The translations under genes were made by a program, and so were the position numbers. Positions 1 to 64,000 of a stretch of 64,000 nucleotides of DNA are shown here, one piece after another (position 1 is the stretch's first letter; the number at the start of each line of letters is the position of its first letter). Origin of the DNA: Weissella muntiaci (GTDB lineage Bacteria; Bacillota; Bacilli; Lactobacillales; Lactobacillaceae); assembly GCF_008107635.1 (NCBI RefSeq), contig NZ_SDGZ01000004.1, positions 62,001-126,000 on the forward strand, given 5' to 3'. The notes beneath the pieces are model-generated. The model ran no database searches and was not told where the DNA came from. It saw only the letters and a program-made list of their open reading frames with translations.

Positions 1-184
1 CCCAGGAGCTTCAGTTAGTCAGGGCGCTGTGATTGGTGCTTGTGCCGTGTTGGCGGCTTCGCAGCAGGCGCCCTTGATGGCATTGTTTATGATTTTTGAA
101 GTGTGCCATTTGGATTACTCAGCGCTGTTGCCACTTAGTTTAAGTGTCGCGCTTTCGATTTCAACTGCAAAATTAGTTAAATAG
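1..184 (+). CDS. ClC-family chloride channel, C-terminal end (partial)
   Basis: The reading frame is open from the window edge (first full codon at base 2) to TAG at 182-184. About 60 C-terminal residues remain. They include GASVSQGAVIGA and then QQAPLMALFMIFEV, which matches the conserved segment near the end of ClC channels and exchangers where a Q-A-P-L turn leads into a late membrane helix. These proteins move chloride, with or without protons, across the membrane. The protein ends soon after the last hydrophobic helix, so no C-terminal CBS domain is present. The start and the selectivity-filter residues lie outside the window, so channel or antiporter cannot be decided. Confidence 0.75.
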   Translation, partial: PGASVSQGAVIGACAVLAASQQAPLMALFMIFEVCHLDYSALLPLSLSVALSISTAKLVK

Positions 185-191
185 TCTTATT

Positions 192-221
192 GTCGAACGT
201 CATTGGCGTTCGACTTTTTTG
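192..221 (+). terminator. Rho-independent terminator after the ClC gene
   Basis: An 8-bp perfect stem (GTCGAACG/CGTTCGAC) with a 7-base loop is followed by six T residues, 8 bases after the stop codon. Confidence 0.9.
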
Positions 222-309
222 TTTGTTAGATGTAAGCGTTTAATTTCGTTTAACAAAGCGGTTATATTACAATCAAGGTGAATTCGCAGATATTGATTGG
301 AGGGGGCAA

Positions 310-1062
310 ATGAAAAAAGGAAAAATTATTTTAATAATTTTGGTTGTTGGATTATTAGTCTTGCTGACACTATTAGCATTCTTACGTCCAAACGGACCGT
401 CACAGAATAAGAACGTTCCAAAATCATATTATCGGCAGAAAGGAACAAGCGAACAGATGAAAAAATATGTTGCAGGGACACTGCTTGAGGCGACCAAACA
501 GGCTGATTTAAATAGAGTAAAAAAGTTGCTAACCAATTCAACAGTTCAGGTTGATGAAGTGGATCATGAAAGTAATACGGCGCTCGCAATTGCGGTTCAG
601 AAAAATGATGTCCAAATTGCAAAGGTTTTGATTGATCATGGTGCGGATATTAACTATCAAAATAAAATTAGTGACAGTCCATATCTTTATGCAGGAGCCC
701 AAGGAAGGACTGAAATCTTAGCTTACATGCTTGAACACAGTCAACCAGACGAGCAGATTCATAACCGGTTTGGCGGGAATGCACTGATACCGGCAGCTGA
801 GAAGGGGCACATTGATAATGTACGCTTGTTGTTAGCAGATGGGCGTGAGAACATCAATCACCAAAATAATTTTGGCTACACGGCATTAATTGAGGCAGTC
901 GCCTTACGAGACGGATCAGAAACTTACCAAGAAATTGTGCGGATTTTACTTGAGAACGGTGCAGATCAGTCAATCAGAGATAATGACGGAAAGACAGCTT
1001 TAGACTATGCTAATCAATATAATTATGTGGCGATCCGCGCCTTATTAATTGCATATCAATAG
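310..1062 (+). CDS. Membrane-anchored ankyrin-repeat protein
   Basis: This is a 250-residue protein with an uncleaved-looking N-terminal hydrophobic helix (about residues 6-25) behind Lys residues, so an extracytoplasmic ankyrin domain is predicted. Ankyrin repeats fill residues 75-250: TALAIAVQKND, VLIDHGADINYQN, VRLLLADG, TALIEAV, ILLENGADQSIRD and KTALDYA fit the consensus. Ankyrin domains bind proteins; no enzymatic motif is seen. The start ATG follows a GGAGGGGG ribosome site. It stands alone between two terminators, so it is probably monocistronic. Its partner is unknown. Confidence 0.85.
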   Translation: MKKGKIILIILVVGLLVLLTLLAFLRPNGPSQNKNVPKSYYRQKGTSEQMKKYVAGTLLEATKQADLNRVKKLLTNSTVQVDEVDHESNTALAIAVQKNDVQIAKVLIDHGADINYQNKISDSPYLYAGAQGRTEILAYMLEHSQPDEQIHNRFGGNALIPAAEKGHIDNVRLLLADGRENINHQNNFGYTALIEAVALRDGSETYQEIVRILLENGADQSIRDNDGKTALDYANQYNYVAIRALLIAYQ

Positions 1063-1077
1063 TTGAACGATCGGATG

Positions 1078-1106
1078 GCCGTGTGCTTTGCACAAGGCTT
1101 TTTTTG
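1078..1106 (+). terminator. Terminator after the ankyrin gene
   Basis: The stem GCC-G-TGTGC / GCACA-A-GGC has one internal mismatch and a TTT loop. It is followed by seven T residues. Confidence 0.85.
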
Positions 1107-1286
1107 TTCAATTAAATGAGTTGAAATATTCAATCTTTTTGGCAAAGAACATATAAAATTAGGGCTTTTGAACTTAAAAATGCTTAATTCATTCATTGAA
1201 AGGTGAAATAATCTCGATAGGATAAAGGTAACATAGTGCACAGGATTGAGGGGGCGTTTAATCTTTTGATGAAGTGAGGTGCAAAC

Positions 1287-2690
1287 ATGAACTGGCATGA
1301 GCAAACAAAGGTATATGAAGCTGCGTTGATTAAGGATTTAGATAAAATTATTCGAATTCCATCTGTTTTAGAAGTGAAATCGAGCACACCACAAATGCCG
1401 TTTGGAGTTGATGTGGTACGAGCATTGACGGCGATGGAAGAGCTGGCAATGCGGGATGGTTTCAGGTTCGGGCGAGTTGATAATATGGTCACGTGGATTG
1501 AATATGGCCCGAAGGATGCTGCTGAAACGGTCGGAATCTTAACACACATTGATGTGGTCCCGGCCGGTGATGGTTGGGATAGCAATCCCTTTCAAGCTAA
1601 CGTTCGGGCGGGTAAATTATATGGGCGTGGGGCGGCGGATATGAAGTCAGATGTGATGACATCATATTATGCAATTAAATATTTAAAGGATCATGCGATT
1701 GAATTAAAGCGCAAGGTTCGGTTGATAATTGGTACTGATGAAGAGAATCAGTGGCGTGATTTGCCAAAATATTTTGAAGTCGAGGGGAAACCAGTGATGG
1801 GCTTTTCGCCTGATGGAACATTTCCAGTCATTAATGGTGAAAAAGCTTTCCAAACGATTCAATTACGATTTCCTAGTCAATCTAGTGGGGCCTTTATCTT
1901 GATGCGGTTCATGGCAGGTGAGCGAAGTAATGTTGTTCCCGGTGAGGCACGGGCGCGTTTATTGGTTCCAGATGTTAAGCAACTTGAGTTGGATTTCAAG
2001 AATTATTTAGCACAATATCCATTTCTTTCTGGTGAGGTGAGTACTAATCGACAAGAAATCCGGTTAACTTTATATGGGCGGCAGGCGCATGGCGCATATC
2101 CGCAAGATGGCGAGAATGCTGGCACTTACTTAGCTAACTTTCTAAATCAATATACATTTGAAGATGATGCAGCTGCTTTCCTTGAACTATTAGACACCTT
2201 ACACACAGACATTTTGGCAGAAACTTTAGGTTTGCAATACACTGACTCTGAAATGGGGGTGCTAACGCTGAATGTTGCAATTATGCGGTTTAATCATAAT
2301 GGTCAAGGTCAAATTTCATTAGGTTTCCGTTATCCAAAAGGCATGAACTTGCAGACTGTTAAAGATCAGGTTGGCCAACATTTAGGCACGTTACATGCAA
2401 AATTGACGGTTCAGCCAGGTGGGATGGAACCCCATTTAGTTCCATTAACTGATCCGCTGGTCCATGTGCTATCTTTGGCCTATGCGAGTGAGGTTGGGAT
2501 GTATGCCCCGCCTAGGACATCTAATGGTGGATCATATGCCCGTTTATTAGAGCGTGGTGTTGCCTTTGGGGGGCAGTTTCCGGATGTGCCAGTGACTAGT
2601 CATCAATCAAATGAGTATGTACCGGTTGAAAATCTGACACGCACAATGGCAGTCTTTGTTAACGCATTAATTAGTTTGGATAAAATCTAA
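1287..2690 (+). CDS. pepV: Dipeptidase PepV, M20 family metallopeptidase
   Basis: The 467-residue length matches lactobacillal PepV (about 470). M20 signatures are in order: [12 protein letters not shown] (His87, Asp89), [10 protein letters not shown] (bridging Asp118), TDEENQW (Glu152/153 pair), and near the C-terminus TSHQSNEYV, which carries the second metal-ligand histidine. The enzyme is a cytoplasmic dinuclear-zinc dipeptidase that finishes peptide breakdown by cutting dipeptides with a free N-terminus. The ATG follows GAAGTGAGG at normal spacing. The gene starts about 180 bases after the upstream terminator and is followed 54 bases later by gshA with no clear terminator, so the two may be cotranscribed. 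Confidence 0.92.
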
Positions 2691-2744
2691 TCAACGAACT
2701 TAATCTACACGATGATTATCAAATATGCTTTGGGGGATTTCATT

Positions 2745-4058
2745 ATGACAACGAATACAAAAATCATTAAGGCTTTCCGAGATAATGTTGAATGGCGTAA
2801 TTTATTGTTGGCGGGGAATTTTGGCTTGGAAATGGAAGTAAATCGCATTCAACGTAATGGTGAATTAAGTGCGCAACCATATCCAAGGTTGTTTGGTGAC
2901 CGGCGTAAGCATCCTTTTTTAAAAAGTGATTATTCTGAGGGGATGATTGAATTAGTGACACCAGTTGGTAAGTCGATCAAGGAAGCTTACGATGAGTTGC
3001 GATATTTGACGTATGTCTTGCGGCATGAGCTTTATGATAATGAGGGGCTCTGGCCACTGAGCTTGCCCCCAAGAGTCAAGGAAAACGATGTTGAATGGTT
3101 AGATACATTTTTTGAAAAAAATTGGGAACAAAGGTACCATAATTATTTGATTCAGCGTTATGGTTCAGTACATGGCATCATTAGTGGCCCCCATATTAAT
3201 TTGGCCGTTAATCAACAGCTGATCGAGCGGTTATTTGAACTTTCTGGTGAGCAGGATCTAAAACAGTTTACAAATAATTTCTATTATCGAATTGGACAAG
3301 GGTTTGAAGCCAACCGTGGCTTACTGATTTATTTATTTGGTGCCAGCCCCATTAATTTCAATGACAGTGATCAAAATATTCCGAAAGACTTGAAGCTTGG
3401 GCGTTCAATTCGAAATAGCCAATATGGTTACGTTAATACAAATGAGGTTGCAATTGACTATGCGGGTGATTTTAATGAACATGTAGATAAGATTCGGACG
3501 GCCGTCACTCAGGGGAAAATCTTCGCACCAAGTGAATTCTATGGAACGGTTAGGTTTAAAGGGCATGGCAGTTATGAAGATCTTCGGGACAACGGAATTG
3601 AGTATCTGGAGTTAAGAATTATTGATACGAATCCCTTTGACGAAAATGGGATTGCTTTAGCCGACTTAAACATTATTCAATTTTTGGTGGCCTGGATGAT
3701 TGTATTTAATAAGTCGTATACCGATAATGAGCTAGTTGAGCGCCGAAAGATAGCAAATCAAGTTGCATTAAGTGATCCCTTTGAGCTATTTGATTTCGAG
3801 GAACAATTTATTGATGAATTGAAACAGGTAAACCAAATATTTGGGGGTTATTTTACGAAACCAATGTTGCTTATCTTGGAACGACTAAAGGATGCGAAGA
3901 AGACGCCTGCGGGGCAGTTAATGCAGATTACTAAGACGAAGATTGGTTTACATGATTGGGCACGTCAGGTGGCACTAAATCGACAGCAAGCCTTTCGTAA
4001 TCGTCGGCAGGATGCCTTGACTTACGAGAAGATGGCGCGTTTGCTTACAGGAGAATAA
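2745..4058 (+). CDS. gshA: Glutamate-cysteine ligase (GshA type)
   Basis: The protein is similar to the N-terminal glutamate-cysteine ligase domain of bacterial GshA/GshAB (FGLEMEVNRI, GPHINLAVN, YLELRIIDTNPFDENG). It would join glutamate and cysteine with ATP, the first step of glutathione synthesis. At 437 residues it ends after the ligase domain: the ATP-grasp glutathione synthetase part of fused GshF (about 750 residues) is absent, so the product may be gamma-glutamylcysteine. I chose ATG 2745 because TGGGGGAT lies 6 bases upstream; an in-frame ATG at 2712 has no ribosome site. It follows pepV closely. Confidence 0.85.
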   Translation: MTTNTKIIKAFRDNVEWRNLLLAGNFGLEMEVNRIQRNGELSAQPYPRLFGDRRKHPFLKSDYSEGMIELVTPVGKSIKEAYDELRYLTYVLRHELYDNEGLWPLSLPPRVKENDVEWLDTFFEKNWEQRYHNYLIQRYGSVHGIISGPHINLAVNQQLIERLFELSGEQDLKQFTNNFYYRIGQGFEANRGLLIYLFGASPINFNDSDQNIPKDLKLGRSIRNSQYGYVNTNEVAIDYAGDFNEHVDKIRTAVTQGKIFAPSEFYGTVRFKGHGSYEDLRDNGIEYLELRIIDTNPFDENGIALADLNIIQFLVAWMIVFNKSYTDNELVERRKIANQVALSDPFELFDFEEQFIDELKQVNQIFGGYFTKPMLLILERLKDAKKTPAGQLMQITKTKIGLHDWARQVALNRQQAFRNRRQDALTYEKMARLLTGE

Positions 4059-4065
4059 CAATTTT

Positions 4066-4094
4066 GGCCGGTCAGTGATGGCGGGCCGTTTTCT
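4066..4094 (+). terminator. Probable terminator after gshA
   Basis: An imperfect hairpin (GGCC-g-GTCA / TGGC-g-GGCC) is followed by GTTTTC, just past the gshA stop. Confidence 0.6.
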
Positions 4095-4115
4095 GTCGTT
4101 TCAATTAAGTTTAAC

Positions 4116-4143
4116 TTGATATTGCTTTTGAACAGTATATAAT
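4116..4143 (+). promoter_or_regulatory. Sigma-A promoter flanked by an inverted repeat
   Basis: TTGATA at 4116-4121 and TATAAT at 4138-4143 are 16 bp apart. The core TTAAGTTTAA (4105-4114) upstream is repeated inverted as TTAAACTTAA (4143-4152) at the downstream edge, so the promoter sits between two arms of a possible operator. Confidence 0.7.
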
Positions 4144-4178
4144 TAAACTTAACAAGAGACGAAAGAGAGTAGTTTAAA

Positions 4179-4463
4179 ATGAATAAGTGGTATTCGGTTA
4201 CATATTTTAATGGCCTCCTTGATCAAGAGTCGCAATGTGAATATCGAACAGAGAATTTTCCAGAGGCGATTCGATATGCTCAGAAAGTAACATCAAAAAA
4301 TGTGATGTTGCAGATTGACCTAATTGATCATGATGCTGTACATAGTAGTAGTGTTTTAAAAGTTTGGCATGGTGGTGAAAATAAGAAAGCAACCGTGGAA
4401 AACACTCCAAACCTTGAAGAGAAAGGTTTCCGAAGTAGCTTGCGAAATTATCTGTTTAATTAA
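4179..4463 (+). CDS. Small protein of unknown function (94 aa)
   Basis: I do not recognise this family. The protein starts MNKWYSVTYFNG, has no signal peptide or membrane helix, and is mixed in charge, so it is probably a small soluble cytoplasmic protein. The ATG follows a GAAAGAGAG ribosome site, and a good sigma-A promoter flanked by an inverted repeat lies directly upstream, which supports a real, possibly regulated gene. The next small gene has its own promoter, so the two are probably separate units. Confidence 0.65.
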   Translation: MNKWYSVTYFNGLLDQESQCEYRTENFPEAIRYAQKVTSKNVMLQIDLIDHDAVHSSSVLKVWHGGENKKATVENTPNLEEKGFRSSLRNYLFN

Positions 4464-4521
4464 ATGGATAGGGTTAAGCTTGATTCCTTAGGAAATTTGA
4501 ATGAACTTAGTTCGATTGAAA

Positions 4522-4550
4522 TTGACAATATATTTTTAATTGTGTATAAT
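4522..4550 (+). promoter_or_regulatory. Consensus sigma-A promoter
   Basis: TTGACA at 4522-4527, a 17-bp spacer, and TATAAT at 4545-4550 give a perfect consensus promoter. It lies 26 bases upstream of the 56-aa gene. Confidence 0.85.
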
Positions 4551-4576
4551 TTCACACTGGGGAATGGAGGAGTATT

Positions 4577-4747
4577 ATGAAAAAGCATTTTGAGCGACCA
4601 ATTAAGAATGCAGCGAATGAAGCTGTTCTAGTTGAATGGTACGAAAGAGCGGGGCATACGGTTCAGGTTAAAAGTCGGACAAATACCGCTAAAAATGGTG
4701 CAATTGCAACCGAATTATACTTGGAAGTACAAACGTTAGAAGCATAA
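4577..4747 (+). CDS. Small unknown protein (56 aa) behind a strong promoter
   Basis: This short reading frame has GGAGG 8 bases before its ATG, a perfect-consensus promoter upstream and a terminator downstream, so it is very probably a real, well expressed gene. The product begins MKKHFERPIKNAANEAV and is a soluble, mixed-charge peptide with no signal or membrane segment. I do not recognise a family. Its expression signals are stronger than those of its neighbours. Confidence 0.7.
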   Translation: MKKHFERPIKNAANEAVLVEWYERAGHTVQVKSRTNTAKNGAIATELYLEVQTLEA

Positions 4748-4763
4748 TTGAAGTTTTAACTAG

Positions 4764-4794
4764 AAAGGTGCTAATAAATTAGTGGCTTTTTTTA
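4764..4794 (+). terminator. Terminator after the 56-aa gene
   Basis: The hairpin AAG-g-TGCTAAT / ATTAGTG-g-CTT has one mismatch and is followed by a run of T residues. Confidence 0.75.
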
Positions 4795-4903
4795 TTATAA
4801 AGATTATGATTTATTAGGTGTAAGCATGGTTCTGCTTTAAATAAGTGAACGGATGATTTAGTACAATTAATTTAATAATCTTGAAGAGGAAGCAGGAAGT
4901 AAA

Positions 4904-5641
4904 ATGAAAGCATTAATTACAGGAGCGAATAAGGGGATTGGCTTTGCAATTGCTACTGAGATGGCTAAGCAAGGGATTGAAGTCTTTGTGGGCGCACGCT
5001 CAAAAGACCGTGGATTGGCGGCTGTCAATGAACTAGTGAGCAAGGGATTAAAAGCACACTATGTTCAGATTGACTTACAGGATCAGGCGTCCATTGAGCT
5101 AGCAGCTTCGGAGATTGATGATCTAGATATTTTGGTCAATAATGCTGGAATTCCTGATAGTCCTAAAGCTGGTCAACCAGCATTGCAGATGGATAAGGCG
5201 GTTGAAGAATATTCCAATGATGATTTGCGTTTAACGATGGAAGTGAACTTCTTAGGTACGCACGCAGTTATCAATCAATTTTTGCCTAAGATGACCACAA
5301 CTGGTAAGATTATCAATCTAACCGTTCCAATTCAACCAAATGAGTTTTGGCATCCCTTAGCATATATGACCTCGAAGGCGGCTTTAAACGCGATGATCAT
5401 GGCTTATGCTTGGGAATTTGATGCTAAACATCAACAAAGGCAGATTTTCGGTGTCTTGCCTGGTGCAATTGCAACGGATCTAAACGGAACGACGGTTGGT
5501 GATCTAGGTGGCTTAGTTCGTTCAAGTGAAGATGCTGGAAAATTAATTACCAAACTGGCACTGGATTCAGTCAATCATAATGGTGAAATTGTCCAATATG
5601 ATGGGAAGATTTTATCAGATTATGAAGCACAACTTCGTTAA
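4904..5641 (+). CDS. Short-chain dehydrogenase/reductase
   Basis: A 245-residue classical SDR. The Rossmann glycine motif TGANKGIG is at residues 6-13, NNAG at 79-82, and the catalytic YMTSK has Tyr154 and Lys158. The usual catalytic serine before the tyrosine falls in IINLTVPIQ, where Thr140 or no residue would have to serve. The Arg32 in VGARS after the second strand suggests NADPH preference. It should reduce a carbonyl or oxidise an alcohol in the cytoplasm; the substrate cannot be read. The ATG follows GAGGAAGCAGG. It is flanked by terminators on both sides, so it is monocistronic. Confidence 0.85.
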   Translation: MKALITGANKGIGFAIATEMAKQGIEVFVGARSKDRGLAAVNELVSKGLKAHYVQIDLQDQASIELAASEIDDLDILVNNAGIPDSPKAGQPALQMDKAVEEYSNDDLRLTMEVNFLGTHAVINQFLPKMTTTGKIINLTVPIQPNEFWHPLAYMTSKAALNAMIMAYAWEFDAKHQQRQIFGVLPGAIATDLNGTTVGDLGGLVRSSEDAGKLITKLALDSVNHNGEIVQYDGKILSDYEAQLR

Positions 5642-5662
5642 TTAAATATTGTTTGCTTAGGG

Positions 5663-5702
5663 AAAACAGCTTGAAATGATAATTTTCGAGCTGTTTTTTT
5701 AT
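5663..5702 (+). terminator. Terminator after the SDR gene
   Basis: AAACAGCT pairs with AGCTGTTT around an extended loop whose inner arms also pair (TGAAA/TTTCG). Seven T residues follow. Confidence 0.85.
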
Positions 5703-5711
5703 TTTTCATTA

Positions 5712-5768
5712 TTGACGCAGGATAAGGTTGGAATATACTAAAGGTAATAAGAGATTATTCTTATTACC
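5712..5768 (+). promoter_or_regulatory. katA promoter with an adjacent 10-bp inverted repeat
   Basis: TTGACG at 5712-5717 and TATACT at 5734-5739 (16-bp spacer) form a promoter. Immediately downstream GGTAATAAGA (5743-5752) is repeated inverted as TCTTATTACC (5759-5768) around a 6-base spacer. This covers the expected start site, the usual place for a repressor operator. It is not a terminator because no T run follows. Confidence 0.7.
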
Positions 5769-5866
5769 AGAAGTTTCATATATATGTAACAAGTCATTGG
5801 TATATGATAGTATATCAGCACGCAGACGAGAATGTTGTTTTATTTGTAACGAATGAGGGAAAGAAA

Positions 5867-7318
5867 ATGGTTAAAACAAAGATTACGACAAAAGGTGGAC
5901 AACCATTTGCTAATAATGAACATTCATTATCGGCAGGTGCGCGGGGTCCATTGTTGCTACAGGATTATCAATTAGTTGAGAAGTTGGCACACTTCAATCG
6001 TGAAAGAATTCCTGAACGTGTTGTGCATGCAAATGGTTCTGGTGCGAAAGGCTATTTTGAACTGACAAATGACATGTCTGCTTACACAAAGGCGGATTTG
6101 TTTCAAGGGGTTGGGAAAAAGACAGAAGTGTTTGCCCGCTTCTCACAAGTTGCCGGTGAGCAGGGGTATCCTGATACTATTCGAGATGTGCATGGTTTTG
6201 CGACACGCTTTTATACAAAAGATGGGTTATATGACATTGTCGGTAATAATACACCGGTTTTCTTTTTGAATGATCCATTGAAGTTTCCCGATTTTATTCA
6301 TTCACAAAAACGGGAACCGCAGACTGGTTTACGTGATGCGAATATGCAGTGGGATTACTTCGCACATGCCCCTGAGAGTCTGCATCAAGTAACTATTCTA
6401 TTTTCTGATCGTGGATTGCCCTATGGGTATGGTTACATGCACGGTTATGGATCGCATACTTTTAAGTGGGTGAATGCGAAAGGCGAGCAATTCTGGGTTA
6501 AGTATCATTTCCGGACAGATCACGGGGTGAAAAATCTCACGCCAACGGATGCTGAGACATTAGCAAGCGTGAACACGAATTGGTATCGTCAAGAGATGTT
6601 TGATGCGATTGAGGAAGGCGATTTCCCATCATGGACTTTGAAGGTCCAGATAATTCCTTATGAAGAGGGGCTCAATTACAAGTATGACATCTTTGATGTT
6701 ACTAAGGTTGTGTCACAAAAGGATTATCCTTTGATTGAGGTGGGAAAATTTGTATTGGATCGTAATCCGGATAATTTCTTCAAGGACGTCGAAGAGGCGG
6801 CGTTAGCGCCATCTAATCTGGTACCAGGGATTGAGGCTTCAATGGATAAGGTTCTACAGGGACGGTTGTTTGCATATAGTGATGCACAGCGTTATCGTTT
6901 GGGGGCCAATTATCAAGATATTGATGTTAATCAACCGCATGGTGTGGAGATTCATTCCTATGAACGGGATGGTCATATGACTACCACCGAAAATGGCGGT
7001 GGTGATGTGAATTATGAACCGAACGGGCAAGGTGGGCCAGTATCAGATGAACGTGGTACTATTGCGGAATATCCTGTAACGGGGGAGGTTGCTAATCATT
7101 TAGCGTATGATCCAGATTACCATTCACAGCCGGGTGATCTTTATCGTTTGATGACAGAAGCGCAAAAAGAGATTTTGACTGATGAAATCGCGAAGTCGCT
7201 AGGTAGCATTGAATCAGAAGAGAATCAACGGCTAGAGATTGAGCAATTTACGAAGGCCGATCCGGACTATGGTCAGCGAGTACAGAAGAAGATTGCTGAA
7301 ATTAAAGAGAGAAAGTGA
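5867..7318 (+). CDS. katA: Haem catalase
   Basis: A small-subunit monofunctional catalase of 483 residues, the normal family length, which breaks hydrogen peroxide into water and oxygen in the cytoplasm. The active-site His54 lies in RVVHANGSGA, the distal Asn in PVFFLNDPLKF, and the proximal haem-ligand Tyr in RLFAYSDAQRYRLG. I chose ATG 5867 because GAGGGAAAG is directly upstream and the N-terminus (KTKITTKGGQPF) then matches the family; an in-frame ATG at 5804 adds an atypical 21-residue leader. It needs exogenous or acquired haem in lactobacilli. A promoter with an operator-like palindrome lies upstream. Confidence 0.95.
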   Translation: MVKTKITTKGGQPFANNEHSLSAGARGPLLLQDYQLVEKLAHFNRERIPERVVHANGSGAKGYFELTNDMSAYTKADLFQGVGKKTEVFARFSQVAGEQGYPDTIRDVHGFATRFYTKDGLYDIVGNNTPVFFLNDPLKFPDFIHSQKREPQTGLRDANMQWDYFAHAPESLHQVTILFSDRGLPYGYGYMHGYGSHTFKWVNAKGEQFWVKYHFRTDHGVKNLTPTDAETLASVNTNWYRQEMFDAIEEGDFPSWTLKVQIIPYEEGLNYKYDIFDVTKVVSQKDYPLIEVGKFVLDRNPDNFFKDVEEAALAPSNLVPGIEASMDKVLQGRLFAYSDAQRYRLGANYQDIDVNQPHGVEIHSYERDGHMTTTENGGGDVNYEPNGQGGPVSDERGTIAEYPVTGEVANHLAYDPDYHSQPGDLYRLMTEAQKEILTDEIAKSLGSIESEENQRLEIEQFTKADPDYGQRVQKKIAEIKERK

Positions 7319-7345
7319 TTTTCACCAATGGTTGATTAACTTAAC

Positions 7346-7384
7346 CGGAACCGTTCTTTAATAAAATGAGAACGGCTCTTTTGA
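7346..7384 (+). terminator. Terminator after katA
   Basis: CCGTTCT pairs with AGAACGG around an 11-base loop, followed by CTCTTTTG. Confidence 0.75.
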
Positions 7385-7560
7385 AACAAGGGCGGTTAAT
7401 GGAGCTATTGAATGAGCATAAATTGGTTGTCGAAAAATGCTTAGAGTTGTTTTTAATTAAAGTGGATCCCCAAAGCCACCGATTGTTTTAAGAAACTAGC
7501 CAATTATGAATGTCCAGCTGATATAATAATCTTACTAATAGTTTACTTGGGGTAGAATCG

Positions 7561-8136
7561 ATGAATAGGAAAAAAGGATTACTTATAATAGCCGGGGTAC
7601 TCACAATTAGCATTGTAGTGGGAATAGCTTATAGAGCGGTGCAGGTTAAGGACGCTAAGAATGCGGCAAGTTTGGCGATTAAACGAATTAATCGTCAAGA
7701 ATATCGTGGGGAGCTGCAGGATTACCTAAAACCATTTAGTGAGACCAATACAAATATTGCTGTGTATAGTATTCCATTCGCTACAAAGGCATATAAGAGA
7801 GATCGCTTTGTAGTTGAGGTGAAGCGTGCCAATATTGATTGGGATGCTAGTACTGCAACATATAATCGGGAAGTAACATATGATCAGTATCAGGCGAGCG
7901 GGAAGAAACAAAGATTTGAAATTGTTTTCCCAGATGTTGAACATGAGTCCGCGCCAAAATATTTTGCATATACAGGCTTGTCTAAGGTAGTTTATACGAC
8001 ACATGTAGATTATCTTGTGGTTGATTTATCAAACAAGCATGTTTCATTGAAAAACGCGGACTTCAGTCAGTCGAAGGACACTTGGATTAACAGAAAGCTA
8101 TATTCGGTAGATAATTATCGATTAGCCAAAAAATAA
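7561..8136 (+). CDS. Membrane-anchored protein of unknown function (191 aa)
   Basis: One N-terminal hydrophobic helix (residues 6-24, LLIIAGVLTISIVVGIAY) follows basic residues, and the remaining 165 residues are hydrophilic, so a membrane-tethered extracytoplasmic domain is predicted. No lipobox cysteine and no catalytic motif are visible and I do not recognise the family. The ATG follows TTGGGGTAG. It is convergent with the mevalonate operon and shares a strong bidirectional terminator with it. The 242 bases between katA and this gene hold only the katA terminator and presumably its promoter. Confidence 0.7.
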   Translation: MNRKKGLLIIAGVLTISIVVGIAYRAVQVKDAKNAASLAIKRINRQEYRGELQDYLKPFSETNTNIAVYSIPFATKAYKRDRFVVEVKRANIDWDASTATYNREVTYDQYQASGKKQRFEIVFPDVEHESAPKYFAYTGLSKVVYTTHVDYLVVDLSNKHVSLKNADFSQSKDTWINRKLYSVDNYRLAKK

Positions 8137-8145
8137 ATTAATGAA

Positions 8146-8192
8146 AAACGGCCCTAGAGTTGCAGAATATCCTGCAACCCTAGGGCCGTTTA
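8146..8192. terminator. Bidirectional terminator between convergent units
   Basis: A long near-perfect inverted repeat (ACGGCCCTAG...GTTGCAG / CTGCAAC...CTAGGGCCGT) with A residues on the left and T residues on the right sits between the 191-aa gene and the end of the mevalonate operon. It overlaps the last base before the fni stop. Confidence 0.9.
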
Positions 8193-9227
8193 TTAACGTT
8201 GCTGAGCAAAGTTTAACAATTCACTTGATAATACATATTCAACATTTGCAAGATCGGAATAATCTTCAGCACCAGTTAGTGCATATAATTTTGCAAGATG
8301 ATATTGCCAACGTTCAATCTCTGAGATCAGACCAGCTGTGTCAGTTGTCAAAACGGTATGTAGGAAATGTCCGGCAACCCCAACCGCGCGAGCGCCGAGA
8401 ATTTGCGCTTTTAACACATCGAGTGGACTTTGAATGCCGCCGGTTGCAAAGATGGTTGGTCGTTGGACAATTTTTTGAGCTTCAAGGAGTGATTCAGCGG
8501 TTGTAAGCCCCCAATCATAGAGATAAGCATGTTCCGCATCGAGCTCACGGTTGCGTCGATCTTCAATTCTGGCGAAATTAGTGCCAGACCGGCCACCAAG
8601 ATTAATATACTGAGCGCCTAGATTGGCAAGCGTTTGAATTGTTTGCTGACTCATCCCGAAGCCAACTTCCTTAATAATTACAGGTACCGAAACTTTTTGA
8701 ATGATTTCTGCTAATTCTGCTTGCCAGATGAAATCACGATCACCTTCGGGCATCACGATTTCTTGAGCAACATTGATATGAACTTCTAGGGCATTGGCAT
8801 CAATCATATCAATTGCAGCTTGTGCATCTGCTAAATTATGACCGGCACCGATGTTTGCGATCAAAAAACCTGCGGGATTTGTTTTGCGGGCAATCGTGAA
8901 TGTTTCAGCAACACTAGGGTCTTTTAAGGCAATACTTTGCGATCCGACGGCCATAGCAATGTTTGTCTCACGAGCTGCCATGGCTAATTTTTCATTGATC
9001 GAGCCGGTTTTCCGGCTACCACCAGTCATTGCTTCAATATAAAAAGGGGCTTCGAAGGGAAACTTGCTATCTGTGCTTGTAAGATTAACTTTAGCAACAC
9101 TACTCTCTGGTAGACCGTTTGGAATGATTCGGACTTGGTCTAATGATGAAACAAGAGTTGCTTGACGCTGCTGTGCTTCGGCAAGGGCTAGATGCTCATC
9201 CTTGCGATGTGAATGCGCTGATTCCAT
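8193..9227 (-). CDS. fni: Type 2 isopentenyl-diphosphate isomerase
   Basis: A 344-residue FMN- and NADPH-dependent type 2 isomerase that interconverts isopentenyl and dimethylallyl diphosphate. The N-terminal HSHRKDEHLALAE, EAMTGGS, INLGGRSGTNF and ATGGIQSPLD motifs are typical of the family's TIM barrel. It is the last gene of a four-gene operon in pathway order, 25 bases behind pmk, and feeds undecaprenyl and quinone precursor synthesis. The start is preceded by GAAAGGACATCATAT. Confidence 0.93.
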   Translation of the reverse strand: MESAHSHRKDEHLALAEAQQRQATLVSSLDQVRIIPNGLPESSVAKVNLTSTDSKFPFEAPFYIEAMTGGSRKTGSINEKLAMAARETNIAMAVGSQSIALKDPSVAETFTIARKTNPAGFLIANIGAGHNLADAQAAIDMIDANALEVHINVAQEIVMPEGDRDFIWQAELAEIIQKVSVPVIIKEVGFGMSQQTIQTLANLGAQYINLGGRSGTNFARIEDRRNRELDAEHAYLYDWGLTTAESLLEAQKIVQRPTIFATGGIQSPLDVLKAQILGARAVGVAGHFLHTVLTTDTAGLISEIERWQYHLAKLYALTGAEDYSDLANVEYVLSSELLNFAQQR

Positions 9228-9252
9228 ATATGATGTCCTTTCAGAGATTGGC

Positions 9253-10290
9253 TCAATGTTGCCAAATTGTTACATCTAAAGGCAAGATTCCGGCATCTTG
9301 CCAAGATTGTAACAGTTGAGTTTGGTTAAGTTGATCATGAGTAATTGCGTAACCGTTGTCGCCACCACCGGCGCCAGATATTTTTGTGGGAAGCTGGTAC
9401 TTATCGGCAATGGCAAGTAATCGCTTAAGCGCAGGTGTAAGATAGTTAATTCCATTTGCATCGGTATAGTTGAATAATATCTGCTGAGCTTTTTTAATGG
9501 TCGCAACCGCCTGATTAAAATCAGCTTGTTCAAGAGCTACCCGTAATATTTGGACTAGTTCAGTTGATTGTTCTAAAAAAGGGTTTAACGCTTTTTGGGA
9601 AGTGGAGTTTAGGCGACTCTGGGTTGACGCAGCTTTCTGCGTCCAGCCGACATTGAACTGCCAGTTGGCCGGCCAATTGACGGTTTGAATTGACAGCTTG
9701 GACCACGGTTGAGAAAGTTGGTCTAGAAGTGAATTGTGTTCTCTTAGTAGAGCTAGTTCAGAGCGATCAAAATTCTGATAGAAGATCACACCACCATAAC
9801 TGGCGGTGGCAACATCACCCATCGAGCCCTTTGCAAAGTTAGGTAAATCCAACATGGTAAGAACTGCCAACTTAAAGAGTTCGAGTTGCGTAAGTTGCCA
9901 ATTAAAATGTTGATTGGCAGCTTGCAACATTCCAACAACTAATGCCCCCGAAGAACCAAGACCTAGTTTAGTCCCGTTTTGGTCCAGTTGGCTTCGGGCT
10001 GAAATCTTAAAGGGAGGAGTGGACTTGTCAAATTTAGCTTGATTGAAATTAATAATCTGCTGTAAGGTGACATACATGAGACGCCAGCTCGGAGCAGTCG
10101 CTGAGATTTCTTTATGGAGGGGATTAATTATGGTTCCCAACTTGTCACTTTCAAGAATGAAATCAGCATTATCAGTTAAGGTAATTGTGATGAACCGATT
10201 CACAGCAGCAATTAGTGCACTTTGGCCAGGGTGGGTAACCGCGTATTCCCCAGCTAAATATAATTTGCCAGGGACTGAAATTTTAGTCAT
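9253..10290 (-). CDS. Phosphomevalonate kinase
   Basis: A 345-residue GHMP kinase that phosphorylates mevalonate 5-phosphate. The motifs are SVPGKLYLAGEYAV near the N-terminus, the ATP loop GLGSSGALVVG around residue 112, and the C-terminal KISGAGGGDNGYAI. Its ATG overlaps the stop of mvaD in a TAATG junction, so translation is coupled. The gene is often called mvaK2 or pmk in lactic acid bacteria. Length and context fit the lactobacillal family. Confidence 0.92.
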   Translation of the reverse strand: MTKISVPGKLYLAGEYAVTHPGQSALIAAVNRFITITLTDNADFILESDKLGTIINPLHKEISATAPSWRLMYVTLQQIINFNQAKFDKSTPPFKISARSQLDQNGTKLGLGSSGALVVGMLQAANQHFNWQLTQLELFKLAVLTMLDLPNFAKGSMGDVATASYGGVIFYQNFDRSELALLREHNSLLDQLSQPWSKLSIQTVNWPANWQFNVGWTQKAASTQSRLNSTSQKALNPFLEQSTELVQILRVALEQADFNQAVATIKKAQQILFNYTDANGINYLTPALKRLLAIADKYQLPTKISGAGGGDNGYAITHDQLNQTQLLQSWQDAGILPLDVTIWQH

Positions 10291-11276
10291 TAAATATGAT
10301 GTCCTTTAATAATCTCAAGTCCAGGTCCAGGCGTCGCAACAGTAGTTTTGACGTTAGGTAGCTGCTCTTTCAGAGCCACAAGGATTTTAGCTGTATCAGC
10401 TGGCATTGAAATGATCTTGACATTCGGACCAGCATCCATGGTGGCATATACAGATAAACCTTGTTGACGGAGTCTTTGAACAAGCCGGATGATTATCCAG
10501 CTTGTATCTGTCAGATATGAAAAGGCTGGAGTTGCCATCAAATTTTGAGCGTGCATTTGCAATGCATTGGCTTCAGCCAACTGACCGATTTTTTGGAAAT
10601 CATGGTTTTCAATAGCTGTAAGCATCGCCGGAACTTGTGCGTTTGCATGATCGACCCAAGCCTGATAAAAGGGATCGGTTGCGACAACGCTTTGCATACC
10701 GACCCGTGAATTAATCTCTTTAGGTTGATCGTTAACAATCACGGTAAGTAACTGAATGGGCCAATGCACGTCTTCATCAATCGGATGGGCAAATGAATCT
10801 CGATCATTTGTGCCACGATTCCAGATGGCAAAGCCACCAAAGATTGAGCGACTAGCCGAACCCGAACCACGACGAGCTAACATTGATAGTTCAGAACGCG
10901 TCAAGTTTAGCCCAGCAGCTTTACTTGCTGCGCCAGCCAAAGCAGCAAACGCCGAGGCTGACGATGCTAATCCGGCCGATGTTGGCACATGATTTGTTGA
11001 GATGACTTTGGCCTTAGTAGTGATGTTTGCCTTTGTTCGAACTAGATTTAGAACATGAATAACCTTTTGATTACTTGAGCCGGACAAGAGTTTACCATCC
11101 AAAACAATTTCATCATCTGGCAAATCAGGAATGAATTCTACGGTTGTATCTGTATAAAATTCGTTTAGCGTTAGCGAGACTGATGAGGTGGTTGGAATAA
11201 TTAGTTCTTGATCAGCCTTACCCCAATACTTTAAAAGGGCAATATTAGTATGTGCTCTTGCAGTGTAGGCAGTCAT
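10290..11276 (-). CDS. mvaD: Diphosphomevalonate decarboxylase
   Basis: A 328-residue GHMP-family enzyme that makes isopentenyl diphosphate from diphosphomevalonate with ATP. The motifs are ARAHTNIALLKYWGK at the N-terminus, TSAGLASSASAFAALA for the phosphate loop, and SGSASRSIFGG. I chose ATG 11276, with AAGGAG seven bases upstream and only two bases after the mvk stop; a GTG six bases further upstream overlaps that ribosome site. Second gene of the operon, coupled to both neighbours. Confidence 0.94.
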   Translation of the reverse strand: MTAYTARAHTNIALLKYWGKADQELIIPTTSSVSLTLNEFYTDTTVEFIPDLPDDEIVLDGKLLSGSSNQKVIHVLNLVRTKANITTKAKVISTNHVPTSAGLASSASAFAALAGAASKAAGLNLTRSELSMLARRGSGSASRSIFGGFAIWNRGTNDRDSFAHPIDEDVHWPIQLLTVIVNDQPKEINSRVGMQSVVATDPFYQAWVDHANAQVPAMLTAIENHDFQKIGQLAEANALQMHAQNLMATPAFSYLTDTSWIIIRLVQRLRQQGLSVYATMDAGPNVKIISMPADTAKILVALKEQLPNVKTTVATPGPGLEIIKGHHI

Positions 11277-11278
11277 AA

Positions 11279-12229
11279 TCACTCCTTGTTCGCGTAATAC
11301 TTTTGAACCCAGATTTCACGAGCTCCGGCCGCCTCAAGCGCTGAGACGATGGCGTCGATGTTGGCTTCATTTGATGCCAGTGCTAACATTGTTCCCCCAA
11401 CACCACCACCGGTTAGCTTTGCACCAAGTGCACCGGCCTCAAGTGCGGCATCGATTAATGCATCCAAATAGGGATGAGAGACGCCTAATGCACTCAAATG
11501 TTGTTGAGCACTGTTCATAATGGGACCAAGTTTTTCAATTGAATTTGCGGCTAAGAATTCTTGTGCTTGGACTGAAAGCTTGCCTAGTTCACTAAGATGA
11601 TTTTGAGTTTCGACAGGCTCGTTCAAGAGTTGCTCGCGAACAACGCTAACGGCTAGGCCAGTTTGACCATGGACACCGGTATCTGCAATGATCAGAGTTG
11701 CGTCCAAGCTCATCGAAATTGGCATTGGCTTCTGGCCTTTAACGAACCAGACGGGCACGTCATGAGCAGCTGTGGCAGCATCAATTCCGCTGGGTGAGCC
11801 ATGCGTAATTGCTTCTTCAACGTTAGCCCAACGTTGCAAATCCCGATCAGAAAGTTCAGTTTCGAAAAGTGCAAAGAAGGCACGAATAATTGCAACGGCA
11901 GTGGCTGCAGATGATCCCATGCCACGTTCAAGTGGAATATTTGATTCTAATTTTAAAGTGAAGGCTAATTTAGGATTTGAAAAAAATCTTAATAAGCGGT
12001 TAATTAATTGTCGAATTCCCTCAAATGCTTCTGTCATTTCATTCAAGGAACCTTGATAGTTTCCTGCAAGAATGATCTGCCCGAAGTTGCGTGGTGTGAT
12101 TGTGGCGACCATCTTTAAATCGGGTAAAGGCAGAGCAATCGCTGGTTCGTTGTAAACGACAGCATGTTCGCCAAGTAAAATAATTTTAGCGTGACTTTTA
12201 CCAGTTGCAAGTTTAAGCACAGAATTCAC
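11279..12229 (-). CDS. mvk: Mevalonate kinase
   Basis: A GHMP kinase, about 316 residues, that phosphorylates mevalonate. GKSHAKIILLGEHAVVY is at the N-terminus, ERGMGSSAATAVA is the ATP loop, and KLTGGGVGGTMLAL is the C-terminal glycine motif. The start is a choice. An ATG at 12262 lies upstream of the predicted -10 box (12251-12256), so it would not be on the transcript. A GTG at 12229 follows AAAGAAG and sits inside the message, so I prefer it. First gene of the mevalonate operon and divergent from dinG. Confidence 0.9.
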   Translation of the reverse strand: MNSVLKLATGKSHAKIILLGEHAVVYNEPAIALPLPDLKMVATITPRNFGQIILAGNYQGSLNEMTEAFEGIRQLINRLLRFFSNPKLAFTLKLESNIPLERGMGSSAATAVAIIRAFFALFETELSDRDLQRWANVEEAITHGSPSGIDAATAAHDVPVWFVKGQKPMPISMSLDATLIIADTGVHGQTGLAVSVVREQLLNEPVETQNHLSELGKLSVQAQEFLAANSIEKLGPIMNSAQQHLSALGVSHPYLDALIDAALEAGALGAKLTGGGVGGTMLALASNEANIDAIVSALEAAGAREIWVQKYYANKE

Positions 12230-12250
12230 CAATCTTCTTTCATAAAATAC

Positions 12251-12278
12251 TGTATACATCATATCAAAAGACAGCCAA
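12251..12278 (-). promoter_or_regulatory. Promoter of the mevalonate operon
   Basis: On the minus strand TTGGCT (12278-12273) and TATACA (12256-12251) are 16 bp apart. The predicted transcript starts near 12244, fifteen bases before the GTG proposed for mvk. Confidence 0.7.
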
Positions 12279-12293
12279 CTAAGGAAAGCTCCA

Positions 12294-12302
12294 TGTTATA
12301 AT
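12294..12302 (+). promoter_or_regulatory. Extended -10 promoter for dinG
   Basis: TGT followed by TATAAT (12297-12302) forms an extended -10 element; no good -35 is visible at the right distance. It lies 34 bases before the dinG start and about 20 bases from the divergent mvk promoter. Confidence 0.55.
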
Positions 12303-12336
12303 AAAAACTGATTATTAAGGAACACGTGGTACGAGA

Positions 12337-15150
12337 ATGATGCAAAATAAAGACATCTATGCTGTGGTTGATTTAGAAACGACCCGCACGACCGCCGAAG
12401 AGGGCCGAATTATTCAAGTCGCCATCGCTTTCGTGCAGAATAAAAAAATCATTAATCAGTTTTCAACTTTGATTAACCCGCATAGCAATATTCCACGTAA
12501 TATTACCAAGCTAACGGGAATCACTAATGAAATGGTGCATGGCGCACCAGCTTTTGAAGACGTCGCGATAACCTTGCACGCAATGCTTGCGGGCACTGTT
12601 TTTGTCGCTCATAACGTTAATTTTGACTTACCATTCTTAAATCTAGCTTTTGAACGAGCTGGTTTAACGGCGTTGAAAAATACGGCAATTGATACGGTGC
12701 AATTAAGTCAGATTCTATGGCCAACCGCGCCAGGGTATCGCCTGAGTGATTTAACGCAATATCTAGGGTTTGATCATGAACGGCCACATCAAGCCGACTC
12801 CGATGCACTTGCAACGGCTGAATTATTGATTGCAATTTTGCAAAGGGCAGCGACATTACCGATGGTAACTTTGCAGAGTTTAGTGGAACTGCCACTGGCA
12901 TTAGCACGTGATACTAAGCGGATTTTTCAACTGGCCTTGGAAGAAAACCAGGCAGAACCACAGTTATTACCAAATCAACTCCAGGTGATTGCGGGATTGG
13001 CAATTAGGCGTTTTTCAAAACCAGCGCCATTAAGCAATAAAGATGAGTATGCTTATCCGACCAAAAAGGCGACCCTAGAAAAATTGTTGGCACCGAGCCT
13101 AGCTTATCGTCCACAGCAGGCAAAGCTAATGAATCTAATTTATAATCATTACCATGATTTGAACGATGTAACTACGCCAATGGTTTTAGAAGCGCCGACT
13201 GGAATGGGGAAGACGATCGGGTATTTGTTACCATATGCTTATTTGGCGAATGAGCAAAGTCGAGCTGTTGTAATTGCAACACCGACGATTAACTTGCAAC
13301 AACAAATTATGCATACAATCAATAATGATTTAAATGAAGTGCTTCCTTTTGAAGTACGTGGAGTTAGTTTAAAAGGGCGCACACATTTTTTGAATTTACA
13401 AAGTTTCTCACGTTCACTACAAGTTGATGAAGGCTCTGCAAGTCTGCAATTTATTAAAGCACAGGTACTGGTCTGGCTTACGGAAACGTTGACGGGTGAT
13501 TTGGATGATTTGAATCTCAATAATGCCTCTGAACGCTTTTTGAAGAAATTAACACAGTCAGCTAATAATCCAGCCGCTTCGAATTTTTACGGACATGAAT
13601 TTTGGGAACGACAGGAAGTTTCCGCGGCTCAAGCGCAGTTCTTGGTTGTCAATCATGCATACCTTGCAACGTATGCGCGTGAGCTTACGGATGAAAAGAA
13701 ACCTTTCCTAGTGATCGATGAGGCACAAAGGTTGCCAGATGCAGTAATTGATCAAAGCCGAAAAAAGCTTGATTTTGATCGTTGGCGGGCCAACATTCAA
13801 TTTGCTCATAATACAGCCCTAGCTAATCATGATGATGGGCTTGGAAGCATTTTAGAACGTTTGAATGGTGGTAAGAATTTTCAAACCCAGTTGGAGCAGA
13901 CACTGCAAGAATTGCAGAGTGATATTACAGAATTGAAAAGTACGATCTATCGACGCTTTTTGCTTTCAAATCAAACGCCACCTACAGATGGTAAACGCGA
14001 AAGCAGTGTTGCAGTCACTGATCTGGCACAGTACTGGTTTGATCACCGTGATACGGTGAAGAACATCCATATTCAGACGTTACGTTTGGATGATTTACTG
14101 GATAATATTATGGAGGCCTTCTCACAGTTGAAGGGCGCTTTTTCACTCGCAGAACGCCAATTATTGGCTGATTTTCGGCGCCTATTAAATGGAATCTCAA
14201 ATGCTGAAAGCCAATTAACTGGTTTTCAGCAGGAATTAGTAGATTTTCCTGATGCGAGTGTATTCTGGTTAACAGAAATTACGCGGCAGGACGAGAATCA
14301 TGTCATCTTGAGTGGCGGATTACTACATACCTTTGACTATTTCAAGTCACGAATTTATCCTTACTTCGAGCCGGTAACCTTAATTGGTGCAACTTTATTC
14401 ACTTCAACAAAATCGAGTTATTTATACGATCGTCTTAACATTGAGCGTAAGGAAAGCGAAACTTTCCGGTTCGGTGAGGTCTTTGATTATGAGAATCAGG
14501 CCGAGTTGATTGTAGCGAATGATGCGCCGAGCGTTAATGACAGTAACTATTCGAGTTATTTGGCCAAAGAGATTGTTGAATTATCGACGACAGTTGGTGA
14601 AAATACATTAGTGTTGTTTACGTCGCATGAAATGTTGCAAGACGTGTTCAGTCGCGTGCAAAGCAATCCTAAATTTATGAAAAGCAATATGACGGTTTTG
14701 GCACAGGGAATTTCGGGTGGTCAACAAAAGTTACTAAAGCGAATGCAAAAAGAGCAACATCTAGTTGTACTTGGCGCGGCCAGTTTCTGGGAGGGCATTG
14801 ACCTGCCAGATCAGCAGGTTCGCTTGGTATTGTTAGCGCGAATTCCGTTTGAACAACCGGATAATATTGTTCAAAAAGCTGAGGAAGCAGTATTATTAGC
14901 TGCAGGAAAGCAACCATTCTATCAGAATACATTGCCAAAGGCTGTGATTCGTTTACGTCAGGGTGTAGGTCGCTTGATTAGAACGGATCAAGATTATGGA
15001 GTGATTGTAATCTTTGATAGTCGGATTGTGAATAAACGTTATGGAAAGACTTTGCAAAAGATGTTGCCTAGAACCTTACCGCAGGTCGCAGTGAAATCTG
15101 AGCAAATTTTGCAAGAAGTCACAGAATTCTTTACAAAGCACCGTAAATAG
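12337..15150 (+). CDS. dinG: DinG-type helicase-like protein with exonuclease domain
   Basis: A 937-residue protein with an N-terminal DEDDh exonuclease (VVDLETT near residue 11, HNVNFDLPFL near 93, HQADSDALAT near 150) and an XPD/DinG-like superfamily 2 ATPase: Walker A EAPTGMGKT near 286, DEAQ near 461, and QGVGRLIRT near 874. It matches the long Firmicutes DinG. No cysteine cluster lies between Walker A and DEAQ, so the Fe-S cluster of Escherichia coli DinG is absent, as is known for the Gram-positive form. It probably works in DNA repair as a single-strand nuclease. Upstream of ypmB and asnS as in Bacillus. Confidence 0.9.
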   Translation: MMQNKDIYAVVDLETTRTTAEEGRIIQVAIAFVQNKKIINQFSTLINPHSNIPRNITKLTGITNEMVHGAPAFEDVAITLHAMLAGTVFVAHNVNFDLPFLNLAFERAGLTALKNTAIDTVQLSQILWPTAPGYRLSDLTQYLGFDHERPHQADSDALATAELLIAILQRAATLPMVTLQSLVELPLALARDTKRIFQLALEENQAEPQLLPNQLQVIAGLAIRRFSKPAPLSNKDEYAYPTKKATLEKLLAPSLAYRPQQAKLMNLIYNHYHDLNDVTTPMVLEAPTGMGKTIGYLLPYAYLANEQSRAVVIATPTINLQQQIMHTINNDLNEVLPFEVRGVSLKGRTHFLNLQSFSRSLQVDEGSASLQFIKAQVLVWLTETLTGDLDDLNLNNASERFLKKLTQSANNPAASNFYGHEFWERQEVSAAQAQFLVVNHAYLATYARELTDEKKPFLVIDEAQRLPDAVIDQSRKKLDFDRWRANIQFAHNTALANHDDGLGSILERLNGGKNFQTQLEQTLQELQSDITELKSTIYRRFLLSNQTPPTDGKRESSVAVTDLAQYWFDHRDTVKNIHIQTLRLDDLLDNIMEAFSQLKGAFSLAERQLLADFRRLLNGISNAESQLTGFQQELVDFPDASVFWLTEITRQDENHVILSGGLLHTFDYFKSRIYPYFEPVTLIGATLFTSTKSSYLYDRLNIERKESETFRFGEVFDYENQAELIVANDAPSVNDSNYSSYLAKEIVELSTTVGENTLVLFTSHEMLQDVFSRVQSNPKFMKSNMTVLAQGISGGQQKLLKRMQKEQHLVVLGAASFWEGIDLPDQQVRLVLLARIPFEQPDNIVQKAEEAVLLAAGKQPFYQNTLPKAVIRLRQGVGRLIRTDQDYGVIVIFDSRIVNKRYGKTLQKMLPRTLPQVAVKSEQILQEVTEFFTKHRK

Positions 15151-15220
15151 CTTTTAAGTGACTGCAAAATTTGATATTCTAGGATAGTTACGAGTATTTG
15201 ATGAAAGGGGTCATCGACCA

Positions 15221-15745
15221 ATGGAGATGCGCTCACAGGTTCACAAACGGCGACGTAAGGGAGCAAAATGGCTATACATTTTGTTGGCAGTTCTGATAGT
15301 TTTGGGAATTGTATGGAGTTTTTTTGCACAAGCAATGAATCCAATAACAAAAGCTCAGACTAAATATGAAGCGTTGGTGCTTAGTGATAATAAATTAAAA
15401 AAAGTCGGCGATTTTTATCACATTGCTAAAGATGGTAAAACATACTATAGTGTCAGTGGTAAAAATTCTAAAGGTCAAGCGACGGCCGTGATTTACACAA
15501 CGAGTAATGAAAAGTTAAACAAAAATGGCACTGTAGTAAATCTGGAAGGCAAATTGAATGCACAGTCGGTTAAGAAAGAAGTTGAGCGTTCATATCAACC
15601 AAAGCAGATTACTTCGCTAGGGATGGCTATTTATCAAGGCGTACCGGTTTGGGACGTCACCTTTATTGATAAATCCGGCAATATGACATTTGTAACTTAT
15701 CAAATTTCGAATGGTCAATTAGTTCGTACAATTCAAAACTTATAA
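15221..15745 (+). CDS. YpmB/TseB-like membrane protein (DUF5590)
   Basis: A 174-residue protein with a basic N-terminus, one membrane helix (about residues 16-36, [16 protein letters not shown]) and an extracytoplasmic domain. Length, topology and its place between dinG and asnS match YpmB of Bacillus subtilis (TseB), a protein tied to cell-wall elongation and penicillin-binding protein function. The identification rests on gene order and architecture more than on motifs. The ATG follows GAAAGGGG, and it lies 26 bases before asnS, so cotranscription is likely. Confidence 0.75.
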
Positions 15746-15771
15746 AGTATAGAGGAAAAGAGGCAGGTAGC

Positions 15772-17067
15772 ATGGAGACAATCCGTATTGAGGATGCAAA
15801 GAACTTCGTTGATCAGGAAGTTCGTATTGGGGGTTGGCTACGTAACAAACGTGGTTCAGGTAAGATGCAATTTCTACAATTGCGTGACGGAACAGCCTTT
15901 TTCCAAGGAGTTGTGGTAAAGGAAAACGTTGGTGAAGAAATCTTTGCAAAAGCTAAGGAGCTAACGCAAGAGACGAGCATGTATTTGATTGGAACAATCA
16001 AAGAAGACGCACGTTCACCATTTGGTTATGAGTTGCAGGTGAAGGATTTAACGGTTGTTGGAGAATCAGAAGGTTACCCAATTACTCCTAAGGAGCACGG
16101 AACTGACTTCTTGATGGATCACCGGCACCTTTATTTACGTCACATTCAGCCATTTGCGGTATTGCGAATTCGGAATACAATTATTGCGGCAACTTATGAA
16201 TTCTTCAATAAAGAAGGTTTTATCAAGATTGACTCTCCAATTCTAACTGGTTCGGCACCGGAAGGAACGACTGAATTATTCCATACAGAGTACTTTGACA
16301 CAGATGCATATATGTCACAAACGGGGCAATTATATGCTGAAGCCGGTGCAATGGCGTTTGGTCGTGTATTTACCTTTGGGCCAACATTTAGAGCCGAGAA
16401 GTCTAAGACTCGACGTCATTTAACTGAGTTCTGGATGATTGAGCCAGAGATGGCTTGGATGACTCAAGACGAATCGCTAGAAGTGCAAGAAAAGTACATT
16501 GCATACCTAATTCAAGCAGTCTTAGATCGCAATCAATATGAGCTTGACCTTTTGGGTCGAGATAAGGAGTTGTTGGCATCATATACACAGCTACCTTACC
16601 CACGAGTATCTTATGATGATGCAGTGACTCTTTTGAAGGAAAATGACTTTGACGTTGAATGGGGTGTTGATTTTGGCTCACCAGAAGAGACCTTCTTGGC
16701 AAACCATTTCAATAAGCCAGTCTTTATCACTAACTTCCCGAAGGAAATTAAGGCCTTCTACATGAAGCGCCATCCTGATCGTGATGATGTTGTTATCTCA
16801 GCTGATCTATTGGCACCTGAAGGTTATGGTGAGATTATTGGTGGATCAGAACGTGATACGGATTATGATTATCTTGAGGCACAAATCAAGAAGCAAGGTT
16901 TGGATCTTGAAGAATACTCATGGTATCTTGACTTGCGTCGTTTCGGTTCTGTGCCACATTCTGGATTCGGACTTGGACTTGAACGGGCTGTGACTTGGAT
17001 TACAGGTGAGGAACATATTCGTGAGGCAATTCCGTTCCCACGTACAATGAACCGCCTTTGGCCATAA
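15772..17067 (+). CDS. asnS: Asparaginyl-tRNA synthetase
   Basis: A 431-residue class IIb synthetase that charges tRNA-Asn. An N-terminal OB fold ([18 protein letters not shown]) is followed by the catalytic core with motif 2 [16 protein letters not shown] and motif 3 [15 protein letters not shown]. The start follows GAGGAAAAGAGGCAGG. Its last 33 bases, from codon TTC at 17035 to TAA, lie inside the 79-bp repeat that recurs at 55653. The prophage therefore uses the asnS 3' end as its attachment site and restores the reading frame, leaving the protein at normal length. Confidence 0.96.
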
Positions 17068-17113
17068 ACTTTAAATTAACATTGATAAACCAACTAAACG
17101 CTTATAGATAGCG
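17035..17113. repeat. attL: 79-bp direct repeat covering the asnS 3' end
   Basis: Seventy-nine bases here are identical to 55653-55731. The match continues after a single G/A difference for another 20 bases. The repeat starts inside asnS and contains its last 11 codons and most of its terminator hairpin. The integrase gene lies 139 bases away, the usual place next to attL. Confidence 0.93.
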
Positions 17114-17134
17114 GTTTGGTTGGTTTTTATTTTT
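17088..17134 (+). terminator. asnS terminator inside the att repeat
   Basis: AACCAACTAAAC pairs with GTTTGGTTGGTT (one wobble) and is followed by a long T-rich tract. The copy at attR has an A in place of G17114, which breaks the closing pair of the upper stem. Confidence 0.85.
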
Positions 17135-17172
17135 GACCTGAAATCACCTAAATTAACTTAAACCCTTCTAAT

Positions 17173-17226
17173 TTTGGGCACCGTTTTGGCACCGTGAAAC
17201 TTTGGGCACCGTTTTGGCACCGTTTT
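17173..17226. repeat. Repeated GGCACCGT motifs, candidate integrase arm sites
   Basis: GGCACCGTTT-type units occur four times in about 54 bases, two pairs separated by GAAACTTT, between attL and the integrase stop. Two more units lie at the other end (55596-55617) just inside attR, and decayed copies follow attR (55794-55838). Short direct repeats near both ends of an integrative element are typical arm-binding sites for tyrosine integrases. Confidence 0.7.
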
Positions 17227-17251
17227 TGTGCAAAAATTCGTGAAGAAATAC

Positions 17252-18331
17252 CTATATATCTGATAAAATATTTTGCGTTTTTTCTTCTTCAATAATTTGT
17301 TTTTCAGAGAGGAGGTGAGCATACACTTCCATTGTTATGGTTATATCAGCGTGACCTAAACGTTTTGAAATATAACTAATATCTACACCCTTTGAAATTA
17401 AGTAACTGGCATGGCTATGTCTTAAACCGTGAATAGAAACATTATTATTAAATCCTAGTTCTTGTTCGATCCTATGAAGCCATGTATTTGCGATGGTTGC
17501 ATATCTTCTTCCGTCAAATAGTTCATTATTACTATTGAATTCTTTATTCTCGATATACTGCGAATAAATCGAGAAAAATTCATTTGGCATTTTTATTGTT
17601 CGTACAGCATTCTTTGTTTTTGGCTCAGTTGATTCGCCTGAACGTTGCTTAGTTTTATTGACTGAGATTGTTTTATTCAGTGTATCTATATCATCTGTCG
17701 TCAATGCTAAGGCTTCACCGGCACGTATTCCTGACAAAGCAACTAAATAGACCATAAAAGATGTACGCCATCTAATTAACTTTGGACTATCAGTGATGTG
17801 GTTTAGTAGTGTCCTAAACTCATCAGCTTCAAGAAACTTTTCAGATGAATCTTTTGAGTCTGAACCAGAGATTCGAACATTGTACGTTGGATCTGTAGTA
17901 ATAAGTCCATCATGAAAGGCTTGTTGAATAACCATTTTTACTATTTGATGACGTTTATTCACAGTGTTTCTTGTATGGCCTACTGCATATTTGTTCAGGA
18001 AATTCTGATATATATTTCTTGTTAAATCACTCATATATAGGTTGTTGAAATAGACATTAATAATATATTTTTCAACAGCTTCCCATGATGCAATGGTCGA
18101 TTCTTTTAGACCTGATTCTAAGTGAACTCGTGCATAGTCTTTGAAGTAATTTTGAAATAGGATTTTTGAAGCGTCCAAATTTTGTGGTGTACTGTTCGCT
18201 TCTAATCCAGCTAACCAAATTTTCGCGTCTGATTTTGTTTTAAATGTTTGTACTTTACGCCGGCGTTCGCCTTGTTCTTTGTAATCAAAAACGGCGCGCC
18301 ATTTACCATTAGGTTTTTTCGTGATCGCCAT
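17252..18331 (-). CDS. int: Phage tyrosine-recombinase integrase
   Basis: A 359-residue integrase with the three expected parts: an N-terminal AP2-like arm-binding domain (KKPNGKWRAVFDYKEQGERRRK), a SAM-like core-binding domain about residues 60-155, and the catalytic domain. Catalytic residues are Arg203 (GIRAGEAL), a lysine near 226-228, His301 and Arg304 (HGLRHSHASYL), His327 (RLGHADI) and Tyr337 (MEVYAHL). It would integrate and excise the phage at the asnS site next door. AGAAAGG precedes the start. A decayed relative lies beyond attR at 55858-56325. Confidence 0.95.
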   Translation of the reverse strand: MAITKKPNGKWRAVFDYKEQGERRRKVQTFKTKSDAKIWLAGLEANSTPQNLDASKILFQNYFKDYARVHLESGLKESTIASWEAVEKYIINVYFNNLYMSDLTRNIYQNFLNKYAVGHTRNTVNKRHQIVKMVIQQAFHDGLITTDPTYNVRISGSDSKDSSEKFLEADEFRTLLNHITDSPKLIRWRTSFMVYLVALSGIRAGEALALTTDDIDTLNKTISVNKTKQRSGESTEPKTKNAVRTIKMPNEFFSIYSQYIENKEFNSNNELFDGRRYATIANTWLHRIEQELGFNNNVSIHGLRHSHASYLISKGVDISYISKRLGHADITITMEVYAHLLSEKQIIEEEKTQNILSDI

Positions 18332-18436
18332 AGTTTAAACTTAACCTTTCTATTGTAAAATTGAGTAGTTTAAAGACGTACTCAGGTCTGATATACTAAT
18401 AAACAGAAATGAGCAGTAATGTTCGTTTGTAGATTT

Positions 18437-18477
18437 CCACATCCTTATGCTGCCAGGCGAGGGGATGTGGATTTTTT
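18437..18477. terminator. Hairpin between cargo gene and integrase
   Basis: CCACATCC and GGATGTGG form a perfect 8-bp stem around 18 bases, and ATTTTTTAAT follows on the plus strand. The T run suits plus-strand transcripts; the minus-strand cargo gene ends against the same hairpin, so it may insulate in both directions. A decayed copy is visible near 56430-56465. Confidence 0.6.
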
Positions 18478-19351
18478 AATTTTCTGTCCAAGTATTTGCC
18501 AAATCTTTGACTTTAAAAGGACGATAAACTTGTTGATTACTCATAATTGTAGAAATATTGTAATTAGACTTTAAAGCATAATTTCCGTTTTTATCTTTAA
18601 CAGAAATATCAATGGAATCAAATTTATTCAATGTGTCGCCAGCTTTTTTCTGCAAAGCGCCAAGAACGCCTGCTACTACAGTGCGAACATCATCATTTGA
18701 TGTAATAGTAATTACGCCAGTGTACGGTTCGGATTCATAGGAACCATTTACATTTACATCTGAATAATCGGTGTTATCGGTAATTAAGGACTTTATAGTT
18801 GAATCTAAATTCTCAAAGTTTGCTGAACTTGAAGTGTCGGAAGAATCTGTTTCAGTTGTAGACGATGAACTTGAGCTAGATGCCAAAAAATCGCGATATT
18901 TAGAATATTCATTAGTAATTTCGATGTTTTGTAAATTAGTCTTACGATTTTTCTTAGTAGCTTTGATGGCGAGGTTGAAACCCGCTACTTTATCAGCTTG
19001 ACTATTTTTTGTTAAATCTAAATTGATAGTAGTCTTTTTTCCGTTGCTTATGAAAGATGCAAATTCATGTTCCTTATTATATTGAAATCCACCATTATAC
19101 ATGATAATTTTAGAACCCTTCTCAGCAGTCAATGATATTTGAAATTGACCATTGATGTCGGTTTTGTTATCGTAACCTTCGTATTGTTTTGGAATCTCTA
19201 AACTAACTTTTTTCTGAACGGACTTCTTATGTATTTTATTTTTATTATCATTGTTAATATTTGCGGATAGAACCAATCCAATAATTATTAGTAAAAATAT
19301 GCTTATATAAAAAATCGGATTTTTTGATATTTTCTTGAATTTATCCAACAT
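18476..19351 (-). CDS. Membrane-anchored prophage cargo protein of unknown function
   Basis: About 291 residues: a membrane helix near residues 12-28 (FYISIFLLIIIGLVLSA), a beta-rich extracytoplasmic region to about 160, a Ser/Thr/Asp linker (SSSSSSSTTETDSSDTSSS) and a second small domain at the C-terminus. I do not recognise a family. It lies between integrase and immA, the usual place for genes expressed in the lysogen, so superinfection exclusion or surface change is possible but unproven. ATG 19351 is preferred because AGGAGT lies nine bases upstream; ATG 19360 touches that site. The cargo-associated repeat precedes it. Confidence 0.75.
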   Translation of the reverse strand: MLDKFKKISKNPIFYISIFLLIIIGLVLSANINNDNKNKIHKKSVQKKVSLEIPKQYEGYDNKTDINGQFQISLTAEKGSKIIMYNGGFQYNKEHEFASFISNGKKTTINLDLTKNSQADKVAGFNLAIKATKKNRKTNLQNIEITNEYSKYRDFLASSSSSSSTTETDSSDTSSSANFENLDSTIKSLITDNTDYSDVNVNGSYESEPYTGVITITSNDDVRTVVAGVLGALQKKAGDTLNKFDSIDISVKDKNGNYALKSNYNISTIMSNQQVYRPFKVKDLANTWTEN

Positions 19352-19360
19352 TAAACCCAT

Positions 19361-19398
19361 ACTCCTAAGCTTTTAACGTGGATCATTTTTGCACGTAT
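19361..19398. repeat. Cargo-associated repeat, copy A
   Basis: It contains GCTTTTAACGTGGATCAT and then TTGCACGTAT. Close copies lie at 57307, 59504 and 61099, and a partial one at 61350. It sits between the immA stop and the ribosome site of the cargo gene. Read on the minus strand it has ACGTG and CACGT arms 11 bases apart. Confidence 0.85.
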
Positions 19399-19401
19399 AT
19401 T

Positions 19402-19824
19402 TTAAACTGATTCTATTGCTTCATGAACTATATCTTCAAATGCTGAAGGTAACCCAAATTCACCCATGAAGTTTATATAATTACGGCTATACATTGGCAC
19501 ATCAAAATACATAATTGAAGCAATAATTTTAGAAGCACCATAGTGTGCTCTTCGTTCCTCATATTTCTCACTCAATGGGGAGAAAGCATAAGCTTTCTGA
19601 TCTTCCAAATCACCATATAGTAGGTGAGCCAACTCATGAGCTAACCTAAATACAATTGAGAAACTTGTCACATAATTTTTATTCAAAAAAATAATATTAT
19701 CCCCAGCGATTGCCAAATCGGGCTCATCATCTTTTCTATCTACTACAATAATTTCAATGCCATTTCTTGATGCAATCGTTGATAATTGAGAATACATTTC
19801 TTGCTGGAAGTAACTTAGGTTCAT
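19402..19824 (-). CDS. ImmA/IrrE-family metallopeptidase
   Basis: A 140-residue protein with the zinc motif HELAH at residues 63-67, inside FRLAHELAHLLYGD. In the ImmR/ImmA systems of integrative elements this protease cleaves the repressor after DNA damage and starts induction. It lies two bases after the repressor gene, so the two are cotranscribed and translationally linked. A close homologue lies in the downstream remnant at 61443-61892. At 140 residues it is a minimal version with only the peptidase domain. Confidence 0.88.
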   Translation of the reverse strand: MNLSYFQQEMYSQLSTIASRNGIEIIVVDRKDDEPDLAIAGDNIIFLNKNYVTSFSIVFRLAHELAHLLYGDLEDQKAYAFSPLSEKYEERRAHYGASKIIASIMYFDVPMYSRNYINFMGEFGLPSAFEDIVHEAIESV

Positions 19825-19826
19825 AA

Positions 19827-20177
19827 TCAGTTGCCTCGCATCTTACGAATTTGACGTATCTGATCAATGATGAAATCGCGATACTCATCGCTGATCTCTT
19901 GACCATCAAACTTCAAAATTATACTATCGTCCTCCAAATCAACTTCTTTTTGCTCGTCCTTAGCAGGATGCGGATTTTTTTCGTCAGTGTTACCTAGTAG
20001 GTAATCAACAGACACGTTCAATTTTTCAGCGACCGCACTTAAAGCGGTTGCACTAGGCTGGTTTGATTTCCAGCCGTAAATTACATTTTGGGATAGTCCA
20101 GCAGCTTCGGCTAGTGTTTTCAAACTACTGTAACCTTGCTTTTTGGAAGTTTCTTTTACACGTTCAAAAATAGTCAT
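19827..20177 (-). CDS. Phage repressor, XRE-type HTH (ImmR-like)
   Basis: A 116-residue repressor with an N-terminal helix-turn-helix (residues about 8-65; SLKTLAEAAGLSQNVIYGW carries the two helices) and VSVDYLLGNTDEK at its end. There is no LexA/CI-type self-cleaving domain; instead a short acidic C-terminal tail precedes an ImmA-like protease gene, so induction probably works by ImmA cleavage. It is divergent from the Cro-like gene across a 278-base operator region. The remnant repressor at 61892 shares its tail but differs in the recognition helix. Confidence 0.9.
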   Translation of the reverse strand: MTIFERVKETSKKQGYSSLKTLAEAAGLSQNVIYGWKSNQPSATALSAVAEKLNVSVDYLLGNTDEKNPHPAKDEQKEVDLEDDSIILKFDGQEISDEYRDFIIDQIRQIRKMRGN

Positions 20178-20455
20178 ATCAATACCTCTAAAGACACTGA
20201 ATAAAAATCACACATTTATTTGATTAAAAAGGTTGCAATCACAAATATATGTGCTAATATTATTCATGTACCTAAGTTCTTTTAAAAAATGGTGCATAAA
20301 ACAAAAGCAATAAAAACCAGTAGGACGGTGAAATTAGTTGCTTAATGTTTGTTTTATTGCGCTTATTTATGTGTATATCTTAGCACATATTTATGTGAAG
20401 GTAAACAAAATAAAAGAATAAAAGTACACCAAATAATAAAAGGAGGTTTATATAT
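20178..20455. promoter_or_regulatory. Genetic switch region of the intact prophage
   Basis: This divergent intergenic region holds palindromes of the form CACATA-NN-TATGTG: a perfect one at 20384-20397, one with a single mismatch at 20240-20253, a weaker half-match at 20360-20373 and a related CACATTTATT at 20211. They are placed on both the repressor side and the Cro side, as for a lambda-like switch. AAAGGAGG lies before the Cro-like start. Confidence 0.75.
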
Positions 20456-20686
20456 ATGGTGGCAGTAACGATTGACCGAAGGTATTTATCGCGAGTTGGA
20501 CGATTGATTGGCAAAATTTTTGAAGCAAAGAAAATTGCTGGGATTAATGAAACAAAGGTAGCAGACTACCTTGGAATTTCCATGACCACATGGAATAACG
20601 TAAAGAACGGAACAGCGGGTACAGATACTGCTGAACGAGTTCTTAACGGTGCTGAAAAATATGTAGATGGAATTTTGAATCAATAA
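20456..20686 (+). CDS. Cro-like small DNA-binding protein
   Basis: A 76-residue protein with a probable helix-turn-helix (TKVADYLGISMTTWNNVKNG, about residues 34-53). It is the first gene on the lytic side, directly opposite the repressor, and follows a strong AAAGGAGG ribosome site. Position and size suggest a Cro-type antirepressor that competes for the switch operators. The long reverse-strand frame over it is a shadow. Confidence 0.75.
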   Translation: MVAVTIDRRYLSRVGRLIGKIFEAKKIAGINETKVADYLGISMTTWNNVKNGTAGTDTAERVLNGAEKYVDGILNQ

Positions 20687-20698
20687 TGGGGTTGGATG

Positions 20699-20920
20699 AT
20701 GTCTAAGAAAATGTCGGAAATACAAGATAGAGGATTGCCTGTCTTGAATATAGATGAAATTGCGAAATTTTATTTTGGGCATAACGCAACATGGTTTAAC
20801 ACAAATATGCGTAACAATCCTAAATTTACAAGGAATGTTCCAAATATAGGGTTGAAGCGTCCGGAGTGGAAACGATCGGATGTAGCAAGGTTCGTTAAGC
20901 AGTCTAGTTGGACACAATGA
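20699..20920 (+). CDS. DUF771-family phage protein
   Basis: A 73-residue protein typical of DUF771 in phages of lactic acid bacteria: RGLPVLNIDEIAKFYFGHNATWFN and a C-terminal WKRSDVARFVKQS. The arrangement resembles a winged-helix excisionase-like DNA-binding fold, but the role is not established. It lies just after the Cro-like gene. The remnant has a close copy at 63402-63620. I chose the second ATG (20699), which gives better spacing from GGGGTTGG and the same N-terminus as the copy. Confidence 0.8.
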   Translation: MSKKMSEIQDRGLPVLNIDEIAKFYFGHNATWFNTNMRNNPKFTRNVPNIGLKRPEWKRSDVARFVKQSSWTQ

Positions 20921-20934
20921 AGGGAGGTGAGTAC

Positions 20935-21087
20935 ATGTTATCTGGCACATTTGCAGCATTATTCGGAATAGTAGTAATCGCAATTTCAGGTTTGAAGTTT
21001 CTATATATAGAAAATCACAGACCTGTGTATTACGTAGAAGGCACAAAAAAGCACACAGCGGCCGGCAAGCATACTGTGTGCAAGTAA
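20935..21087 (+). CDS. Small single-helix membrane peptide (50 aa)
   Basis: GGGAGGTGAG precedes the ATG by 4 bases. The first 23 residues form a hydrophobic helix (FAALFGIVVIAISGLKFLY) followed by a basic tail ending in KHTVCK. No family recognised. It lies between the DUF771 and DUF1351 genes in the early operon. Confidence 0.65.
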   Translation: MLSGTFAALFGIVVIAISGLKFLYIENHRPVYYVEGTKKHTAAGKHTVCK

Positions 21088-21162
21088 ATTTATCACATAA
21101 CTCAAATCTACTCTTTGAGTTTATCACTTAGGGTAGATTGTCGCAAAAGAAAGAGGACATCA

Positions 21163-22068
21163 ATGAGTAATGAACTCGCAGAGATCTCCATCAATGCAAC
21201 GCCAGCCAATGTGAACGTTGCGAACTTGGATCAGTTGAAGGCTGCAACGCTGGAGACTGTTAATAAGTACAAATCATTTCCGGTGGCTCAACAAACCGAA
21301 AAGGGTGCTAAAGACATTCGCAAAGAGTTGAATGCGATCTTACAAAGTATTAAGCGCCAACGTATCGACACTGAGAAGGCTTTGTTAGGCAACTGGCCAA
21401 GTACCAAAGAACAACTGGTTGAGTTGGAAAAGATCGTTAAAGAGGGTGCTGATTTAATTGGTGACCAGCTTAAAGAGTTGGATGAAACACGTAAGGAAAA
21501 CAAGCGCCAAATGATCAACAAAGAGATTGCAAAAATCTCCGAAGCTTATCCGCTGGTGCATGAAGAAATCGTGTTCGATGAACGATGGCTGAATAAATCT
21601 TATTCATGGCCTCAAATGTTAGAGGACATTAACCATCAATTTGAAAACATCAGCGAGCGAATTTCACAGGCAATTGAGCTTGAAAAATTACGATCTAATG
21701 AAATCAAGAACTACGCCGAAAAGTTGAACGTTGAGGCTGACGGCTATATCCATTTGTTGGAAACAATGGACGTTGATGCAGTTAAACAAAAGATGGATTT
21801 TGACGCATCAGCGGCTAAAGCAGCGATCGAAGCTAAGCATGAAGAAGTTGAGCGAGAACGGCAACAGCAGCAAGAGAAGGTCGATCAGGCCACACAAGTT
21901 GGTGACAAACTGATTGATTCTGACACAGGCGAAGTTGTGGAACAAAAGGAAATCAAGCAGTTTGCTAACTTTAATTTCCGAGTAAGCCACATTACACCTG
22001 AACAATTTGACTTTATCAAGCGTGGCTTTGAACAAATGGAGATCGACTTTTCTTATAAGGAGGTCTAA
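21163..22068 (+). CDS. DUF1351 phage recombination-module protein
   Basis: A 301-residue, highly charged, coiled-coil-rich protein. Its N-terminus (ISINATPANVNVANLDQLKAA) and the region VEKIVKEGADLI fit DUF1351, which in phages of lactic acid bacteria precedes the recombination ATPase and single-strand-binding genes. The exact function is not established. I chose ATG 21163, preceded by AAAGAGGACATCA; an upstream in-frame start at 21115 adds a basic leader without a ribosome site. Its stop abuts the next gene, whose ribosome site GGAGG lies inside its final codons. Confidence 0.78.
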   Translation: MSNELAEISINATPANVNVANLDQLKAATLETVNKYKSFPVAQQTEKGAKDIRKELNAILQSIKRQRIDTEKALLGNWPSTKEQLVELEKIVKEGADLIGDQLKELDETRKENKRQMINKEIAKISEAYPLVHEEIVFDERWLNKSYSWPQMLEDINHQFENISERISQAIELEKLRSNEIKNYAEKLNVEADGYIHLLETMDVDAVKQKMDFDASAAKAAIEAKHEEVERERQQQQEKVDQATQVGDKLIDSDTGEVVEQKEIKQFANFNFRVSHITPEQFDFIKRGFEQMEIDFSYKEV

Positions 22069-22734
22069 ATGCAACTTCTAAATTCTAGTCAAATAACCTC
22101 AAGTAACACACTTTGGATGATCTACGGTGATCCGGGAGTCGGAAAGACATCACTCGTGAAAAATCATCCAGCGACACACAAATTGGTAATAACCTTCGAT
22201 CAATCCCATGAGGTACTTCGGGGAATTGAAGGAGTTGATGTCATGGTTCCAAGCATTGAAGAGCTAAAAGAAATGCACAATATTTTACCAAGTGTTATCG
22301 CAGAAGCAGCCGCTCGTGGCTACGGCTTAATTGTTCTTGATAATGTTTCAAATGTATCGGAAACAATCCTTGATACATTGAAATCACAGTATAAGGACAA
22401 TAGATTGGCTTACGTTGATCTACAAAATTGGTTTAGGCAATTAGCGCAATATATGAAAACATTGCCTGTTGAATTTCTAGTCACAGCTTGGGAATCGGCT
22501 GAACAAGAAGTGATCGGAGTTAATACAATAACTCGGTATAAGCCAACAATGAATGCCAAAACACGTTCAATGTTTACAGGGCTTTTTGATTTTGTTGGAC
22601 GATTGCACATTAATAGCGACAACGATCGAATAATCACAACAGCGCCAAACGAATATACATTTAGTAAAAATCGTTTATCAGATAAATCAGAATTTCTAGC
22701 AACAGAATTATGGAAACAAAAGGAGAATAACTAA
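22069..22734 (+). CDS. Sak4-like RecA-fold phage ATPase (AAA_24)
   Basis: A 221-residue P-loop protein. Walker A is YGDPGVGKTSLVKN near residue 19 and the Walker B strand is GLIVLDNVSN near 84. Such proteins sit with DUF669 in phage recombination operons and are thought to act as single-strand annealing or strand-exchange ATPases like Sak4. It begins the base after the DUF1351 stop and overlaps the DUF669 start by one base, so expression is tightly coupled. Confidence 0.85.
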   Translation: MQLLNSSQITSSNTLWMIYGDPGVGKTSLVKNHPATHKLVITFDQSHEVLRGIEGVDVMVPSIEELKEMHNILPSVIAEAAARGYGLIVLDNVSNVSETILDTLKSQYKDNRLAYVDLQNWFRQLAQYMKTLPVEFLVTAWESAEQEVIGVNTITRYKPTMNAKTRSMFTGLFDFVGRLHINSDNDRIITTAPNEYTFSKNRLSDKSEFLATELWKQKENN

Positions 22735-23444
22735 TGACATTTACAGCAGACTCAACAAAGAAGCAAGGTGGACAAATCATTTCTTACGCTGGTAAGTACA
22801 ATGTAGAAATCACTGACGCAGTGTACAGCGTTTCTAAAAGTTCAGGTAACGAAATGGTTACTATAACTTATAAAGTTCTTGATGGAACTGAAGCAGAGAA
22901 TATTATTCCTTATGATATGTTGATCGACGATAGAGCCGATGATGTACCCGGAGCGACAAAGACATTCTTTGCTTACAAGAAGATTAATTCATTCTTAGTT
23001 GATGGTTTGGGACTAGCAGATGGAACACCATTTGAATTGAAGGACGCGAAAACGTTGCTAGTTGGAAAGCGACTTTCAGTTAATACGACTTGGCGCGAAA
23101 ATGAGTTCAACGGTAAGAAAAGCTGGCGAGCAAATGTATCTTCATATCACACAATGTTGCAAGGCGGATCAGAGCCAAATACTGACAAGCCACGCCCAGA
23201 AGCAACTGATTCAGGAACGTCAAATCAAGGTAACGCATTCGGATCACCACAAAATGGTAATGGAGCTTTTGGGGCACCTTCAAATAACAATAACGCTTTT
23301 GGTGGAAGTAATGCGTTTGGTTCTCCAGCATCAATGCCAACAGACAACGATCAACCACCCGCAAACTTTGGAGCACAGCAACCACAACAAGATCCATTCG
23401 GAAATCAAGGCGCAAACTTTGGCGGTGGATTCGGTCAACAATAA
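22734..23444 (+). CDS. DUF669 single-strand-binding-like protein
   Basis: A 236-residue protein: about 145 residues of DUF669 fold (TYKVLDGTEAENIIPYDML, KTLLVGKRLSVNTTW) and then a low-complexity tail rich in Asn, Gly, Phe and Gln with repeated NAFG and FG units. The tail is like the flexible tail of single-strand-binding proteins, which recruits partners by its end; here it ends in GGFGQQ. With the Sak4-like ATPase and RusA it forms a recombination module. Start and stop both overlap the neighbouring genes in TAATG junctions. Confidence 0.82.
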   Translation: MTFTADSTKKQGGQIISYAGKYNVEITDAVYSVSKSSGNEMVTITYKVLDGTEAENIIPYDMLIDDRADDVPGATKTFFAYKKINSFLVDGLGLADGTPFELKDAKTLLVGKRLSVNTTWRENEFNGKKSWRANVSSYHTMLQGGSEPNTDKPRPEATDSGTSNQGNAFGSPQNGNGAFGAPSNNNNAFGGSNAFGSPASMPTDNDQPPANFGAQQPQQDPFGNQGANFGGGFGQQ

Positions 23445-23896
23445 TGATCTATGTACAGGCTGAGGTTGTGCTACCAATGACACATGCATCGGGAAATCAA
23501 ATGGAGCACAACACGCACACTAACACTGTATTCAGAACCGCGGGATATCACAAGTATCAAAAATATATTGTTGATTCGCTGCAAGAATTGGGTGATGAGT
23601 TAGGATGGAAAGTTCCTAAAGGAACTGCACTCCAGCTTAAAATGTTATTCACATATCCTGTCCCAGAATCAAAAGTTAATACGAAAGCTAAGCGAGCAGC
23701 ATTTGAAGCAGGAAAGATTTATCCCATAACGCGAGGCACGGTGGATTTGGATAATTCAACCAAAGCAGCAGCCGACGCATTACAGGAAGCTTTTGATTTT
23801 GATGATTCACAGTTTATTTTTGAAATGCTGGGTAAAAAATACGGATTAGATAACAGACTATATATTGAGATATCAGACGCCGAAGTAGATTGGTAG
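23444..23896 (+). CDS. rusA: RusA-family Holliday junction resolvase
   Basis: A 150-residue RusA-type endonuclease. The metal-binding acidic cluster is visible in GTVDLDNSTKAAADALQ and FDFDDSQFIFEM, and the lysine-rich stretch SKVNTKAKRAAFEAG is the DNA-binding part. It would cut four-way junctions formed by phage recombination or replication before packaging. It follows DUF669 with overlapping stop and start. Confidence 0.88.
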   Translation: MIYVQAEVVLPMTHASGNQMEHNTHTNTVFRTAGYHKYQKYIVDSLQELGDELGWKVPKGTALQLKMLFTYPVPESKVNTKAKRAAFEAGKIYPITRGTVDLDNSTKAAADALQEAFDFDDSQFIFEMLGKKYGLDNRLYIEISDAEVDW

Positions 23897-23915
23897 GCCG
23901 AAGGGGGAAGTGCCC

Positions 23916-24764
23916 ATGATGGCATTTAAAATTGCGGGAAACCGTGGTGCTTATGATGTTGTGGATGATTTCGATATTAAGATATTCATTGAATCGTTGC
24001 CGCTTAAAATTCCACCAATTGTTGATGTTCAAACTTACAAAGACTTTGAAGCTACTTATTTCACGCCTAGCAATTTGATTGAAGGATTAACTAGGCGCCG
24101 TGAAAACATCAAGGATATTCAAGCGATCATCTTTGATTTAGATTTTGTTCCTGATTTGCATGAACTAGATCAAGACTTGATGAAGCTGGTTAATTTCGAC
24201 ATGGAGTTCCATGCTTGGCAAACACCATCATCGCTTGGTAGTTCAAAACATGAGGGCGGCATGAGATTGTATATTCCTTTGAGTGTGCCAATTGAACCGA
24301 AACTTTTGCCGCAAGCTGTGGATGAAATCGTTAAGACTTTCATCTTGGAAGTTGGTATCAACTTACTAAATTATGGAGCCGACATCAAAGCTAGTAAAAC
24401 AGTAGGGCGATTGATGGGACTGCCCTTGCAGCAATACTTAACTTTTAGTTGGTATGGTTCATGGCGATATGCAGTTCAGAGTAAGTACAAAGCACCCAAG
24501 CATAAATCAAGAAAAGGTCGGCAGACTAATCGTGGAGTATCACCCGAAAAGTTTGTTAAGGACTACATGCGAAAGCACAATGTTCCTGAATTAGTTCTTG
24601 GTCACAATGTACACAACACATTGCAACAATTGATCGGGGCATTGTCTAAGGCGGGCTTTGAACAAGAGCAGGCAATTGAGGGATTGGAATTTCTTTCAGG
24701 CATTCCGACGCATGGGATGGGCGATATTGAAAAAGAAGTCATGACATCGAGCGCATACAAATAG
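23916..24764 (+). CDS. Primase-like phage replication protein
   Basis: A 282-residue protein with an acidic strand IIFDLDFVPD near residue 70, HAWQTPSSL and GGMRLYIPLS near 105-125, and a C-terminal helical region. This matches the layout of archaeo-eukaryotic primase-like proteins found beside phage helicases, where the Asp pair binds metal and the His follows, but the assignment is by layout, so function is inferred. AAGGGGGAAG precedes ATG 23916; a GTG at 23910 overlaps that region. It lies 11 bases before the helicase gene. Confidence 0.6.
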   Translation: MMAFKIAGNRGAYDVVDDFDIKIFIESLPLKIPPIVDVQTYKDFEATYFTPSNLIEGLTRRRENIKDIQAIIFDLDFVPDLHELDQDLMKLVNFDMEFHAWQTPSSLGSSKHEGGMRLYIPLSVPIEPKLLPQAVDEIVKTFILEVGINLLNYGADIKASKTVGRLMGLPLQQYLTFSWYGSWRYAVQSKYKAPKHKSRKGRQTNRGVSPEKFVKDYMRKHNVPELVLGHNVHNTLQQLIGALSKAGFEQEQAIEGLEFLSGIPTHGMGDIEKEVMTSSAYK

Positions 24765-24775
24765 GACGGTAACAA

Positions 24776-26722
24776 ATGGAGTTTAAAGAATACAATCCAC
24801 GAGCCGCCAAGAATTATCAATTTCATTTGGAAGTTGTGAATGGTATTTCGCAAAAGCGAGCGGAAGCAATTGCAGGAACTAGATCATTATTCTTGGCATT
24901 GGTTAATGGATATGACGGGAAGGATGATGATAAGCAAGTCATCTACAATGAAAAATCAATTGATTTGTTGACACAGGTTCCAAATATTACTGAGGAGACT
25001 GCTAAACGATACATTGAAGAATACAATAACAATCCGTTTCAAGATGTTAATTGGGAAGTAAAAAAGCAGCTAGATCGCTTGGCACTTGAAAATCCAGAAT
25101 TTGGGCTAAACCAAAATAAGATTTATAAGATTGCCAAAGCAGTTGATGACTTAGAAAACCCATGGAGCGCATATAAAACGGGCGCATTAACTTTTGAGTT
25201 CACGGCAAATATTTACGGTATGTTTACCAAGGATAATTTTGAAAAGCGCAAGAAGGTTTTAGCAGTTTGGAATGCTGAAAATCAGTTGAGAGAAAAGGAA
25301 TCTCAAAACCTAATTACAGTTAAGAAATCTGATTATATTTTGGATGATGATTCTCTAAAGGATTATGGAATTGTTACGCCGTTCATGGACGGTTGGGCGA
25401 GAACTGAAACGTTACGAGCTTACAAGATTGTTAATGATTTGCTAAAAAACAATGTAGGTGTATCGGTAGGACATGAAATTGAAGATGTTGATTTATCTGA
25501 TTTGTTTGATGATCAGAAAGAGGCCGTCGAGAAAATCATGAAGCAACCAATTTCATTCTTAACTGGTTACGCCGGTACAGGTAAAACGTTCGTCATTAAG
25601 AAAGTTTTGGAAGCACTGGGTTATAAGGGCAAGAGCTTATCAAATTATGCAGTTGCAACCGCATTGGCTGGTAAAGCTGTTAAGAATTTCGTTGAAAGTG
25701 TTGATGGAATTAACATCCAGACAACAACAATCACGGGAGTTAGAAAGGTTGATAAGTATCGCAAGTTGTTTGCACACGCAACCACGATTGTTGTTGATGA
25801 ATTTTCAATGATCAGCTTGCAAGACTTAGCCTATCTTTTCAAAATCAATCCAGAAGCACGATACATTTTTATCGGGGATAGTAATCAACTGCCGGCCATT
25901 GGCTTAGATGTATTGCAACGGTTGGAAGACGAGAACTTACTTGTACCAATTAAGCTAACGATCCCAAAACGGCAAGCAGCTGAATCAGGAATTTTCAAAG
26001 ATTCAATGGATGTTATCAAGGGTGAGATGCCAAAATTTGAACATCCAGATAGTACGGCATATTTCAACACGCCGGGTCATGAATGGATGATAGAAGAAAT
26101 TGTTTCAAGGCATCCGAATGCAGATGTATTTCTGACAACTGCAAACGGAGCAAAAGACTTGATCAATGGAATTAAACACCAAGAAATTATTCAACGAACT
26201 CCAGAAGAGGAATTGTTGAATTTCGATGGAAAACAATTCTTTGCACATGGTGACAAAATTATTGTTGGTAAAAATAATCCTGATACTGGATTTATGAATG
26301 GTGATATTTTCATAATCATTCGAGATGAAGACAATGGAAAGTTTTATCTAAACAACATGAAAGGTGAGCGAGCGTTACTTGATGATGCCGGTCAGCCGCT
26401 CGAATTTAACGACATTAATTTTGATTTTCAAAAGCATAAAGCAGAACTTGGATTCGCAATCACTGTTCATAAGTCACAAGGATCAACAATTAATAATGTA
26501 GTTTCGATTCTTGGTTACTCTCGATTGTCTAGCCGCAACATTTTATACACGGCATTAACTCGAGCAAAAGAATCACACGCATTGTATATGCCAAGTAAGA
26601 AAATTCTACAAGGCTATCTTGATACAAAGGTCAGTTACCAATCAATCGACATTGATCAATTAAACCTCGATCTGTTAGAAGAAAATGAGGCAATTGAGAG
26701 GATGAACGGTTACACCCGTTAA
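24776..26722 (+). CDS. RecD-like superfamily 1B helicase
   Basis: A 648-residue helicase. N-terminal helix-hairpin-like regions (QKRAEAIAGT, VPNITEETAKRYIEEY) are followed by motif I LTGYAGTGKTFVIKK near residue 262, motif II VVDEFSMIS near 341, motif III FIGDSNQLPAIG near 364, and C-terminal motifs FAITVHKSQGST and LYTALTRAKE, a close match to RecD2/TraA-type enzymes. It probably unwinds DNA 5' to 3' at the phage replication fork, with the primase-like protein upstream. A long hairpin follows the stop. Confidence 0.88.
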   Translation: MEFKEYNPRAAKNYQFHLEVVNGISQKRAEAIAGTRSLFLALVNGYDGKDDDKQVIYNEKSIDLLTQVPNITEETAKRYIEEYNNNPFQDVNWEVKKQLDRLALENPEFGLNQNKIYKIAKAVDDLENPWSAYKTGALTFEFTANIYGMFTKDNFEKRKKVLAVWNAENQLREKESQNLITVKKSDYILDDDSLKDYGIVTPFMDGWARTETLRAYKIVNDLLKNNVGVSVGHEIEDVDLSDLFDDQKEAVEKIMKQPISFLTGYAGTGKTFVIKKVLEALGYKGKSLSNYAVATALAGKAVKNFVESVDGINIQTTTITGVRKVDKYRKLFAHATTIVVDEFSMISLQDLAYLFKINPEARYIFIGDSNQLPAIGLDVLQRLEDENLLVPIKLTIPKRQAAESGIFKDSMDVIKGEMPKFEHPDSTAYFNTPGHEWMIEEIVSRHPNADVFLTTANGAKDLINGIKHQEIIQRTPEEELLNFDGKQFFAHGDKIIVGKNNPDTGFMNGDIFIIIRDEDNGKFYLNNMKGERALLDDAGQPLEFNDINFDFQKHKAELGFAITVHKSQGSTINNVVSILGYSRLSSRNILYTALTRAKESHALYMPSKKILQGYLDTKVSYQSIDIDQLNLDLLEENEAIERMNGYTR

Positions 26723-26801
26723 ATGTTACAGAACGATTTCAAAACAGGGTTTATATATATATATTTATAAGAACCCTGTTTAGACACACGTTTGTAACAT
26801 A
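26722..26801. other. Nested inverted repeats after the helicase gene
   Basis: AAACAGGGTT (26742-26751) and AACCCTGTTT (26772-26781) form a 10-bp perfect stem around a TA-rich loop of alternating T and A. Outside it, ATGTTACA and TGTAACAT form a second pair of arms. No T run follows, so this is not a plain terminator. A similar AACCCTGTTT next to a TA-rich run occurs in the remnant near 58233-58262. Confidence 0.65.
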
Positions 26802-26831
26802 AATAAGGGGGTGATTGGCGGTGAACTCACC

Positions 26832-27413
26832 ATGACAAGATGGCGATATACGATGTACGAACAAACATTCAATTTTGAGGAAAATGTTATATTCAATAAC
26901 CACGTTTCAGACTCACCAAAAGATTATGAGAAAGCTGTTGCAACTAAAGCGAAGCGGGAAATTGGTAGAGGTTCTAAGCATATTCAAACATACGAAAAAG
27001 CTTTGAAGAACCTTGAAGAGCATGATTTTGTGGCTAGGTGGACAACACCCAAGGACAACGTGCATTACTCTGTTATCACTGAAAAAGGATTGGGCTTTCG
27101 TGAAGATAATAAAGGCTTGGATATTTGGGCTTCCAATAAGTGGATAGGATTGCCGAAAGGATTTGGTGACTCTTTAACATTTATGCTGTTGAGTTCATGG
27201 CGCTATGACAGACACCTAAGGACGCAGCAACTAGAAGTACAACTAAATCTGGATCACTTAGTCCGGAGGTTTGGCAATGAGTGGAGCCCGACGGATATTG
27301 AAAAACGCATTAAATTCTTGAAAAAGAATGGCAACTTGAATGGGCAAATGCTAAGCGAATTAACATTCAGTCCAGAATTAGAAAACGGTTATGCCGTAAA
27401 TGAAATGAAGTAA
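26832..27413 (+). CDS. Phage protein of unknown function (193 aa)
   Basis: The first gene after the nested hairpin. The N-terminal half looks like a winged-helix reader (AKREIGRGSKHIQTYEKALKN, then YSVITEKGLGF), and the C-terminal half repeats a similar pattern (RRFGNEWSPTDIEKRIKFLK), so a DNA-binding or replication-initiation role is plausible but inferred. Start choice is uncertain: ATG 26832 has GGTGA seven bases upstream; an in-frame GTG at 26811 directly abuts AAGGGG. Confidence 0.6.
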   Translation: MTRWRYTMYEQTFNFEENVIFNNHVSDSPKDYEKAVATKAKREIGRGSKHIQTYEKALKNLEEHDFVARWTTPKDNVHYSVITEKGLGFREDNKGLDIWASNKWIGLPKGFGDSLTFMLLSSWRYDRHLRTQQLEVQLNLDHLVRRFGNEWSPTDIEKRIKFLKKNGNLNGQMLSELTFSPELENGYAVNEMK

Positions 27414-27453
27414 GCAACACTACTATAACAATACGTTAGGATAAAGGTAATTA

Positions 27454-27852
27454 ATGATGGCTAATATTGATTTAAATTTGAATAAGTTGGCAAAAGGTGC
27501 GTTGGCAGAAGATGTGAACATCGAGCTTGAAAAGATCGCAAAGAACTTGCTTGATCCGAACGCAAAGGATAATACATTCCGTGAATTGAACATCAAGGTG
27601 AAATTCAAGCCAGACGAGGACGGAACAATCGCAACTGTTACAGCCGTTAGCTCAAAGCTAGCACCTCGTGAAAATAAGGCGACCCGTGTGTTGGTTGGTG
27701 AAAACGGTGCAGGCAACGTTGAGATGCGGGAAATGTTGAGCGAAGTACCGGGTCAAACGATCATCGACCCAGTATCAGGACAGCTACTAACTGATACGGG
27801 CGAACCGGTGGACGGAGAGCCATCAGTTGCACCAGTTAAGAGCTACATGTAG
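27454..27852 (+). CDS. Phage protein of unknown function (132 aa)
   Basis: A soluble protein with acidic residues and a C-terminal PVSGQLLTDTGEP stretch. It precedes the DUF2303-like gene, an arrangement I associate with phages of Gram-positive hosts, but I do not recognise a characterised family. AAAGG lies before the ATG; the second codon is also ATG, so the start may be 27457. Confidence 0.6.
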   Translation: MMANIDLNLNKLAKGALAEDVNIELEKIAKNLLDPNAKDNTFRELNIKVKFKPDEDGTIATVTAVSSKLAPRENKATRVLVGENGAGNVEMREMLSEVPGQTIIDPVSGQLLTDTGEPVDGEPSVAPVKSYM

Positions 27853-27886
27853 TAATCACTTTTTAATTAATCGGAGGATAAGGACT

Positions 27887-28612
27887 ATGACTATGACTAA
27901 AGAAGCACTAGAATTTTTGAACAATCAATCAGTTACGGCAGCAGAGAAGGCAATCGTAAAAGTTGGTGAAGATACATTCGTGATTGAGGATGGACGAGTA
28001 CGCCGCTTCGAGCCAAACGATGCACCACAAAAGATTTCCGCGCATACACTAAGCGGAGTTGTTACGGCGATCAAGGATGGACTTTTGGAAGCAGCTGTTA
28101 AGTCTATTCAAGTTGTGAGTCCAACAAAGGTGCTTGTATTTGGTGAAGTTGATAAGTTTGGAAATCGACCAGAATTAGCAAGTGTTGAGGCAATCACACC
28201 AGAATTTCCATTTGAGCGTTACTTGGATCAAGAGAATTTCCAAATTAAGATGCGGGCCAACTTTATCGCAAACGAACATCGGAACATCCTAATCAAGTTT
28301 GCTGGTGATGTGACTGATACTAACGAGCAATCGTACTCAGATGATGGCATCACACAACGTGCAACTGTTAAGGATGGTGTGGCAAGTAAAGCTACGGCAG
28401 AAGTGCCATCACCAGCAGTGTTGAAGCCATATCGCACATTTAACGAAGTAGAACAACCAGAAAGCGAATTTATCTATCGCATCAAGAAGAGCGGCGGTGA
28501 CATTGTAATGGCATTGTTTGAAGCAGACGGCGGAGCTTGGGCTAATGAAGCAATGGCAAACGTTGCGGCATACCTTAAAGAAGCATTACCAGAAGTTCCA
28601 GTAATCGCTTAA
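27887..28612 (+). CDS. DUF2303-like (YfdQ-type) phage protein
   Basis: A 241-residue soluble protein. TLSGVVTAIKDGL, VFGEVDKFGNRPE, FPFERYLDQENF and the middle FAGDVTDTNEQSYSDDG resemble YfdQ/DUF2303 proteins carried by phages; the function of the family is unknown to me. CGGAGGATAAGG precedes ATG 27887, and the frame extends upstream without a ribosome site. Codon use matches the neighbouring early genes. Confidence 0.7.
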   Translation: MTMTKEALEFLNNQSVTAAEKAIVKVGEDTFVIEDGRVRRFEPNDAPQKISAHTLSGVVTAIKDGLLEAAVKSIQVVSPTKVLVFGEVDKFGNRPELASVEAITPEFPFERYLDQENFQIKMRANFIANEHRNILIKFAGDVTDTNEQSYSDDGITQRATVKDGVASKATAEVPSPAVLKPYRTFNEVEQPESEFIYRIKKSGGDIVMALFEADGGAWANEAMANVAAYLKEALPEVPVIA

Positions 28613-28653
28613 TTTATCAGCCAAGGGTGAAAAGACTGTGAGCCCGTTTTGAA

Positions 28654-29061
28654 ATGGAATTAATGAGGATTAGAGAACTCAGACGTAAGCGCAACATGAC
28701 GCTTCAAGACTTAGCATTTGAGGTTACTGATCGACTTAGTAAGGAAGTTTCATCAGTTTCCATGACATATTATGAAGCCGGTAAACGTGATCCTAAGTTG
28801 GAGACGTTGATGGCTATCGCTGATGTATTTGGAGTTACAACTGATTATTTATTAGGTAGGTCAAATATTGTGCACAGTAAGGATTTGAGTATGGAAATTA
28901 GAGTTGTACAACGTGGCAACGGCTATGTATTGATTAATGGCAAGAATGAGGTTTACACAGTTGTTGGTTCATGGCGTAAGACTAATCAAGATGGCGTGCT
29001 TACATTTTCAACACGCAAACAAGCTGACGGAACTAGAAAGCGATTGATGGCCAATGAGTGA
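28654..29061 (+). CDS. XRE-family regulator with C-terminal domain
   Basis: A 135-residue protein with an N-terminal XRE helix-turn-helix (MRIRELRRKRNMTLQDLA to TTDYLLGRS, residues 4-70) followed by an unrecognised 60-residue domain (VVQRGNGYVLINGKNEVYT). It is the second XRE protein of the lytic strand and starts the accessory block of small genes, so it may be a middle-gene regulator. No strong ribosome site is visible; ATG 28663 is an alternative start. Its stop overlaps the next gene by 8 bases. Confidence 0.75.
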   Translation: MELMRIRELRRKRNMTLQDLAFEVTDRLSKEVSSVSMTYYEAGKRDPKLETLMAIADVFGVTTDYLLGRSNIVHSKDLSMEIRVVQRGNGYVLINGKNEVYTVVGSWRKTNQDGVLTFSTRKQADGTRKRLMANE

Positions 29062-29299
29062 ACATGAATACATCAATCGCAAATCAGACGGTAAGTATTG
29101 GCGACAAGTATATGAGCCGAGCGGTAAACGAATAATGGCTTGGACGGATGAATTGAAGTTCGCATGGACTGGTACACCATCGGATAAACGAAGCTTTGTC
29201 AGAGAATTGTTTAAAGAAGAAGCATTGAGTATGGAAGATGCAAGGTACAACGGACTTGAAGAAGTTTACTTCGAGGATGTAGATCGGAAGGATTTTTAA
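29054..29299 (+). CDS. Small phage protein of unknown function (81 aa)
   Basis: An acidic soluble protein (YINRKSDGKYWRQVYEPSGKR, then charged). It overlaps the preceding gene by 8 bases and joins the next by a TAATG junction. No family recognised. Confidence 0.6.
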   Translation: MSEHEYINRKSDGKYWRQVYEPSGKRIMAWTDELKFAWTGTPSDKRSFVRELFKEEALSMEDARYNGLEEVYFEDVDRKDF

Positions 29300-29409
29300 T
29301 GTGGATGATGATGTTACCGATGATTTGGCTGATTGAAATAGTTTGGGTGACAATCGGCTATTGGCAACACGTTAGGCAGTGGAATAAAGGGCGGAGAAAT
29401 CATGAGTAA
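29299..29409 (+). CDS. Membrane peptide (36 aa)
   Basis: One hydrophobic helix (MMMLPMIWLIEIVWVTIGYW) followed by a basic tail (RQWNKGRRNHE), an inside-positive single-span peptide. It starts in a TAATG overlap and its stop overlaps the next start, so it sits in the coupled gene chain. Function unknown. Confidence 0.6.
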   Translation: MWMMMLPMIWLIEIVWVTIGYWQHVRQWNKGRRNHE

Positions 29410-29599
29410 AAGTATTCGAGCAATTCAGTTTGCTGATAACTATGTGATTGTGAATAAGGCTGGAGAATTTTACATGTCAAACGGTAAATTTATGCCATTA
29501 GGTCGTGGATCAGCGCTTTCTTTTGGAAATGTGGCGGAAGCAAACTCGACTGCTAGAAAGCTGGAGAAACAACTAAAAAAGGACAGGATTAAGTCATGA
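29402..29599 (+). CDS. Small phage protein (65 aa)
   Basis: A basic soluble protein with a short beta-rich N-terminus (AIQFADNYVIVNKAGEFYM) and a Lys-rich helical end. GGGCGGAG precedes the ATG, which overlaps the preceding stop. No family recognised. Confidence 0.6.
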   Translation: MSKSIRAIQFADNYVIVNKAGEFYMSNGKFMPLGRGSALSFGNVAEANSTARKLEKQLKKDRIKS

Positions 29600-29868
29600 A
29601 AGTTGTAAATAGCGAGACAGGCCAGGTATTTGAAGCCTGGAAGGTTGAAAAAATCGGCATTACGTTAGCTCCAGTATGGGTAAGAGAAGCAATTAGCCAC
29701 GGAGCAATGAGTATTCCAGCCAACAGGGGTTATTCAGAATACTTCACGGTTAAAGATGGTAAAACGATCGGCATTAACCTTGGAGATTATATTCTCAAAG
29801 GACCAAGGTTCTCTGTAATTCCGGTAAACAGACAAGAATTTAAAAAGACTTATAAAAAGGAAGATTGA
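29596..29868 (+). CDS. Small phage protein (90 aa)
   Basis: A soluble protein with WVREAISHGAMSIPANRGYSEYF in the middle; the layout suggests a small beta-rich protein. Starts in a 4-base overlap with the previous stop. No family recognised. Confidence 0.6.
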   Translation: MKVVNSETGQVFEAWKVEKIGITLAPVWVREAISHGAMSIPANRGYSEYFTVKDGKTIGINLGDYILKGPRFSVIPVNRQEFKKTYKKED

Positions 29869-29869
29869 T

Positions 29870-30307
29870 ATGAACACACTAACTAAAATTGCAGTACTAA
29901 CGCCACTAATGATTGGCGTAGCACATGTAGCGCCACACGTAACCCCTCATGTAACACCTCACGTAACGGTGGCACATACGACACCGCATGTTAATACGGT
30001 AAAAACAACACCGTCTAAGACGCCAACGCCTTCGCGTCCTAAGTCATCAAATACAACAAAACCCACTAATAGGAAAGTAAGCCGAGAAACGCATATCAGA
30101 AATTCAAATAACAATCTACTCAATTACATGATTTGGAATAGTTGGTTTAATACTGGATCCAAAGATAACGAATTGAGTATTAAAGATGCTAAAGGTAAAA
30201 AACATGTCGTGTCATTCAGTGATAAGCAATATAAAAAAATCAAGAGTAAGGATGATTTGATTTATAAGAATGGTCATGTTTACGAAGGACACAGTCGTAT
30301 TAACTAA
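29870..30307 (+). CDS. Probably exported protein with His-Pro-Thr repeats
   Basis: A 145-residue protein with a basic/hydrophobic N-terminus (LTKIAVLTPLMIGVAHVAP) that could be a signal or membrane anchor. It continues into HVTPH-type repeats (HVAPHVTPHVTPHV, then HTTPHV), a Thr/Pro/Ser/Lys-rich linker and a C-terminal domain ending KNGHVYEGHSRIN. The histidine pattern could bind divalent metals, and the rest looks like a wall-spanning spacer, but no function can be assigned. AAAGGAAG lies before the ATG. Confidence 0.65.
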   Translation: MNTLTKIAVLTPLMIGVAHVAPHVTPHVTPHVTVAHTTPHVNTVKTTPSKTPTPSRPKSSNTTKPTNRKVSRETHIRNSNNNLLNYMIWNSWFNTGSKDNELSIKDAKGKKHVVSFSDKQYKKIKSKDDLIYKNGHVYEGHSRIN

Positions 30308-30322
30308 AAAAGAGGTTAAATC

Positions 30323-30607
30323 ATGAAATTAGTAACTATGCGAGTTGATTTTAACATTGACGGATTGAAAAGTTATGTTGAATTTGAAATCAAGACAAAC
30401 CTTAGCAATGGCGACTTGCTAACTGGAGAGTGGTGGGAAGATTGGGATGTGGATCAGAAGTTTACTAAGAACTCTCATGATTTACGGTATGACGAAGGGC
30501 AAGATGCATTCTTAATTACTTATGACGGAGACAATATTGAGATTGACCCTGATGAGTTTGGCGACGAAGTAGATGCAATTTCAATTGTAAAAGAGGAGAT
30601 GGTCTAA
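30323..30607 (+). CDS. Small acidic phage protein (94 aa)
   Basis: A strongly acidic protein (GEWWEDWDVDQKF, IEIDPDEFGDEVDAIS), possibly a DNA mimic, but this is only a composition argument. AAGAGG precedes the ATG and the stop joins the next gene by TAATG. Confidence 0.6.
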   Translation: MKLVTMRVDFNIDGLKSYVEFEIKTNLSNGDLLTGEWWEDWDVDQKFTKNSHDLRYDEGQDAFLITYDGDNIEIDPDEFGDEVDAISIVKEEMV

Positions 30608-30882
30608 TGACATTTGACGAGTTTATAGCTGCGGTAGATACAGAGAACTTGGTAAAAAATGCTGCTGCTAAATCATATTTGGATGACTTAATAAAGCAAT
30701 TGCGTGAGACTTATGCACCGATTGTTGAAATGGAAGCGCCGCTTGCGGAACATATTTTTCAGATGATTGATAATCCTGCTGTGTTTGTAGCCCTATCCAC
30801 TAAAGAACGTCCGGTACTTAGTAACGAAACTGGCTTAGTATCTGCATATTTGCACCCAGAAACAATTAAGGTGGTTGAGTAA
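30607..30882 (+). CDS. Small phage protein (91 aa)
   Basis: A soluble, mostly helical, acidic protein. Coupled to both neighbours by TAATG overlaps. No family recognised. Confidence 0.6.
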   Translation: MTFDEFIAAVDTENLVKNAAAKSYLDDLIKQLRETYAPIVEMEAPLAEHIFQMIDNPAVFVALSTKERPVLSNETGLVSAYLHPETIKVVE

Positions 30883-31103
30883 TGGCAAAGTACAAAGTAC
30901 AAATTAACGATCCTGAAAGAGGCTTGAGCTGGGTAACTGATGAATTTAAAGATGATGACGGCGCATTAGTCGACGTTGGTTCAGCTGAATTTGAAATCGC
31001 CGCTACACTCTACGACAAATCAGATGCGGAGTATGTAGCTGAATTTCTACGTGATTACTTTACTGATATGGGTATTGATAAGCGAGTAGAGGTGGTTGAG
31101 TAA
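30882..31103 (+). CDS. Small acidic phage protein (73 aa)
   Basis: An acidic protein (EFKDDDGALVDVGSAEFEIAA) with a helical C-terminal half. TAATG junctions on both sides. No family recognised. Confidence 0.6.
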   Translation: MAKYKVQINDPERGLSWVTDEFKDDDGALVDVGSAEFEIAATLYDKSDAEYVAEFLRDYFTDMGIDKRVEVVE

Positions 31104-31261
31104 TGATGATAATTGGATTAATTGTTTCATGGACCGGGGCAATTCTAAGCGTGATTGCAGCATCAGTCTGAAGAACATGGGAAACAAAAAATATGATGAC
31201 GGTATCTATAATCGGTTTAGTAATGGCTGTTGTAGGTTTTGGGATGACGCTTTTTCTCTAG
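31103..31261 (+). pseudogene. Two-helix membrane peptide split by an in-frame TGA
   Basis: From the TAATG junction at 31103 the frame reads MMIIGLIVSWTGAILSVIAASV, hits TGA at 31169-31171, continues in the same frame with RTWETKN and then MMTVSIIGLVMAVVGFGMTL to TAG at 31259. Two hydrophobic helices joined by a basic loop are exactly what a 52-codon hairpin membrane protein would look like. Either this is a recent nonsense mutation, or two 22-residue peptides are made; the second has its own ATG at 31193 but no ribosome site. Confidence 0.5.
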
Positions 31262-31274
31262 GAGGTGGTAGAAG

Positions 31275-31409
31275 ATGACCACGACTAAACAGAAGCGAGA
31301 TATATCAGTTGATATGGTTATGTGTGAGATCAACAGGCAAAGTCAACAAGGCAAGAAAGTTAATGTCGGTGAATATATTTTTAGAGTTGCGAAGATGGAG
31401 GCGAAGTAA
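31275..31409 (+). CDS. Small basic phage protein (44 aa)
   Basis: GGAGGTGG lies before the ATG. The peptide is soluble and basic (MTTTKQKRDISVDMVMCEIN). The stop joins the next gene by TAATG. No family recognised. Confidence 0.55.
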   Translation: MTTTKQKRDISVDMVMCEINRQSQQGKKVNVGEYIFRVAKMEAK

Positions 31410-31702
31410 TGGAGATGCAAAAAGATTTCAATTTGAAAGAGTTTATTTTAGGATTGTTAATTTTTTTCGGTGATCCACTGGTAATCATGCTTATGTGGAA
31501 TTGGTTCATGACTAAGTTTGGATTGATTTCGGTTAGTTATTTCTTGGCGTTTGGATTTGCGATGTTTTTTAACTACATGATTATGAAACCAAGAGACGCT
31601 GATTATAAAGTCACGGACGTATATGAGCATCAAACGAAGGTATTAGCTTCAATGATTGTGACATTGGCACTTGCATTTGTTATCCACTTATTTGTGGGTT
31701 AG
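31409..31702 (+). CDS. Polytopic small membrane protein (97 aa)
   Basis: Three hydrophobic helices can be seen (FILGLLIFFGDPLVIMLMW; ISVSYFLAFGFAMFFNYMI; VLASMIVTLALAFVIHLFV) separated by short charged loops. It is encoded in the early/middle block, far from the lysis genes, so it is not an obvious holin. Function unknown; superinfection exclusion is one possibility. Confidence 0.65.
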   Translation: MEMQKDFNLKEFILGLLIFFGDPLVIMLMWNWFMTKFGLISVSYFLAFGFAMFFNYMIMKPRDADYKVTDVYEHQTKVLASMIVTLALAFVIHLFVG

Positions 31703-31712
31703 GAGTTAAGTA

Positions 31713-32015
31713 ATGGCAAATATTTATGACACAAAAGAGAAGGTTCAAGAATATTTACGAAAAAATCCAATGGAGAGAGGCTTTTATTGTAACAATAAAA
31801 ATACAGTGCGTTACTTGCATACTATTGGGCCAATGGGTAAAGAGTTGTTTGTTGGATATGTACCAAAGCAGGCAGCTATCAATAAGCTCATTAGTAAGTC
31901 TAAGAGTATGAGCGTAACTGCTGTAAATGTTAGAGATAGCGATATTTTCGATTGGTTTGTAAATGCTGAATTTTTAGGAGCCACTCCGGAAGAAGCGGGA
32001 TTAGTTAGGGGTTAA
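31713..32015 (+). CDS. Small phage protein (100 aa)
   Basis: A basic soluble protein (YCNNKNTVRYLHTIGPMGKE) with a C-terminal TPEEAGLVRG. AGGAGTTAAG precedes the ATG. No family recognised. Confidence 0.6.
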   Translation: MANIYDTKEKVQEYLRKNPMERGFYCNNKNTVRYLHTIGPMGKELFVGYVPKQAAINKLISKSKSMSVTAVNVRDSDIFDWFVNAEFLGATPEEAGLVRG

Positions 32016-32018
32016 GTA

Positions 32019-32423
32019 ATGGCACAACGAGAGATTAAGTTCAGAGCGTGGCTTGAATATTATCAAGAAAAAGGATTCATAGATGAATTCGACATAAATC
32101 AGGATGGCGTTGTATTCATAAATGTTTTCGGCGAAGAAGAAATGTACCCTGTCGACTCTAAGCGTGTGACTTTAGAGCAATACGCTGAAATGTACGGCGA
32201 GGAAGACATCAGCATTTATGATGGCGACGTTATTAAAGTTTGGGATAACGGTATTGGACAAGTCGTTTTTGAAAATGGTGTGTTCAAGGTTGATTTCAAA
32301 GATGGAAGAAAGTATCCACTGGAACTTTGGTGGCAAGATTTCATAAGTGGAAAAGCACCAGATAATCCGTACAAGGTATTAGGAAATATCCACGAGAACC
32401 CAGAATTGTTGGAGGCGGAGTAA
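32019..32423 (+). CDS. YopX-family phage protein
   Basis: A 134-residue YopX-like protein: the N-terminal REIKFRAWLEYYQEKG, the central ISIYDGDVIKVWDNGIG and the C-terminal YKVLGNIHENPELLE are the family landmarks. YopX proteins are common in phages of Gram-positive bacteria and have no established function. Coupled to the next gene through TAATG. Confidence 0.85.
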   Translation: MAQREIKFRAWLEYYQEKGFIDEFDINQDGVVFINVFGEEEMYPVDSKRVTLEQYAEMYGEEDISIYDGDVIKVWDNGIGQVVFENGVFKVDFKDGRKYPLELWWQDFISGKAPDNPYKVLGNIHENPELLEAE

Positions 32424-32791
32424 TGCGTAGAGAAGAATTATTAACTAAGCAAAATGAGTACATGAAGAAAGCTATTAATGATTATGCCTTAACGTTTGGT
32501 GGTGATGATGCTGAAGAGTTTACTCAAATCATTCAAGCAGTTGAAAACATGGAGCAGATCTTTGAAGCTAAAAATTCAGTTGATCATCCGTCACACTATA
32601 AGAAATTCAAGTTTGAAGCTATTGAAGTGATTGATGAAGTAGCTCCAGCATTTGGAACTAAGTTATCGTTCAGTATTGGAAATGCTTTGAAGTATATCTT
32701 GCGAGCACCATTCAAAGGAACAACTAGGCAAGACCTCGAAAAGGCTGCATGGTATTTGGAACACGCTATTGAATTATTGGGTGTGGAGTAA
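32423..32791 (+). CDS. DUF3310 protein
   Basis: A 122-residue protein. The C-terminal 70 residues fit DUF3310: VDHPSHYKKFKFEAIEVID, then NALKYILRAPFKGTTRQDLEKAAWYLEHAIE. The family is widespread in phages and is sometimes annotated as a nucleotide kinase, but no P-loop is present, so I treat the function as unknown. TAATG junctions on both sides. Confidence 0.82.
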   Translation: MRREELLTKQNEYMKKAINDYALTFGGDDAEEFTQIIQAVENMEQIFEAKNSVDHPSHYKKFKFEAIEVIDEVAPAFGTKLSFSIGNALKYILRAPFKGTTRQDLEKAAWYLEHAIELLGVE

Positions 32792-33027
32792 TGAAAATCA
32801 AACTAACACAGAAACAATTTGATGTTATCGAAGCTGCTAAGAAAACCAAAGTGCAAAAGACATTGAAGAATGGCAAGCATGAATACGTAGATGCTACTCA
32901 GTTAGAAGCACAGCGTGCATTAGCTAAGTTCTATATAAATAACCGGTTTGGTAGTGAAATTTTGCTGAGCGAGGTTATGGCGGTGTATGAAGGCAGAGCA
33001 GTAGCTGAGATTATGGAGGAAGGATAA
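32791..33027 (+). CDS. Small basic phage protein (78 aa)
   Basis: A Lys-rich soluble helical protein (MKIKLTQKQFDVIEAAKKTK). TAATG junctions with both neighbours. No family recognised. Confidence 0.6.
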   Translation: MKIKLTQKQFDVIEAAKKTKVQKTLKNGKHEYVDATQLEAQRALAKFYINNRFGSEILLSEVMAVYEGRAVAEIMEEG

Positions 33028-33746
33028 TGACTAAGAATAATTTTCTAACTCCAGAGAGTAGAATGGCAAGAGAAACACAACGATGGTTTGATAGAAAATT
33101 TAGAATTGCTTACAAACGACAGCAAATATTCAATGAAGAAGGCGCATCTAAAGAATTGGTTGATAAAGTTCAGAGCATTGTTAGTATGATGCCTGAAAAA
33201 TTTCAAGAAGTGCTTGAATTAAGATTCTTTAGAGGTTTTACTAACGCGCAGACAATGGAACAGCTTGATTATCCTGAATCATCGTATTATCGCCTGAAAA
33301 ATAATGCTTTGGTTGAGTTTGCAGAACTAACCAAGGGTACAGAGTTACTTAAAGTTGAAAGTGATGAAACTCTAACGATTAAAAGAGCTATCAAATTCTT
33401 CAATAATGACTTAGAACGTATTGAGAGTGTTGCAGGAACTAGGATGGGACGATCTACGGAATTCGATTCTGTGAAACATCATTCTAATGTAAACACTGCT
33501 GAAGAAATGGCAACTCAGAGGTTAGATGCAAATAACACGCTTGACTATGTTCAGAAAATGATCGGCAAACTAGCTGAACAAGAGCAAGGTATGATTAATA
33601 TGCGCTTTATGGAAGGTGCAACCTCGAAAGAAATATCAACAAATTTGAATTGCACTGAGGACGAGGTGCATCAAATAATGGACAGAGCTCTTCTAACGTT
33701 TGCTGAGATAACAAATGAGAAATTGCGCCTTGTTGTTGAAAAATAA
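33027..33746 (+). CDS. ArpU-like late regulator with duplicated sigma-4-like domain
   Basis: A 239-residue protein containing two similar segments. The first is VQSIVSMMPEKFQEVLELRF followed by FTNAQTMEQLDYPESSYYRL (about residues 48-90). The second is VQKMIGKLAEQEQGMINMRF followed by ATSKEISTNLNCTEDEVHQI (about 174-215). Each looks like a sigma region 4 helix-turn-helix, so the protein may activate phage late genes as ArpU-type proteins do. It is the last gene of the coupled middle chain. Confidence 0.7.
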   Translation: MTKNNFLTPESRMARETQRWFDRKFRIAYKRQQIFNEEGASKELVDKVQSIVSMMPEKFQEVLELRFFRGFTNAQTMEQLDYPESSYYRLKNNALVEFAELTKGTELLKVESDETLTIKRAIKFFNNDLERIESVAGTRMGRSTEFDSVKHHSNVNTAEEMATQRLDANNTLDYVQKMIGKLAEQEQGMINMRFMEGATSKEISTNLNCTEDEVHQIMDRALLTFAEITNEKLRLVVEK

Positions 33747-33818
33747 AAAAGCGCCAACCGAAGTCAGCGCCATGCGAATAAATAGGATAACTTTATTTTA
33801 TCATGGAGGGCGTAGGTT

Positions 33819-34226
33819 GTGGCTGACAAAGTAGATAAACTATTGCGAGGATACTTTAGGGGTGATTTAGATAAGCAGATTGAATTGCGTAAGAAGATGT
33901 TAGCTGCTCGCCATGATATTGATGAGAATATTGGTGGAGGTCGAGCACAGAACAAACAATCGAATGCGGTTGAATCAATGATGATCACTCATGAACTCGA
34001 CCCTGTAATAATTGCACTAGATCACAAGAAGTTTGTAATTAACACTTGGCTTGAAGGCTTAGATGAAGAACGAATTGATATGTTGCGATTGCATTATGGA
34101 GAACGTGAATCATGGACGTACATTGCTAATGAGCTACACGTTAGTGAGGTGACGCTCCATAAGTGGAAGAATGAGTTCAAAGATTCCGTGAATGCTTTTG
34201 CAGACTTGAAAAGGGTTAATTATTGA
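33819..34226 (+). CDS. DUF722/RinA-like late transcription activator
   Basis: A 135-residue protein with a predicted helix-turn-helix near the C-terminus (WTYIANELHVSEVTLHKWKNEF), preceded by a charged helical region (VINTWLEGLDEERIDMLRLHY). This matches DUF722-type activators of late transcription placed just before the packaging genes in phages of lactic acid bacteria. It starts with GTG behind GGAGGG. It follows a second candidate activator 73 bases upstream, and a terminator closes the unit. Confidence 0.75.
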   Translation: MADKVDKLLRGYFRGDLDKQIELRKKMLAARHDIDENIGGGRAQNKQSNAVESMMITHELDPVIIALDHKKFVINTWLEGLDEERIDMLRLHYGERESWTYIANELHVSEVTLHKWKNEFKDSVNAFADLKRVNY

Positions 34227-34288
34227 TTAAGTTTATATTTAGTTTCAGGGCTAAAAAATGGGTTAAATTTGTAGTATCGAATAATTAA

Positions 34289-34323
34289 AAAAGGAGCTGA
34301 TAGAAATATCGGCTCTTTTATTT
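34289..34323 (+). terminator. Terminator between regulator and methylase genes
   Basis: GAGC-t-GATA and TATC-g-GCTC form a stem with a GAAA loop, followed by TTTTATTTT. A near-copy closes the remnant sequence at 63886-63913. Confidence 0.85.
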
Positions 34324-34346
34324 TGCAATTATTTAGGGGGTGAGTT

Positions 34347-35210
34347 TTGAAACTGGTATTAGATGAAAAGAAAATCAGAAAGGGTAAGCCGATTGGTTTG
34401 CCTTATGTTGGATCAAAGAAAAAGATTAGTAAGAAGATAGTTGAAATTATTAAGCAGAATTTCGGCACTGACAAGCCTGTGTATGACATTTTCGGCGGTG
34501 GTGGAGCAATTACTGCGGAACTAATTTTAAACGGCTTAGACGTACATTATAACGATTTGGACAAGTCTATTACTGATATGTTCCACCGTGTGATTAATCA
34601 AGATAGAGAATGGATTAAGACGCTGATTATTAGCCGCGAAGAGTTCATGCAAATCAGAGACAAGCAAGATAAAACTGTCGATGACGAGTTGAAACTGCTT
34701 GTTAATTCATTTGGCAATGATCGTAAAAGTTATTTGTATTCCAAAGAGATGTCGAAAATAAAATTTGATTTGGCGATTGACATTATTAAGAATCACAATG
34801 TGTTCTCTGGTTACAAGCAAACATATACATATAAAAATGTCGTAGCAAATATAGAACGATTAGAGAAGTTACAGCAATTAGGGCAATTAAAGCAGCTAGA
34901 GCGATTGCAACAAGTAAATGATGTGATAGCTACTAACTTAGACTACAGAGATTTCTCGAATATTACAGATTCTATCTTGTATTTAGATCCGCCTTATGAA
35001 AACGCAGCAAATAAATATAAGAATACTTTTGATAGTCCAGCCTTTTATGACTGGGCTTTTTCTATGTCTAAAAATAACATTGTTCTGATTTCTAGCTATG
35101 AGATCAGTGATGATAGGTTCGAGCCTGTCTTTGAATTTAGAACAGCACGGTCTACTTTCCAAGGTGGAACCGGCAAACGTTACGAGAAGCTATTCATGGT
35201 AAAGCAATAG
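34347..35210 (+). CDS. Dam-like DNA N6-adenine methyltransferase (D12 class)
   Basis: A 287-residue class alpha methylase. The SAM-binding motif is VYDIFGGGGAITAEL near residue 48, and the catalytic motif is LYLDPPYENA near 213; GLPYVGSKKKI at the N-terminus is typical of D12 enzymes. No partner nuclease is nearby, so it is a solitary phage methylase that may protect phage DNA from restriction. A leucine/glutamine repeat tract (EKLQQLGQLKQLERLQQ) lies at about 172-188. It starts with TTG behind GGGGGTGAG. Confidence 0.9.
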   Translation: MKLVLDEKKIRKGKPIGLPYVGSKKKISKKIVEIIKQNFGTDKPVYDIFGGGGAITAELILNGLDVHYNDLDKSITDMFHRVINQDREWIKTLIISREEFMQIRDKQDKTVDDELKLLVNSFGNDRKSYLYSKEMSKIKFDLAIDIIKNHNVFSGYKQTYTYKNVVANIERLEKLQQLGQLKQLERLQQVNDVIATNLDYRDFSNITDSILYLDPPYENAANKYKNTFDSPAFYDWAFSMSKNNIVLISSYEISDDRFEPVFEFRTARSTFQGGTGKRYEKLFMVKQ

Positions 35211-35248
35211 TCTATTTTGGAAAGAAAGGTGGTGGGAGATGTGTAGTT

Positions 35249-35377
35249 ATGAAAAGAGATAAAGATTATGGCTTAGTATCTGGTAGCGATGAGTTGCAGA
35301 TATTGAGACGGCTAGAAGATGAACTTAGTAATGATCAATGGAAGCCTAAAATGAATAATGCTTTTCATGTAGTTTAA
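35249..35377 (+). CDS. Small phage protein (42 aa)
   Basis: A 42-residue soluble peptide (MKRDKDYGLVSGSDELQILR) that starts 12 bases after GGTGGGAGA. No family recognised; it could be a real small gene in the gap after the methylase. Confidence 0.45.
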   Translation: MKRDKDYGLVSGSDELQILRRLEDELSNDQWKPKMNNAFHVV

Positions 35378-35425
35378 TCTAATATATAATTACTCACTAA
35401 GGTTAAATCTAATAAGGTGAGTATT

Positions 35426-35797
35426 ATGGATGAAGATGACGCAGTATACAGAAGAGCAAAGGATTTCTTTGAGAATCACTACAAAGATAGAGGTATGGTA
35501 AAGTGGCAAGGATATTTCTTGTCTGATCATACCGAAGATGTGCGTAAGAATGACACAGCAAGAGCAGTCGCCAGAAATCAAAAGGCAATGCCTGAGATGG
35601 AACTGGACGAGATTACAGAGAAGTTGTTTAAGGCTTATGCTAACAACTTACATGTATCAGTACAGGAACGAAGTAAGCAAGGTGAGAACTTTCCGCCTAT
35701 CATTCAAGGCAAGGTTCAAGGATTCGATGAACAGTATATCTTTATCGGCAATGATCGGATTGAATTAGACAATCTACTTTGGTGTTCAATTGAATAG
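35426..35797 (+). CDS. YolD-like phage protein
   Basis: A 123-residue protein that fits the YolD family: RGMVKWQGYFLSDHTEDV at the start, then ISVQERSKQ-like and GKVQGFDEQYIFIGNDRIELD near the end. In Bacillus, YolD-like genes are partnered with Y-family polymerases of the UmuC type; no polymerase is in this prophage, so it may act with a host enzyme (inference). I chose ATG 35426 behind AAGGTGAG. Confidence 0.78.
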   Translation: MDEDDAVYRRAKDFFENHYKDRGMVKWQGYFLSDHTEDVRKNDTARAVARNQKAMPEMELDEITEKLFKAYANNLHVSVQERSKQGENFPPIIQGKVQGFDEQYIFIGNDRIELDNLLWCSIE

Positions 35798-35850
35798 TTA
35801 CTAAGTCACTAGCATTTGTTAGTGGCTATTTTTGTATATGGAGAATTGTT

Positions 35851-36219
35851 ATGGAAAAGAAGACATTAAAAGTTGACGTTGATACTGAGATGTTGGAGTT
35901 GGTAATGAATGCGTTTAGACTAGGGCTAGATGCAGGACGTGGCGATGAGAATTACCATCTTGGACTAAGTACTTCTATTGATGGATTCATCAAAGAGAAT
36001 ATTAAAACATTAGTGAAAGTTAAGGATTATCATCCTGTTGGACAGGCGGACTTACCAAAAGGTTTGCATGTTACATCGGGAGTGAATGGAGCTGATGGTT
36101 CTCGTGTTGATGGTTTGACAGATGGCGAGGGTAATCATTATTGGAGACAAGAAGGTTCTCATGAGATGACGGCGAGAGGACTAGGTGTAGATGACACAGA
36201 CGTTCTACAAGAAGGTTGA
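35851..36219 (+). CDS. Phage protein of unknown function (122 aa)
   Basis: An acidic soluble protein (KVDVDTEMLELVMNAFRLGL, then Gly/Asp-rich HVTSGVNGADGSRVDG). GGAGAATTG precedes the ATG. It overlaps the HNH gene by 29 bases. No family recognised. Confidence 0.6.
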   Translation: MEKKTLKVDVDTEMLELVMNAFRLGLDAGRGDENYHLGLSTSIDGFIKENIKTLVKVKDYHPVGQADLPKGLHVTSGVNGADGSRVDGLTDGEGNHYWRQEGSHEMTARGLGVDDTDVLQEG

Positions 36220-36511
36220 TAGAGTTAGGTTCTATCATTCGAGAAGGTGGAAGAAGTTACGTGATGAAGTAGTCGAGAAGTATCATCATGAATGTGTGAT
36301 GTGTTTAGCTGAAGGTAGGATCACTACTGATAGGATGCCGGGTATAGTGATAGAGGTAGACCATATACAGTCCATTATTGATCGACCTGACCTAGTGCTT
36401 GATGCAAGCAACTTGCAACCATTGTGTCGTGAACATCACAATGCTAAACATAAAAAATATATGTCAATGTTGAAATCAAATAAAAAGAATTCTGACGAAT
36501 GGTTTGGATAG
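36191..36511 (+). CDS. HNH endonuclease of the packaging module
   Basis: A 106-residue HNH nuclease. The zinc ribbon cysteines are in CVMCLAEG and LCREHH, and the catalytic part is VIEVDHIQSI followed by ASNLQPLC and HNAKH. In cos-type phages such an HNH protein next to the terminase genes is needed for specific cos cleavage. That fits its place here: directly upstream of a G/C-run region and the small terminase gene. Confidence 0.9.
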   Translation: MTQTFYKKVDRVRFYHSRRWKKLRDEVVEKYHHECVMCLAEGRITTDRMPGIVIEVDHIQSIIDRPDLVLDASNLQPLCREHHNAKHKKYMSMLKSNKKNSDEWFG

Positions 36512-36630
36512 AAAATGATACCCCCCACCTAAAAAAAATCGAGTTTCAAAGGCTTTGGGGTACCGGGGGTAGGGGACTAGACTGTCCAAAATATTCGAAA
36601 TTTTGCCAGAGGGGGGGTGTAAGCTAAAAT
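36512..36630. other. Candidate cos region
   Basis: This 119-base gap between the HNH and small terminase genes holds a C run (CCCCCC), G runs (GGGG, GGGGG, GGGG) and a G7 run against an otherwise AT-rich background, including GGGGTACCGGGGGTAGGGG. G/C-rich clusters in this exact place are typical of cos sites of phages with HNH-terminase modules. The cut position cannot be read. Confidence 0.6.
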
Positions 36631-36972
36631 ATGGGACGTTCAAAACTTGAAAAAAGCCTTATTGACGCGGTTTCGGCTAATCATGAGATAACTGAGTATG
36701 AACTCGAATTAGTGCAAAAATACGGCGATTTGGGGCGGATTTGGGACGATTTGAGCGCTGATATTAAGGCTACGGGCGTTATGATTGATGTTGCAAGTGG
36801 AAACAACGTTTATCATAAGGTCAATCCAGCCGTGACTGAAAAACAGAGAATTAGCTCAACTATGAATGGGATTTTAAGAACATTAGGTATTGATTCCAAA
36901 GGATTATCAGAAAACAGTAAAACAAATAAGATAGGTGGTGGTTTAAGTGATAGAAAACGCTCACGTAACTAA
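36631..36972 (+). CDS. terS: Terminase small subunit, P27 family
   Basis: A 113-residue P27-type small terminase (IWDDLSADIKATGVMIDVAS, then NPAVTEKQRISSTMNGILRTLGID). It would bind the cos region upstream and bring the large subunit to it. It overlaps the large terminase gene by 26 bases. It begins after the G7 run, which may also serve as its ribosome site (GGGGGGGTG). Confidence 0.85.
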   Translation: MGRSKLEKSLIDAVSANHEITEYELELVQKYGDLGRIWDDLSADIKATGVMIDVASGNNVYHKVNPAVTEKQRISSTMNGILRTLGIDSKGLSENSKTNKIGGGLSDRKRSRN

Positions 36973-38635
36973 CTACATTAACTTGTATAAGAGCGGGAAG
37001 ATCAAATTAAACAAACGCCGTCAAAAATTAGTGTGGCTCTTGGAAAGTGATGTGTTGAAAAGAGATGATTTATATTTTGATGAAGATCGGATTGAGGAGT
37101 TAATAAACTTTTCATCCGATTTTTTCTTTGAACATACTGATTTCCAGAAGTTTACTGACGCTCTGTTGTTCTTGTATAAAAAGGAAGATGACGAACCATT
37201 TTTTGACCGTATTTTATTAGTGCTAGGACGTGGAGCAGGTAAGAACGGCTGGATAACGACGGTTGCCTTGTTTTTAATTTCTGAGCTTAACGGAGTACGA
37301 AATTATAATGTGGGAATTGTTGCTAACTCGTTAGATCAAGCAATGACATCAGTTGATGAAATTAACGCAGCCATTATTGAATATCCAGAGTTAAACGATT
37401 CTTTTTATAATTTGAAAAGAGCAATTTCATCAACGTTGATGGGTGGAAAAATAACCCCTCGGACAAGCAACGTCAAAACAAAGGACGGTGCCAGAGATAG
37501 TTTAGTTGTATTTGATGAAGTTCACGCTTATGAGAATGATGCAATTGTGAATGTCTTTGAATCTGGTCTTGGTAAGGTTCCTGAATCACGTTCTATTATG
37601 ATTGGTTCTATGGGATTCGTTCGTGGCGCATTTATGGATCAAATGTTAGATACCGGCGATAAAGTTTTAAATGGTGATTTGCCTGCTAGTGATTTGTTAC
37701 CGATAGTTGCGCAACTTGATACCCCTGAACAAGTGAATGATTTTGATAACTGGGAATTAGCAAATCCAATGCTAGTAAAACCACTATCAAAGTATGGACA
37801 AATGCTATTTGGAAAAATCAAGAAGCAATTTCGGACAATGTCAGAATCAGATAGTGCACGAGCTGAATTCATGACTAAACGAATGAACCTTCCAACTGTC
37901 GACGTTACTAAAAGTGTCGCTAGTAAAGAAGAGATTACTGCAACTAACCAAGAAATTGAAGTTCCAGTTGGAAGTATGGCAATAGGTGCAGTGGATTTCT
38001 CGTCTATCCGTGATTTCACAGCCGTAGGGCTTCTTTTCTTTGTAGATGGTAAATATGTATGGCAGACACATAGCTTCGCTACAAAGGCTTTTGTAAGCCA
38101 ATACATGGGATATAACTTATCTCCAGAAGATGTTAAAGGCAGTAATGTTTTTGCACCCCTAAAAGAGTGGGAAGCAAAAGGCGATCTGACTATATTGGAC
38201 GATCCAACAATTAGCCCAAGCGTTGTAACTGATTGGTTTGATGCCAGACGAGATATTTATCAAATAAACGAAATTGTTATGGATAATTTTCGAGCTGAAT
38301 TGCTACGGCAGTCCTTTTTACAGTCAGGATTCAATAATTTGAACGTGATTAGGAATCCAAAAGCTATTTCAGGATTACTTGCCCCACGTATCGAAGAAGG
38401 ATTTGCCAACGGAAGCTTTGCTTGGGGTGATGTTCCGATCATGCGCTGGTACACGTGGAATGTTTTAGTTAATGTGAAGGCTGATGGTAACCGAGAGTAC
38501 CTAAAGAAGGAAGAACGTAAACGTAAAACCGATGGTTTTATGGCGTTCATATATGCCTTGTATCGCGCTGACGAATTAACGAATGGTGTTGATGTGGCGG
38601 CCAATCTTGAAGCGATGCTAAATATTGATTTTTAA
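36947..38635 (+). CDS. terL: Terminase large subunit
   Basis: A 562-residue packaging motor. The ATPase P-loop deviant is LVLGRGAGKNGW near residue 90, and the Walker B strand is SLVVFDEVHAYE near 190. The nuclease domain carries acidic residues in GAVDFSSIRDF near 348 and further C-terminal ones. It drives DNA into the prohead and cuts it at cos with the small subunit and HNH protein. Start GTG behind AGGTGG. Confidence 0.92.
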   Translation: MIENAHVTNYINLYKSGKIKLNKRRQKLVWLLESDVLKRDDLYFDEDRIEELINFSSDFFFEHTDFQKFTDALLFLYKKEDDEPFFDRILLVLGRGAGKNGWITTVALFLISELNGVRNYNVGIVANSLDQAMTSVDEINAAIIEYPELNDSFYNLKRAISSTLMGGKITPRTSNVKTKDGARDSLVVFDEVHAYENDAIVNVFESGLGKVPESRSIMIGSMGFVRGAFMDQMLDTGDKVLNGDLPASDLLPIVAQLDTPEQVNDFDNWELANPMLVKPLSKYGQMLFGKIKKQFRTMSESDSARAEFMTKRMNLPTVDVTKSVASKEEITATNQEIEVPVGSMAIGAVDFSSIRDFTAVGLLFFVDGKYVWQTHSFATKAFVSQYMGYNLSPEDVKGSNVFAPLKEWEAKGDLTILDDPTISPSVVTDWFDARRDIYQINEIVMDNFRAELLRQSFLQSGFNNLNVIRNPKAISGLLAPRIEEGFANGSFAWGDVPIMRWYTWNVLVNVKADGNREYLKKEERKRKTDGFMAFIYALYRADELTNGVDVAANLEAMLNIDF

Positions 38636-38647
38636 GGAGGTGATTAG

Positions 38648-39748
38648 TTGGGATGGTTTGATTTTAGGCGCAAAGGTGTGGCTCGTGATCCGGTAAGTGA
38701 TAAGTTATTTGAGGTAATCTTTAGTAATGAAAAGCGGAAGATGAGTGAATATGGCATGCAAGTAGTTGCTAACTTTATTGCTCGAACGTTTATGACTTTG
38801 AAGGTTGAATCTGATAAGAAGGTTAATCAAAAGGCACTTAGCATTTCGCCAAATCCTAATCAGAATGCAAGTGAGTTCTGGCGGGATATTGTGTATAAGT
38901 TGGTCATGGAAAATGAAGCTTTGGTTATCACAAATGATACTAAGAGCCTTTTAATAGCAAATGATTTCACAGTTGATGAATTTGCGAATGTAGAAAACGT
39001 ATTTAGTTCAGTGAGCGTTGGAAATTTTACCTTCCAGCGTTCTTTTATTTCCTCAGATGTTTGGCACTTGAAACTGAATACAGATGATTGGCGTAAGTCT
39101 TTCATCAAGACAAATGAAGAACTAGATAACATTTATAACTACGTCATTAATAACGTAAAAATGCGTAACCAATTCAGAGCAACTGTTGGTATTGAATCTA
39201 ATGCTGGTTTAAACAATCAGACAAACGTTGAGGGAAGTCTTAAAAAGGTACTCGACAAGGTAAAAAACTCAATTACCAGCGATTCAATTGCTATCATGCC
39301 TGAGCTAACTGGTATTAAGTATGACGAGAAAAGCCAATCTTATTCGGCTGGTGGTACGGGTGTTGATGAGATTAGCCGATTGAAAAAGTTGGTCATCGAA
39401 GACGTTGCCGCCATGCTTGGTGTACCGGTAGCTATGATTTCAGGGACACAAGCTGATACATCAGGCGTTGCTGATCAATACCGAGAAAATGTTGTAATGC
39501 CAATTTTGATCATGATTCAACGTGAATTGCAGATGAAATTTAATGATCCGTCAATTCTGTTGAGTTTTGAGCGTGATATGTCGATTGTTCGTAACTCTGA
39601 ACAGATTGATAAGCTGATTAGTTCTGGTTACGCAACACGAAACATGATTGCAGATCTATTCGCAATGAAACCAACAGAAGGTGGCGATGAGTTTATCATG
39701 ACCAAGAATTATGAACAAGCCAATAAAGGAGGTGATGTAGTTGATTAG
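38648..39748 (+). CDS. Portal protein, HK97 family
   Basis: A 366-residue portal of the HK97/lambda type: SISPNPNQNASEFWRDIVYKL in the N-terminal half and EDVAAMLGVPVAMISG plus a disordered C-terminus ending KPTEGGDEFIMTKNY. Twelve copies form the ring through which DNA passes. It starts with TTG behind a perfect AAGGAGGTGAT. Its end overlaps the protease start. The same segment is found decayed in the remnant at 57427. Confidence 0.9.
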   Translation: MGWFDFRRKGVARDPVSDKLFEVIFSNEKRKMSEYGMQVVANFIARTFMTLKVESDKKVNQKALSISPNPNQNASEFWRDIVYKLVMENEALVITNDTKSLLIANDFTVDEFANVENVFSSVSVGNFTFQRSFISSDVWHLKLNTDDWRKSFIKTNEELDNIYNYVINNVKMRNQFRATVGIESNAGLNNQTNVEGSLKKVLDKVKNSITSDSIAIMPELTGIKYDEKSQSYSAGGTGVDEISRLKKLVIEDVAAMLGVPVAMISGTQADTSGVADQYRENVVMPILIMIQRELQMKFNDPSILLSFERDMSIVRNSEQIDKLISSGYATRNMIADLFAMKPTEGGDEFIMTKNYEQANKGGDVVD

Positions 39749-40526
39749 TATTTTAGGGCAAATTGCATCAGATGAAGATGCACAAGCTCTTAGAGAACAA
39801 GGAATGAATGTTGCTTCACCCGGTGATGTTAGGGCGGCGTTAGCGGAGGAAACTGGAGATAATATTAACGTTGAAATCTCATCTCCCGGTGGCAATGTTG
39901 TTGCTGGTAGTGAGATATATTCAATGCTACGGGCGAGCGGAAAGCATATCACAGTTAATGTGACGGGAATTGCCGCTAGTGCAGCGAGCGTTATTGCAAC
40001 AGCTGGAGACGAAGTGTTAATTTCGCCAACCGCGCAAATTATGATTCATAATGCACGCTTAGCTGATGGAACTCAAACGGATGACACTAGAGTTGTAAGT
40101 GAGAGTTTAGCTAATGCTTATGCGCTAAAAAGTAATTTATCGCGAGATGAAATTACTTATTTGATGGAGAACGAAACATATATCACGGCTGGCCAAGCTG
40201 TAAAATACGGTTTTGCTGACGGATTTATGTTTAATGATGATGACCCTGCAATTGTTGCAGAACTAAAAACGGAGGACAAAAAAATGGATCCAGAGAAGAA
40301 GACTAACCCAGAAGAGCAACCAAAGACTGGGAATGATGATTTAACTAAGGTGTTGCAAGATATTTTGGCTGAATTGAAAGGCATTCACGCCGATATGTCA
40401 GCCAAGAAGGATGAAGCTGACGATAAGGACAAGCAACCTGCTCCAAAGCAGGAAACAGCTCCTACGGCATTCAATCAAGAAACTATCTCAGCAATCGCCA
40501 CTGCGGTTGCAAACGCACTTGTTTAA
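39741..40526 (+). CDS. Head maturation protease, ClpP-like
   Basis: A 261-residue S14-type prohead protease. The catalytic serine lies in GIAASAASVIATAGD (Ser80) and the histidine in IMIHNARL (His103). The fold matches ClpP. After about residue 175 the protein changes to a charged, helical, scaffold-like tail. An internal in-frame ATG at 40284, eight bases after GGAGG, would release that tail alone. It starts with TTG, overlapping the portal gene. Confidence 0.9.
   Translation: MISILGQIASDEDAQALREQGMNVASPGDVRAALAEETGDNINVEISSPGGNVVAGSEIYSMLRASGKHITVNVTGIAASAASVIATAGDEVLISPTAQIMIHNARLADGTQTDDTRVVSESLANAYALKSNLSRDEITYLMENETYITAGQAVKYGFADGFMFNDDDPAIVAELKTEDKKMDPEKKTNPEEQPKTGNDDLTKVLQDILAELKGIHADMSAKKDEADDKDKQPAPKQETAPTAFNQETISAIATAVANALV
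40284..40526 (+). CDS. Nested scaffold protein from an internal start
   Basis: In frame with the protease, ATG 40284 is preceded by GGAGGACA at ideal spacing. The 80-residue product (MDPEKKTNPEEQPK to AVANALV) is highly charged, has a predicted helix (VLQDILAELKGIHADM) and ends with a second helix, as scaffolds do. This is the same gene-in-gene layout as lambda C/Nu3. No separate scaffold gene is seen between protease and capsid, which supports it. Confidence 0.75.
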   Translation: MDPEKKTNPEEQPKTGNDDLTKVLQDILAELKGIHADMSAKKDEADDKDKQPAPKQETAPTAFNQETISAIATAVANALV

Positions 40527-40543
40527 TTTAGGAGGATTTTAGT

Positions 40544-41860
40544 ATGAGTATGGATTTGGAACAAACACCAAAGCAAAAGATGGAAGCACACATGCGCGAA
40601 GTTATGCAGGGTGTACTCGCAGAGATGAATGCTGGTAAGTCATCAGGGATCACAATGACGGCCAAGGAAAAGAAGTTCTTTGCGGCTATTACTACTGATG
40701 TTGGTACGAAAGATGCAGAGCTTTTACCAGAAGAAACTATCAATGAAGTGTTTGATGCTTTGACTGAAGATCATCCATTCCTTGAAACGTTGAGTATGCA
40801 AAACACTGGTTTGCGTATGAAACTTATCAAAGCTAATACAGCTGGAACTGCCGTTTGGGGAGAAATCTTTGGCGACATTAAGGGACAACTTGATGCTGAC
40901 TTCGTAACTGAGGACGATTTGCAAAATAAGCTTACTGCTTTTATTGCATTGCCTAAGGATATGTCAGACTTTGGCCCTGATTGGATTAAGAAGTTTGTTA
41001 TTACTCAATTGACAGAAGCAATGTCAGTAGCACTTGAAGAAGGATTTATGTCTGGAGATGGGAAAGACACGCCTACTGGACTGATGATGGATATGACAAC
41101 TGGAAAAGTTGTTGATAAGAATAAGGTTCAATATTCTAAGAAGGCCATTACAGGCGTAATTGATTTCTCAGATCATTCTAAGGTACAGAATGCAATCGCA
41201 GAAATCGCACAACGTCTATCAATGACAATCAACGGTAAAATGTTGAAGCCTGATAATTCATTGTCATTGGCTTTGAACCCTAGTCAATATGAAATTATCC
41301 GAGGCGCTTTCACAGTACAAAATGCAAGTGGTGTCTATGTTGAAGCCTATCCACTTGGAATTAAGGTTGTGCCAGCTATGGGAGTTCCATTTGGTGAAGC
41401 AGTTGCTTACCGTGCGTCTCGTTATGTTGCCGCAATCGGTGGTGGTTTGAATATTCAACAATACGACCAAACGTTGGCAATGGAAGATATGGATTTGTAC
41501 ATTGCTAAACAATTTGCTAATGGTGAAGCATTGGATAACAATGTCTCAGCGATCTATGAAATCATTTTGCCTGAGGTTATTACTCACAAGGATGGTAACG
41601 TACCAGTAGCTAGTGTTGATATGTCACAAAAGACTGCCGCAATGAAAGTTGGAGACACTAAACAAGTAACTGCGACTGTTTCACCAGCTGATGCAACAAA
41701 TACTAAGGTTACTTATGAAACAAGTAATGACAAAGTAGCAGCAGTTGCGGCTGACGGAACAATTACAGCAGTTGCGGAAGGATCAGCAACCATTACTGCT
41801 ACTACAGAAGATGGTGGATTTAAGGCAACAGTTGCGGTTACAGTAACGGCCGCCGCCTAA
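40544..41860 (+). CDS. Major capsid protein with C-terminal Big2 domain
   Basis: A 438-residue HK97-fold capsid protein: a scaffold-like N-terminal arm (about 1-60), the core with WGEIFGDIKGQLDA, DWIKKFVITQLTEA and VPAMGVPFGEAVAYRAS, then from about residue 355 a bacterial Ig-like (Big2) domain (ASVDMSQKTAAMKVGDTKQ, VAAVAADGTITAVAEG). The domain would stand on the outside of the head. GGAGG precedes the ATG by 9 bases. The tail tube protein carries a related domain. Confidence 0.9.
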   Translation: MSMDLEQTPKQKMEAHMREVMQGVLAEMNAGKSSGITMTAKEKKFFAAITTDVGTKDAELLPEETINEVFDALTEDHPFLETLSMQNTGLRMKLIKANTAGTAVWGEIFGDIKGQLDADFVTEDDLQNKLTAFIALPKDMSDFGPDWIKKFVITQLTEAMSVALEEGFMSGDGKDTPTGLMMDMTTGKVVDKNKVQYSKKAITGVIDFSDHSKVQNAIAEIAQRLSMTINGKMLKPDNSLSLALNPSQYEIIRGAFTVQNASGVYVEAYPLGIKVVPAMGVPFGEAVAYRASRYVAAIGGGLNIQQYDQTLAMEDMDLYIAKQFANGEALDNNVSAIYEIILPEVITHKDGNVPVASVDMSQKTAAMKVGDTKQVTATVSPADATNTKVTYETSNDKVAAVAADGTITAVAEGSATITATTEDGGFKATVAVTVTAAA

Positions 41861-41874
41861 TAAGGAGGTAAACA

Positions 41875-42162
41875 ATGGACGAAGCTACATTGTTACCAAA
41901 GCTAAAAGAACGGTTAAAGATTTTTCATGATGAAGAAGATAAGGCGTTAATTGACATCATTAAATCAGCAAAAGCCACATTGAAAGATGCGATTGGGTTC
42001 GATTTGGATGCCGAAAATGACGCATATATCAATCTTGTAATCATTCGTGCCATGTATGTTTATAATGACGCTGCTGAGTATTTCTTTGAGAATTACCGTA
42101 GCGAAATTAATGATGTCATTCTGAACTTTGGGGGTGATGAAAATGTACAAGGGACAACGTAA
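41875..42162 (+). CDS. Head-tail connector protein
   Basis: A 95-residue helical protein (MDEATLLPKLKERLKIFHDEED, then IRAMYVYNDAAEYFFENY) typical of the gp6-like connectors that bind below the portal. AAGGAGG precedes the ATG. It overlaps the next gene. Confidence 0.82.
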   Translation: MDEATLLPKLKERLKIFHDEEDKALIDIIKSAKATLKDAIGFDLDAENDAYINLVIIRAMYVYNDAAEYFFENYRSEINDVILNFGGDENVQGTT

Positions 42163-42547
42163 GCAAGCCCAGAAGTATCATCAGGAAGAGTTTCGTATTC
42201 CTTTTGTTATCTATAAAAAAGGCGAGCGCATCTCACAGACTGGTTATGGTTACAAGCTGAATAAGATCGCTAAAGGTTTAGGATTGGTATATGCACCTTC
42301 TGCCAAAGACAGAGATATTTTAGGTGATAGACTAACCTCAACTAGCTTTACGCTCATCATGCCACAACAAAACGGACTTTTAATTAGTTCAGATACGCTA
42401 ATAAAAATTGATGAGCCACGCTTAATTAGTGATGGCTTTTTTGATGTCATTGAAGTGTTGCCAGATATTCAAAACGGCAGATACATGAAGCTGTTAGTTA
42501 ATCGGACTAAACAAGGAAATAAGTTTGAGGTGGTTGAAGATGAGTAG
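42143..42547 (+). CDS. Head closure protein
   Basis: A 134-residue beta-rich protein in the place and size of SPP1 gp16-like head closure proteins (RIPFVIYKKGERISQTGYG, FTLIMPQQNGLLISSDTL). I chose ATG 42143, with GGGGGTGAT upstream; the frame extends five codons further to a TTG. It closes the head after packaging. It overlaps both neighbours. Confidence 0.75.
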   Translation: MYKGQRKQAQKYHQEEFRIPFVIYKKGERISQTGYGYKLNKIAKGLGLVYAPSAKDRDILGDRLTSTSFTLIMPQQNGLLISSDTLIKIDEPRLISDGFFDVIEVLPDIQNGRYMKLLVNRTKQGNKFEVVEDE

Positions 42548-42959
42548 CGGTGTACAAGTTGAGGGAATGGATCAGATTAAAAAGAATTTGGAACGTAAGC
42601 TTGGCAGGTCAACCATGCTCGCAACCACAGAGCAATTCGCGAAGAAAGCAGGGGTGGCCGGACAACAAATTGTTCGTTCAGCTGAGCGGAGTTATCAAAA
42701 TACTGGAAAATCTGTTCAACAAACAACTTATAAAGTACAACGTGGCATAGTTGGCGGACATTATGTTCGTATTGGTTGGAAAGGTAATCGTAAACCTTTG
42801 GTTCATTTGAATGAATTAGGTTATACGAAGAAAACTAAGGGCGGTCTAAGACGGATTCAACCTAGAGGAATGGGCAAGATTGAGGATACAAAGTTGTCTA
42901 TTGGTAAAACATCACTAGAATTAGCTAAACGTTTAATGAAGGAGCAGATGGGTAAATGA
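42540..42959 (+). CDS. HK97 gp10-like tail component
   Basis: A 139-residue basic protein (GMDQIKKNLERKLGRSTML, VRIGWKGNRKPLVHLNELGY) of the HK97 gp10 family, a tail completion or joining protein. GAGGTGG precedes ATG 42540. It overlaps the preceding and following genes by a few bases. Confidence 0.8.
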   Translation: MSSGVQVEGMDQIKKNLERKLGRSTMLATTEQFAKKAGVAGQQIVRSAERSYQNTGKSVQQTTYKVQRGIVGGHYVRIGWKGNRKPLVHLNELGYTKKTKGGLRRIQPRGMGKIEDTKLSIGKTSLELAKRLMKEQMGK

Positions 42960-43327
42960 AAATTGAGGCATTGTTGGATTTAATTAATTCAGATAACAAT
43001 TTAATGGAACTAACTGGTCAGATTAAAGCGGAGCTATTTCGAGTTGAAGATGTGGAACCAATCGAAACTGGAGCACGAATTATCTTAGCTCCTACTGCTT
43101 GGGGTAATCCGGATAATTGGGGAAGTAATCGACCTCAACGGCGCACTTTTGATTTTCAGATCAATGTTGAAAGTTCAGACTTGGCATTGTCATTAGATGT
43201 GGCAGATGCTTTGGAAGAATTGTTTATGAAAAATAAGATTAATCGCATGGGATCAACGATCTCAGAAAACGTTGAATATTTAATGGTTATCGCTAGACGT
43301 TATCGTTTTAGCGATATTTTTAATTAG
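42956..43327 (+). CDS. Tail terminator-like protein
   Basis: A 123-residue protein in the position between gp10-like and tail tube genes (DFQINVESSDLALSLDVADALEELF) that normally encodes the tail terminator, which caps the tube. Assigned by position and size, since motifs are weak. ATGA overlap with the previous gene. Confidence 0.7.
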   Translation: MKIEALLDLINSDNNLMELTGQIKAELFRVEDVEPIETGARIILAPTAWGNPDNWGSNRPQRRTFDFQINVESSDLALSLDVADALEELFMKNKINRMGSTISENVEYLMVIARRYRFSDIFN

Positions 43328-43336
43328 GAGGAATTT

Positions 43337-44227
43337 ATGCCAAAAACATTAACGCTTGGATCAGGAATCATGGTTGGTTTCGAAAAAATTCATATTATTA
43401 CCTATCTACCCACATGGGCGGTAAAAAATCATTACGTAATCGAAGGCCGTAAAGGAGAAGGTGCTTCTCAAAAACTAGAAATTGAGGGACTTGCCAAGGA
43501 GCCTACAACGGTTGCTGGAAGTAACGTAGGTTACTTCTTGTCACGTAAGGGTGTTGGTAAGACAACTGCAAATGTAACTTTGCTTGACTTACCATTCGAA
43601 ATTGAGAATGAGGTTCTTGGGCGTAAGGTCACAGAAAGTGGTATTGCACTTGTAGGTAATGATACTGAAGCGCCTTATACGGCAATTGTTGGTGAATCAG
43701 AAACGGCGAATGGAGATAAGGTCTATGTGTCATTGCTTCGTGGCGTTTTCCGTCGTGAGAAGTTTGAACTTAATACTACCGATCCAAATGAAGATTTTAA
43801 GCCTGAAGGTGTCGAGTATGGTTTCAGTGCTGAGAACTTGAAGTCTGATAATTCTGATTTCGACGGTCAAGTGTTCGCTTATTACATTGGTAGCGAAGAA
43901 GGTGGAAAGAGTTTATTTGAGGTATTAGGAGTAACCGATGACACACCAACTACTCCAGTTAATCCAACCGTATCAGTAACAGGAGTAACTGGTTCACAAG
44001 CAACAGCTTCAATTAAAGTTGGAGCAACTAAGCAAGTGACGGGTACTGTAACTCCATCAGATGCTACAAACAAAGCAGTTACTTATGCTTCAGACGCTGA
44101 ATCAATTGCGACTGTCGCTGCGGATGGAACGATCACAGGTGTTGCTGAAGGAACAGCGAATATTACTATCACGTCAGTTGATGGTGGGTTCACTGCTAAG
44201 GTTGTTGTGACGGTTTCAGCTGTTTAA
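43337..44227 (+). CDS. Major tail tube protein with C-terminal Big2 domain
   Basis: A 296-residue tail tube protein (phi13-like: MPKTLTLGSGIMVGFEKI, RRGEKFELNTTDPN-like and GVEYGFSAENLKSD). From about residue 213 a Big2 Ig-like domain follows (TASIKVGATKQVTGTVTPSD, IATVAADGTITGVAEG) that closely resembles the one on the capsid. Hexamers stack to form the tail. GGAGG precedes the ATG. Confidence 0.9.
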   Translation: MPKTLTLGSGIMVGFEKIHIITYLPTWAVKNHYVIEGRKGEGASQKLEIEGLAKEPTTVAGSNVGYFLSRKGVGKTTANVTLLDLPFEIENEVLGRKVTESGIALVGNDTEAPYTAIVGESETANGDKVYVSLLRGVFRREKFELNTTDPNEDFKPEGVEYGFSAENLKSDNSDFDGQVFAYYIGSEEGGKSLFEVLGVTDDTPTTPVNPTVSVTGVTGSQATASIKVGATKQVTGTVTPSDATNKAVTYASDAESIATVAADGTITGVAEGTANITITSVDGGFTAKVVVTVSAV

Positions 44228-44277
44228 CAAACGCGGGTTCGCCCGCATACATATTATTAAATTTCTAGGAGGAAGAT

Positions 44278-44634
44278 ATGGTTAAAGAATTACGAATTAC
44301 ATTGCGGAGTTTAAATCCAAATGAAGATGGCGAGTATGATTTTAAAACTTATACTCAACAATTCATTCCATTAAAACATGTGTTAGCTTGGCTCAAATTG
44401 GAGCAACGAATTACACAGTCGATTATTGATCAAGTGAATGATGAAATTCTATCTGGCACGGATATTTTGAAGGAACGTATTAAATTAATTGCGGACATGT
44501 TTGATGATTCTGCTATCACAGAAGAATCAATTACTAATCAAGCTAATGCGTTAGATAAGATTGTTCTGCAAGTCGAAAAAGTAGTAATTAACCAATATTC
44601 TGACGGAACGGACGTTGATTCGGGAAAAGATTAA
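44278..44634 (+). CDS. Tail assembly chaperone (gpG type)
   Basis: A 118-residue helical protein between tail tube and tape measure, the standard position of the G chaperone. Its last codons TCG GGA AAA GAT TAA contain a slippery heptamer that extends it by frameshifting (see the GT entry). AGGAGGAAG precedes the ATG. Confidence 0.85.
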   Translation: MVKELRITLRSLNPNEDGEYDFKTYTQQFIPLKHVLAWLKLEQRITQSIIDQVNDEILSGTDILKERIKLIADMFDDSAITEESITNQANALDKIVLQVEKVVINQYSDGTDVDSGKD

Positions 44635-44876
44635 GCCCAAGTGAAGCGGTCAGGGAGTTATCAAAGGCTATTGCTGCATTGGAAGATTTAATCATGGCAG
44701 TTGTGCGTAACATGCCTAATTTCACGATTAATGACGTAGTTGAAACGGATGTCAGCTTATTAATGAAACTGCTTGATGATAAAAAAGAGCGGAGCGAGGG
44801 CACTAAGAAACAACAAACAGTCGACTTTACTAAGATGACGACTGAAGAAGCACGAGGACAACTAGAAAGGAGGTAA
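44278..44876 (+). CDS. Tail assembly chaperone GT, -1 frameshift product
   Basis: G GGA AAA at 44622-44628 sits just before the gpG stop. A -1 slip there leads into the overlapping frame, which runs as RLSPSEAVRELSKAIAALED to TAA at 44876, giving about 199 residues. The downstream frame has no good independent ribosome site. Conserved slippage at this position is known in tailed phages and gives the GT fusion that loads the tape measure. The T frame ends two bases before the tape measure gene. Confidence 0.85.
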
Positions 44877-44878
44877 CA

Positions 44879-47800
44879 ATGGCGTTAGATGAAGAGCTAG
44901 GACGATTAAACATTAAGGTTTCGATGGATGATAGCGAGTTGGCCAAGTCGGTTGATAACGTTGATCGTTCAATTTCCAAGAATGCAAAATCGTTTTCAGC
45001 ATTTAATCGCTCAATTAGAGGTGGCGACCAAGAGATTGCATCTCATGCAGCTAAACTGGGCATGTTGAAAGAATCAATCGTTGGTATGTCTGATAAAACT
45101 GAGAAGCTAAATGCAGTTATTAGTAACCAAGGTAAGATGAGCCAATACACGGCGGCGGAACAAGAAACTCTGCGTGGTAAGTATGCACAAAGCCAAGTTC
45201 AATTAGAGGCTTACAAAAATGAGTTCACTAACACTGCTAAAGAGATGGCTGACTTGCAAGTTAAGACCCAAGGTTTTACCGGAAAGCTAAATACATTTGG
45301 TTCAGCCGCCACTAATGTCGGCGATAAGATGACTCGCAATGTTACTGTCCCACTTGGGATAGTTGGTGGCTTGGCTTTAAAAACTGGTATGGATTTTGAA
45401 GCCGGAATGTCACGAGTTCAGGCGATTGCTGGAGCTTCAAAATCACAATTGAAGCAACTAACAGATCAGGCGATTGAACTTGGTCAGAAAACTCAATTCT
45501 CAGCTTCCGAAGTTTCTGGTGGTATGGAAAACCTTGCTTCGGCTGGATTTAGCGTTAATGAGATTATGCAAGCCATGCCGGGTATGCTTGATTTAGCTGC
45601 TGTATCAGGTGGAGACGTCGCACAAGCATCTGAGTATGCCGCGTCTGCTTTGCGTGCATTTAATTTGGATGCTTCTCAGAGTGGTCATGTTTCTGATGTC
45701 TTTGCGAAAGCTGCTGCAGATACGAATGCGGAAGTCGGAGACATGGGTGAAGCCATGAAGTATGCTGGCCCAGTTGCTAGTCAATTGGGTATGTCGATTG
45801 AAGAAACTGCTGCGGCAATTGGTGATATGTCTGATAAGGGTATCAAGGGTTCGCAAGCTGGTACTACACTGCGTGGCGCATTAACTCGATTGGCAAAGCC
45901 AACACAAGAAATGACATCAACAATGCAGCAATATGGACTTTCATTCTTTGATGCACAAGGGAAGATGTTACCATTCGGTCAGATCATTGGGCAGTTGCAT
46001 GATAAGGTCGGAAATCTTGATGAGAAGAGCCGTGCAGCTGCATTGACTACCTTGTTTGGTAAAGAAGCTCTATCAGGAATGATGGCGTTAGTGTCATCTG
46101 GAGAAGGCAAATACGACAACTTAACTAAGTCACTTCAAAACTCAGATGGTGCTGCGGATAAAATGGCTAAGACCATGCAGGATAACGCAAAGAATGCCAT
46201 TGAACAAATGATGGGATCGCTCGAAACGGCCGCAATTAAGATTGAACAAGCGGCGGCACCGTCAATCAAACAGTTGGCAGAATTTGTGGGTAAGCTTGCG
46301 GATGCTTTCAGTAATCTGTCTCCTGAAGCTCAGAACATGATTTTGAAGTTTGGACTATTAACTGCGGCAGCTGGGCCAGCTTTATCAATTATTGGTAGAG
46401 TTTCAACTGGAACAGTAGCTATGACAGCTGCATTCGCAAAAGTTAAGACAGGAATGGCAGTTACCAAGGAGTTAGGTGCATTGACAACCGGGGCGACCGG
46501 AGCAACTCGAGGTATGGAATTATTGGGTGGTGGTGCTGGAAAGGCTGCATTAGCTTTTGGTGCATTATCTCCTGTTATGCTTGGCGTGATTGGAACGGCA
46601 GCTTTGTTAGGTGGTGGACTAGTTCTACTTGGTAAAGCTTACGCTGATCATCAGTACGCTACTCGTTGGGGCGATGATGTTAGCGCGTCTGCCTCAACTG
46701 CATTAGACGGTATGCAAAAAGCTCAGCAAGGAATTTCGGATGCTTTGATTACCACAGGAAATGATGGCGAGAATGCGTCTAAAAAAGTAGGTGATGCTTT
46801 TGAAAATATGGCTGATCGAGTAAAAAAATCAGCTGATGATTCTAATGCAGCATTATCAAAGTCATACTCAAATCTGCCGCCAGAAGTTCAAGCGATGGTG
46901 GAGGCAAGTATAAAGCAACGCCAAAAGGAAAATAATGACCGTGTTCAAGAGGCTAAAACAACGGCTGATGCAGTTGCTAATATTGAGAAGCAGGGCGGAA
47001 AACTTAGCGTAGATCAACAAACATTCGTATCTAATTCAAGACAAAAACTAAATGAGTTGGGTATTCAAAACTTAGGACTTAGTGCAAAGGCAGAGAAACA
47101 AGCACTAGCAGCTTTGAATAACGATGTTGAGAACATGAATGCACAAGCACGGGATAAAGCCCAAACTAGTTTAACGTCAACTCTTGAAAAGGCTGATAAG
47201 TCCTATGAGAAATCTAAGGCCTCTATAAAATCTATGTATGATCAAGGTGTTATCGGCGCAGAAGATTTTTCAAAAGCTAATGCTGAACTCGATAAAACTC
47301 ATTCAGCTCAGATAAACCCAATGCTTGCGCGTCTATATGAATTAATGAAGGCGTCTGGTACGAGTTCTGAAATGATGGAAACAGCATTTGAGACTATGGG
47401 TTATTCATTGGACGATGCCAAAAGTGCATTTGATAATATGGCTAAAGGTGCTGACAAAAGTACAGGTACAGTTATCAGTGCTACAGGCAAGATGAGTGAT
47501 AAAACCAAGGAAGCTGTAAAACAGTGGAACGGCTTAGTCTTTGATGAGAAGACCGGACAAGTTAAGACCAATGCCAAAGATGAAGTAGCTGAGGCTATGA
47601 AATCAGGTGATAACTGGAATAGCTTGAAACTTGCTGCAAAGGAAGCACCGGTTCATTCAGACGCGCGAGCTGTGTTTGCTGAAGCAGCAATTCAAGCCGG
47701 CACTTGGGATAAATTATCTATCAAAGATAAAGAAGCGATGGTTAAAAGTAATGCCGCAGAAGAAGTTCTGAAAGGTAAGGCTTCATTATCTGACTTCAAT

Positions 47801-48841
47801 AGTCTTGATGTTCCTACAAAGCAGTTAATTGTTTCATCTAATGCACCTCAACAGGTATTCGATAGCTTAACCCAAATGGGCACTTGGGATTCATTACCTG
47901 ATTCAATCAAGAATATCTATTTGAATTCTAACGTTACCGGTATTGTAGATGGCTCAAAGATGAAATTGAGTGAATGGAACACTTTGACACCAGAACAAAA
48001 GCAACTGATTTCACAGGATTCAAGTTCTGCTGCGGTTAAAAGTGCGATCACTACTACCGATCAATGGAACGCATTACCAACGCCGGTAAAGGAAATTTTA
48101 GCCCATAATTCTGACGCACGAAAGGCATTTAGTGACGCCAAAATTGATTTGGGAGAATACGAGAAGGTTAAGCCAACCAAGAAAAAACTTGATGCCGATT
48201 CAAGTAAGGCAAAGAGTGAATCGGACAAAGCAAAGAATTCTGTAAATCAGTTCAGTGATATTAAGACTAAAACAAAGTCACTTGATGCTAAGTGGCAAGG
48301 TGGTCAGGCAGTTAGGAATGCAAAGAGTGACATTGATAGTATTCATGATAAGACAGTAACAATTACTACAAAAGAAGTTACAGAAAAGGCTCATAAAGCC
48401 ACTGGTGATCCTAACTTTGCTGGTGGTGATGTTGTTGTTAATGACCAAAAGGGAAGCTTGTATAAAGAGTTAATTCAGCTTCCGAGTGGTCGAACATTTA
48501 TGCCACAAGGTCGTAACCGAGAATATAACTTGCCACAAGGAACACGAATTTTCAATGCAACTGATACGGCTAGATTAATGACTGCAAAGCTGAATACCGA
48601 CAGGCTGAAAACTTTGTCTCAGTTAGATATTCCAAGTCCAACCGCTGGCAATGTACCAGTTCCACAAACACAAGGTACAGATGATCGGGCAATTGCAATG
48701 ATGGCAACTATGGTTGATTTTTTGAGTACAATCGCTGAAAAGGACTTTAAACCTTACATTGGTAAAGATGCAATTGTGGACGCTGCAAACTCAGGCTTGG
48801 GCGATATTGCAGCATGGAGAAGAAATGGAGTTTCAGTATGA
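44879..48841 (+). CDS. Tail tape measure protein
   Basis: A 1320-residue TP901-type tape measure. The N-terminal 140 residues are coiled coil; GMDFEAGMSRVQAIAGAS to GSQAGTTLRGALTRLAKP is the conserved TP901 domain (about 165-345). Hydrophobic helices lie at about 480-500 and 555-580, and a further coiled coil runs at 610-810. From about 880 to 1085 a W-N/D-x-L repeat recurs every ~33 residues (TWDKLSIKD, TWDSLPDSI, EWNTLTPEQ, QWNALPTPV). By the usual 0.15 nm per residue the tail would be near 200 nm (inference). Confidence 0.93.
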   Translation: MALDEELGRLNIKVSMDDSELAKSVDNVDRSISKNAKSFSAFNRSIRGGDQEIASHAAKLGMLKESIVGMSDKTEKLNAVISNQGKMSQYTAAEQETLRGKYAQSQVQLEAYKNEFTNTAKEMADLQVKTQGFTGKLNTFGSAATNVGDKMTRNVTVPLGIVGGLALKTGMDFEAGMSRVQAIAGASKSQLKQLTDQAIELGQKTQFSASEVSGGMENLASAGFSVNEIMQAMPGMLDLAAVSGGDVAQASEYAASALRAFNLDASQSGHVSDVFAKAAADTNAEVGDMGEAMKYAGPVASQLGMSIEETAAAIGDMSDKGIKGSQAGTTLRGALTRLAKPTQEMTSTMQQYGLSFFDAQGKMLPFGQIIGQLHDKVGNLDEKSRAAALTTLFGKEALSGMMALVSSGEGKYDNLTKSLQNSDGAADKMAKTMQDNAKNAIEQMMGSLETAAIKIEQAAAPSIKQLAEFVGKLADAFSNLSPEAQNMILKFGLLTAAAGPALSIIGRVSTGTVAMTAAFAKVKTGMAVTKELGALTTGATGATRGMELLGGGAGKAALAFGALSPVMLGVIGTAALLGGGLVLLGKAYADHQYATRWGDDVSASASTALDGMQKAQQGISDALITTGNDGENASKKVGDAFENMADRVKKSADDSNAALSKSYSNLPPEVQAMVEASIKQRQKENNDRVQEAKTTADAVANIEKQGGKLSVDQQTFVSNSRQKLNELGIQNLGLSAKAEKQALAALNNDVENMNAQARDKAQTSLTSTLEKADKSYEKSKASIKSMYDQGVIGAEDFSKANAELDKTHSAQINPMLARLYELMKASGTSSEMMETAFETMGYSLDDAKSAFDNMAKGADKSTGTVISATGKMSDKTKEAVKQWNGLVFDEKTGQVKTNAKDEVAEAMKSGDNWNSLKLAAKEAPVHSDARAVFAEAAIQAGTWDKLSIKDKEAMVKSNAAEEVLKGKASLSDFNSLDVPTKQLIVSSNAPQQVFDSLTQMGTWDSLPDSIKNIYLNSNVTGIVDGSKMKLSEWNTLTPEQKQLISQDSSSAAVKSAITTTDQWNALPTPVKEILAHNSDARKAFSDAKIDLGEYEKVKPTKKKLDADSSKAKSESDKAKNSVNQFSDIKTKTKSLDAKWQGGQAVRNAKSDIDSIHDKTVTITTKEVTEKAHKATGDPNFAGGDVVVNDQKGSLYKELIQLPSGRTFMPQGRNREYNLPQGTRIFNATDTARLMTAKLNTDRLKTLSQLDIPSPTAGNVPVPQTQGTDDRAIAMMATMVDFLSTIAEKDFKPYIGKDAIVDAANSGLGDIAAWRRNGVSV

Positions 48842-49551
48842 AAATGCACGGTATAACAATTAATGGTAAGCATTCGTTTGATGATTTCAGATTGCTGTTA
48901 AATGATTTTACAATTGGAACGCCTAGCAAAACTAAAGTAACGGCCAAGATTCCATATAGTTCACAACAATTTGATTTCTCAACAATCATGGGTTTTCAAC
49001 CATACGGAAGGCGGACACTAACATTTAACTTTAATTTCTATGATGAGTTTAGCCTCGAGCAATTGCAGTCACAACGAATTAAAGTTTTAAATTGGCTGAT
49101 GTCGAGTAACAATGATGAACCTATCTTATTTGATTTAATCAAGGATTATTATTTCTTAGGTGAAGTCGTAACCGGCCCTGATGCACAAACTAATTGGGAA
49201 CAAACCGGAACGCTTAAAGTTGTTATTGATGCACATCCATTTAAGGTTGCTAAGAAACTTGAAGGCGACGATGTTTGGGACACCTTTAATTTTGAAGAAG
49301 ACATAGCCCAAAATGTTCAATTCGACATTATAAATAACGGCTTGGTTGCGCTATATAATGTTGGATTTAATCCGGTAGCTCCTGTAATTAATGTGAGCTC
49401 ACCAATGAAGATAGTTCAGAACGGAGTTACCTATGACCTATCAACTGGCGATAATGAGCTAGATGGTTTCATGATTAATGTTGGTACGAATGAAATTCAA
49501 GTGAGCGGTACTGGACGAATTGAATTTAAGTTTAGGAGAGAGGTTATTTAG
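48838..49551 (+). CDS. Distal tail protein (Dit)
   Basis: A 237-residue Dit-like protein (FDDFRLLLNDFTIGTPSK, GFQPYGRRTLTFNFNFYDEF) forming the hub at the tail tip. I chose ATG 48838, which overlaps the tape measure stop in ATGA and has GGAG upstream. Confidence 0.88.
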   Translation: MKMHGITINGKHSFDDFRLLLNDFTIGTPSKTKVTAKIPYSSQQFDFSTIMGFQPYGRRTLTFNFNFYDEFSLEQLQSQRIKVLNWLMSSNNDEPILFDLIKDYYFLGEVVTGPDAQTNWEQTGTLKVVIDAHPFKVAKKLEGDDVWDTFNFEEDIAQNVQFDIINNGLVALYNVGFNPVAPVINVSSPMKIVQNGVTYDLSTGDNELDGFMINVGTNEIQVSGTGRIEFKFRREVI

Positions 49552-49553
49552 AT

Positions 49554-51398
49554 ATGTATAGGGTAGACATAATTAATAACGGTGTAAGAAGCCCAATCCA
49601 TTTGCCTACTCCGACAGGAGTTAAATTATTCAGTGGAACTGTTAAAAGTGAATTGAATATGGCTCAGGGTTTTACTTTCTCCTTGTTACCAAATAACCCC
49701 GGCTGGAGTGAGATTGAACCGTATAAAACCAAAATTGAAGTTGTTGATCTACAAAAAAACAACATAATCTTTTATGGCAGAGCCTTGGATTCAACTAAAG
49801 AAATGACATCTGAGGGGCAGATGTCAAAGAAGTATGTTGCTGAGAGTGAACTGGGATATTTGAAAGACAGTTACCAGCCATTTGAAGAGATTCATAACAT
49901 GTCGCCAGCTGATTTTTTTCGTAAGTTAATCTACACTCATAATTCACAGGTTGGAAGCGATCAACAATTTGTACCGGGAGTAATTAACGTATCTAATTCA
50001 ACTGATAATGTATATCGGTTTTTGGATGATCAGACGACATGGCAGACGTTGAATGATAAACTGGTTACTCGATTAGGTGGCTATTTATTTGTTAGACACG
50101 AAAGCGGAACTCGTTTTATTGATTACTTGCAAGATAGTGGAGTGCAAGCCCCAATGTCTATTCAACTTGCTAAGAATATGATTTCAGTAAGCGAAACTAT
50201 CAAGGCCACTGAAGTTGTTACTCGATTAGTTCCATTAGGCGCCACCCAAGTTCGGGAAGGTGCTGAAGCAACTACCGCACAACCTAAGTTAAAAATAGGT
50301 AGTGTAAATAATGGTATGGACTATATCACTGATAATCTATTGGAGCAGCAATTGAATGTGATTGTTTATGGAACTCAAACTTGGTCTGATGTTACTGATC
50401 CTAATAACTTATTAACTAAAGGAAGAGAGTGGTTGGCCGCCCAAAGAATGGCGGATAGCGTTACTGTTTCAGCGCTTGATTTAAGTAAAATCAATGATAA
50501 ATTCGATCGTTATCAGCTGGGAAATACTTATACGATAAAACACGGAATTTTAGGTATTCAGAGTGGCCACCCACTGACAACGCAAACAATTAATGTTTTA
50601 GACCCAACGAAGAGCGAACTAACATTCGGTGATAAGAAACTGGACTTGGTTAGTTATCAGCAAGCCATGAACGATCAGAAGAATGCTGACGATTCAATAC
50701 TTGCGGTTTTGGAAAATAACAAGACCAATACTCAGCAACAAATCGAAAAAATGCAAAGCGAGATAGATTATCTTAAATCATTAGTAGGCAATGGATATCT
50801 TGACGGAAAGATAATTGATGTTTCAGAACATCAGGGAGACATTGATTGGCAAGCTGTTAAAAATGATGGTGTGGTATTTGCGATTATCCGAGTTCAGTAT
50901 GGCGGGAACTATGAAGATAAGAAGTATAAGCAAAACATTGCTGGAGCTCAAAGTGCTGGAATCCGTTATGCAGTCTATGGTTATGGACTTTATGCAAATG
51001 AAGCCGAAGCTAAAGAAGAAGCTAAATTACTATTTGATAGGGCTAATGCCGCAGCAGGAAGCGGTGTTGAGCCTATTTTTTATGCGATTGATTTAGAAGG
51101 CGATACTCCAGCTGACTCCATTCAAACTAATACACTTGCATGGAATCAAAGCATGTCGGAGATGGGTGTCGAAAGTAAGTATCAAGTCGCTTATATCGCA
51201 AACCACTTATATGATCAGTTCAATATTGATGTGTCTAAGTTTGGTTCCATCTGGATACCTGCGTATGGTAGTGGACCAGCGCACCCGTATGACTTGTGGC
51301 AATACACATCAAATGGTTTGGTTGCTGGAATAAGCGGAAATGTTGATATGAACCAATCACCATCAACAGCGTTTAAGAATAATTATTTAAGGAGGTAA
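49554..51398 (+). CDS. Tail-associated lysin: Tal with C-terminal GH25 domain
   Basis: A 614-residue tail-tip protein. Residues 1-370 match the Tal/prophage endopeptidase tail fold (YRFLDDQTTWQTLNDKLV). A coiled coil (NNKTNTQQQIEKMQSEIDYL) covers about 383-412. From 420 a GH25 muramidase follows: IDVSEHQGDIDW has the N-terminal Asp, FYAIDLEGD the catalytic acidic pair, and FGSIWIPAYG a later strand. It would open the cell wall during DNA entry. AGGAGAGAGG lies before the ATG. Confidence 0.9.
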   Translation: MYRVDIINNGVRSPIHLPTPTGVKLFSGTVKSELNMAQGFTFSLLPNNPGWSEIEPYKTKIEVVDLQKNNIIFYGRALDSTKEMTSEGQMSKKYVAESELGYLKDSYQPFEEIHNMSPADFFRKLIYTHNSQVGSDQQFVPGVINVSNSTDNVYRFLDDQTTWQTLNDKLVTRLGGYLFVRHESGTRFIDYLQDSGVQAPMSIQLAKNMISVSETIKATEVVTRLVPLGATQVREGAEATTAQPKLKIGSVNNGMDYITDNLLEQQLNVIVYGTQTWSDVTDPNNLLTKGREWLAAQRMADSVTVSALDLSKINDKFDRYQLGNTYTIKHGILGIQSGHPLTTQTINVLDPTKSELTFGDKKLDLVSYQQAMNDQKNADDSILAVLENNKTNTQQQIEKMQSEIDYLKSLVGNGYLDGKIIDVSEHQGDIDWQAVKNDGVVFAIIRVQYGGNYEDKKYKQNIAGAQSAGIRYAVYGYGLYANEAEAKEEAKLLFDRANAAAGSGVEPIFYAIDLEGDTPADSIQTNTLAWNQSMSEMGVESKYQVAYIANHLYDQFNIDVSKFGSIWIPAYGSGPAHPYDLWQYTSNGLVAGISGNVDMNQSPSTAFKNNYLRR

Positions 51399-51401
51399 AG
51401 C

Positions 51402-52010
51402 ATGACAATAGATTATAGAGATGATACTCACATCGTAGATGGCGAAGTTCAAATTGATAAGGATAAGCGCTTACCAGAAGTTGAAAAATTGGCAAAATAT
51501 GTGCGGACAAAAATGTACGGAGTGGACGTACGTGAGTCGTTGGCTTTAGCAGTTGAATTGATGTCAAATATTGTTGTAGATGATCAGAATGCTTATAAGC
51601 AATTAGAAGCTAAAGTAGATGATTTAGCTCAGAAATGGCAAGACGATACATCCAATTTCAAACGTTTGACTGAAGATGAGATTAATCGTTTGATTGCGGA
51701 ATGGAACGCTACAGTTTCAGGCGTGACAAGTGATTCAGAGATAATCAATGCGCGAGTGTCACTAGATGGTACAACGCATTCAGTTATAAAAGAACGACTT
51801 GATCAGATGGAAATGAACACGGTTCAACATCGTGTTATGAATAAGACTTATCAACTGGATCATATTTTACAAGTTACTGATTTATCGACCACTAGTTCAG
51901 ATATGAAGTATGAAGTGGTAGGTCAAATTGAAGATGTAGATGAAAGTCAATTTGCTTATCGAAGCTTGCGAAGTCGATTTATCGGAATTAATAGGGCGGT
52001 GATAGCATGA
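51402..52010 (+). CDS. Baseplate upper-protein-like tail component
   Basis: A 202-residue protein whose N-terminus (HIVDGEVQIDKDKRLPEVEKLAKYVRTK) and charged helical middle (VDDLAQKWQDDTSNF) are like baseplate proteins encoded after Tal in phages of lactic acid bacteria. Assigned by place and layout. GGAGG before the ATG; it overlaps the next gene by 4 bases. Confidence 0.65.
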   Translation: MTIDYRDDTHIVDGEVQIDKDKRLPEVEKLAKYVRTKMYGVDVRESLALAVELMSNIVVDDQNAYKQLEAKVDDLAQKWQDDTSNFKRLTEDEINRLIAEWNATVSGVTSDSEIINARVSLDGTTHSVIKERLDQMEMNTVQHRVMNKTYQLDHILQVTDLSTTSSDMKYEVVGQIEDVDESQFAYRSLRSRFIGINRAVIA

Positions 52011-52705
52011 CTGAAACAATTAAGGATGTTAGATTCGACGGTACTAGGTTCTTTGTCGAAGACGAGAATGGAAACCGTAAACAAGTATTTCCACAAACCA
52101 TACTAGAGCAAATCATTGGATTAGATAGTTTGCGTTCTGTACGGGGATATCCGGGTCCACCGGGAAAAGTAGGCAAGAGTGCTTTTGAGACAGCTAAAGA
52201 AAGTGGTTTTCCGGGAACGGAAGATGAATTCGACCAACTATTAGCAAATATTCAAATTAACGAGTCGACCAAACGGAAAGCTCCCACAAGTTGGAGTTTA
52301 GATCGAACTACTACACCATGGACGATCAGATTGGACAATGGTAGTACGTTACAACTTAATGATTACGGACAAGTTGCGTCAGTTTTCGGGTTAGGTTCTT
52401 CTCCAAACTTAGAAAGCGCAACCGTGACACCAGTTCCGATTATTAGCAATATTATTAAGGCAGCAAGAGGAACTTTATCTATTGATTTATTCAAGAAAAC
52501 ATCAGGAAGTAATTTTAATTATTATTCACCAAATTACACAATTAATAACCCTGTACAAGACGTTAGTATATACGACTTTACTGTAGCCACGTTTGGAGTA
52601 ACGGGAGACACTTACAATCGGCAATGGGTGTTAATTAAGATGTTGTACGAGTTGGGGATATTCTCGCCTGCTGATGTTGAATCATTAGGCGCAACGAAGA
52701 AATAA
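52007..52705 (+). CDS. Tail fibre protein with short collagen-like segment
   Basis: A 232-residue protein starting with a compact domain (IKDVRFDGTRFFVEDENGN), then a short Gly-Pro-Pro stretch (RGYPGPPGKVGKSAFETAK) that looks like a collagen-type trimer stalk, then a C-terminal beta domain. Probably part of the host-binding apparatus. Confidence 0.65.
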   Translation: MTETIKDVRFDGTRFFVEDENGNRKQVFPQTILEQIIGLDSLRSVRGYPGPPGKVGKSAFETAKESGFPGTEDEFDQLLANIQINESTKRKAPTSWSLDRTTTPWTIRLDNGSTLQLNDYGQVASVFGLGSSPNLESATVTPVPIISNIIKAARGTLSIDLFKKTSGSNFNYYSPNYTINNPVQDVSIYDFTVATFGVTGDTYNRQWVLIKMLYELGIFSPADVESLGATKK

Positions 52706-52718
52706 AAGGAGTAAATAA

Positions 52719-53582
52719 ATGGCACAAAAAGTTATCTTACATGATGAAAATGACGTTCAAATTATGCCAGTAGCTTCTACGTTGTCTGTAGAAGAATTAT
52801 CAGTAACTGATTTAGCTGATATTGCAAATGGTGGAATGATTAAATTGTCAGGTCGATATTTTATTAAGGATTCAAAGTTATCAAACGCTCCCTTTGACGG
52901 CTGGTATGCTCTCGAAGTAATTGAGGGTAGTTCGGAATATATGGGGCAAATGCGAGCAGTTTCCTTTTGGGACAACGTTGTAAAATATACGTCGGTAAAT
53001 CAAGGTAAGATTGTAGGTTGGAAAAAAGTAATTACCGATGATGTAAATGGGGCATTGACTTGGCAACCAAATATGGACGTACTAAAAGGCCAAATGATTA
53101 CATTCCCTTCATTGGGTACAGCAGAAACAGGATTACTTGTTAATCCAGTGTTCATGTCTCTAATTAATCAAAATACTGGGAGCTCATTCCCAGCCGCTGA
53201 TTCAATTGAAGGCATAAGTGGCAAATGGAAGCTAATGAATCCGGATGCGTACTCAATTTCTTTCCTTTTAAAAACATATGCTGTGGACTTTAACTTCAAG
53301 AGACGTGGTAACAATGTGTCGTTGGTTACTAGTTTTTCTAATAAACAAATTTCAGCCGGTTATGATTTCATGAGTTCTGAAAAGTTGCCTAATTTGGCTG
53401 ATGTATGGCGCCCAGAGGGGAACTTTGCATGGATACCAAATGCTACTTCTATGATGTTGATATGGGATGTTGGACGGATTACCTTACAGGGAAACAGCAG
53501 CGTTGGTCAAGGTGACATTTGGACTGGATCATATATGGCCAAGAATGGTTATCAATGGTCTGGCGGAGTGCCAACAGTATAG
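52719..53582 (+). CDS. Tail fibre or receptor-binding protein
   Basis: A 287-residue protein. The N-terminal part contains LADIANGGMIKLSGRYFIKD and WYALEVIEGSSEYMGQMRAV, which is like the pyocin-knob fold of phage fibres. The C-terminal half is beta rich with many aromatic residues, as in receptor-binding heads. It is the last structural gene before the lysis cassette. AAAGGAG precedes the ATG. Confidence 0.7.
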   Translation: MAQKVILHDENDVQIMPVASTLSVEELSVTDLADIANGGMIKLSGRYFIKDSKLSNAPFDGWYALEVIEGSSEYMGQMRAVSFWDNVVKYTSVNQGKIVGWKKVITDDVNGALTWQPNMDVLKGQMITFPSLGTAETGLLVNPVFMSLINQNTGSSFPAADSIEGISGKWKLMNPDAYSISFLLKTYAVDFNFKRRGNNVSLVTSFSNKQISAGYDFMSSEKLPNLADVWRPEGNFAWIPNATSMMLIWDVGRITLQGNSSVGQGDIWTGSYMAKNGYQWSGGVPTV

Positions 53583-53596
53583 AAAGGAGTAAGTTA

Positions 53597-53848
53597 TTGC
53601 CTAAAAGTTGGGATGAGTGGGCTGCGTTTGCTGGTGTTGCAGGTCTTGCACTTACTATTCTAGGTCTTTTATTTAAGCAGTATATTGGTATTCCAATTGC
53701 TAATCTAACTACAGAATTTAAAGAGAATAATAGGGTGCACATGAAACGTTTTGATAGCATTGATGAGAAGTTAAATGAACATAACGTGCAATTGAGCATT
53801 CATCACACGCAGATTAATAATTTAATGAAAGAGGAGAATGATGAATAA
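53597..53848 (+). CDS. Holin-like small membrane protein
   Basis: An 83-residue protein with one strong membrane helix (WAAFAGVAGLALTILGLLF) and a charged helical C-terminus. I chose TTG 53597 behind AAAGGAGT; an upstream ATG in frame lies inside the fibre gene. It overlaps the endolysin start by 8 bases. Lying directly before the endolysin, it is the best holin candidate, with XhlA-like layout. Confidence 0.7.
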   Translation: MPKSWDEWAAFAGVAGLALTILGLLFKQYIGIPIANLTTEFKENNRVHMKRFDSIDEKLNEHNVQLSIHHTQINNLMKEENDE

Positions 53849-54896
53849 ACTAAAAACATTGGTCGTTGCGATTGCATCGGCCTTTTTTGTATTCGGTGGT
53901 ATGACGGTAGTTAGTCAATCGGCGCACGCCGATACACCACGATATGACATGATTGACGTATCTAATCACAACGGGGCAATGTCAGCTGATGAGTTTCGTT
54001 ACATGCGTGATAACTATGGCGTTAAGGCAGTTACAACTAAGATTTCAGAAGGAACGACTTTCTCAGACTGGACGGCAGCTGGAAATATCAAGGCGGCTAT
54101 TGATGCTGGTCTGTATGTAAATGGATATTCTTATATCCACGCTACGACAGTTGCTGGAGCAATTGCAGAAGCTGATTATGCTGCGTCAGTAGCACAACAA
54201 GCTGGTTTGCCTGTTGGCGCTGTATTAGCTGTGGACGTTGAGAATGCAGATCAAATGGCAATGGGTCGTGCAATGCAACCAGTTGTACAAGCGTTCATGA
54301 ATGAGGTTCAACGTGTAGGTGGTTATCGCTCAACAACGTACACCATGGGTTCACATCTCGAAGTGTCAGTTGATGGAGATCCATCTTGGATTGCGAGCTA
54401 TCCATACACGCCAACCAGTGAACAAAGTTGGTATTCAACTGAACATGCTTGGCAATGGACGTCAAAAGCAACATTTGCAAGTTCATTAGGTGTATTCGAT
54501 GTTTCTCAACTGTATGATGATTTCTTTACTGCCGGTCAAGACGCAAGTAATAACGTTACGCCACCAGTAGAAGATGATAATACAACTGATACTGTTTCAT
54601 TAAATGGTGTCTATGTAATTGATTCATGGAAGATATACGGTTCAGGTTGGTACGCTCGAAACGATGATATGAGTATTCCGGTAGCTGATTACAATAACGA
54701 TATTCCAGTTCAAAGCGTTACTTTAACAGATCGCTATGGTAATGCTTTGAGTAATCAAGTAGCACAAGGTAACAATGGTGCTATGGAATACTTTACTTTG
54801 AACGATAATTACAAGGTGTTGAACCGTGTAGGAAGTTCAATTCAAATTGAGATGAATGGCGAATCAGTTTGGTTGAAGGTGGCCTACGTTAAGTAG
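53841..54896 (+). CDS. Secreted GH25 endolysin
   Basis: A 351-residue lysozyme. A cleavable Sec signal (LVVAIASAFFVFGGMTVV, cut after SAHA) is followed by the GH25 muramidase domain (YDMIDVSNHNGAM, AVLAVDVENAD, PSWIASYPY) to about 230 and a linker rich in Asp/Thr/Pro (PPVEDDNTTDT). A C-terminal SH3-like wall-binding domain follows. Because of its own signal it can be exported by the host and activated on holin opening. Two ATGs stand at 53838 and 53841; the second has better spacing from GAGGAG. Confidence 0.93.
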   Translation: MNKLKTLVVAIASAFFVFGGMTVVSQSAHADTPRYDMIDVSNHNGAMSADEFRYMRDNYGVKAVTTKISEGTTFSDWTAAGNIKAAIDAGLYVNGYSYIHATTVAGAIAEADYAASVAQQAGLPVGAVLAVDVENADQMAMGRAMQPVVQAFMNEVQRVGGYRSTTYTMGSHLEVSVDGDPSWIASYPYTPTSEQSWYSTEHAWQWTSKATFASSLGVFDVSQLYDDFFTAGQDASNNVTPPVEDDNTTDTVSLNGVYVIDSWKIYGSGWYARNDDMSIPVADYNNDIPVQSVTLTDRYGNALSNQVAQGNNGAMEYFTLNDNYKVLNRVGSSIQIEMNGESVWLKVAYVK

Positions 54897-54913
54897 TAAA
54901 ATTCAATTTGTAT

Positions 54914-54941
54914 AAAAAAGGAAAGGATAATCCCTTTTTTT
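54914..54941 (+). terminator. First terminator after the endolysin
   Basis: AAAAAAGG pairs with CCTTTTTT around a 11-base loop, followed by more T. An AT-rich hairpin with a T run. Confidence 0.55.
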
Positions 54942-54952
54942 AATTTCATATC

Positions 54953-54998
54953 AAAGCCCCGCTAGGTAGATTAATCTCTACTTGGCGGGGCTTTTTTG
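54953..54998 (+). terminator. Strong terminator ending the late operon
   Basis: AAAGCCCCGC and GCGGGGCTTT close a long stem (inner arms TAGGTAGA/TCTCTACTT), followed by TTTTTT. Confidence 0.93.
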
Positions 54999-55021
54999 TT
55001 GGTTTAATTTGTTAAAAAGTG

Positions 55022-55050
55022 TTGACAATAGATACTCATGAGAGTATTAT
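55022..55050 (+). promoter_or_regulatory. Consensus promoter with a palindrome in the spacer
   Basis: TTGACA at 55022-55027, 17 bp, TATTAT at 55045-55050. ATACTC-ATGA-GAGTAT (55032-55047) is a perfect 6-bp inverted repeat lying between the -35 and -10 boxes, where a bound repressor would block RNA polymerase. Confidence 0.85.
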
Positions 55051-55074
55051 AATATATATAGAAAGGGGGAAGCA

Positions 55075-55179
55075 ATGTTAGACAACATACAAAAAATCGT
55101 CGAAATCATATTCGAAGTAATTTCAACAATTGCCCTGTTGAAACAACTTAAAAAGAATAAGAATGACGACGATAAGTAG
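55075..55179 (+). CDS. Small hydrophobic peptide, candidate type I toxin (34 aa)
   Basis: GAAAGGGGGAAG precedes the ATG, and a consensus promoter lies 25 bases further up. The peptide has a helix (IVEIIFEVISTIALLKQL) and a charged tail KKNKNDDDK, the same plan as Fst/Lpt-type type I toxins. A hairpin terminator follows immediately. I did not find a known family; the toxin idea rests on size, layout and place. It lies between the late operon and attR. Confidence 0.6.
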   Translation: MLDNIQKIVEIIFEVISTIALLKQLKKNKNDDDK

Positions 55180-55208
55180 CAAAGCAAGGGCAGAAATGCC
55201 CTGCTTTG
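55180..55208. terminator. Hairpin after the small peptide
   Basis: CAAAGCA-a-GGGCA and TGCCC-TGCTTTG form a near-perfect stem with a GAAA loop and one bulged A. No long T run follows on either strand, so it could act as a weak terminator or as part of an RNA structure. Confidence 0.7.
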
Positions 55209-55240
55209 GTGTATCTAAATTCTAACATGCAAAACATATT

Positions 55241-55396
55241 ATGACAAAATTTTACAAAAATAATTGGTTCTTAATTGGGCTGCTCATATTAATAGTTGGA
55301 AATTGGTTTGTGAACTCTAATTCGATTCGTATTATAACTACTGTCGGGATTGCATTCTTTATTATAGGAGAGTTAAATGACAAGCGAAAAAAGTAA
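55241..55396 (+). CDS. Two-helix membrane peptide (51 aa)
   Basis: Two hydrophobic segments (WFLIGLLILIVGNWF and IITTVGIAFFIIGEL) with a short loop and a basic tail (NDKRKK). No clear ribosome site before its ATG. It overlaps the next gene by 20 bases. Function unknown; it belongs to the post-lysis module. Confidence 0.5.
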   Translation: MTKFYKNNWFLIGLLILIVGNWFVNSNSIRIITTVGIAFFIIGELNDKRKK

Positions 55397-55595
55397 TCTA
55401 GGTAGACCACGTAAAAGCGAAGATGAAAAGGTTAGTCAAAATGAAGCAAATCAAAACTGGCGGGAAAAGAACAAAGAAAAAACGAAATACTTGAATTACC
55501 GGAGTACAGCCCGCTCATTCATTAGAAAATTAGCGACTAACGCAGATCTTGATGAGTTAGAACAATTAATTGTGGAGAAAAGAAATCAAGAATAA
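55377..55595 (+). CDS. Small charged prophage-end protein (72 aa)
   Basis: A hydrophilic helical protein (LGRPRKSEDEKVSQNEANQN, then LNYRSTARSFIRKLA and LDELEQLIVEK). I have seen similar small proteins at the ends of prophages of Gram-positive hosts; function unknown, possibly DNA binding. ATAGGAGAG before the ATG. It ends directly at the right-end repeat motifs. Confidence 0.65.
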   Translation: MTSEKSNLGRPRKSEDEKVSQNEANQNWREKNKEKTKYLNYRSTARSFIRKLATNADLDELEQLIVEKRNQE

Positions 55596-55617
55596 TGGGC
55601 ACCGTTTGGGCACCGTT
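55595..55617. repeat. Right-end copies of the GGGCACCGTTT motif
   Basis: Two units of GGGCACCGTTT lie between the last gene and attR, matching those near the integrase at 17173-17226. Probably integrase arm sites. Confidence 0.65.
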
Positions 55618-55652
55618 TTACTACTAAAGCCCTACGCAATAACGTTTCAGTA

Positions 55653-55731
55653 TTCCCACGTACAATGAACCGCCTTTGGCCATAAACTTTAAATTAACAT
55701 TGATAAACCAACTAAACGCTTATAGATAGCG
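55653..55731. repeat. attR: second copy of the 79-bp repeat
   Basis: Identical to 17035-17113 over 79 bases. It carries a detached 3' end of asnS (the last 11 codons with the stop) and its terminator without the rest of the gene. Base 55732 differs (A for G). Confidence 0.93.
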
Positions 55732-55857
55732 ATTTGGTTGGTTTTTATTTTTTGCCTGAGTTGATCTAGATTAGCTCAAAATCGCTTAAATTTGGGCGCC
55801 GTTCGGGCACCGTGAAACTTTGGACGCCGTTTTTGTGGGAAAATTTTAACTAAATAT

Positions 55858-56325
55858 CTATATATCAGATAAAATATCTTGAGTCTTTTTCTTCAATAAT
55901 TTGTTTTTCAGAGAGTAAATGAGCGTCCACTTCCATTATAATTGTTATGTCAGCACGGCTTGGTAAGTTTGGGATATAACCAACTAATATCCACACACCT
56001 TTAGAACTTAAGCAACTTGCATGGCTGGGTTTTAGACCGTATAGTGAAACATTGATATTAAAACCTAATTATTTTTAGATCTTATGAAGCCATATGTTGG
56101 CAATGGTTGATTACCTTAGTCCTGATTCCAGGTGAACTCGCGCATAGTTTTTAAAGAGATTTTGAAGTGTCTAAATCTTGTGGTGTATTGTTTGTTTTCA
56201 ATTCGGCTAACTAACTTCTAACGTCTGATTTTATTTTAAAGGTTTGTACTTTGCGATGGCGTTTACCATGTTATTGATAATCAGAAACGGCGCGTCATTT
56301 GCCATTAGGTTTCTTTGTTGTGATA
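55858..56325 (-). pseudogene. Integrase pseudogene
   Basis: DNA here aligns with the intact integrase: 55858-56107 matches its C-terminal end (stop to about 17490) and 56108-56325 matches its N-terminal end. About 600 bases of the middle are deleted and several frameshifts and stops are present. The decayed GGCACCGT motifs lie between it and attR. It cannot make an active recombinase. Confidence 0.88.
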
Positions 56326-56960
56326 ATTTAAGCCTAATGTTACTGTTGTAAAACTGAACAGTTTAAAGACGTACTCAGGCCTGCTATACCAATCGACAGG
56401 TCTGAGCAATAATATTCGTTTTGAAGAGAGAATCTACATCACTTTGCTTGCCAGCGGGGACTTTTAATGCAGCTTCTAGATAATAGATTCTCGTCGATTA
56501 TGTATGACTAGTTGAGTTGACAGAAAGTAGCTGCTATTTTTTGCTGTAAAGTTTTGTATGGATGCTACTTTTTTAATTTTGGAAAAAATATGAATTTCGG
56601 TTTTTCTAATTTTGAAATTAATATCATCTAATTTAGCGATTTGAGTTTTTAATCAATTTACTTCGTTGCACAACTACGGATAATAACGATTAATTCAAGT
56701 GCTACTAGAAGCACTTGAATTAAATCTTCACTTCTATTTGTTGAAGCTATTCTAAGTATAGGCACAAGATAGTTAATTCATTTTAAGGCGTTGGCGCCGA
56801 AATAGCATCCATTAAATAAATTAGATCTAGACCCAATAAGATAACTATGATACTACGTATTCGGGAGTGAAAATTTTAATCAATTTCCAAATCAAGTTTT
56901 TGGTGTGGAACATGGTTGAACATATGTATCCTTGCCTTAGCAAGGAGGTTATCCAATAAA
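56326..56960. other. Degenerate region upstream of the broken integrase
   Basis: It begins with a match to the int upstream region of the intact phage (GTTTAAAGACGTACTCAGG at about 56362) and a decayed copy of the hairpin at 18437. From about 56470 to 56960 I see no gene and no clear regulatory element. Confidence 0.6.
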
Positions 56961-57287
56961 TTAGATCTTTTCAATAGTTACGGCAGTACCGTAAGCTGTG
57001 ACGGATTCTCCAATTTCAGAAGTAGTGGTATCAAAACGGAACATTATTACGGCATTTGCACCAAGACGGGCAGCGTCTTCTTTGAGGCGATTTACAGCTT
57101 CTTCACGTGAATCGTGTTGGAGTTTGGTGTAGCCTTTTATTTCGCCACCGACTAATGATTTCAGACCTTGTCCAAAGCTTGAAACTGCATTACGTGATCG
57201 ACTGGTTAATCCAAATACTTCGCCGAAGGTTTCAGTTACCTTATAGCCTGCGATATTCTCTGTAGTCACAACCAAGATATTATTCAT
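56961..57287 (-). CDS. UPF0145 (YbjQ-like) protein
   Basis: A 108-residue YbjQ-family protein with the typical LVVTTENIAGYKVTETFGEVFG at the start and LGANAVIMFRFDTTTS near the end. The family forms small pentamers and has been called heavy-metal binding, but its role is not settled. The reading frame is intact inside a decayed element, and the cargo-associated repeat lies 20 bases upstream, so it looks like a retained cargo gene. GGAGAAAT precedes its start. Confidence 0.88.
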   Translation of the reverse strand: MNNILVVTTENIAGYKVTETFGEVFGLTSRSRNAVSSFGQGLKSLVGGEIKGYTKLQHDSREEAVNRLKEDAARLGANAVIMFRFDTTTSEIGESVTAYGTAVTIEKI

Positions 57288-57306
57288 AATATTTCTCCCA
57301 AAATAT

Positions 57307-57335
57307 AGCTTTTAACGTGGATCATGATTGCACGT
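57307..57335. repeat. Cargo-associated repeat, copy B
   Basis: AGCTTTTAACGTGGATCATG and then ATTGCACGT. Upstream of the UPF0145 gene on the minus strand. Confidence 0.85.
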
Positions 57336-57426
57336 GAAGCACATAGTTAATTAAATGAACTCATCATCAATTATATGCTTCTATTTCCTTTTCTGATATA
57401 AATGGAACTAATAAAATACATAAACA

Positions 57427-57893
57427 CGATGAGCCAACGGAAGGTGGCAATGAATTTATTAGGGCTAGGAATTATGAATCAACCACTAAAGTAGCGATGT
57501 GGTTGATTAGTATTACGTCAGATGAAGTTGCGTAAGTTTTTAGAGAACAAGGAACGAATGTTGTTTCACCTGGCGACATTCGAGTAGTATTAGTGGATGA
57601 AACTAAAGATAATATTGACGTTGAAATATTTTCACCCGGTGGCAACATGGTAACTGGCAGTGAGAGTTATTCAATGCTACGTGCGAGCGGGAAGAATATC
57701 CCGGAAATTGATGTTAGTGCAGCGCGTGTTATTGCAACAGCCAGAGACAAGGTTTTATGCCGCCAGCTGTGCAAATTATGATTCACAACGCACGCTTAAC
57801 AGATGGAGCTCAAACTGATGACACTAGAGTTAAGAGCAGAAGTTCAGCAAATCCTGATGCGTTAATGAGTAATTTATCGAGAGATGCAATTTA
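57427..57893 (+). pseudogene. Portal/head-protease pseudogene fragment
   Basis: The first part matches the portal C-terminus (EPTEGGNEF-like) and the rest matches the ClpP-like protease from its start (the ISS/ITSDE region) through FSPGGNMVTGSESYSMLRAS to MIHNARL. Frameshifts, a stop near the start and the loss of the AAS catalytic serine segment show decay. It continues to about residue 135 of the protease and stops. It is homologous to 39655-40165. Confidence 0.88.
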
Positions 57894-57919
57894 ATCAATA
57901 TTGCTATTCGTCTGAAGAA

Positions 57920-58222
57920 TTAATTTAGTTTTTTCATCATGTAATAATGAGTATGTCCAGCAGGACTATTCTCTATTTCCCCGAAAACAGTGTACCCAAG
58001 TTTTCCGTATAAGCCTTTAGCTTGAAAGTCGAGGGTATCTAGCTGAGATATGGTACAGTTTAGTTGCTTTACTTCATTTTCCACAGATTGAACTAAATTC
58101 GAAGCATAAACCTATACCTCTGCGTCCATCAGATACTCATAGGGCTTTAACCATGAGAATATTCCAACAAATGATCTGTGCGACAGTTCCACCGGCTAGT
58201 TGGTTATCAACTTTAATGCTAC
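57920..58222 (-). pseudogene. GNAT acetyltransferase pseudogene
   Basis: On the minus strand the C-terminal part reads TLDFQAKGLYGKLGYTVFGE and then HTHYYMMKKLN, the hallmark end of a GNAT acetyltransferase. Upstream, VDNQLAGGTVAQIICWNIL is in frame but followed by TGA and a frameshift near the acetyl-CoA loop (RRGIG). Inactive. Confidence 0.75.
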
Positions 58223-58895
58223 GATTTAAGCGAAATGAAACCCTGTTTATATATTATAAATAGGAATTTTGCTGATGAGATCGAAGGAATCTGATGCAAT
58301 TAGATTGCGGGATAAAAGGTGATAATATCAAGTAGTTTAGATATACTTACAAGAATTCATTTATATTTTGTATTTTATTAATAGCAACGCTTATTCGTAT
58401 TTTACAAGGAAATATGTATTAATTTTACGTATTTACTAGTTTGAATAATATTTTCAAAATGAGAGCAGTCTATCAAAGGTTGTTCTTTTTTCTGCATCAA
58501 TATTTCCTATTTCGTTTGCTAGAAATTCAGCAAAGATTGGAGGACCTTGAAGGATTTAGATAATTAGTTGCTGAACGTGAAAATGAATAATAAGATACCA
58601 TTTTTGGTCTATTGTCCTGTAATACATAGTTATTAAAGTAACTAGAAAATGAAATCTGGGATGTAGTTAAGTTTTGAAACCTGCTGTTAACTTACAATTC
58701 GGTTATCTCAAATATGGGCTTAATCGTTGATCTTAAATAATTTAATTTTACGATGGAGAATATTATTTTATTTATATTCAAGTATATTCCGAGTTAATCT
58801 GTTGTGGTCATCTTAGTTTAAACCTAATGTATTGATTATAAAATTGAGTAGTTTAAAGACATACTCAGGTCTCAATTTTAGATAGTCAATCTAGA
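58223..58895. other. Degenerate region with a relic of an integrase upstream sequence
   Basis: Near 58233 an AACCCTGTTT beside a TA run recalls the hairpin at 26742. A minus-strand coding scrap (GPPIFAEFLANEIG) lies near 58470-58550. At 58808-58875 the sequence (GTTTAAACCTAATG, then GAGTAGTTTAAAGACATAC) matches the region upstream of int in the intact phage, but no integrase follows. Otherwise I see nothing. Confidence 0.55.
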
Positions 58896-59258
58896 TTAAA
58901 GAACAATACCCTTTTTTCGCAAGTTACATAAACACTCCATATAATAGTCATGGTCATGCTCAGGATAAATGGGGGTAGTTAATGGAACAGATGCTAGGTC
59001 AATGTATGGTGACGTTTTCAAGCCTCTATAGTTTGGATCCAACCAGAGTGCATCAATATGATAACCATGCTTTGCCATTTCCAGCATAACTTTTTCATGG
59101 AATTGAAATAACTTATAGGGCGAATGATTGAACACATAATTGACAGTGGCGTGGTTTCTACCCCAACCACCGCCTCTGAGTGCACAGCATTCTCTATGTT
59201 GTCCCAATAATTGTTGGCGGGGAAGTTTCGAAATTAAATCTTCATGCCATAATCTCAT
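58896..59258 (-). CDS. Pyrimidine-dimer-glycosylase-like protein (TIGR02328/EndoV type)
   Basis: A 120-residue protein: MRLWHEDLISKLPRQQLLGQ followed by HRECCALRGGGWGRNHATVN is the conserved N-terminal half of this family, related to T4 endonuclease V (DenV). Arg22 and Glu23 fall at the same numbers as the catalytic Arg22 and Glu23 of the T4 enzyme. The Thr2 amino nucleophile of T4 is replaced by Arg2 if the Met is kept. It would remove UV photoproducts. It overlaps the preceding membrane gene by 4 bases. Confidence 0.82.
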   Translation of the reverse strand: MRLWHEDLISKLPRQQLLGQHRECCALRGGGWGRNHATVNYVFNHSPYKLFQFHEKVMLEMAKHGYHIDALWLDPNYRGLKTSPYIDLASVPLTTPIYPEHDHDYYMECLCNLRKKGIVL

Positions 59259-59473
59259 TGGGATACCTCGCGGATAACAGAATTTTCGATGTATGAACTA
59301 TTACTACTAGTCAAAAAGAAGAAAGTGGCAATAATCTGTAAAGTGAGCATTGCCAAAACAAAGGTCGTAGTCATCCAAGGTCTTGCAATATCATAAGTTA
59401 TGATAAGGGAAGCTATTCCAAATATGTCTGAAATAATTATGCAGATGTAGCCGTAAATACTCCATTTACTCAT
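59255..59473 (-). CDS. Small two-helix membrane protein (72 aa)
   Basis: Two hydrophobic helices (IYGYICIIISDIFGIASLI and MTTTFVLAMLTLQIIATFFF) with short polar ends. I chose ATG 59473 behind GAGGTG. The stop overlaps the glycosylase-like start by ATGA, so the two are a pair. Function unknown. Confidence 0.65.
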   Translation of the reverse strand: MSKWSIYGYICIIISDIFGIASLIITYDIARPWMTTTFVLAMLTLQIIATFFFLTSSNSSYIENSVIREVSQ

Positions 59474-59503
59474 AATCGACACCTCAAATAATTGATACTA
59501 GTT

Positions 59504-59532
59504 AGCTTTTAACGTGAAACGTGTTTACACAT
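59504..59532. repeat. Cargo-associated repeat, copy C (diverged)
   Basis: AGCTTTTAACGTGAAACGTG and then TTTACACAT. It lies between the end of the glycosyltransferase-like gene and the small membrane gene. Confidence 0.75.
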
Positions 59533-59536
59533 ATGG

Positions 59537-61060
59537 TTATGAATGTTTTTGGGTTAATAGATTGTACAGACCAAATCCAGCTAGAACACTGATAAAAGGT
59601 GTGTACTGAAGCATATATTTGGTACCACCGGACTCAAAGATGAGTAGGAAGAGCATACCACCTAGAAGTGACAAGGAGACCAAAGTTATCTTGTCACTTT
59701 CTCTGTATTTCCAAATCGCATAGATAGCAGAAGATAGTATTACCAGCCAAATTAGTTGTAGGAGGAATAGGAATGTAGAACTCCAGCTTAGTAAATTACC
59801 TGGTTGTTGTTCTCTATCGTAGAAGATTTTTTCAATGTGACCGTTTATTGAATTTTTGGGAGCTAATTTGGTGACAATTGACCATAATTGCTCACGATGG
59901 AAACCGACCACGCCTGTATCCATATTATCACTGAATTTCGCCATGTAGAACTTGAAGGATTCAATAATTCCTCGATGATGACTACGTGAAATCAATTCAT
60001 TTAATTCAGCTTTTGTTCGTGCCGTTTTGTTATGTGCTTTAAGTGCGATCGATAGATCGCCATTGTTAAACGTTCCGTGCAATGAGTTCTTATCATTAGG
60101 ATCGCCGAAGCTTCCAAGTAAAGCATAGTGAACGATTGGAAAGCTCTTTGACTTATCAATTTTTACAATGGTCTGAGTATCCATATACCGATTTGCGGCA
60201 TATGTACTGATGGTGCCAGTAAGAAACAATGTCATTAATAGTAGGAGTACTGTACGAATACCATTAACTTTACCAAGGAAAGCTCGTTTTGAAATTACGA
60301 AAAAGATAATTAAGGCGATTAGAAAGATGATGGCACTTGGTTTCAACAAGTAAGCAATAGATGTTGAAATTCCGGCTAAAACCATAAAGAGATACTTTGC
60401 TTTTGAATCATTAAATGCTAAAACAATCAGTAGAATAGTGAGGTTTACAAAAGGTAGTACAAATGTGTCGGTGTATGTTAGAACAAAAATTGGTTGGAGC
60501 ATCGTGAAATATGCGAATATCAGCGTTACAACGTTTGCGATACTTCGAGATCCAAAATATTTGTGCGTGGCCAACTTCAAAAAGATTACTGATAAATCTA
60601 AACTTACTATTGCATATATCTCGAAAACAATAAGATTTGTTCCAAAGATTTTGGATAGAAAATAGCTTAGAAAGAAATAGAAAGAATTATTTGAATTTAA
60701 TGAAAGATAGTTTGACAGGCGAGAGGGATGATCTAATGCCGTTAAGATTATATTTGCATCAGAGGTTACATCGATCTTAAATGTATTTACCAAGACTAAT
60801 TGCATTACAACTAACAAAGAAAAAATTAGCCAAAAAATAATGTTGTTATTATTTTTGATAAACTGCCAAATACGTTTAAAAAGATCGACAGGTGGAAACA
60901 CGAGAAGTAGAAAAGCAACTGGTATTGTGAGAAGTATTAGTGCATAAAGTGTTCTACTTAATCCAAAGAAAGTGAATGTTGATGATTGTAAGGAGAAAAA
61001 TAGTGCTATTGACAGCAATATTAGAGTCAATGCATTGATCATCCTATATAAAGTTTTCAT
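59537..61060 (-). CDS. Polytopic membrane protein, glycosyltransferase-like (PMT/GT39 style)
   Basis: A 507-residue protein with about 11 membrane helices. After the first three helices, the first large loop begins FKIDVTSDANIILTALDHPS, where an Asp pair stands in the place of the catalytic Asp of GT-C enzymes. A second large outer loop lies at about 310-410, and the C-terminal helices follow. Phages use such lipid-linked glycosyltransferases to alter teichoic acid or other wall glycans and so change their receptor. No partner GtrA/GtrB is present. Family fit is by topology, so substrate is unknown. Confidence 0.65.
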   Translation of the reverse strand: MKTLYRMINALTLILLSIALFFSLQSSTFTFFGLSRTLYALILLTIPVAFLLLVFPPVDLFKRIWQFIKNNNNIIFWLIFSLLVVMQLVLVNTFKIDVTSDANIILTALDHPSRLSNYLSLNSNNSFYFFLSYFLSKIFGTNLIVFEIYAIVSLDLSVIFLKLATHKYFGSRSIANVVTLIFAYFTMLQPIFVLTYTDTFVLPFVNLTILLIVLAFNDSKAKYLFMVLAGISTSIAYLLKPSAIIFLIALIIFFVISKRAFLGKVNGIRTVLLLLMTLFLTGTISTYAANRYMDTQTIVKIDKSKSFPIVHYALLGSFGDPNDKNSLHGTFNNGDLSIALKAHNKTARTKAELNELISRSHHRGIIESFKFYMAKFSDNMDTGVVGFHREQLWSIVTKLAPKNSINGHIEKIFYDREQQPGNLLSWSSTFLFLLQLIWLVILSSAIYAIWKYRESDKITLVSLSLLGGMLFLLIFESGGTKYMLQYTPFISVLAGFGLYNLLTQKHS

Positions 61061-61098
61061 AATTGAACAAGACCCATAAAGTGATACCCAAAATCACT

Positions 61099-61136
61099 AC
61101 TCCTAAGCTTTTAACGTGGATCATGTTTGCACGTAT
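61099..61136. repeat. Cargo-associated repeat, copy D
   Basis: ACTCCTAAGCTTTTAACG, TGGATCATG, TTTGCACGTAT. It matches copy A over nearly 38 bases, including the ACTCCTAAG that in copy A provides the ribosome site. Confidence 0.88.
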
Positions 61137-61442
61137 GGTATGGCAACATATGTGAACGTTGGTGCCGATTCAGATTGGTTCATCACGATAATTAACTGAA
61201 TTATTAGTATTATTCGAAGGTTATGTTGAGAAATCTGATTGCAGATTATTTCAATTTAGTTGAATATTTGTGATTTTTAGGCAATGTCTACAATCGAACG
61301 ATTGAGAAAAATCTTTGCCTGTTTGAATTTTATACCTAAATTTTTGTTTGATGTGGATCATTTATGAACGTATGCTTTTGTAATAGCAAAGTAAATGAAC
61401 AGTTCGAAATTCATGTTTGATAAATCACAAATATATACATAA
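61137..61442. other. Gene-free stretch between cargo and ImmA
   Basis: About 300 bases without a convincing gene. It contains only the partial repeat E; otherwise I see nothing. Confidence 0.6.
61350..61373. repeat. Cargo-associated repeat, copy E (partial)
   Basis: GATGTGGATCATTTATGAAC followed by GTATGC retains the GTGGATCAT core and the ACGTAT end. It lies 69 bases from the ImmA stop, the place where copy A stands in the intact phage. Confidence 0.55.
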
Positions 61443-61892
61443 CTAAACAGATTCAATCGCTTCTTTAACTATCTTCTCAAATGACGAAGGCAGAGTAAAT
61501 TGATTCATGAAGTTGATATAACTGCGATTTGCCATTGGAACTTCGTAATACATCAGGCTGGCTAACATTTTGGAAGCGTTTAAATGGGCTAGCTGCTCCT
61601 CGTATTTTTCACTGAGAGGAGAGAAAGCGTAGATTTGCTGGCTCTCTACATCCCCATAAAGCAGGTGAGTTAGTTCGTGGGCTAATCTGAATACAATAGA
61701 GAAGTTGGTAAAAAAATTTAAATTAATGTAAACAACATTATCGCCGGCAACAGCAATATCTGGCGTTGCTGAGGAACGTTGTTCATATTTGATAATGATC
61801 CGATTCTCATTTGCGATTTTGAGCAGTTCATGAAAGGCTCGTCCTTCGATTGTCCAGTTATCTTCCATCAATTGATCAATGACATTCTTCAT
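61443..61892 (-). CDS. ImmA/IrrE-family metallopeptidase of the remnant
   Basis: A 149-residue homologue of the intact prophage's ImmA. The zinc motif HELTH lies in FRLAHELTHLLYGD, and the C-terminal half is strikingly similar (FSPLSEKYEEQLAHLNASK, SYINFMNQFTLPSSFEKIV). The gene is complete with no frameshift, and its ATG overlaps the repressor stop by one base. It may still control the remnant's repressor or even cleave the other one. Confidence 0.88.
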   Translation of the reverse strand: MKNVIDQLMEDNWTIEGRAFHELLKIANENRIIIKYEQRSSATPDIAVAGDNVVYINLNFFTNFSIVFRLAHELTHLLYGDVESQQIYAFSPLSEKYEEQLAHLNASKMLASLMYYEVPMANRSYINFMNQFTLPSSFEKIVKEAIESV

Positions 61893-62239
61893 CAGTCTTG
61901 CCCCCGTAGCTTGCGTAACTTTTTGATATCATCAATGATGTATTGTCTATACTCATCATCAAGCTCTATTCCGTTAAATTTTAGGATAACAGTATTGTCG
62001 TCAATATTCACCTCTCTGCCTGCATCTTTAGATGCGGACTTTTTTTCATTCGTATTTCCAAGCAGATAGTCTACTGAAACGCTCAATATATCAGCGACTT
62101 TTTGAAGATTTTCGGATCTGGGATTATTTGTGTCCCATCGATATATTGCGTTTTCAGCAAGGCCAGCACGGGTCGCCAAAACTTTCAAAGAAACTCCTTG
62201 TTGTTTTGCAACCATCTTGATACGTCCTACTAAAGTCAT
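61892..62239 (-). CDS. XRE-type repressor of the remnant
   Basis: A 115-residue repressor homologous to 19827-20177. The C-terminal tail is conserved (VILKFNGIELDDEYRQYI), while the HTH differs in its recognition helix (LAENAIYRWDTN against LSQNVIYGWKSN). The gene is intact, with its own palindromes upstream. It may repress incoming relatives. Confidence 0.88.
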   Translation of the reverse strand: MTLVGRIKMVAKQQGVSLKVLATRAGLAENAIYRWDTNNPRSENLQKVADILSVSVDYLLGNTNEKKSASKDAGREVNIDDNTVILKFNGIELDDEYRQYIIDDIKKLRKLRGQD

Positions 62240-62310
62240 AATTAGGTCCTATTCTGATATCAATTACATTTATGTAGTTTTTTATTGGTAAGTTACATAA
62301 ATGTAGTTCG
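62240..62310. promoter_or_regulatory. Operators of the remnant repressor
   Basis: TACATTTATGTA (62265-62276) and TACATAAATGTA (62294-62305) are palindromes of form TACAT-NN-ATGTA, 29 bases apart centre to centre. They stand directly upstream of the repressor start and differ from the CACATA-NN-TATGTG palindromes of the intact phage. Confidence 0.75.
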
Positions 62311-63401
62311 TGATTTATATCGTAAGTTAGTTAGCAACAATAAAAGTGTTTACATTACTATTGATTCCAAGGATATAAAGGTGGAACGACGCTTTCGTTG
62401 TGATTGTTTTCTTTGTAATTGTAGTATTAAATTTGTAACTTGTAAATGTATAAATTACAAAATTAATAACTGGGTATTAGGAAGGAAGTCGGTATATGAC
62501 AGATGCTTGGACTTGGTTAAGGCTTACACAACGCAGGTCGAATTGTTTAACCCTTTCTGATGAATGACTAGTTTCTCAAATGTTAACGTTTGTGAAGAAG
62601 ATGTTGAATGAGAAAGGGCTAATAGCAAGTAGTCGCGATAAGAATGTTTGGTCTGAGGATTTTGAATCCATTCAATTCCGCAAAAATAAATTTGGTAAGA
62701 AGGACACAGAAAAACGGGTGAATTAAAGATGTAGCAGAGATCCTGGGATCTTCGAATATGAAGGGTGCACCGGTAACCCATGGTGATACGAAAGATTGGC
62801 GGATTTTTCAAAGGTCATGAAATCTAACCTTTGAAGTTCCAAACTGTTGATTGATAGTTATTAATGTGTCATAGGTTTTTGATTTAATTCTTAATATTGC
62901 AAAGCAACTACCCAGTCCAGAAGTTAAAGCTAGGGCAAAGCATTTTTGGCAGAAGATTGCGTCGGAAATTACATCTTTGACTAGTAGAAATGGTGATGTT
63001 CAAGTTCAACAATTACAAACCTATTTAGCAGTATTGCATCTTGTGGCAGATCTGTCCGATCAAAATGACTAATCGCAAGGTCGAGTAAATGAGATGTAAT
63101 TGAAGATAGAAATATATGAGTGTTTCATCGCAATGGTCGAAAATTTGAATTTCCGCGATGCAACCGACGAAAGTGGAGCGCGACAAACTGATCTTATTAA
63201 TGCATTGATGAGAGATTGTTTTTGTACTTTAGGTTGAATTCTAGTCAACAGGCGCAAGAACAGAGCATATTCAAAGTATTCAAATACAGTGTATGTTTTG
63301 GAAACCATGATCCGCAGATTCTTGTGATGTTAGTGGGGCGGGAGCAGTTTTATAAGAAGTAGCGGGTAAATGATTGAGTTGAGCAGCCAAGGAGATATGA
63401 A
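62311..63401. other. Degenerate early region of the remnant
   Basis: This 1.1 kb holds broken early-gene pieces. 62580-62726 (+) reads MLTFVKKMLNEKGLIASSRD to 48 residues. The next piece, from about 62728, reads KDVAEILGSSNMKGAPVTHG, which recalls a Bro-N antirepressor start. 62875-63072 reads ILNIAKQLPSPEVKARAKHF without a start codon, and 63100-63237 is a TTG-initiated frame of 45 residues. I do not trust any of them as intact genes. Confidence 0.55.
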
Positions 63402-63620
63402 ATGACCAAAAAAATGAATGAGATTGTTGACCGTGGGTTACCAATTTTAAATACCGATGAGATCGCCAAATTATACTTCGGACATAATGCCTCATGGTTT
63501 AACCAAAACATGAGAAACAATCCAAAGTTCATTAGAAACGTTCCAGATATTGGTTTGAATAGGCCTGAATGGAAGCGAGTTGATGTTGAACGTTTTGTTA
63601 AACAATCGGGTTGGATGTGA
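63402..63620 (+). CDS. DUF771-family protein of the remnant
   Basis: A 72-residue protein nearly matching the intact prophage's DUF771 gene product: RGLPILNTDEIAKLYFGHNA and then RPEWKRVDVERFVKQSG. The frame is complete. AAGGAGAT lies before the ATG. The Cro-like gene that precedes it in the intact phage is missing here. Confidence 0.82.
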   Translation: MTKKMNEIVDRGLPILNTDEIAKLYFGHNASWFNQNMRNNPKFIRNVPDIGLNRPEWKRVDVERFVKQSGWM

Positions 63621-63741
63621 GAGAGAAGCTTGGTGATCTGATCTAATTAAACCGAGCGATGGCCTCAGGTTACCGCGTTTTTGTCTGATATTAATTGAAC
63701 CAACGATGCAAAGCGTTTAACATATAAAACGAGGTGGAAAT

Positions 63742-63840
63742 ATGAATGCGATTATAAATGCTTCAATTGTTTTTATTATTATTGTGCTGGCAATATTTTA
63801 TGTTGTGAAAGCTTATTTGGATAAAAAAGGCAAGAAATAG
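63742..63840 (+). CDS. Membrane peptide (32 aa)
   Basis: GAGGTGG precedes the ATG by 6 bases. One hydrophobic helix (ASIVFIIIVLAIFYVVKAYL) with a basic end DKKGKK. Function unknown. Confidence 0.55.
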   Translation: MNAIINASIVFIIIVLAIFYVVKAYLDKKGKK

Positions 63841-63885
63841 TTTCGAATAGTTAGACTGTGGTATTATTGAGAAAATAGGTAATGG

Positions 63886-63913
63886 AGAGCTGATATAGAT
63901 ATCGGCTTTTTTA
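63886..63913 (+). terminator. Terminator in the remnant
   Basis: AGC-t-GATAT and ATATC-g-GCT form a stem with a 2-base loop, followed by six T. It is similar to the terminator at 34289 in the intact phage. Confidence 0.85.
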
Positions 63914-64000
63914 ATTCGGTGGTTTGGCGATAGTTGATAAATCAGCTCATGTAGAAATGCCACGATGTACAGCGGATGAGCTTTGTTTTATGCCAGTGAA

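Follow-up and report, generated by a model that had tools for sequence, protein, structure and literature searches.

The motif named Lacto-int (Weinberg et al. 2010, PMC2864571, Table 1) is assigned to Lactobacillales and their phages, with a question mark entered both for RNA and for cis-regulation and with no Rfam accession. The name presumably derives from integrase. Since the element considered here lies near int in phages of Lactobacillales, it may be the same motif, so far as a table row permits the comparison, and the earlier note's statement that no description of the repeat was known may then be only partly right.

In cluster K mycobacteriophages, the SAS/ESAS system consists of a short repeat found where translation begins in many genes that are otherwise unrelated; about half of the SAS have an upstream inverted repeat, and their function is given as unknown, with translation suspected (PMC3203893, PMC12699233, PMC11373665). 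The likeness lies in a conserved short repeat before many unrelated phage genes. The SAS, 13 bp at the start codon (GGGATAGGAGCCC), includes the Shine-Dalgarno sequence, and the element in the Weissella window differs from it in sequence; judged by the published consensus, which is unlike its own, the element is not a member of SAS. Changes within the ESAS repeat do not generally support RNA pairing (PMC3203893), and ESAS contains a putative SigA-like promoter (PMC11373665), whereas the element has paired changes, no promoter excess, and a range of many phage types and hosts. The conserved 40-bp region before int in Staphylococcus aureus prophages is a SigH promoter (PMC2869324). It too is conserved, untranslated and situated in the prophage lysogeny region, but it is a promoter for int, whereas the element precedes cargo genes and shows no promoter excess. 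In the region of the superinfection-exclusion gene ltp of Streptococcus thermophilus phage TP-J34, a copy of the element lies between an immA-like gene and ltp, and the term "stem-loop" is absent from the paper on that region (PMC3952083). The GenBank record of TP-J34 has a stem_loop at 1775-1803 of the locus, which merely touches the element at 1801-1830.

The preQ1-I riboswitch, about 30 nt in length, joins a hairpin to an A-rich tail beside the Shine-Dalgarno sequence. The element is similar in size and layout but differs in having no Rfam match and in preceding other genes. An integron-type gene cassette is defined by a site that bounds each gene and that a dedicated integrase recognises; what was observed in the present case is that cargo borders fall at the element.

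Copies of the element in the Weissella window

The window is the whole stretch of 64,000 nt that was analysed. A recurring repeat had been claimed for it, and the claim is borne out by four copies of GCTTTTAACGTGGATCAT (at most 3 mismatches), at 19369, 57308, 59505 (the one with 3 mismatches) and 61107, where 0.05 would be expected; none of 100 shuffled windows held four or more matches. The match positions place the element on the minus strand in all four copies. The covariance model, run without filters, found the same four places and a sole additional match at 15148 (E 0.41), which lacks the stem. The features of the two prophage elements are as follows.

First element
17252..18331, minus: tyrosine integrase, downstream of the copy A cargo gene
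18476..19360, minus: cargo gene behind copy A, 294 aa, hydrophobic N-terminal stretch
19362..19366, minus: Shine-Dalgarno sequence AGGAG behind copy A, read directly
19368..19396, minus: copy A of the RNA element (ACGUGCAAAAAUGAUCCACGUUAAAAGCU), pattern and covariance model, 50.7 bits
19402..19824, minus: ImmA-like metalloprotease gene (Peptidase_M78; Pfam/PHROG), adjoining copy A upstream
19827..20177, minus: CI-like repressor gene, upstream of immA

Second element
55877..56318, minus: broken integrase remnant in three pieces that share 61-75% identity with the 17252 integrase
56961..57287, minus: cargo gene behind copy B, YbjQ-family protein, 108 aa
57307..57335, minus: copy B, pattern and covariance model, 48.2 bits
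58896..59258, minus: second gene behind copy C, pyrimidine dimer DNA glycosylase family, 120 aa
59255..59482, minus: cargo gene behind copy C, small membrane protein, 75 aa
59504..59532, minus: copy C, diverged, pattern and covariance model, 25.2 bits
59537..61060, minus: cargo gene behind copy D, protein with multiple membrane spans, 507 aa, PMT_2 glycosyltransferase match
61106..61134, minus: copy D, pattern and covariance model, 50.7 bits
61350..61375, minus: "copy E", decayed at most, AAAAGC tail missing, under the model threshold
61443..61892, minus: ImmA-like gene, PHROG metallo-protease match, Pfam match below its cut-off
61892..62239, minus: CI-like repressor gene

Each of the four real copies precedes a minus-strand gene, as the earlier note had it, and its other observations hold in large part: the 11 bases between ACGTG and CACGT are found in copies A, B and D, copies A and D match over about 38 bases with AGGAG included, and the coordinates 57307 and 59504 stand, while 19361 and 61099 were both 8 bases too low. 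The fifth, partial copy that it placed at 61350 gave no covariance-model match at E <= 1; TGATCCAC is kept there, but since the AAAAGC tail is absent, this is a decayed copy at best. The repeat was said to occur nowhere else, which is so within the window, but the genome as a whole holds 18 copies by the pattern and 20 by the model. Behind copy A, spacing from AGGAG favours the in-frame ATG at 19351 over the ATG at 19360, and the 294-aa cargo protein has no match in Pfam or PHROG at 0.01. Copy C has the stem AUGUG...CACGU, in which a U-G pair is possible, and retains the AAAAGC tail; its cargo protein has two relatives behind element copies in another prophage of the same genome.

The RNA fold

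The repeat probably encodes a small RNA element, about 29 nt long, that acts in cis in the 5' region of the cargo messages. On the gene strand it folds into a 5-bp stem, ACGUG-loop-CACGU, followed by the tail UUAAAAGC, and the loop presents a conserved frame, CA // GAWY, around a replaceable middle part. Matched stems occurred in viral contigs in 70 stretches (ACGTG/CACGT, a scan narrower than the others at one loop base) and 68 stretches (ACGTC/GACGT), and the two mismatched combinations in 0 and 0. These four scans test the stem more cleanly than the parsed set, which admitted copies with four or more of the five stem pairs and with G-C at the centre and took the best parse over loop lengths, so that stem percentages are inflated there, as is the normalised mutual information of its 347 copies (0.99 for pair 5-17, 0.96 for 4-18, 0.86 for 13-28 and 0.85 for 8-12). 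The earliest search patterns had part of the stem fixed.

Compensatory base-pair changes, a mark of structured cis-acting RNA leaders, are present. In alignment A3, with 91 distinct copies, two-sided changes are found at four of the five stem pairs and at pair 13-28, and the covariation score is 0.309, as against 0.102 for shuffled alignments, a value reached by 0 of 500 shuffles. Counting against the fold, two of five measures on the same alignment were reached by 35 and 25 of the 500 shuffles, the first alignment had two-sided changes at merely one of five stem pairs, and pair 1-21 is unpaired in 26 of the 91 copies. The stem and the position of the element carry the main reading. Rfam models, preQ1-I among them, gave no match over the element at E <= 5 (13 locus inputs) and none at gathering score (5 inputs).

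Between the tail and the loop one additional pair or more is likely, namely 13-28 as G-C or U-A, though the case for this pair is weaker than that for the stem; the loop-tail evidence concerns a single pair. U13 was found with A or G at position 28 in 21 stretches and with C or U in none. All 21 belong to one lineage, with A28, so the pair rests on that lineage, on the scaffold-gene relatives phiFL1A and PLgT-1 (G13 with C28), and on five more U13 elements elsewhere that have A28 or G28 (L109, L230 twice, L267 and L276). Against it, the pair is not formed in 15 of the 91 copies of A3, partly by misalignment, and the elements of L022 and L102 have U13 with C28.

Position before the ribosome site

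An ORF follows 156 of 164 elements, 146 of them with a Shine-Dalgarno sequence of at least 4 nt; the 8 elements with no ORF close downstream count against a leader. In the larger set an ORF follows 327 of 347, with a Shine-Dalgarno sequence in 312. The distance from the end of the element to that sequence has a median of 6 nt, and the middle half of 278 copies lies at 4-11 nt. Orientation is thus fixed, with a place 5' of the start site, as in structured cis-acting RNA leaders. The element sits mostly between ORFs of one strand, often directly behind immA in a cI-immA-cargo-int module: in 208 of 277 elements the first base lies no more than 100 nt from where a same-strand ORF (50 aa or longer) ends, in 76 no more than 10 nt, and in 71 an HExxH protein is directly upstream (median gap 6 nt).

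The inverted arms and the place upstream of genes would suit a DNA site, a promoter or operator common to the cargo genes, as the earlier note proposed. This is very improbable. Promoter-like sites upstream show no excess (62 of 277, against 73.3 +/- 7.6 in shuffles), the element is often a few bases behind the upstream stop codon, the conserved tail is asymmetric, and coupled changes link positions that would not face each other in a palindrome (8-12 and 13-28). The loop has 11 nt in 234 of 289 cases and anywhere from 6 to 19 nt in the rest, and both stem versions occur within one prophage contig (L045 and L080). A DNA palindrome was likewise rejected: the half-sites have no fixed spacing, the tail is asymmetric and mismatched stems are absent. 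A shared expression signal for the cargo is plausible at the level of mRNA, not as a promoter. No transcript map of the lysogeny module was found in the literature; Ali et al. announce a promoter for ltp in a later paper, which counts against a leader.

Nor does the element seem to hide the Shine-Dalgarno sequence, another candidate that was rejected: predicted accessibility was 0.47 in 276 copies and 0.44 in 250 control genes (p 0.14). An extra hairpin as a general cause of long gaps fared no better, since most of the 45 long gaps have no significant hairpin (median z -0.08) and a clear one (z -2 to -4) appears in a handful, mostly Weissella. Many array copies are preceded by an intergenic GC hairpin and an AUACAU linker, which together with the tandem copies ahead of scaffold genes might suggest a message stabiliser, a fold that stops 5'-to-3' decay by RNase J after upstream processing and so leaves a durable cargo message. 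Lactobacillales hosts use RNase J, and 56 of the 58 stretches from the genome scan described below carry Lactobacillales names. I consider this explanation unlikely, for the tight Shine-Dalgarno spacing is needless for a mere block, and copies directly adjoining an upstream stop codon have no such GC hairpin.

Spread, cargo exchange and proposed role

Several hundred copies of the element were found in related phages and genomes. The search of lactobacillal phages that had been called for found the repeat often directly behind immA in the cI-immA-cargo-int module, with unlike cargo after alike elements. The phage-record search matched 154 records, in 135 of which some place spans 80% or more of the query; matches in a few Klebsiella and Escherichia phage records are probably chance. 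Of the 58 stretches found on scanning bacterial and archaeal genomes, the 2 not named Lactobacillales (short MAG contigs named Alphaproteobacteria and Saccharibacteria) are probably mis-binned. Two class genomes (G650 and G723) were listed as candidates for spread beyond Lactobacillales, but the element was not seen there before a start site, and they were counted as chance. A further search of 299 genomes found the element in the source genome only. Spread beyond the order was rejected, the searches for it all being confined to the phylum. A blastn search of phages with a 1.4-kb flank gave no match.

The proteins downstream fall into 105 clusters among 327 ORFs. A protein scan that took in 91 of the 105 cluster representatives placed 60 Pfam families on these 91. 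Known sie/immunity genes behind the element are ltp and orf203. Capsid scaffold genes follow it in tandem form, the copies there lying among structural genes, so that the element is not tied to lysogeny. Tandem copies occur in 8 parsed loci and in phiFL1A and PLgT-1.

Among 284 copies with 150 nt on both sides, 75 copy pairs have like upstream regions and unlike cargo, 45 like cargo and unlike upstream regions, 18 are alike on both sides and 25 are in between, the pairs not being independent. The loci L010 and L013 have ImmA proteins identical at 140 of 143 residues and integrases at 295 of 391, and their cargo proteins share about 47 residues and the first 10, a residual likeness that indicates partial exchange only. 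The earlier note's homology seam for cargo exchange is upheld as to the pattern of exchange, its use by recombination being an inference. Cargo borders often fall at the element, empty and filled slots are both present and an integrase gene is often nearby, all of which would fit a site that serves recombination only, as a seam or an integrase-type cassette site, and does nothing for expression. That is hardly credible, however: an RNA role is called for by stem changes that compensate one another and by the closeness of the Shine-Dalgarno sequence, scaffold-gene copies sit among structural genes, and the middle of the loop is variable.

A regulated switch has also been considered, namely a minute riboswitch-like RNA that, on binding a small molecule or host protein, would raise or lower the translation of cargo and scaffold genes, with tandem copies cooperating. 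The compact stem and A-rich tail right before the Shine-Dalgarno sequence recall preQ1-I, the conserved CA // GAWY and AAAAGC exceed the needs of a plain hairpin, and tandem copies do exist; yet the Shine-Dalgarno sequence shows no sign of being hidden, the first 25 of the 60 families have no evident common pathway, and no Rfam family matches. A switch is accordingly rather unlikely. It is also quite doubtful that the element, with its roughly 29 nt and occasional tandem copies, represents a hitherto undescribed class of tiny RNAs that read a signal in Lactobacillales phages, by which one host factor or small molecule would tune all of the defence, immunity and capsid-scaffold genes behind it, and which would double as a joint for swapping cargo.

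With somewhat more confidence than doubt, and judging from sequence and position, I take the element to be a leader within the repressor operon that starts translation and can travel from gene to gene, and whose uniformity across copies also makes it a cassette joint. Transcription from the repressor promoter would run through the lysogeny operon, and each element on the long message would give the gene that follows it a uniform signal for starting translation, whether the start site is thereby offered to the 30S subunit or the message is made more stable. With one and the same module before every cargo gene, such genes could be swapped there, through homologous recombination or because intact modules are selected for, without losing expression.

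If this is true, phages may carry, swap and express unrelated cargo without promoters of its own, with one RNA module per gene in the repressor operon. The element would be a testable structured RNA with covariation support and no Rfam match found, and searches that start from it could lead to unknown genes for phage defence and lysogenic conversion in lactic acid bacteria, ltp and orf203 being examples already known there.

Copies in the window and their distribution

The core of the element, GCTTTTAACGTGGATCAT, occurs four times in the window at up to three mismatches, as against 0.05 occurrences expected, and the unfiltered covariance model found the same four places. An earlier note had counted five copies in the window; four are borne out by pattern and model, but the partial one at 61350 did not reach E 1 with the unfiltered model. 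On the minus strand, A, B, and D have the sequence ACGUGCAANNAUGAUCCACGUUAAAAGCU and C is a diverged form; a gene start follows.

Copies of the element and gene order in the two prophage-type elements of the window
19368..19396, minus strand: copy A; order immA, copy A, 294-aa cargo gene, then integrase
57307..57335, minus strand: copy B
59504..59532, minus strand: copy C, diverged
61106..61134, minus strand: copy D
about 61350, minus strand: copy E, at most a decayed copy
Second prophage-type element, order: cI, immA, (decayed copy E), D, 507-aa PMT_2-like membrane protein, C, 75-aa membrane protein, pyrimidine-dimer glycosylase, B, YbjQ protein, broken integrase

The integrase of the second prophage-type element (window 55877-56318) is broken up, and its pieces show 61-75% identity to the first integrase. 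Behind copy D (window 61044-61097) lies AGGAG and then a GTG, and the 17-codon frame starting there overlaps the beginning of the 507-aa gene. The ATG of that gene, at 61060, lacks a clear Shine-Dalgarno; the short frame is possibly a leader peptide or a coupling with the gene.

The genome as a whole holds 18 copies by pattern (up to three mismatches) and 20 by covariance model, and the reversed control pattern had no match in it at the same limit. One other prophage of this genome carries seven copies between immA and int, before differing, mostly membrane proteins. Counting the genome itself each time, the element was found in 16 of 60 genomes of relatives (pattern search), 98 of 251 in the family and 34 of 295 in the order (covariance model R1), 6 of 299 in the class (model R2, stricter limit), and 1 of 299 in the phylum, this one. 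When bacterial and archaeal genomes were scanned, 58 stretches matched, 56 with Lactobacillales names, the genera including Weissella, Fructobacillus, Convivina, Leuconostoc, Lactococcus, Streptococcus, Lacticaseibacillus, and Dellaglioa. The first pattern was found in 70 stretches of IMG/VR, and five plasmid records matched. At three loci with copies (L012, L014, L015) the integrase queries had no match. At L014, two copies (5959 and 7282) precede related proteins, next to a gene that by eye resembles recA, in a stretch with no integrase match; these have perhaps been taken over by the host.

Pairing in the stem and probable contacts of the loop

Judged by the paired changes in its stem, the element is probably an RNA. 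Diverged copies show the stem as ACGTG/CACGT, ACGTC/GACGT, ACGAG/CTCGT, and ATGTC/GACAT, changed on both sides. The cleanest test is the scan of viral contigs with four patterns differing in the pair, where matched stems were found 70 and 68 times (the pattern giving 70, the first, differs also in one loop base) and mismatched combinations 0 and 0 times. Among 91 distinct copies, 91.0% of cells were paired, as against 78.3% in shuffles, and two-sided changes numbered 54, as against 17.8; two other covariation measures were less clear, being reached by 35 and 25 of 500 shuffles. In an initial alignment of narrower scope, only one pair changed on both sides.

A further pair, between loop position 13 and tail position 28, is likely rather than proven from the sequences compared. 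The usual combination is G13 with C28. In viral stretches U13 accompanies A28 or G28 in 21 cases and C28 or U28 in none, the 21 being a single lineage, all A28; phiFL1A and PLgT-1, relatives of that lineage, have G13 with C28. Five further U13 elements have A28 or G28 (L109, L230 twice, L267, L276), and the rule is broken in L022 and L102. Positions 8 and 12 vary together, as A-U or G-G; this coupling is not Watson-Crick and suggests a tertiary contact. The middle of the loop is absent in some copies (CAGAAC) and long in others, so the conserved part is the CA // GAWY frame with the AAAAGC tail.

Rfam 15 gave no family matching over an element in the inputs supplied to it. A table of Weinberg et al. 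(2010; PMC2864571) has an entry "Lacto-int", assigned to Lactobacillales and phages, that bears question marks and lacks an accession; this motif may be the element. The nearest described analogue, in the portions of the literature covered, is the SAS/ESAS of cluster K mycobacteriophages.

Position relative to genes and probable role

An open frame starts within 160 nt of 156 of the 164 distinct copies, 146 of these with a Shine-Dalgarno of at least 4 nt (in a wider set, 327 of 347 copies with a frame and 312 with a Shine-Dalgarno), and the median distance from tail to Shine-Dalgarno is 6 nt. In 76 of 277 copies the end of an upstream ORF on the same strand (50 aa or more) is no more than 10 nt away, and in 208 no more than 100 nt; in 71 this ORF encodes an ImmA-type HExxH protein. 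Because that ORF ends nearby and promoter-like sites upstream of these 277 copies are not enriched, the element appears to lie mostly inside an operon. Upstream of many array copies (L087, L022, L009, and others) comes a GC hairpin, variable in sequence, and then AUACAU, sometimes two in succession; the arrangement may be a processing site or protect a 3' end. Elements in tandem, with a spacing of 34 to 40 nt, occur at L364:2003-2068, L365:2003-2065, L214, and L321.

The proteins encoded downstream form 105 clusters, and a Pfam scan of 91 of the 105 representatives matched 60 families; the 25 among the matches listed include TM2, bPH, SLATT, Abi_alpha, AAA_15, Bro-N, enterocin immunity, and capsid scaffold Gp46. 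Restriction or GajA-type models were matched by single downstream proteins. The element precedes ltp in phage TP-J34, orf203 in the "immunity region" of phage Sfi21, and ORF22 in phage A2, where the annotation puts the cI terminator on almost the same bases (AJ251789.2 23736-23765), perhaps a misreading of the element's hairpin. For ltp, Ali et al. (PMC3952083) announce a promoter. In phage 7A5 one copy is flanked by a cro-like and a hypothetical gene. Two tandem elements precede the capsid scaffold gene in Enterococcus phage phiFL1A and Lactococcus phage PLgT-1, and a single one precedes it in a pneumococcal phage.

The element may also be a joint between cargo cassettes. Comparison of 150-nt flanks among 284 copies gave 75 pairs alike upstream only, 45 downstream only, 18 on both sides, 25 in between, and 40,023 alike on neither. 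Loci L010 and L013 encode ImmA proteins with 140 of 143 positions identical; their cargo is unlike apart from its first 10 residues and about 47 others. A set of 13-16 kb contigs is probably lactococcal, as their flank recurs in L121 (Lactococcus hircilactis). Among these, L038 has cargo in the slot, and L046, L071, L073, and L090 have none; in these four the element lies 300-odd nt 5' of an integrase-like gene.

Protection of the message and a regulated switch are less likely readings, equal in probability; predicted accessibility of the Shine-Dalgarno does not discriminate. The best reading, drawn from position, is that the element would serve as a standard start module, carried on a read-through message for whichever gene comes next behind it.
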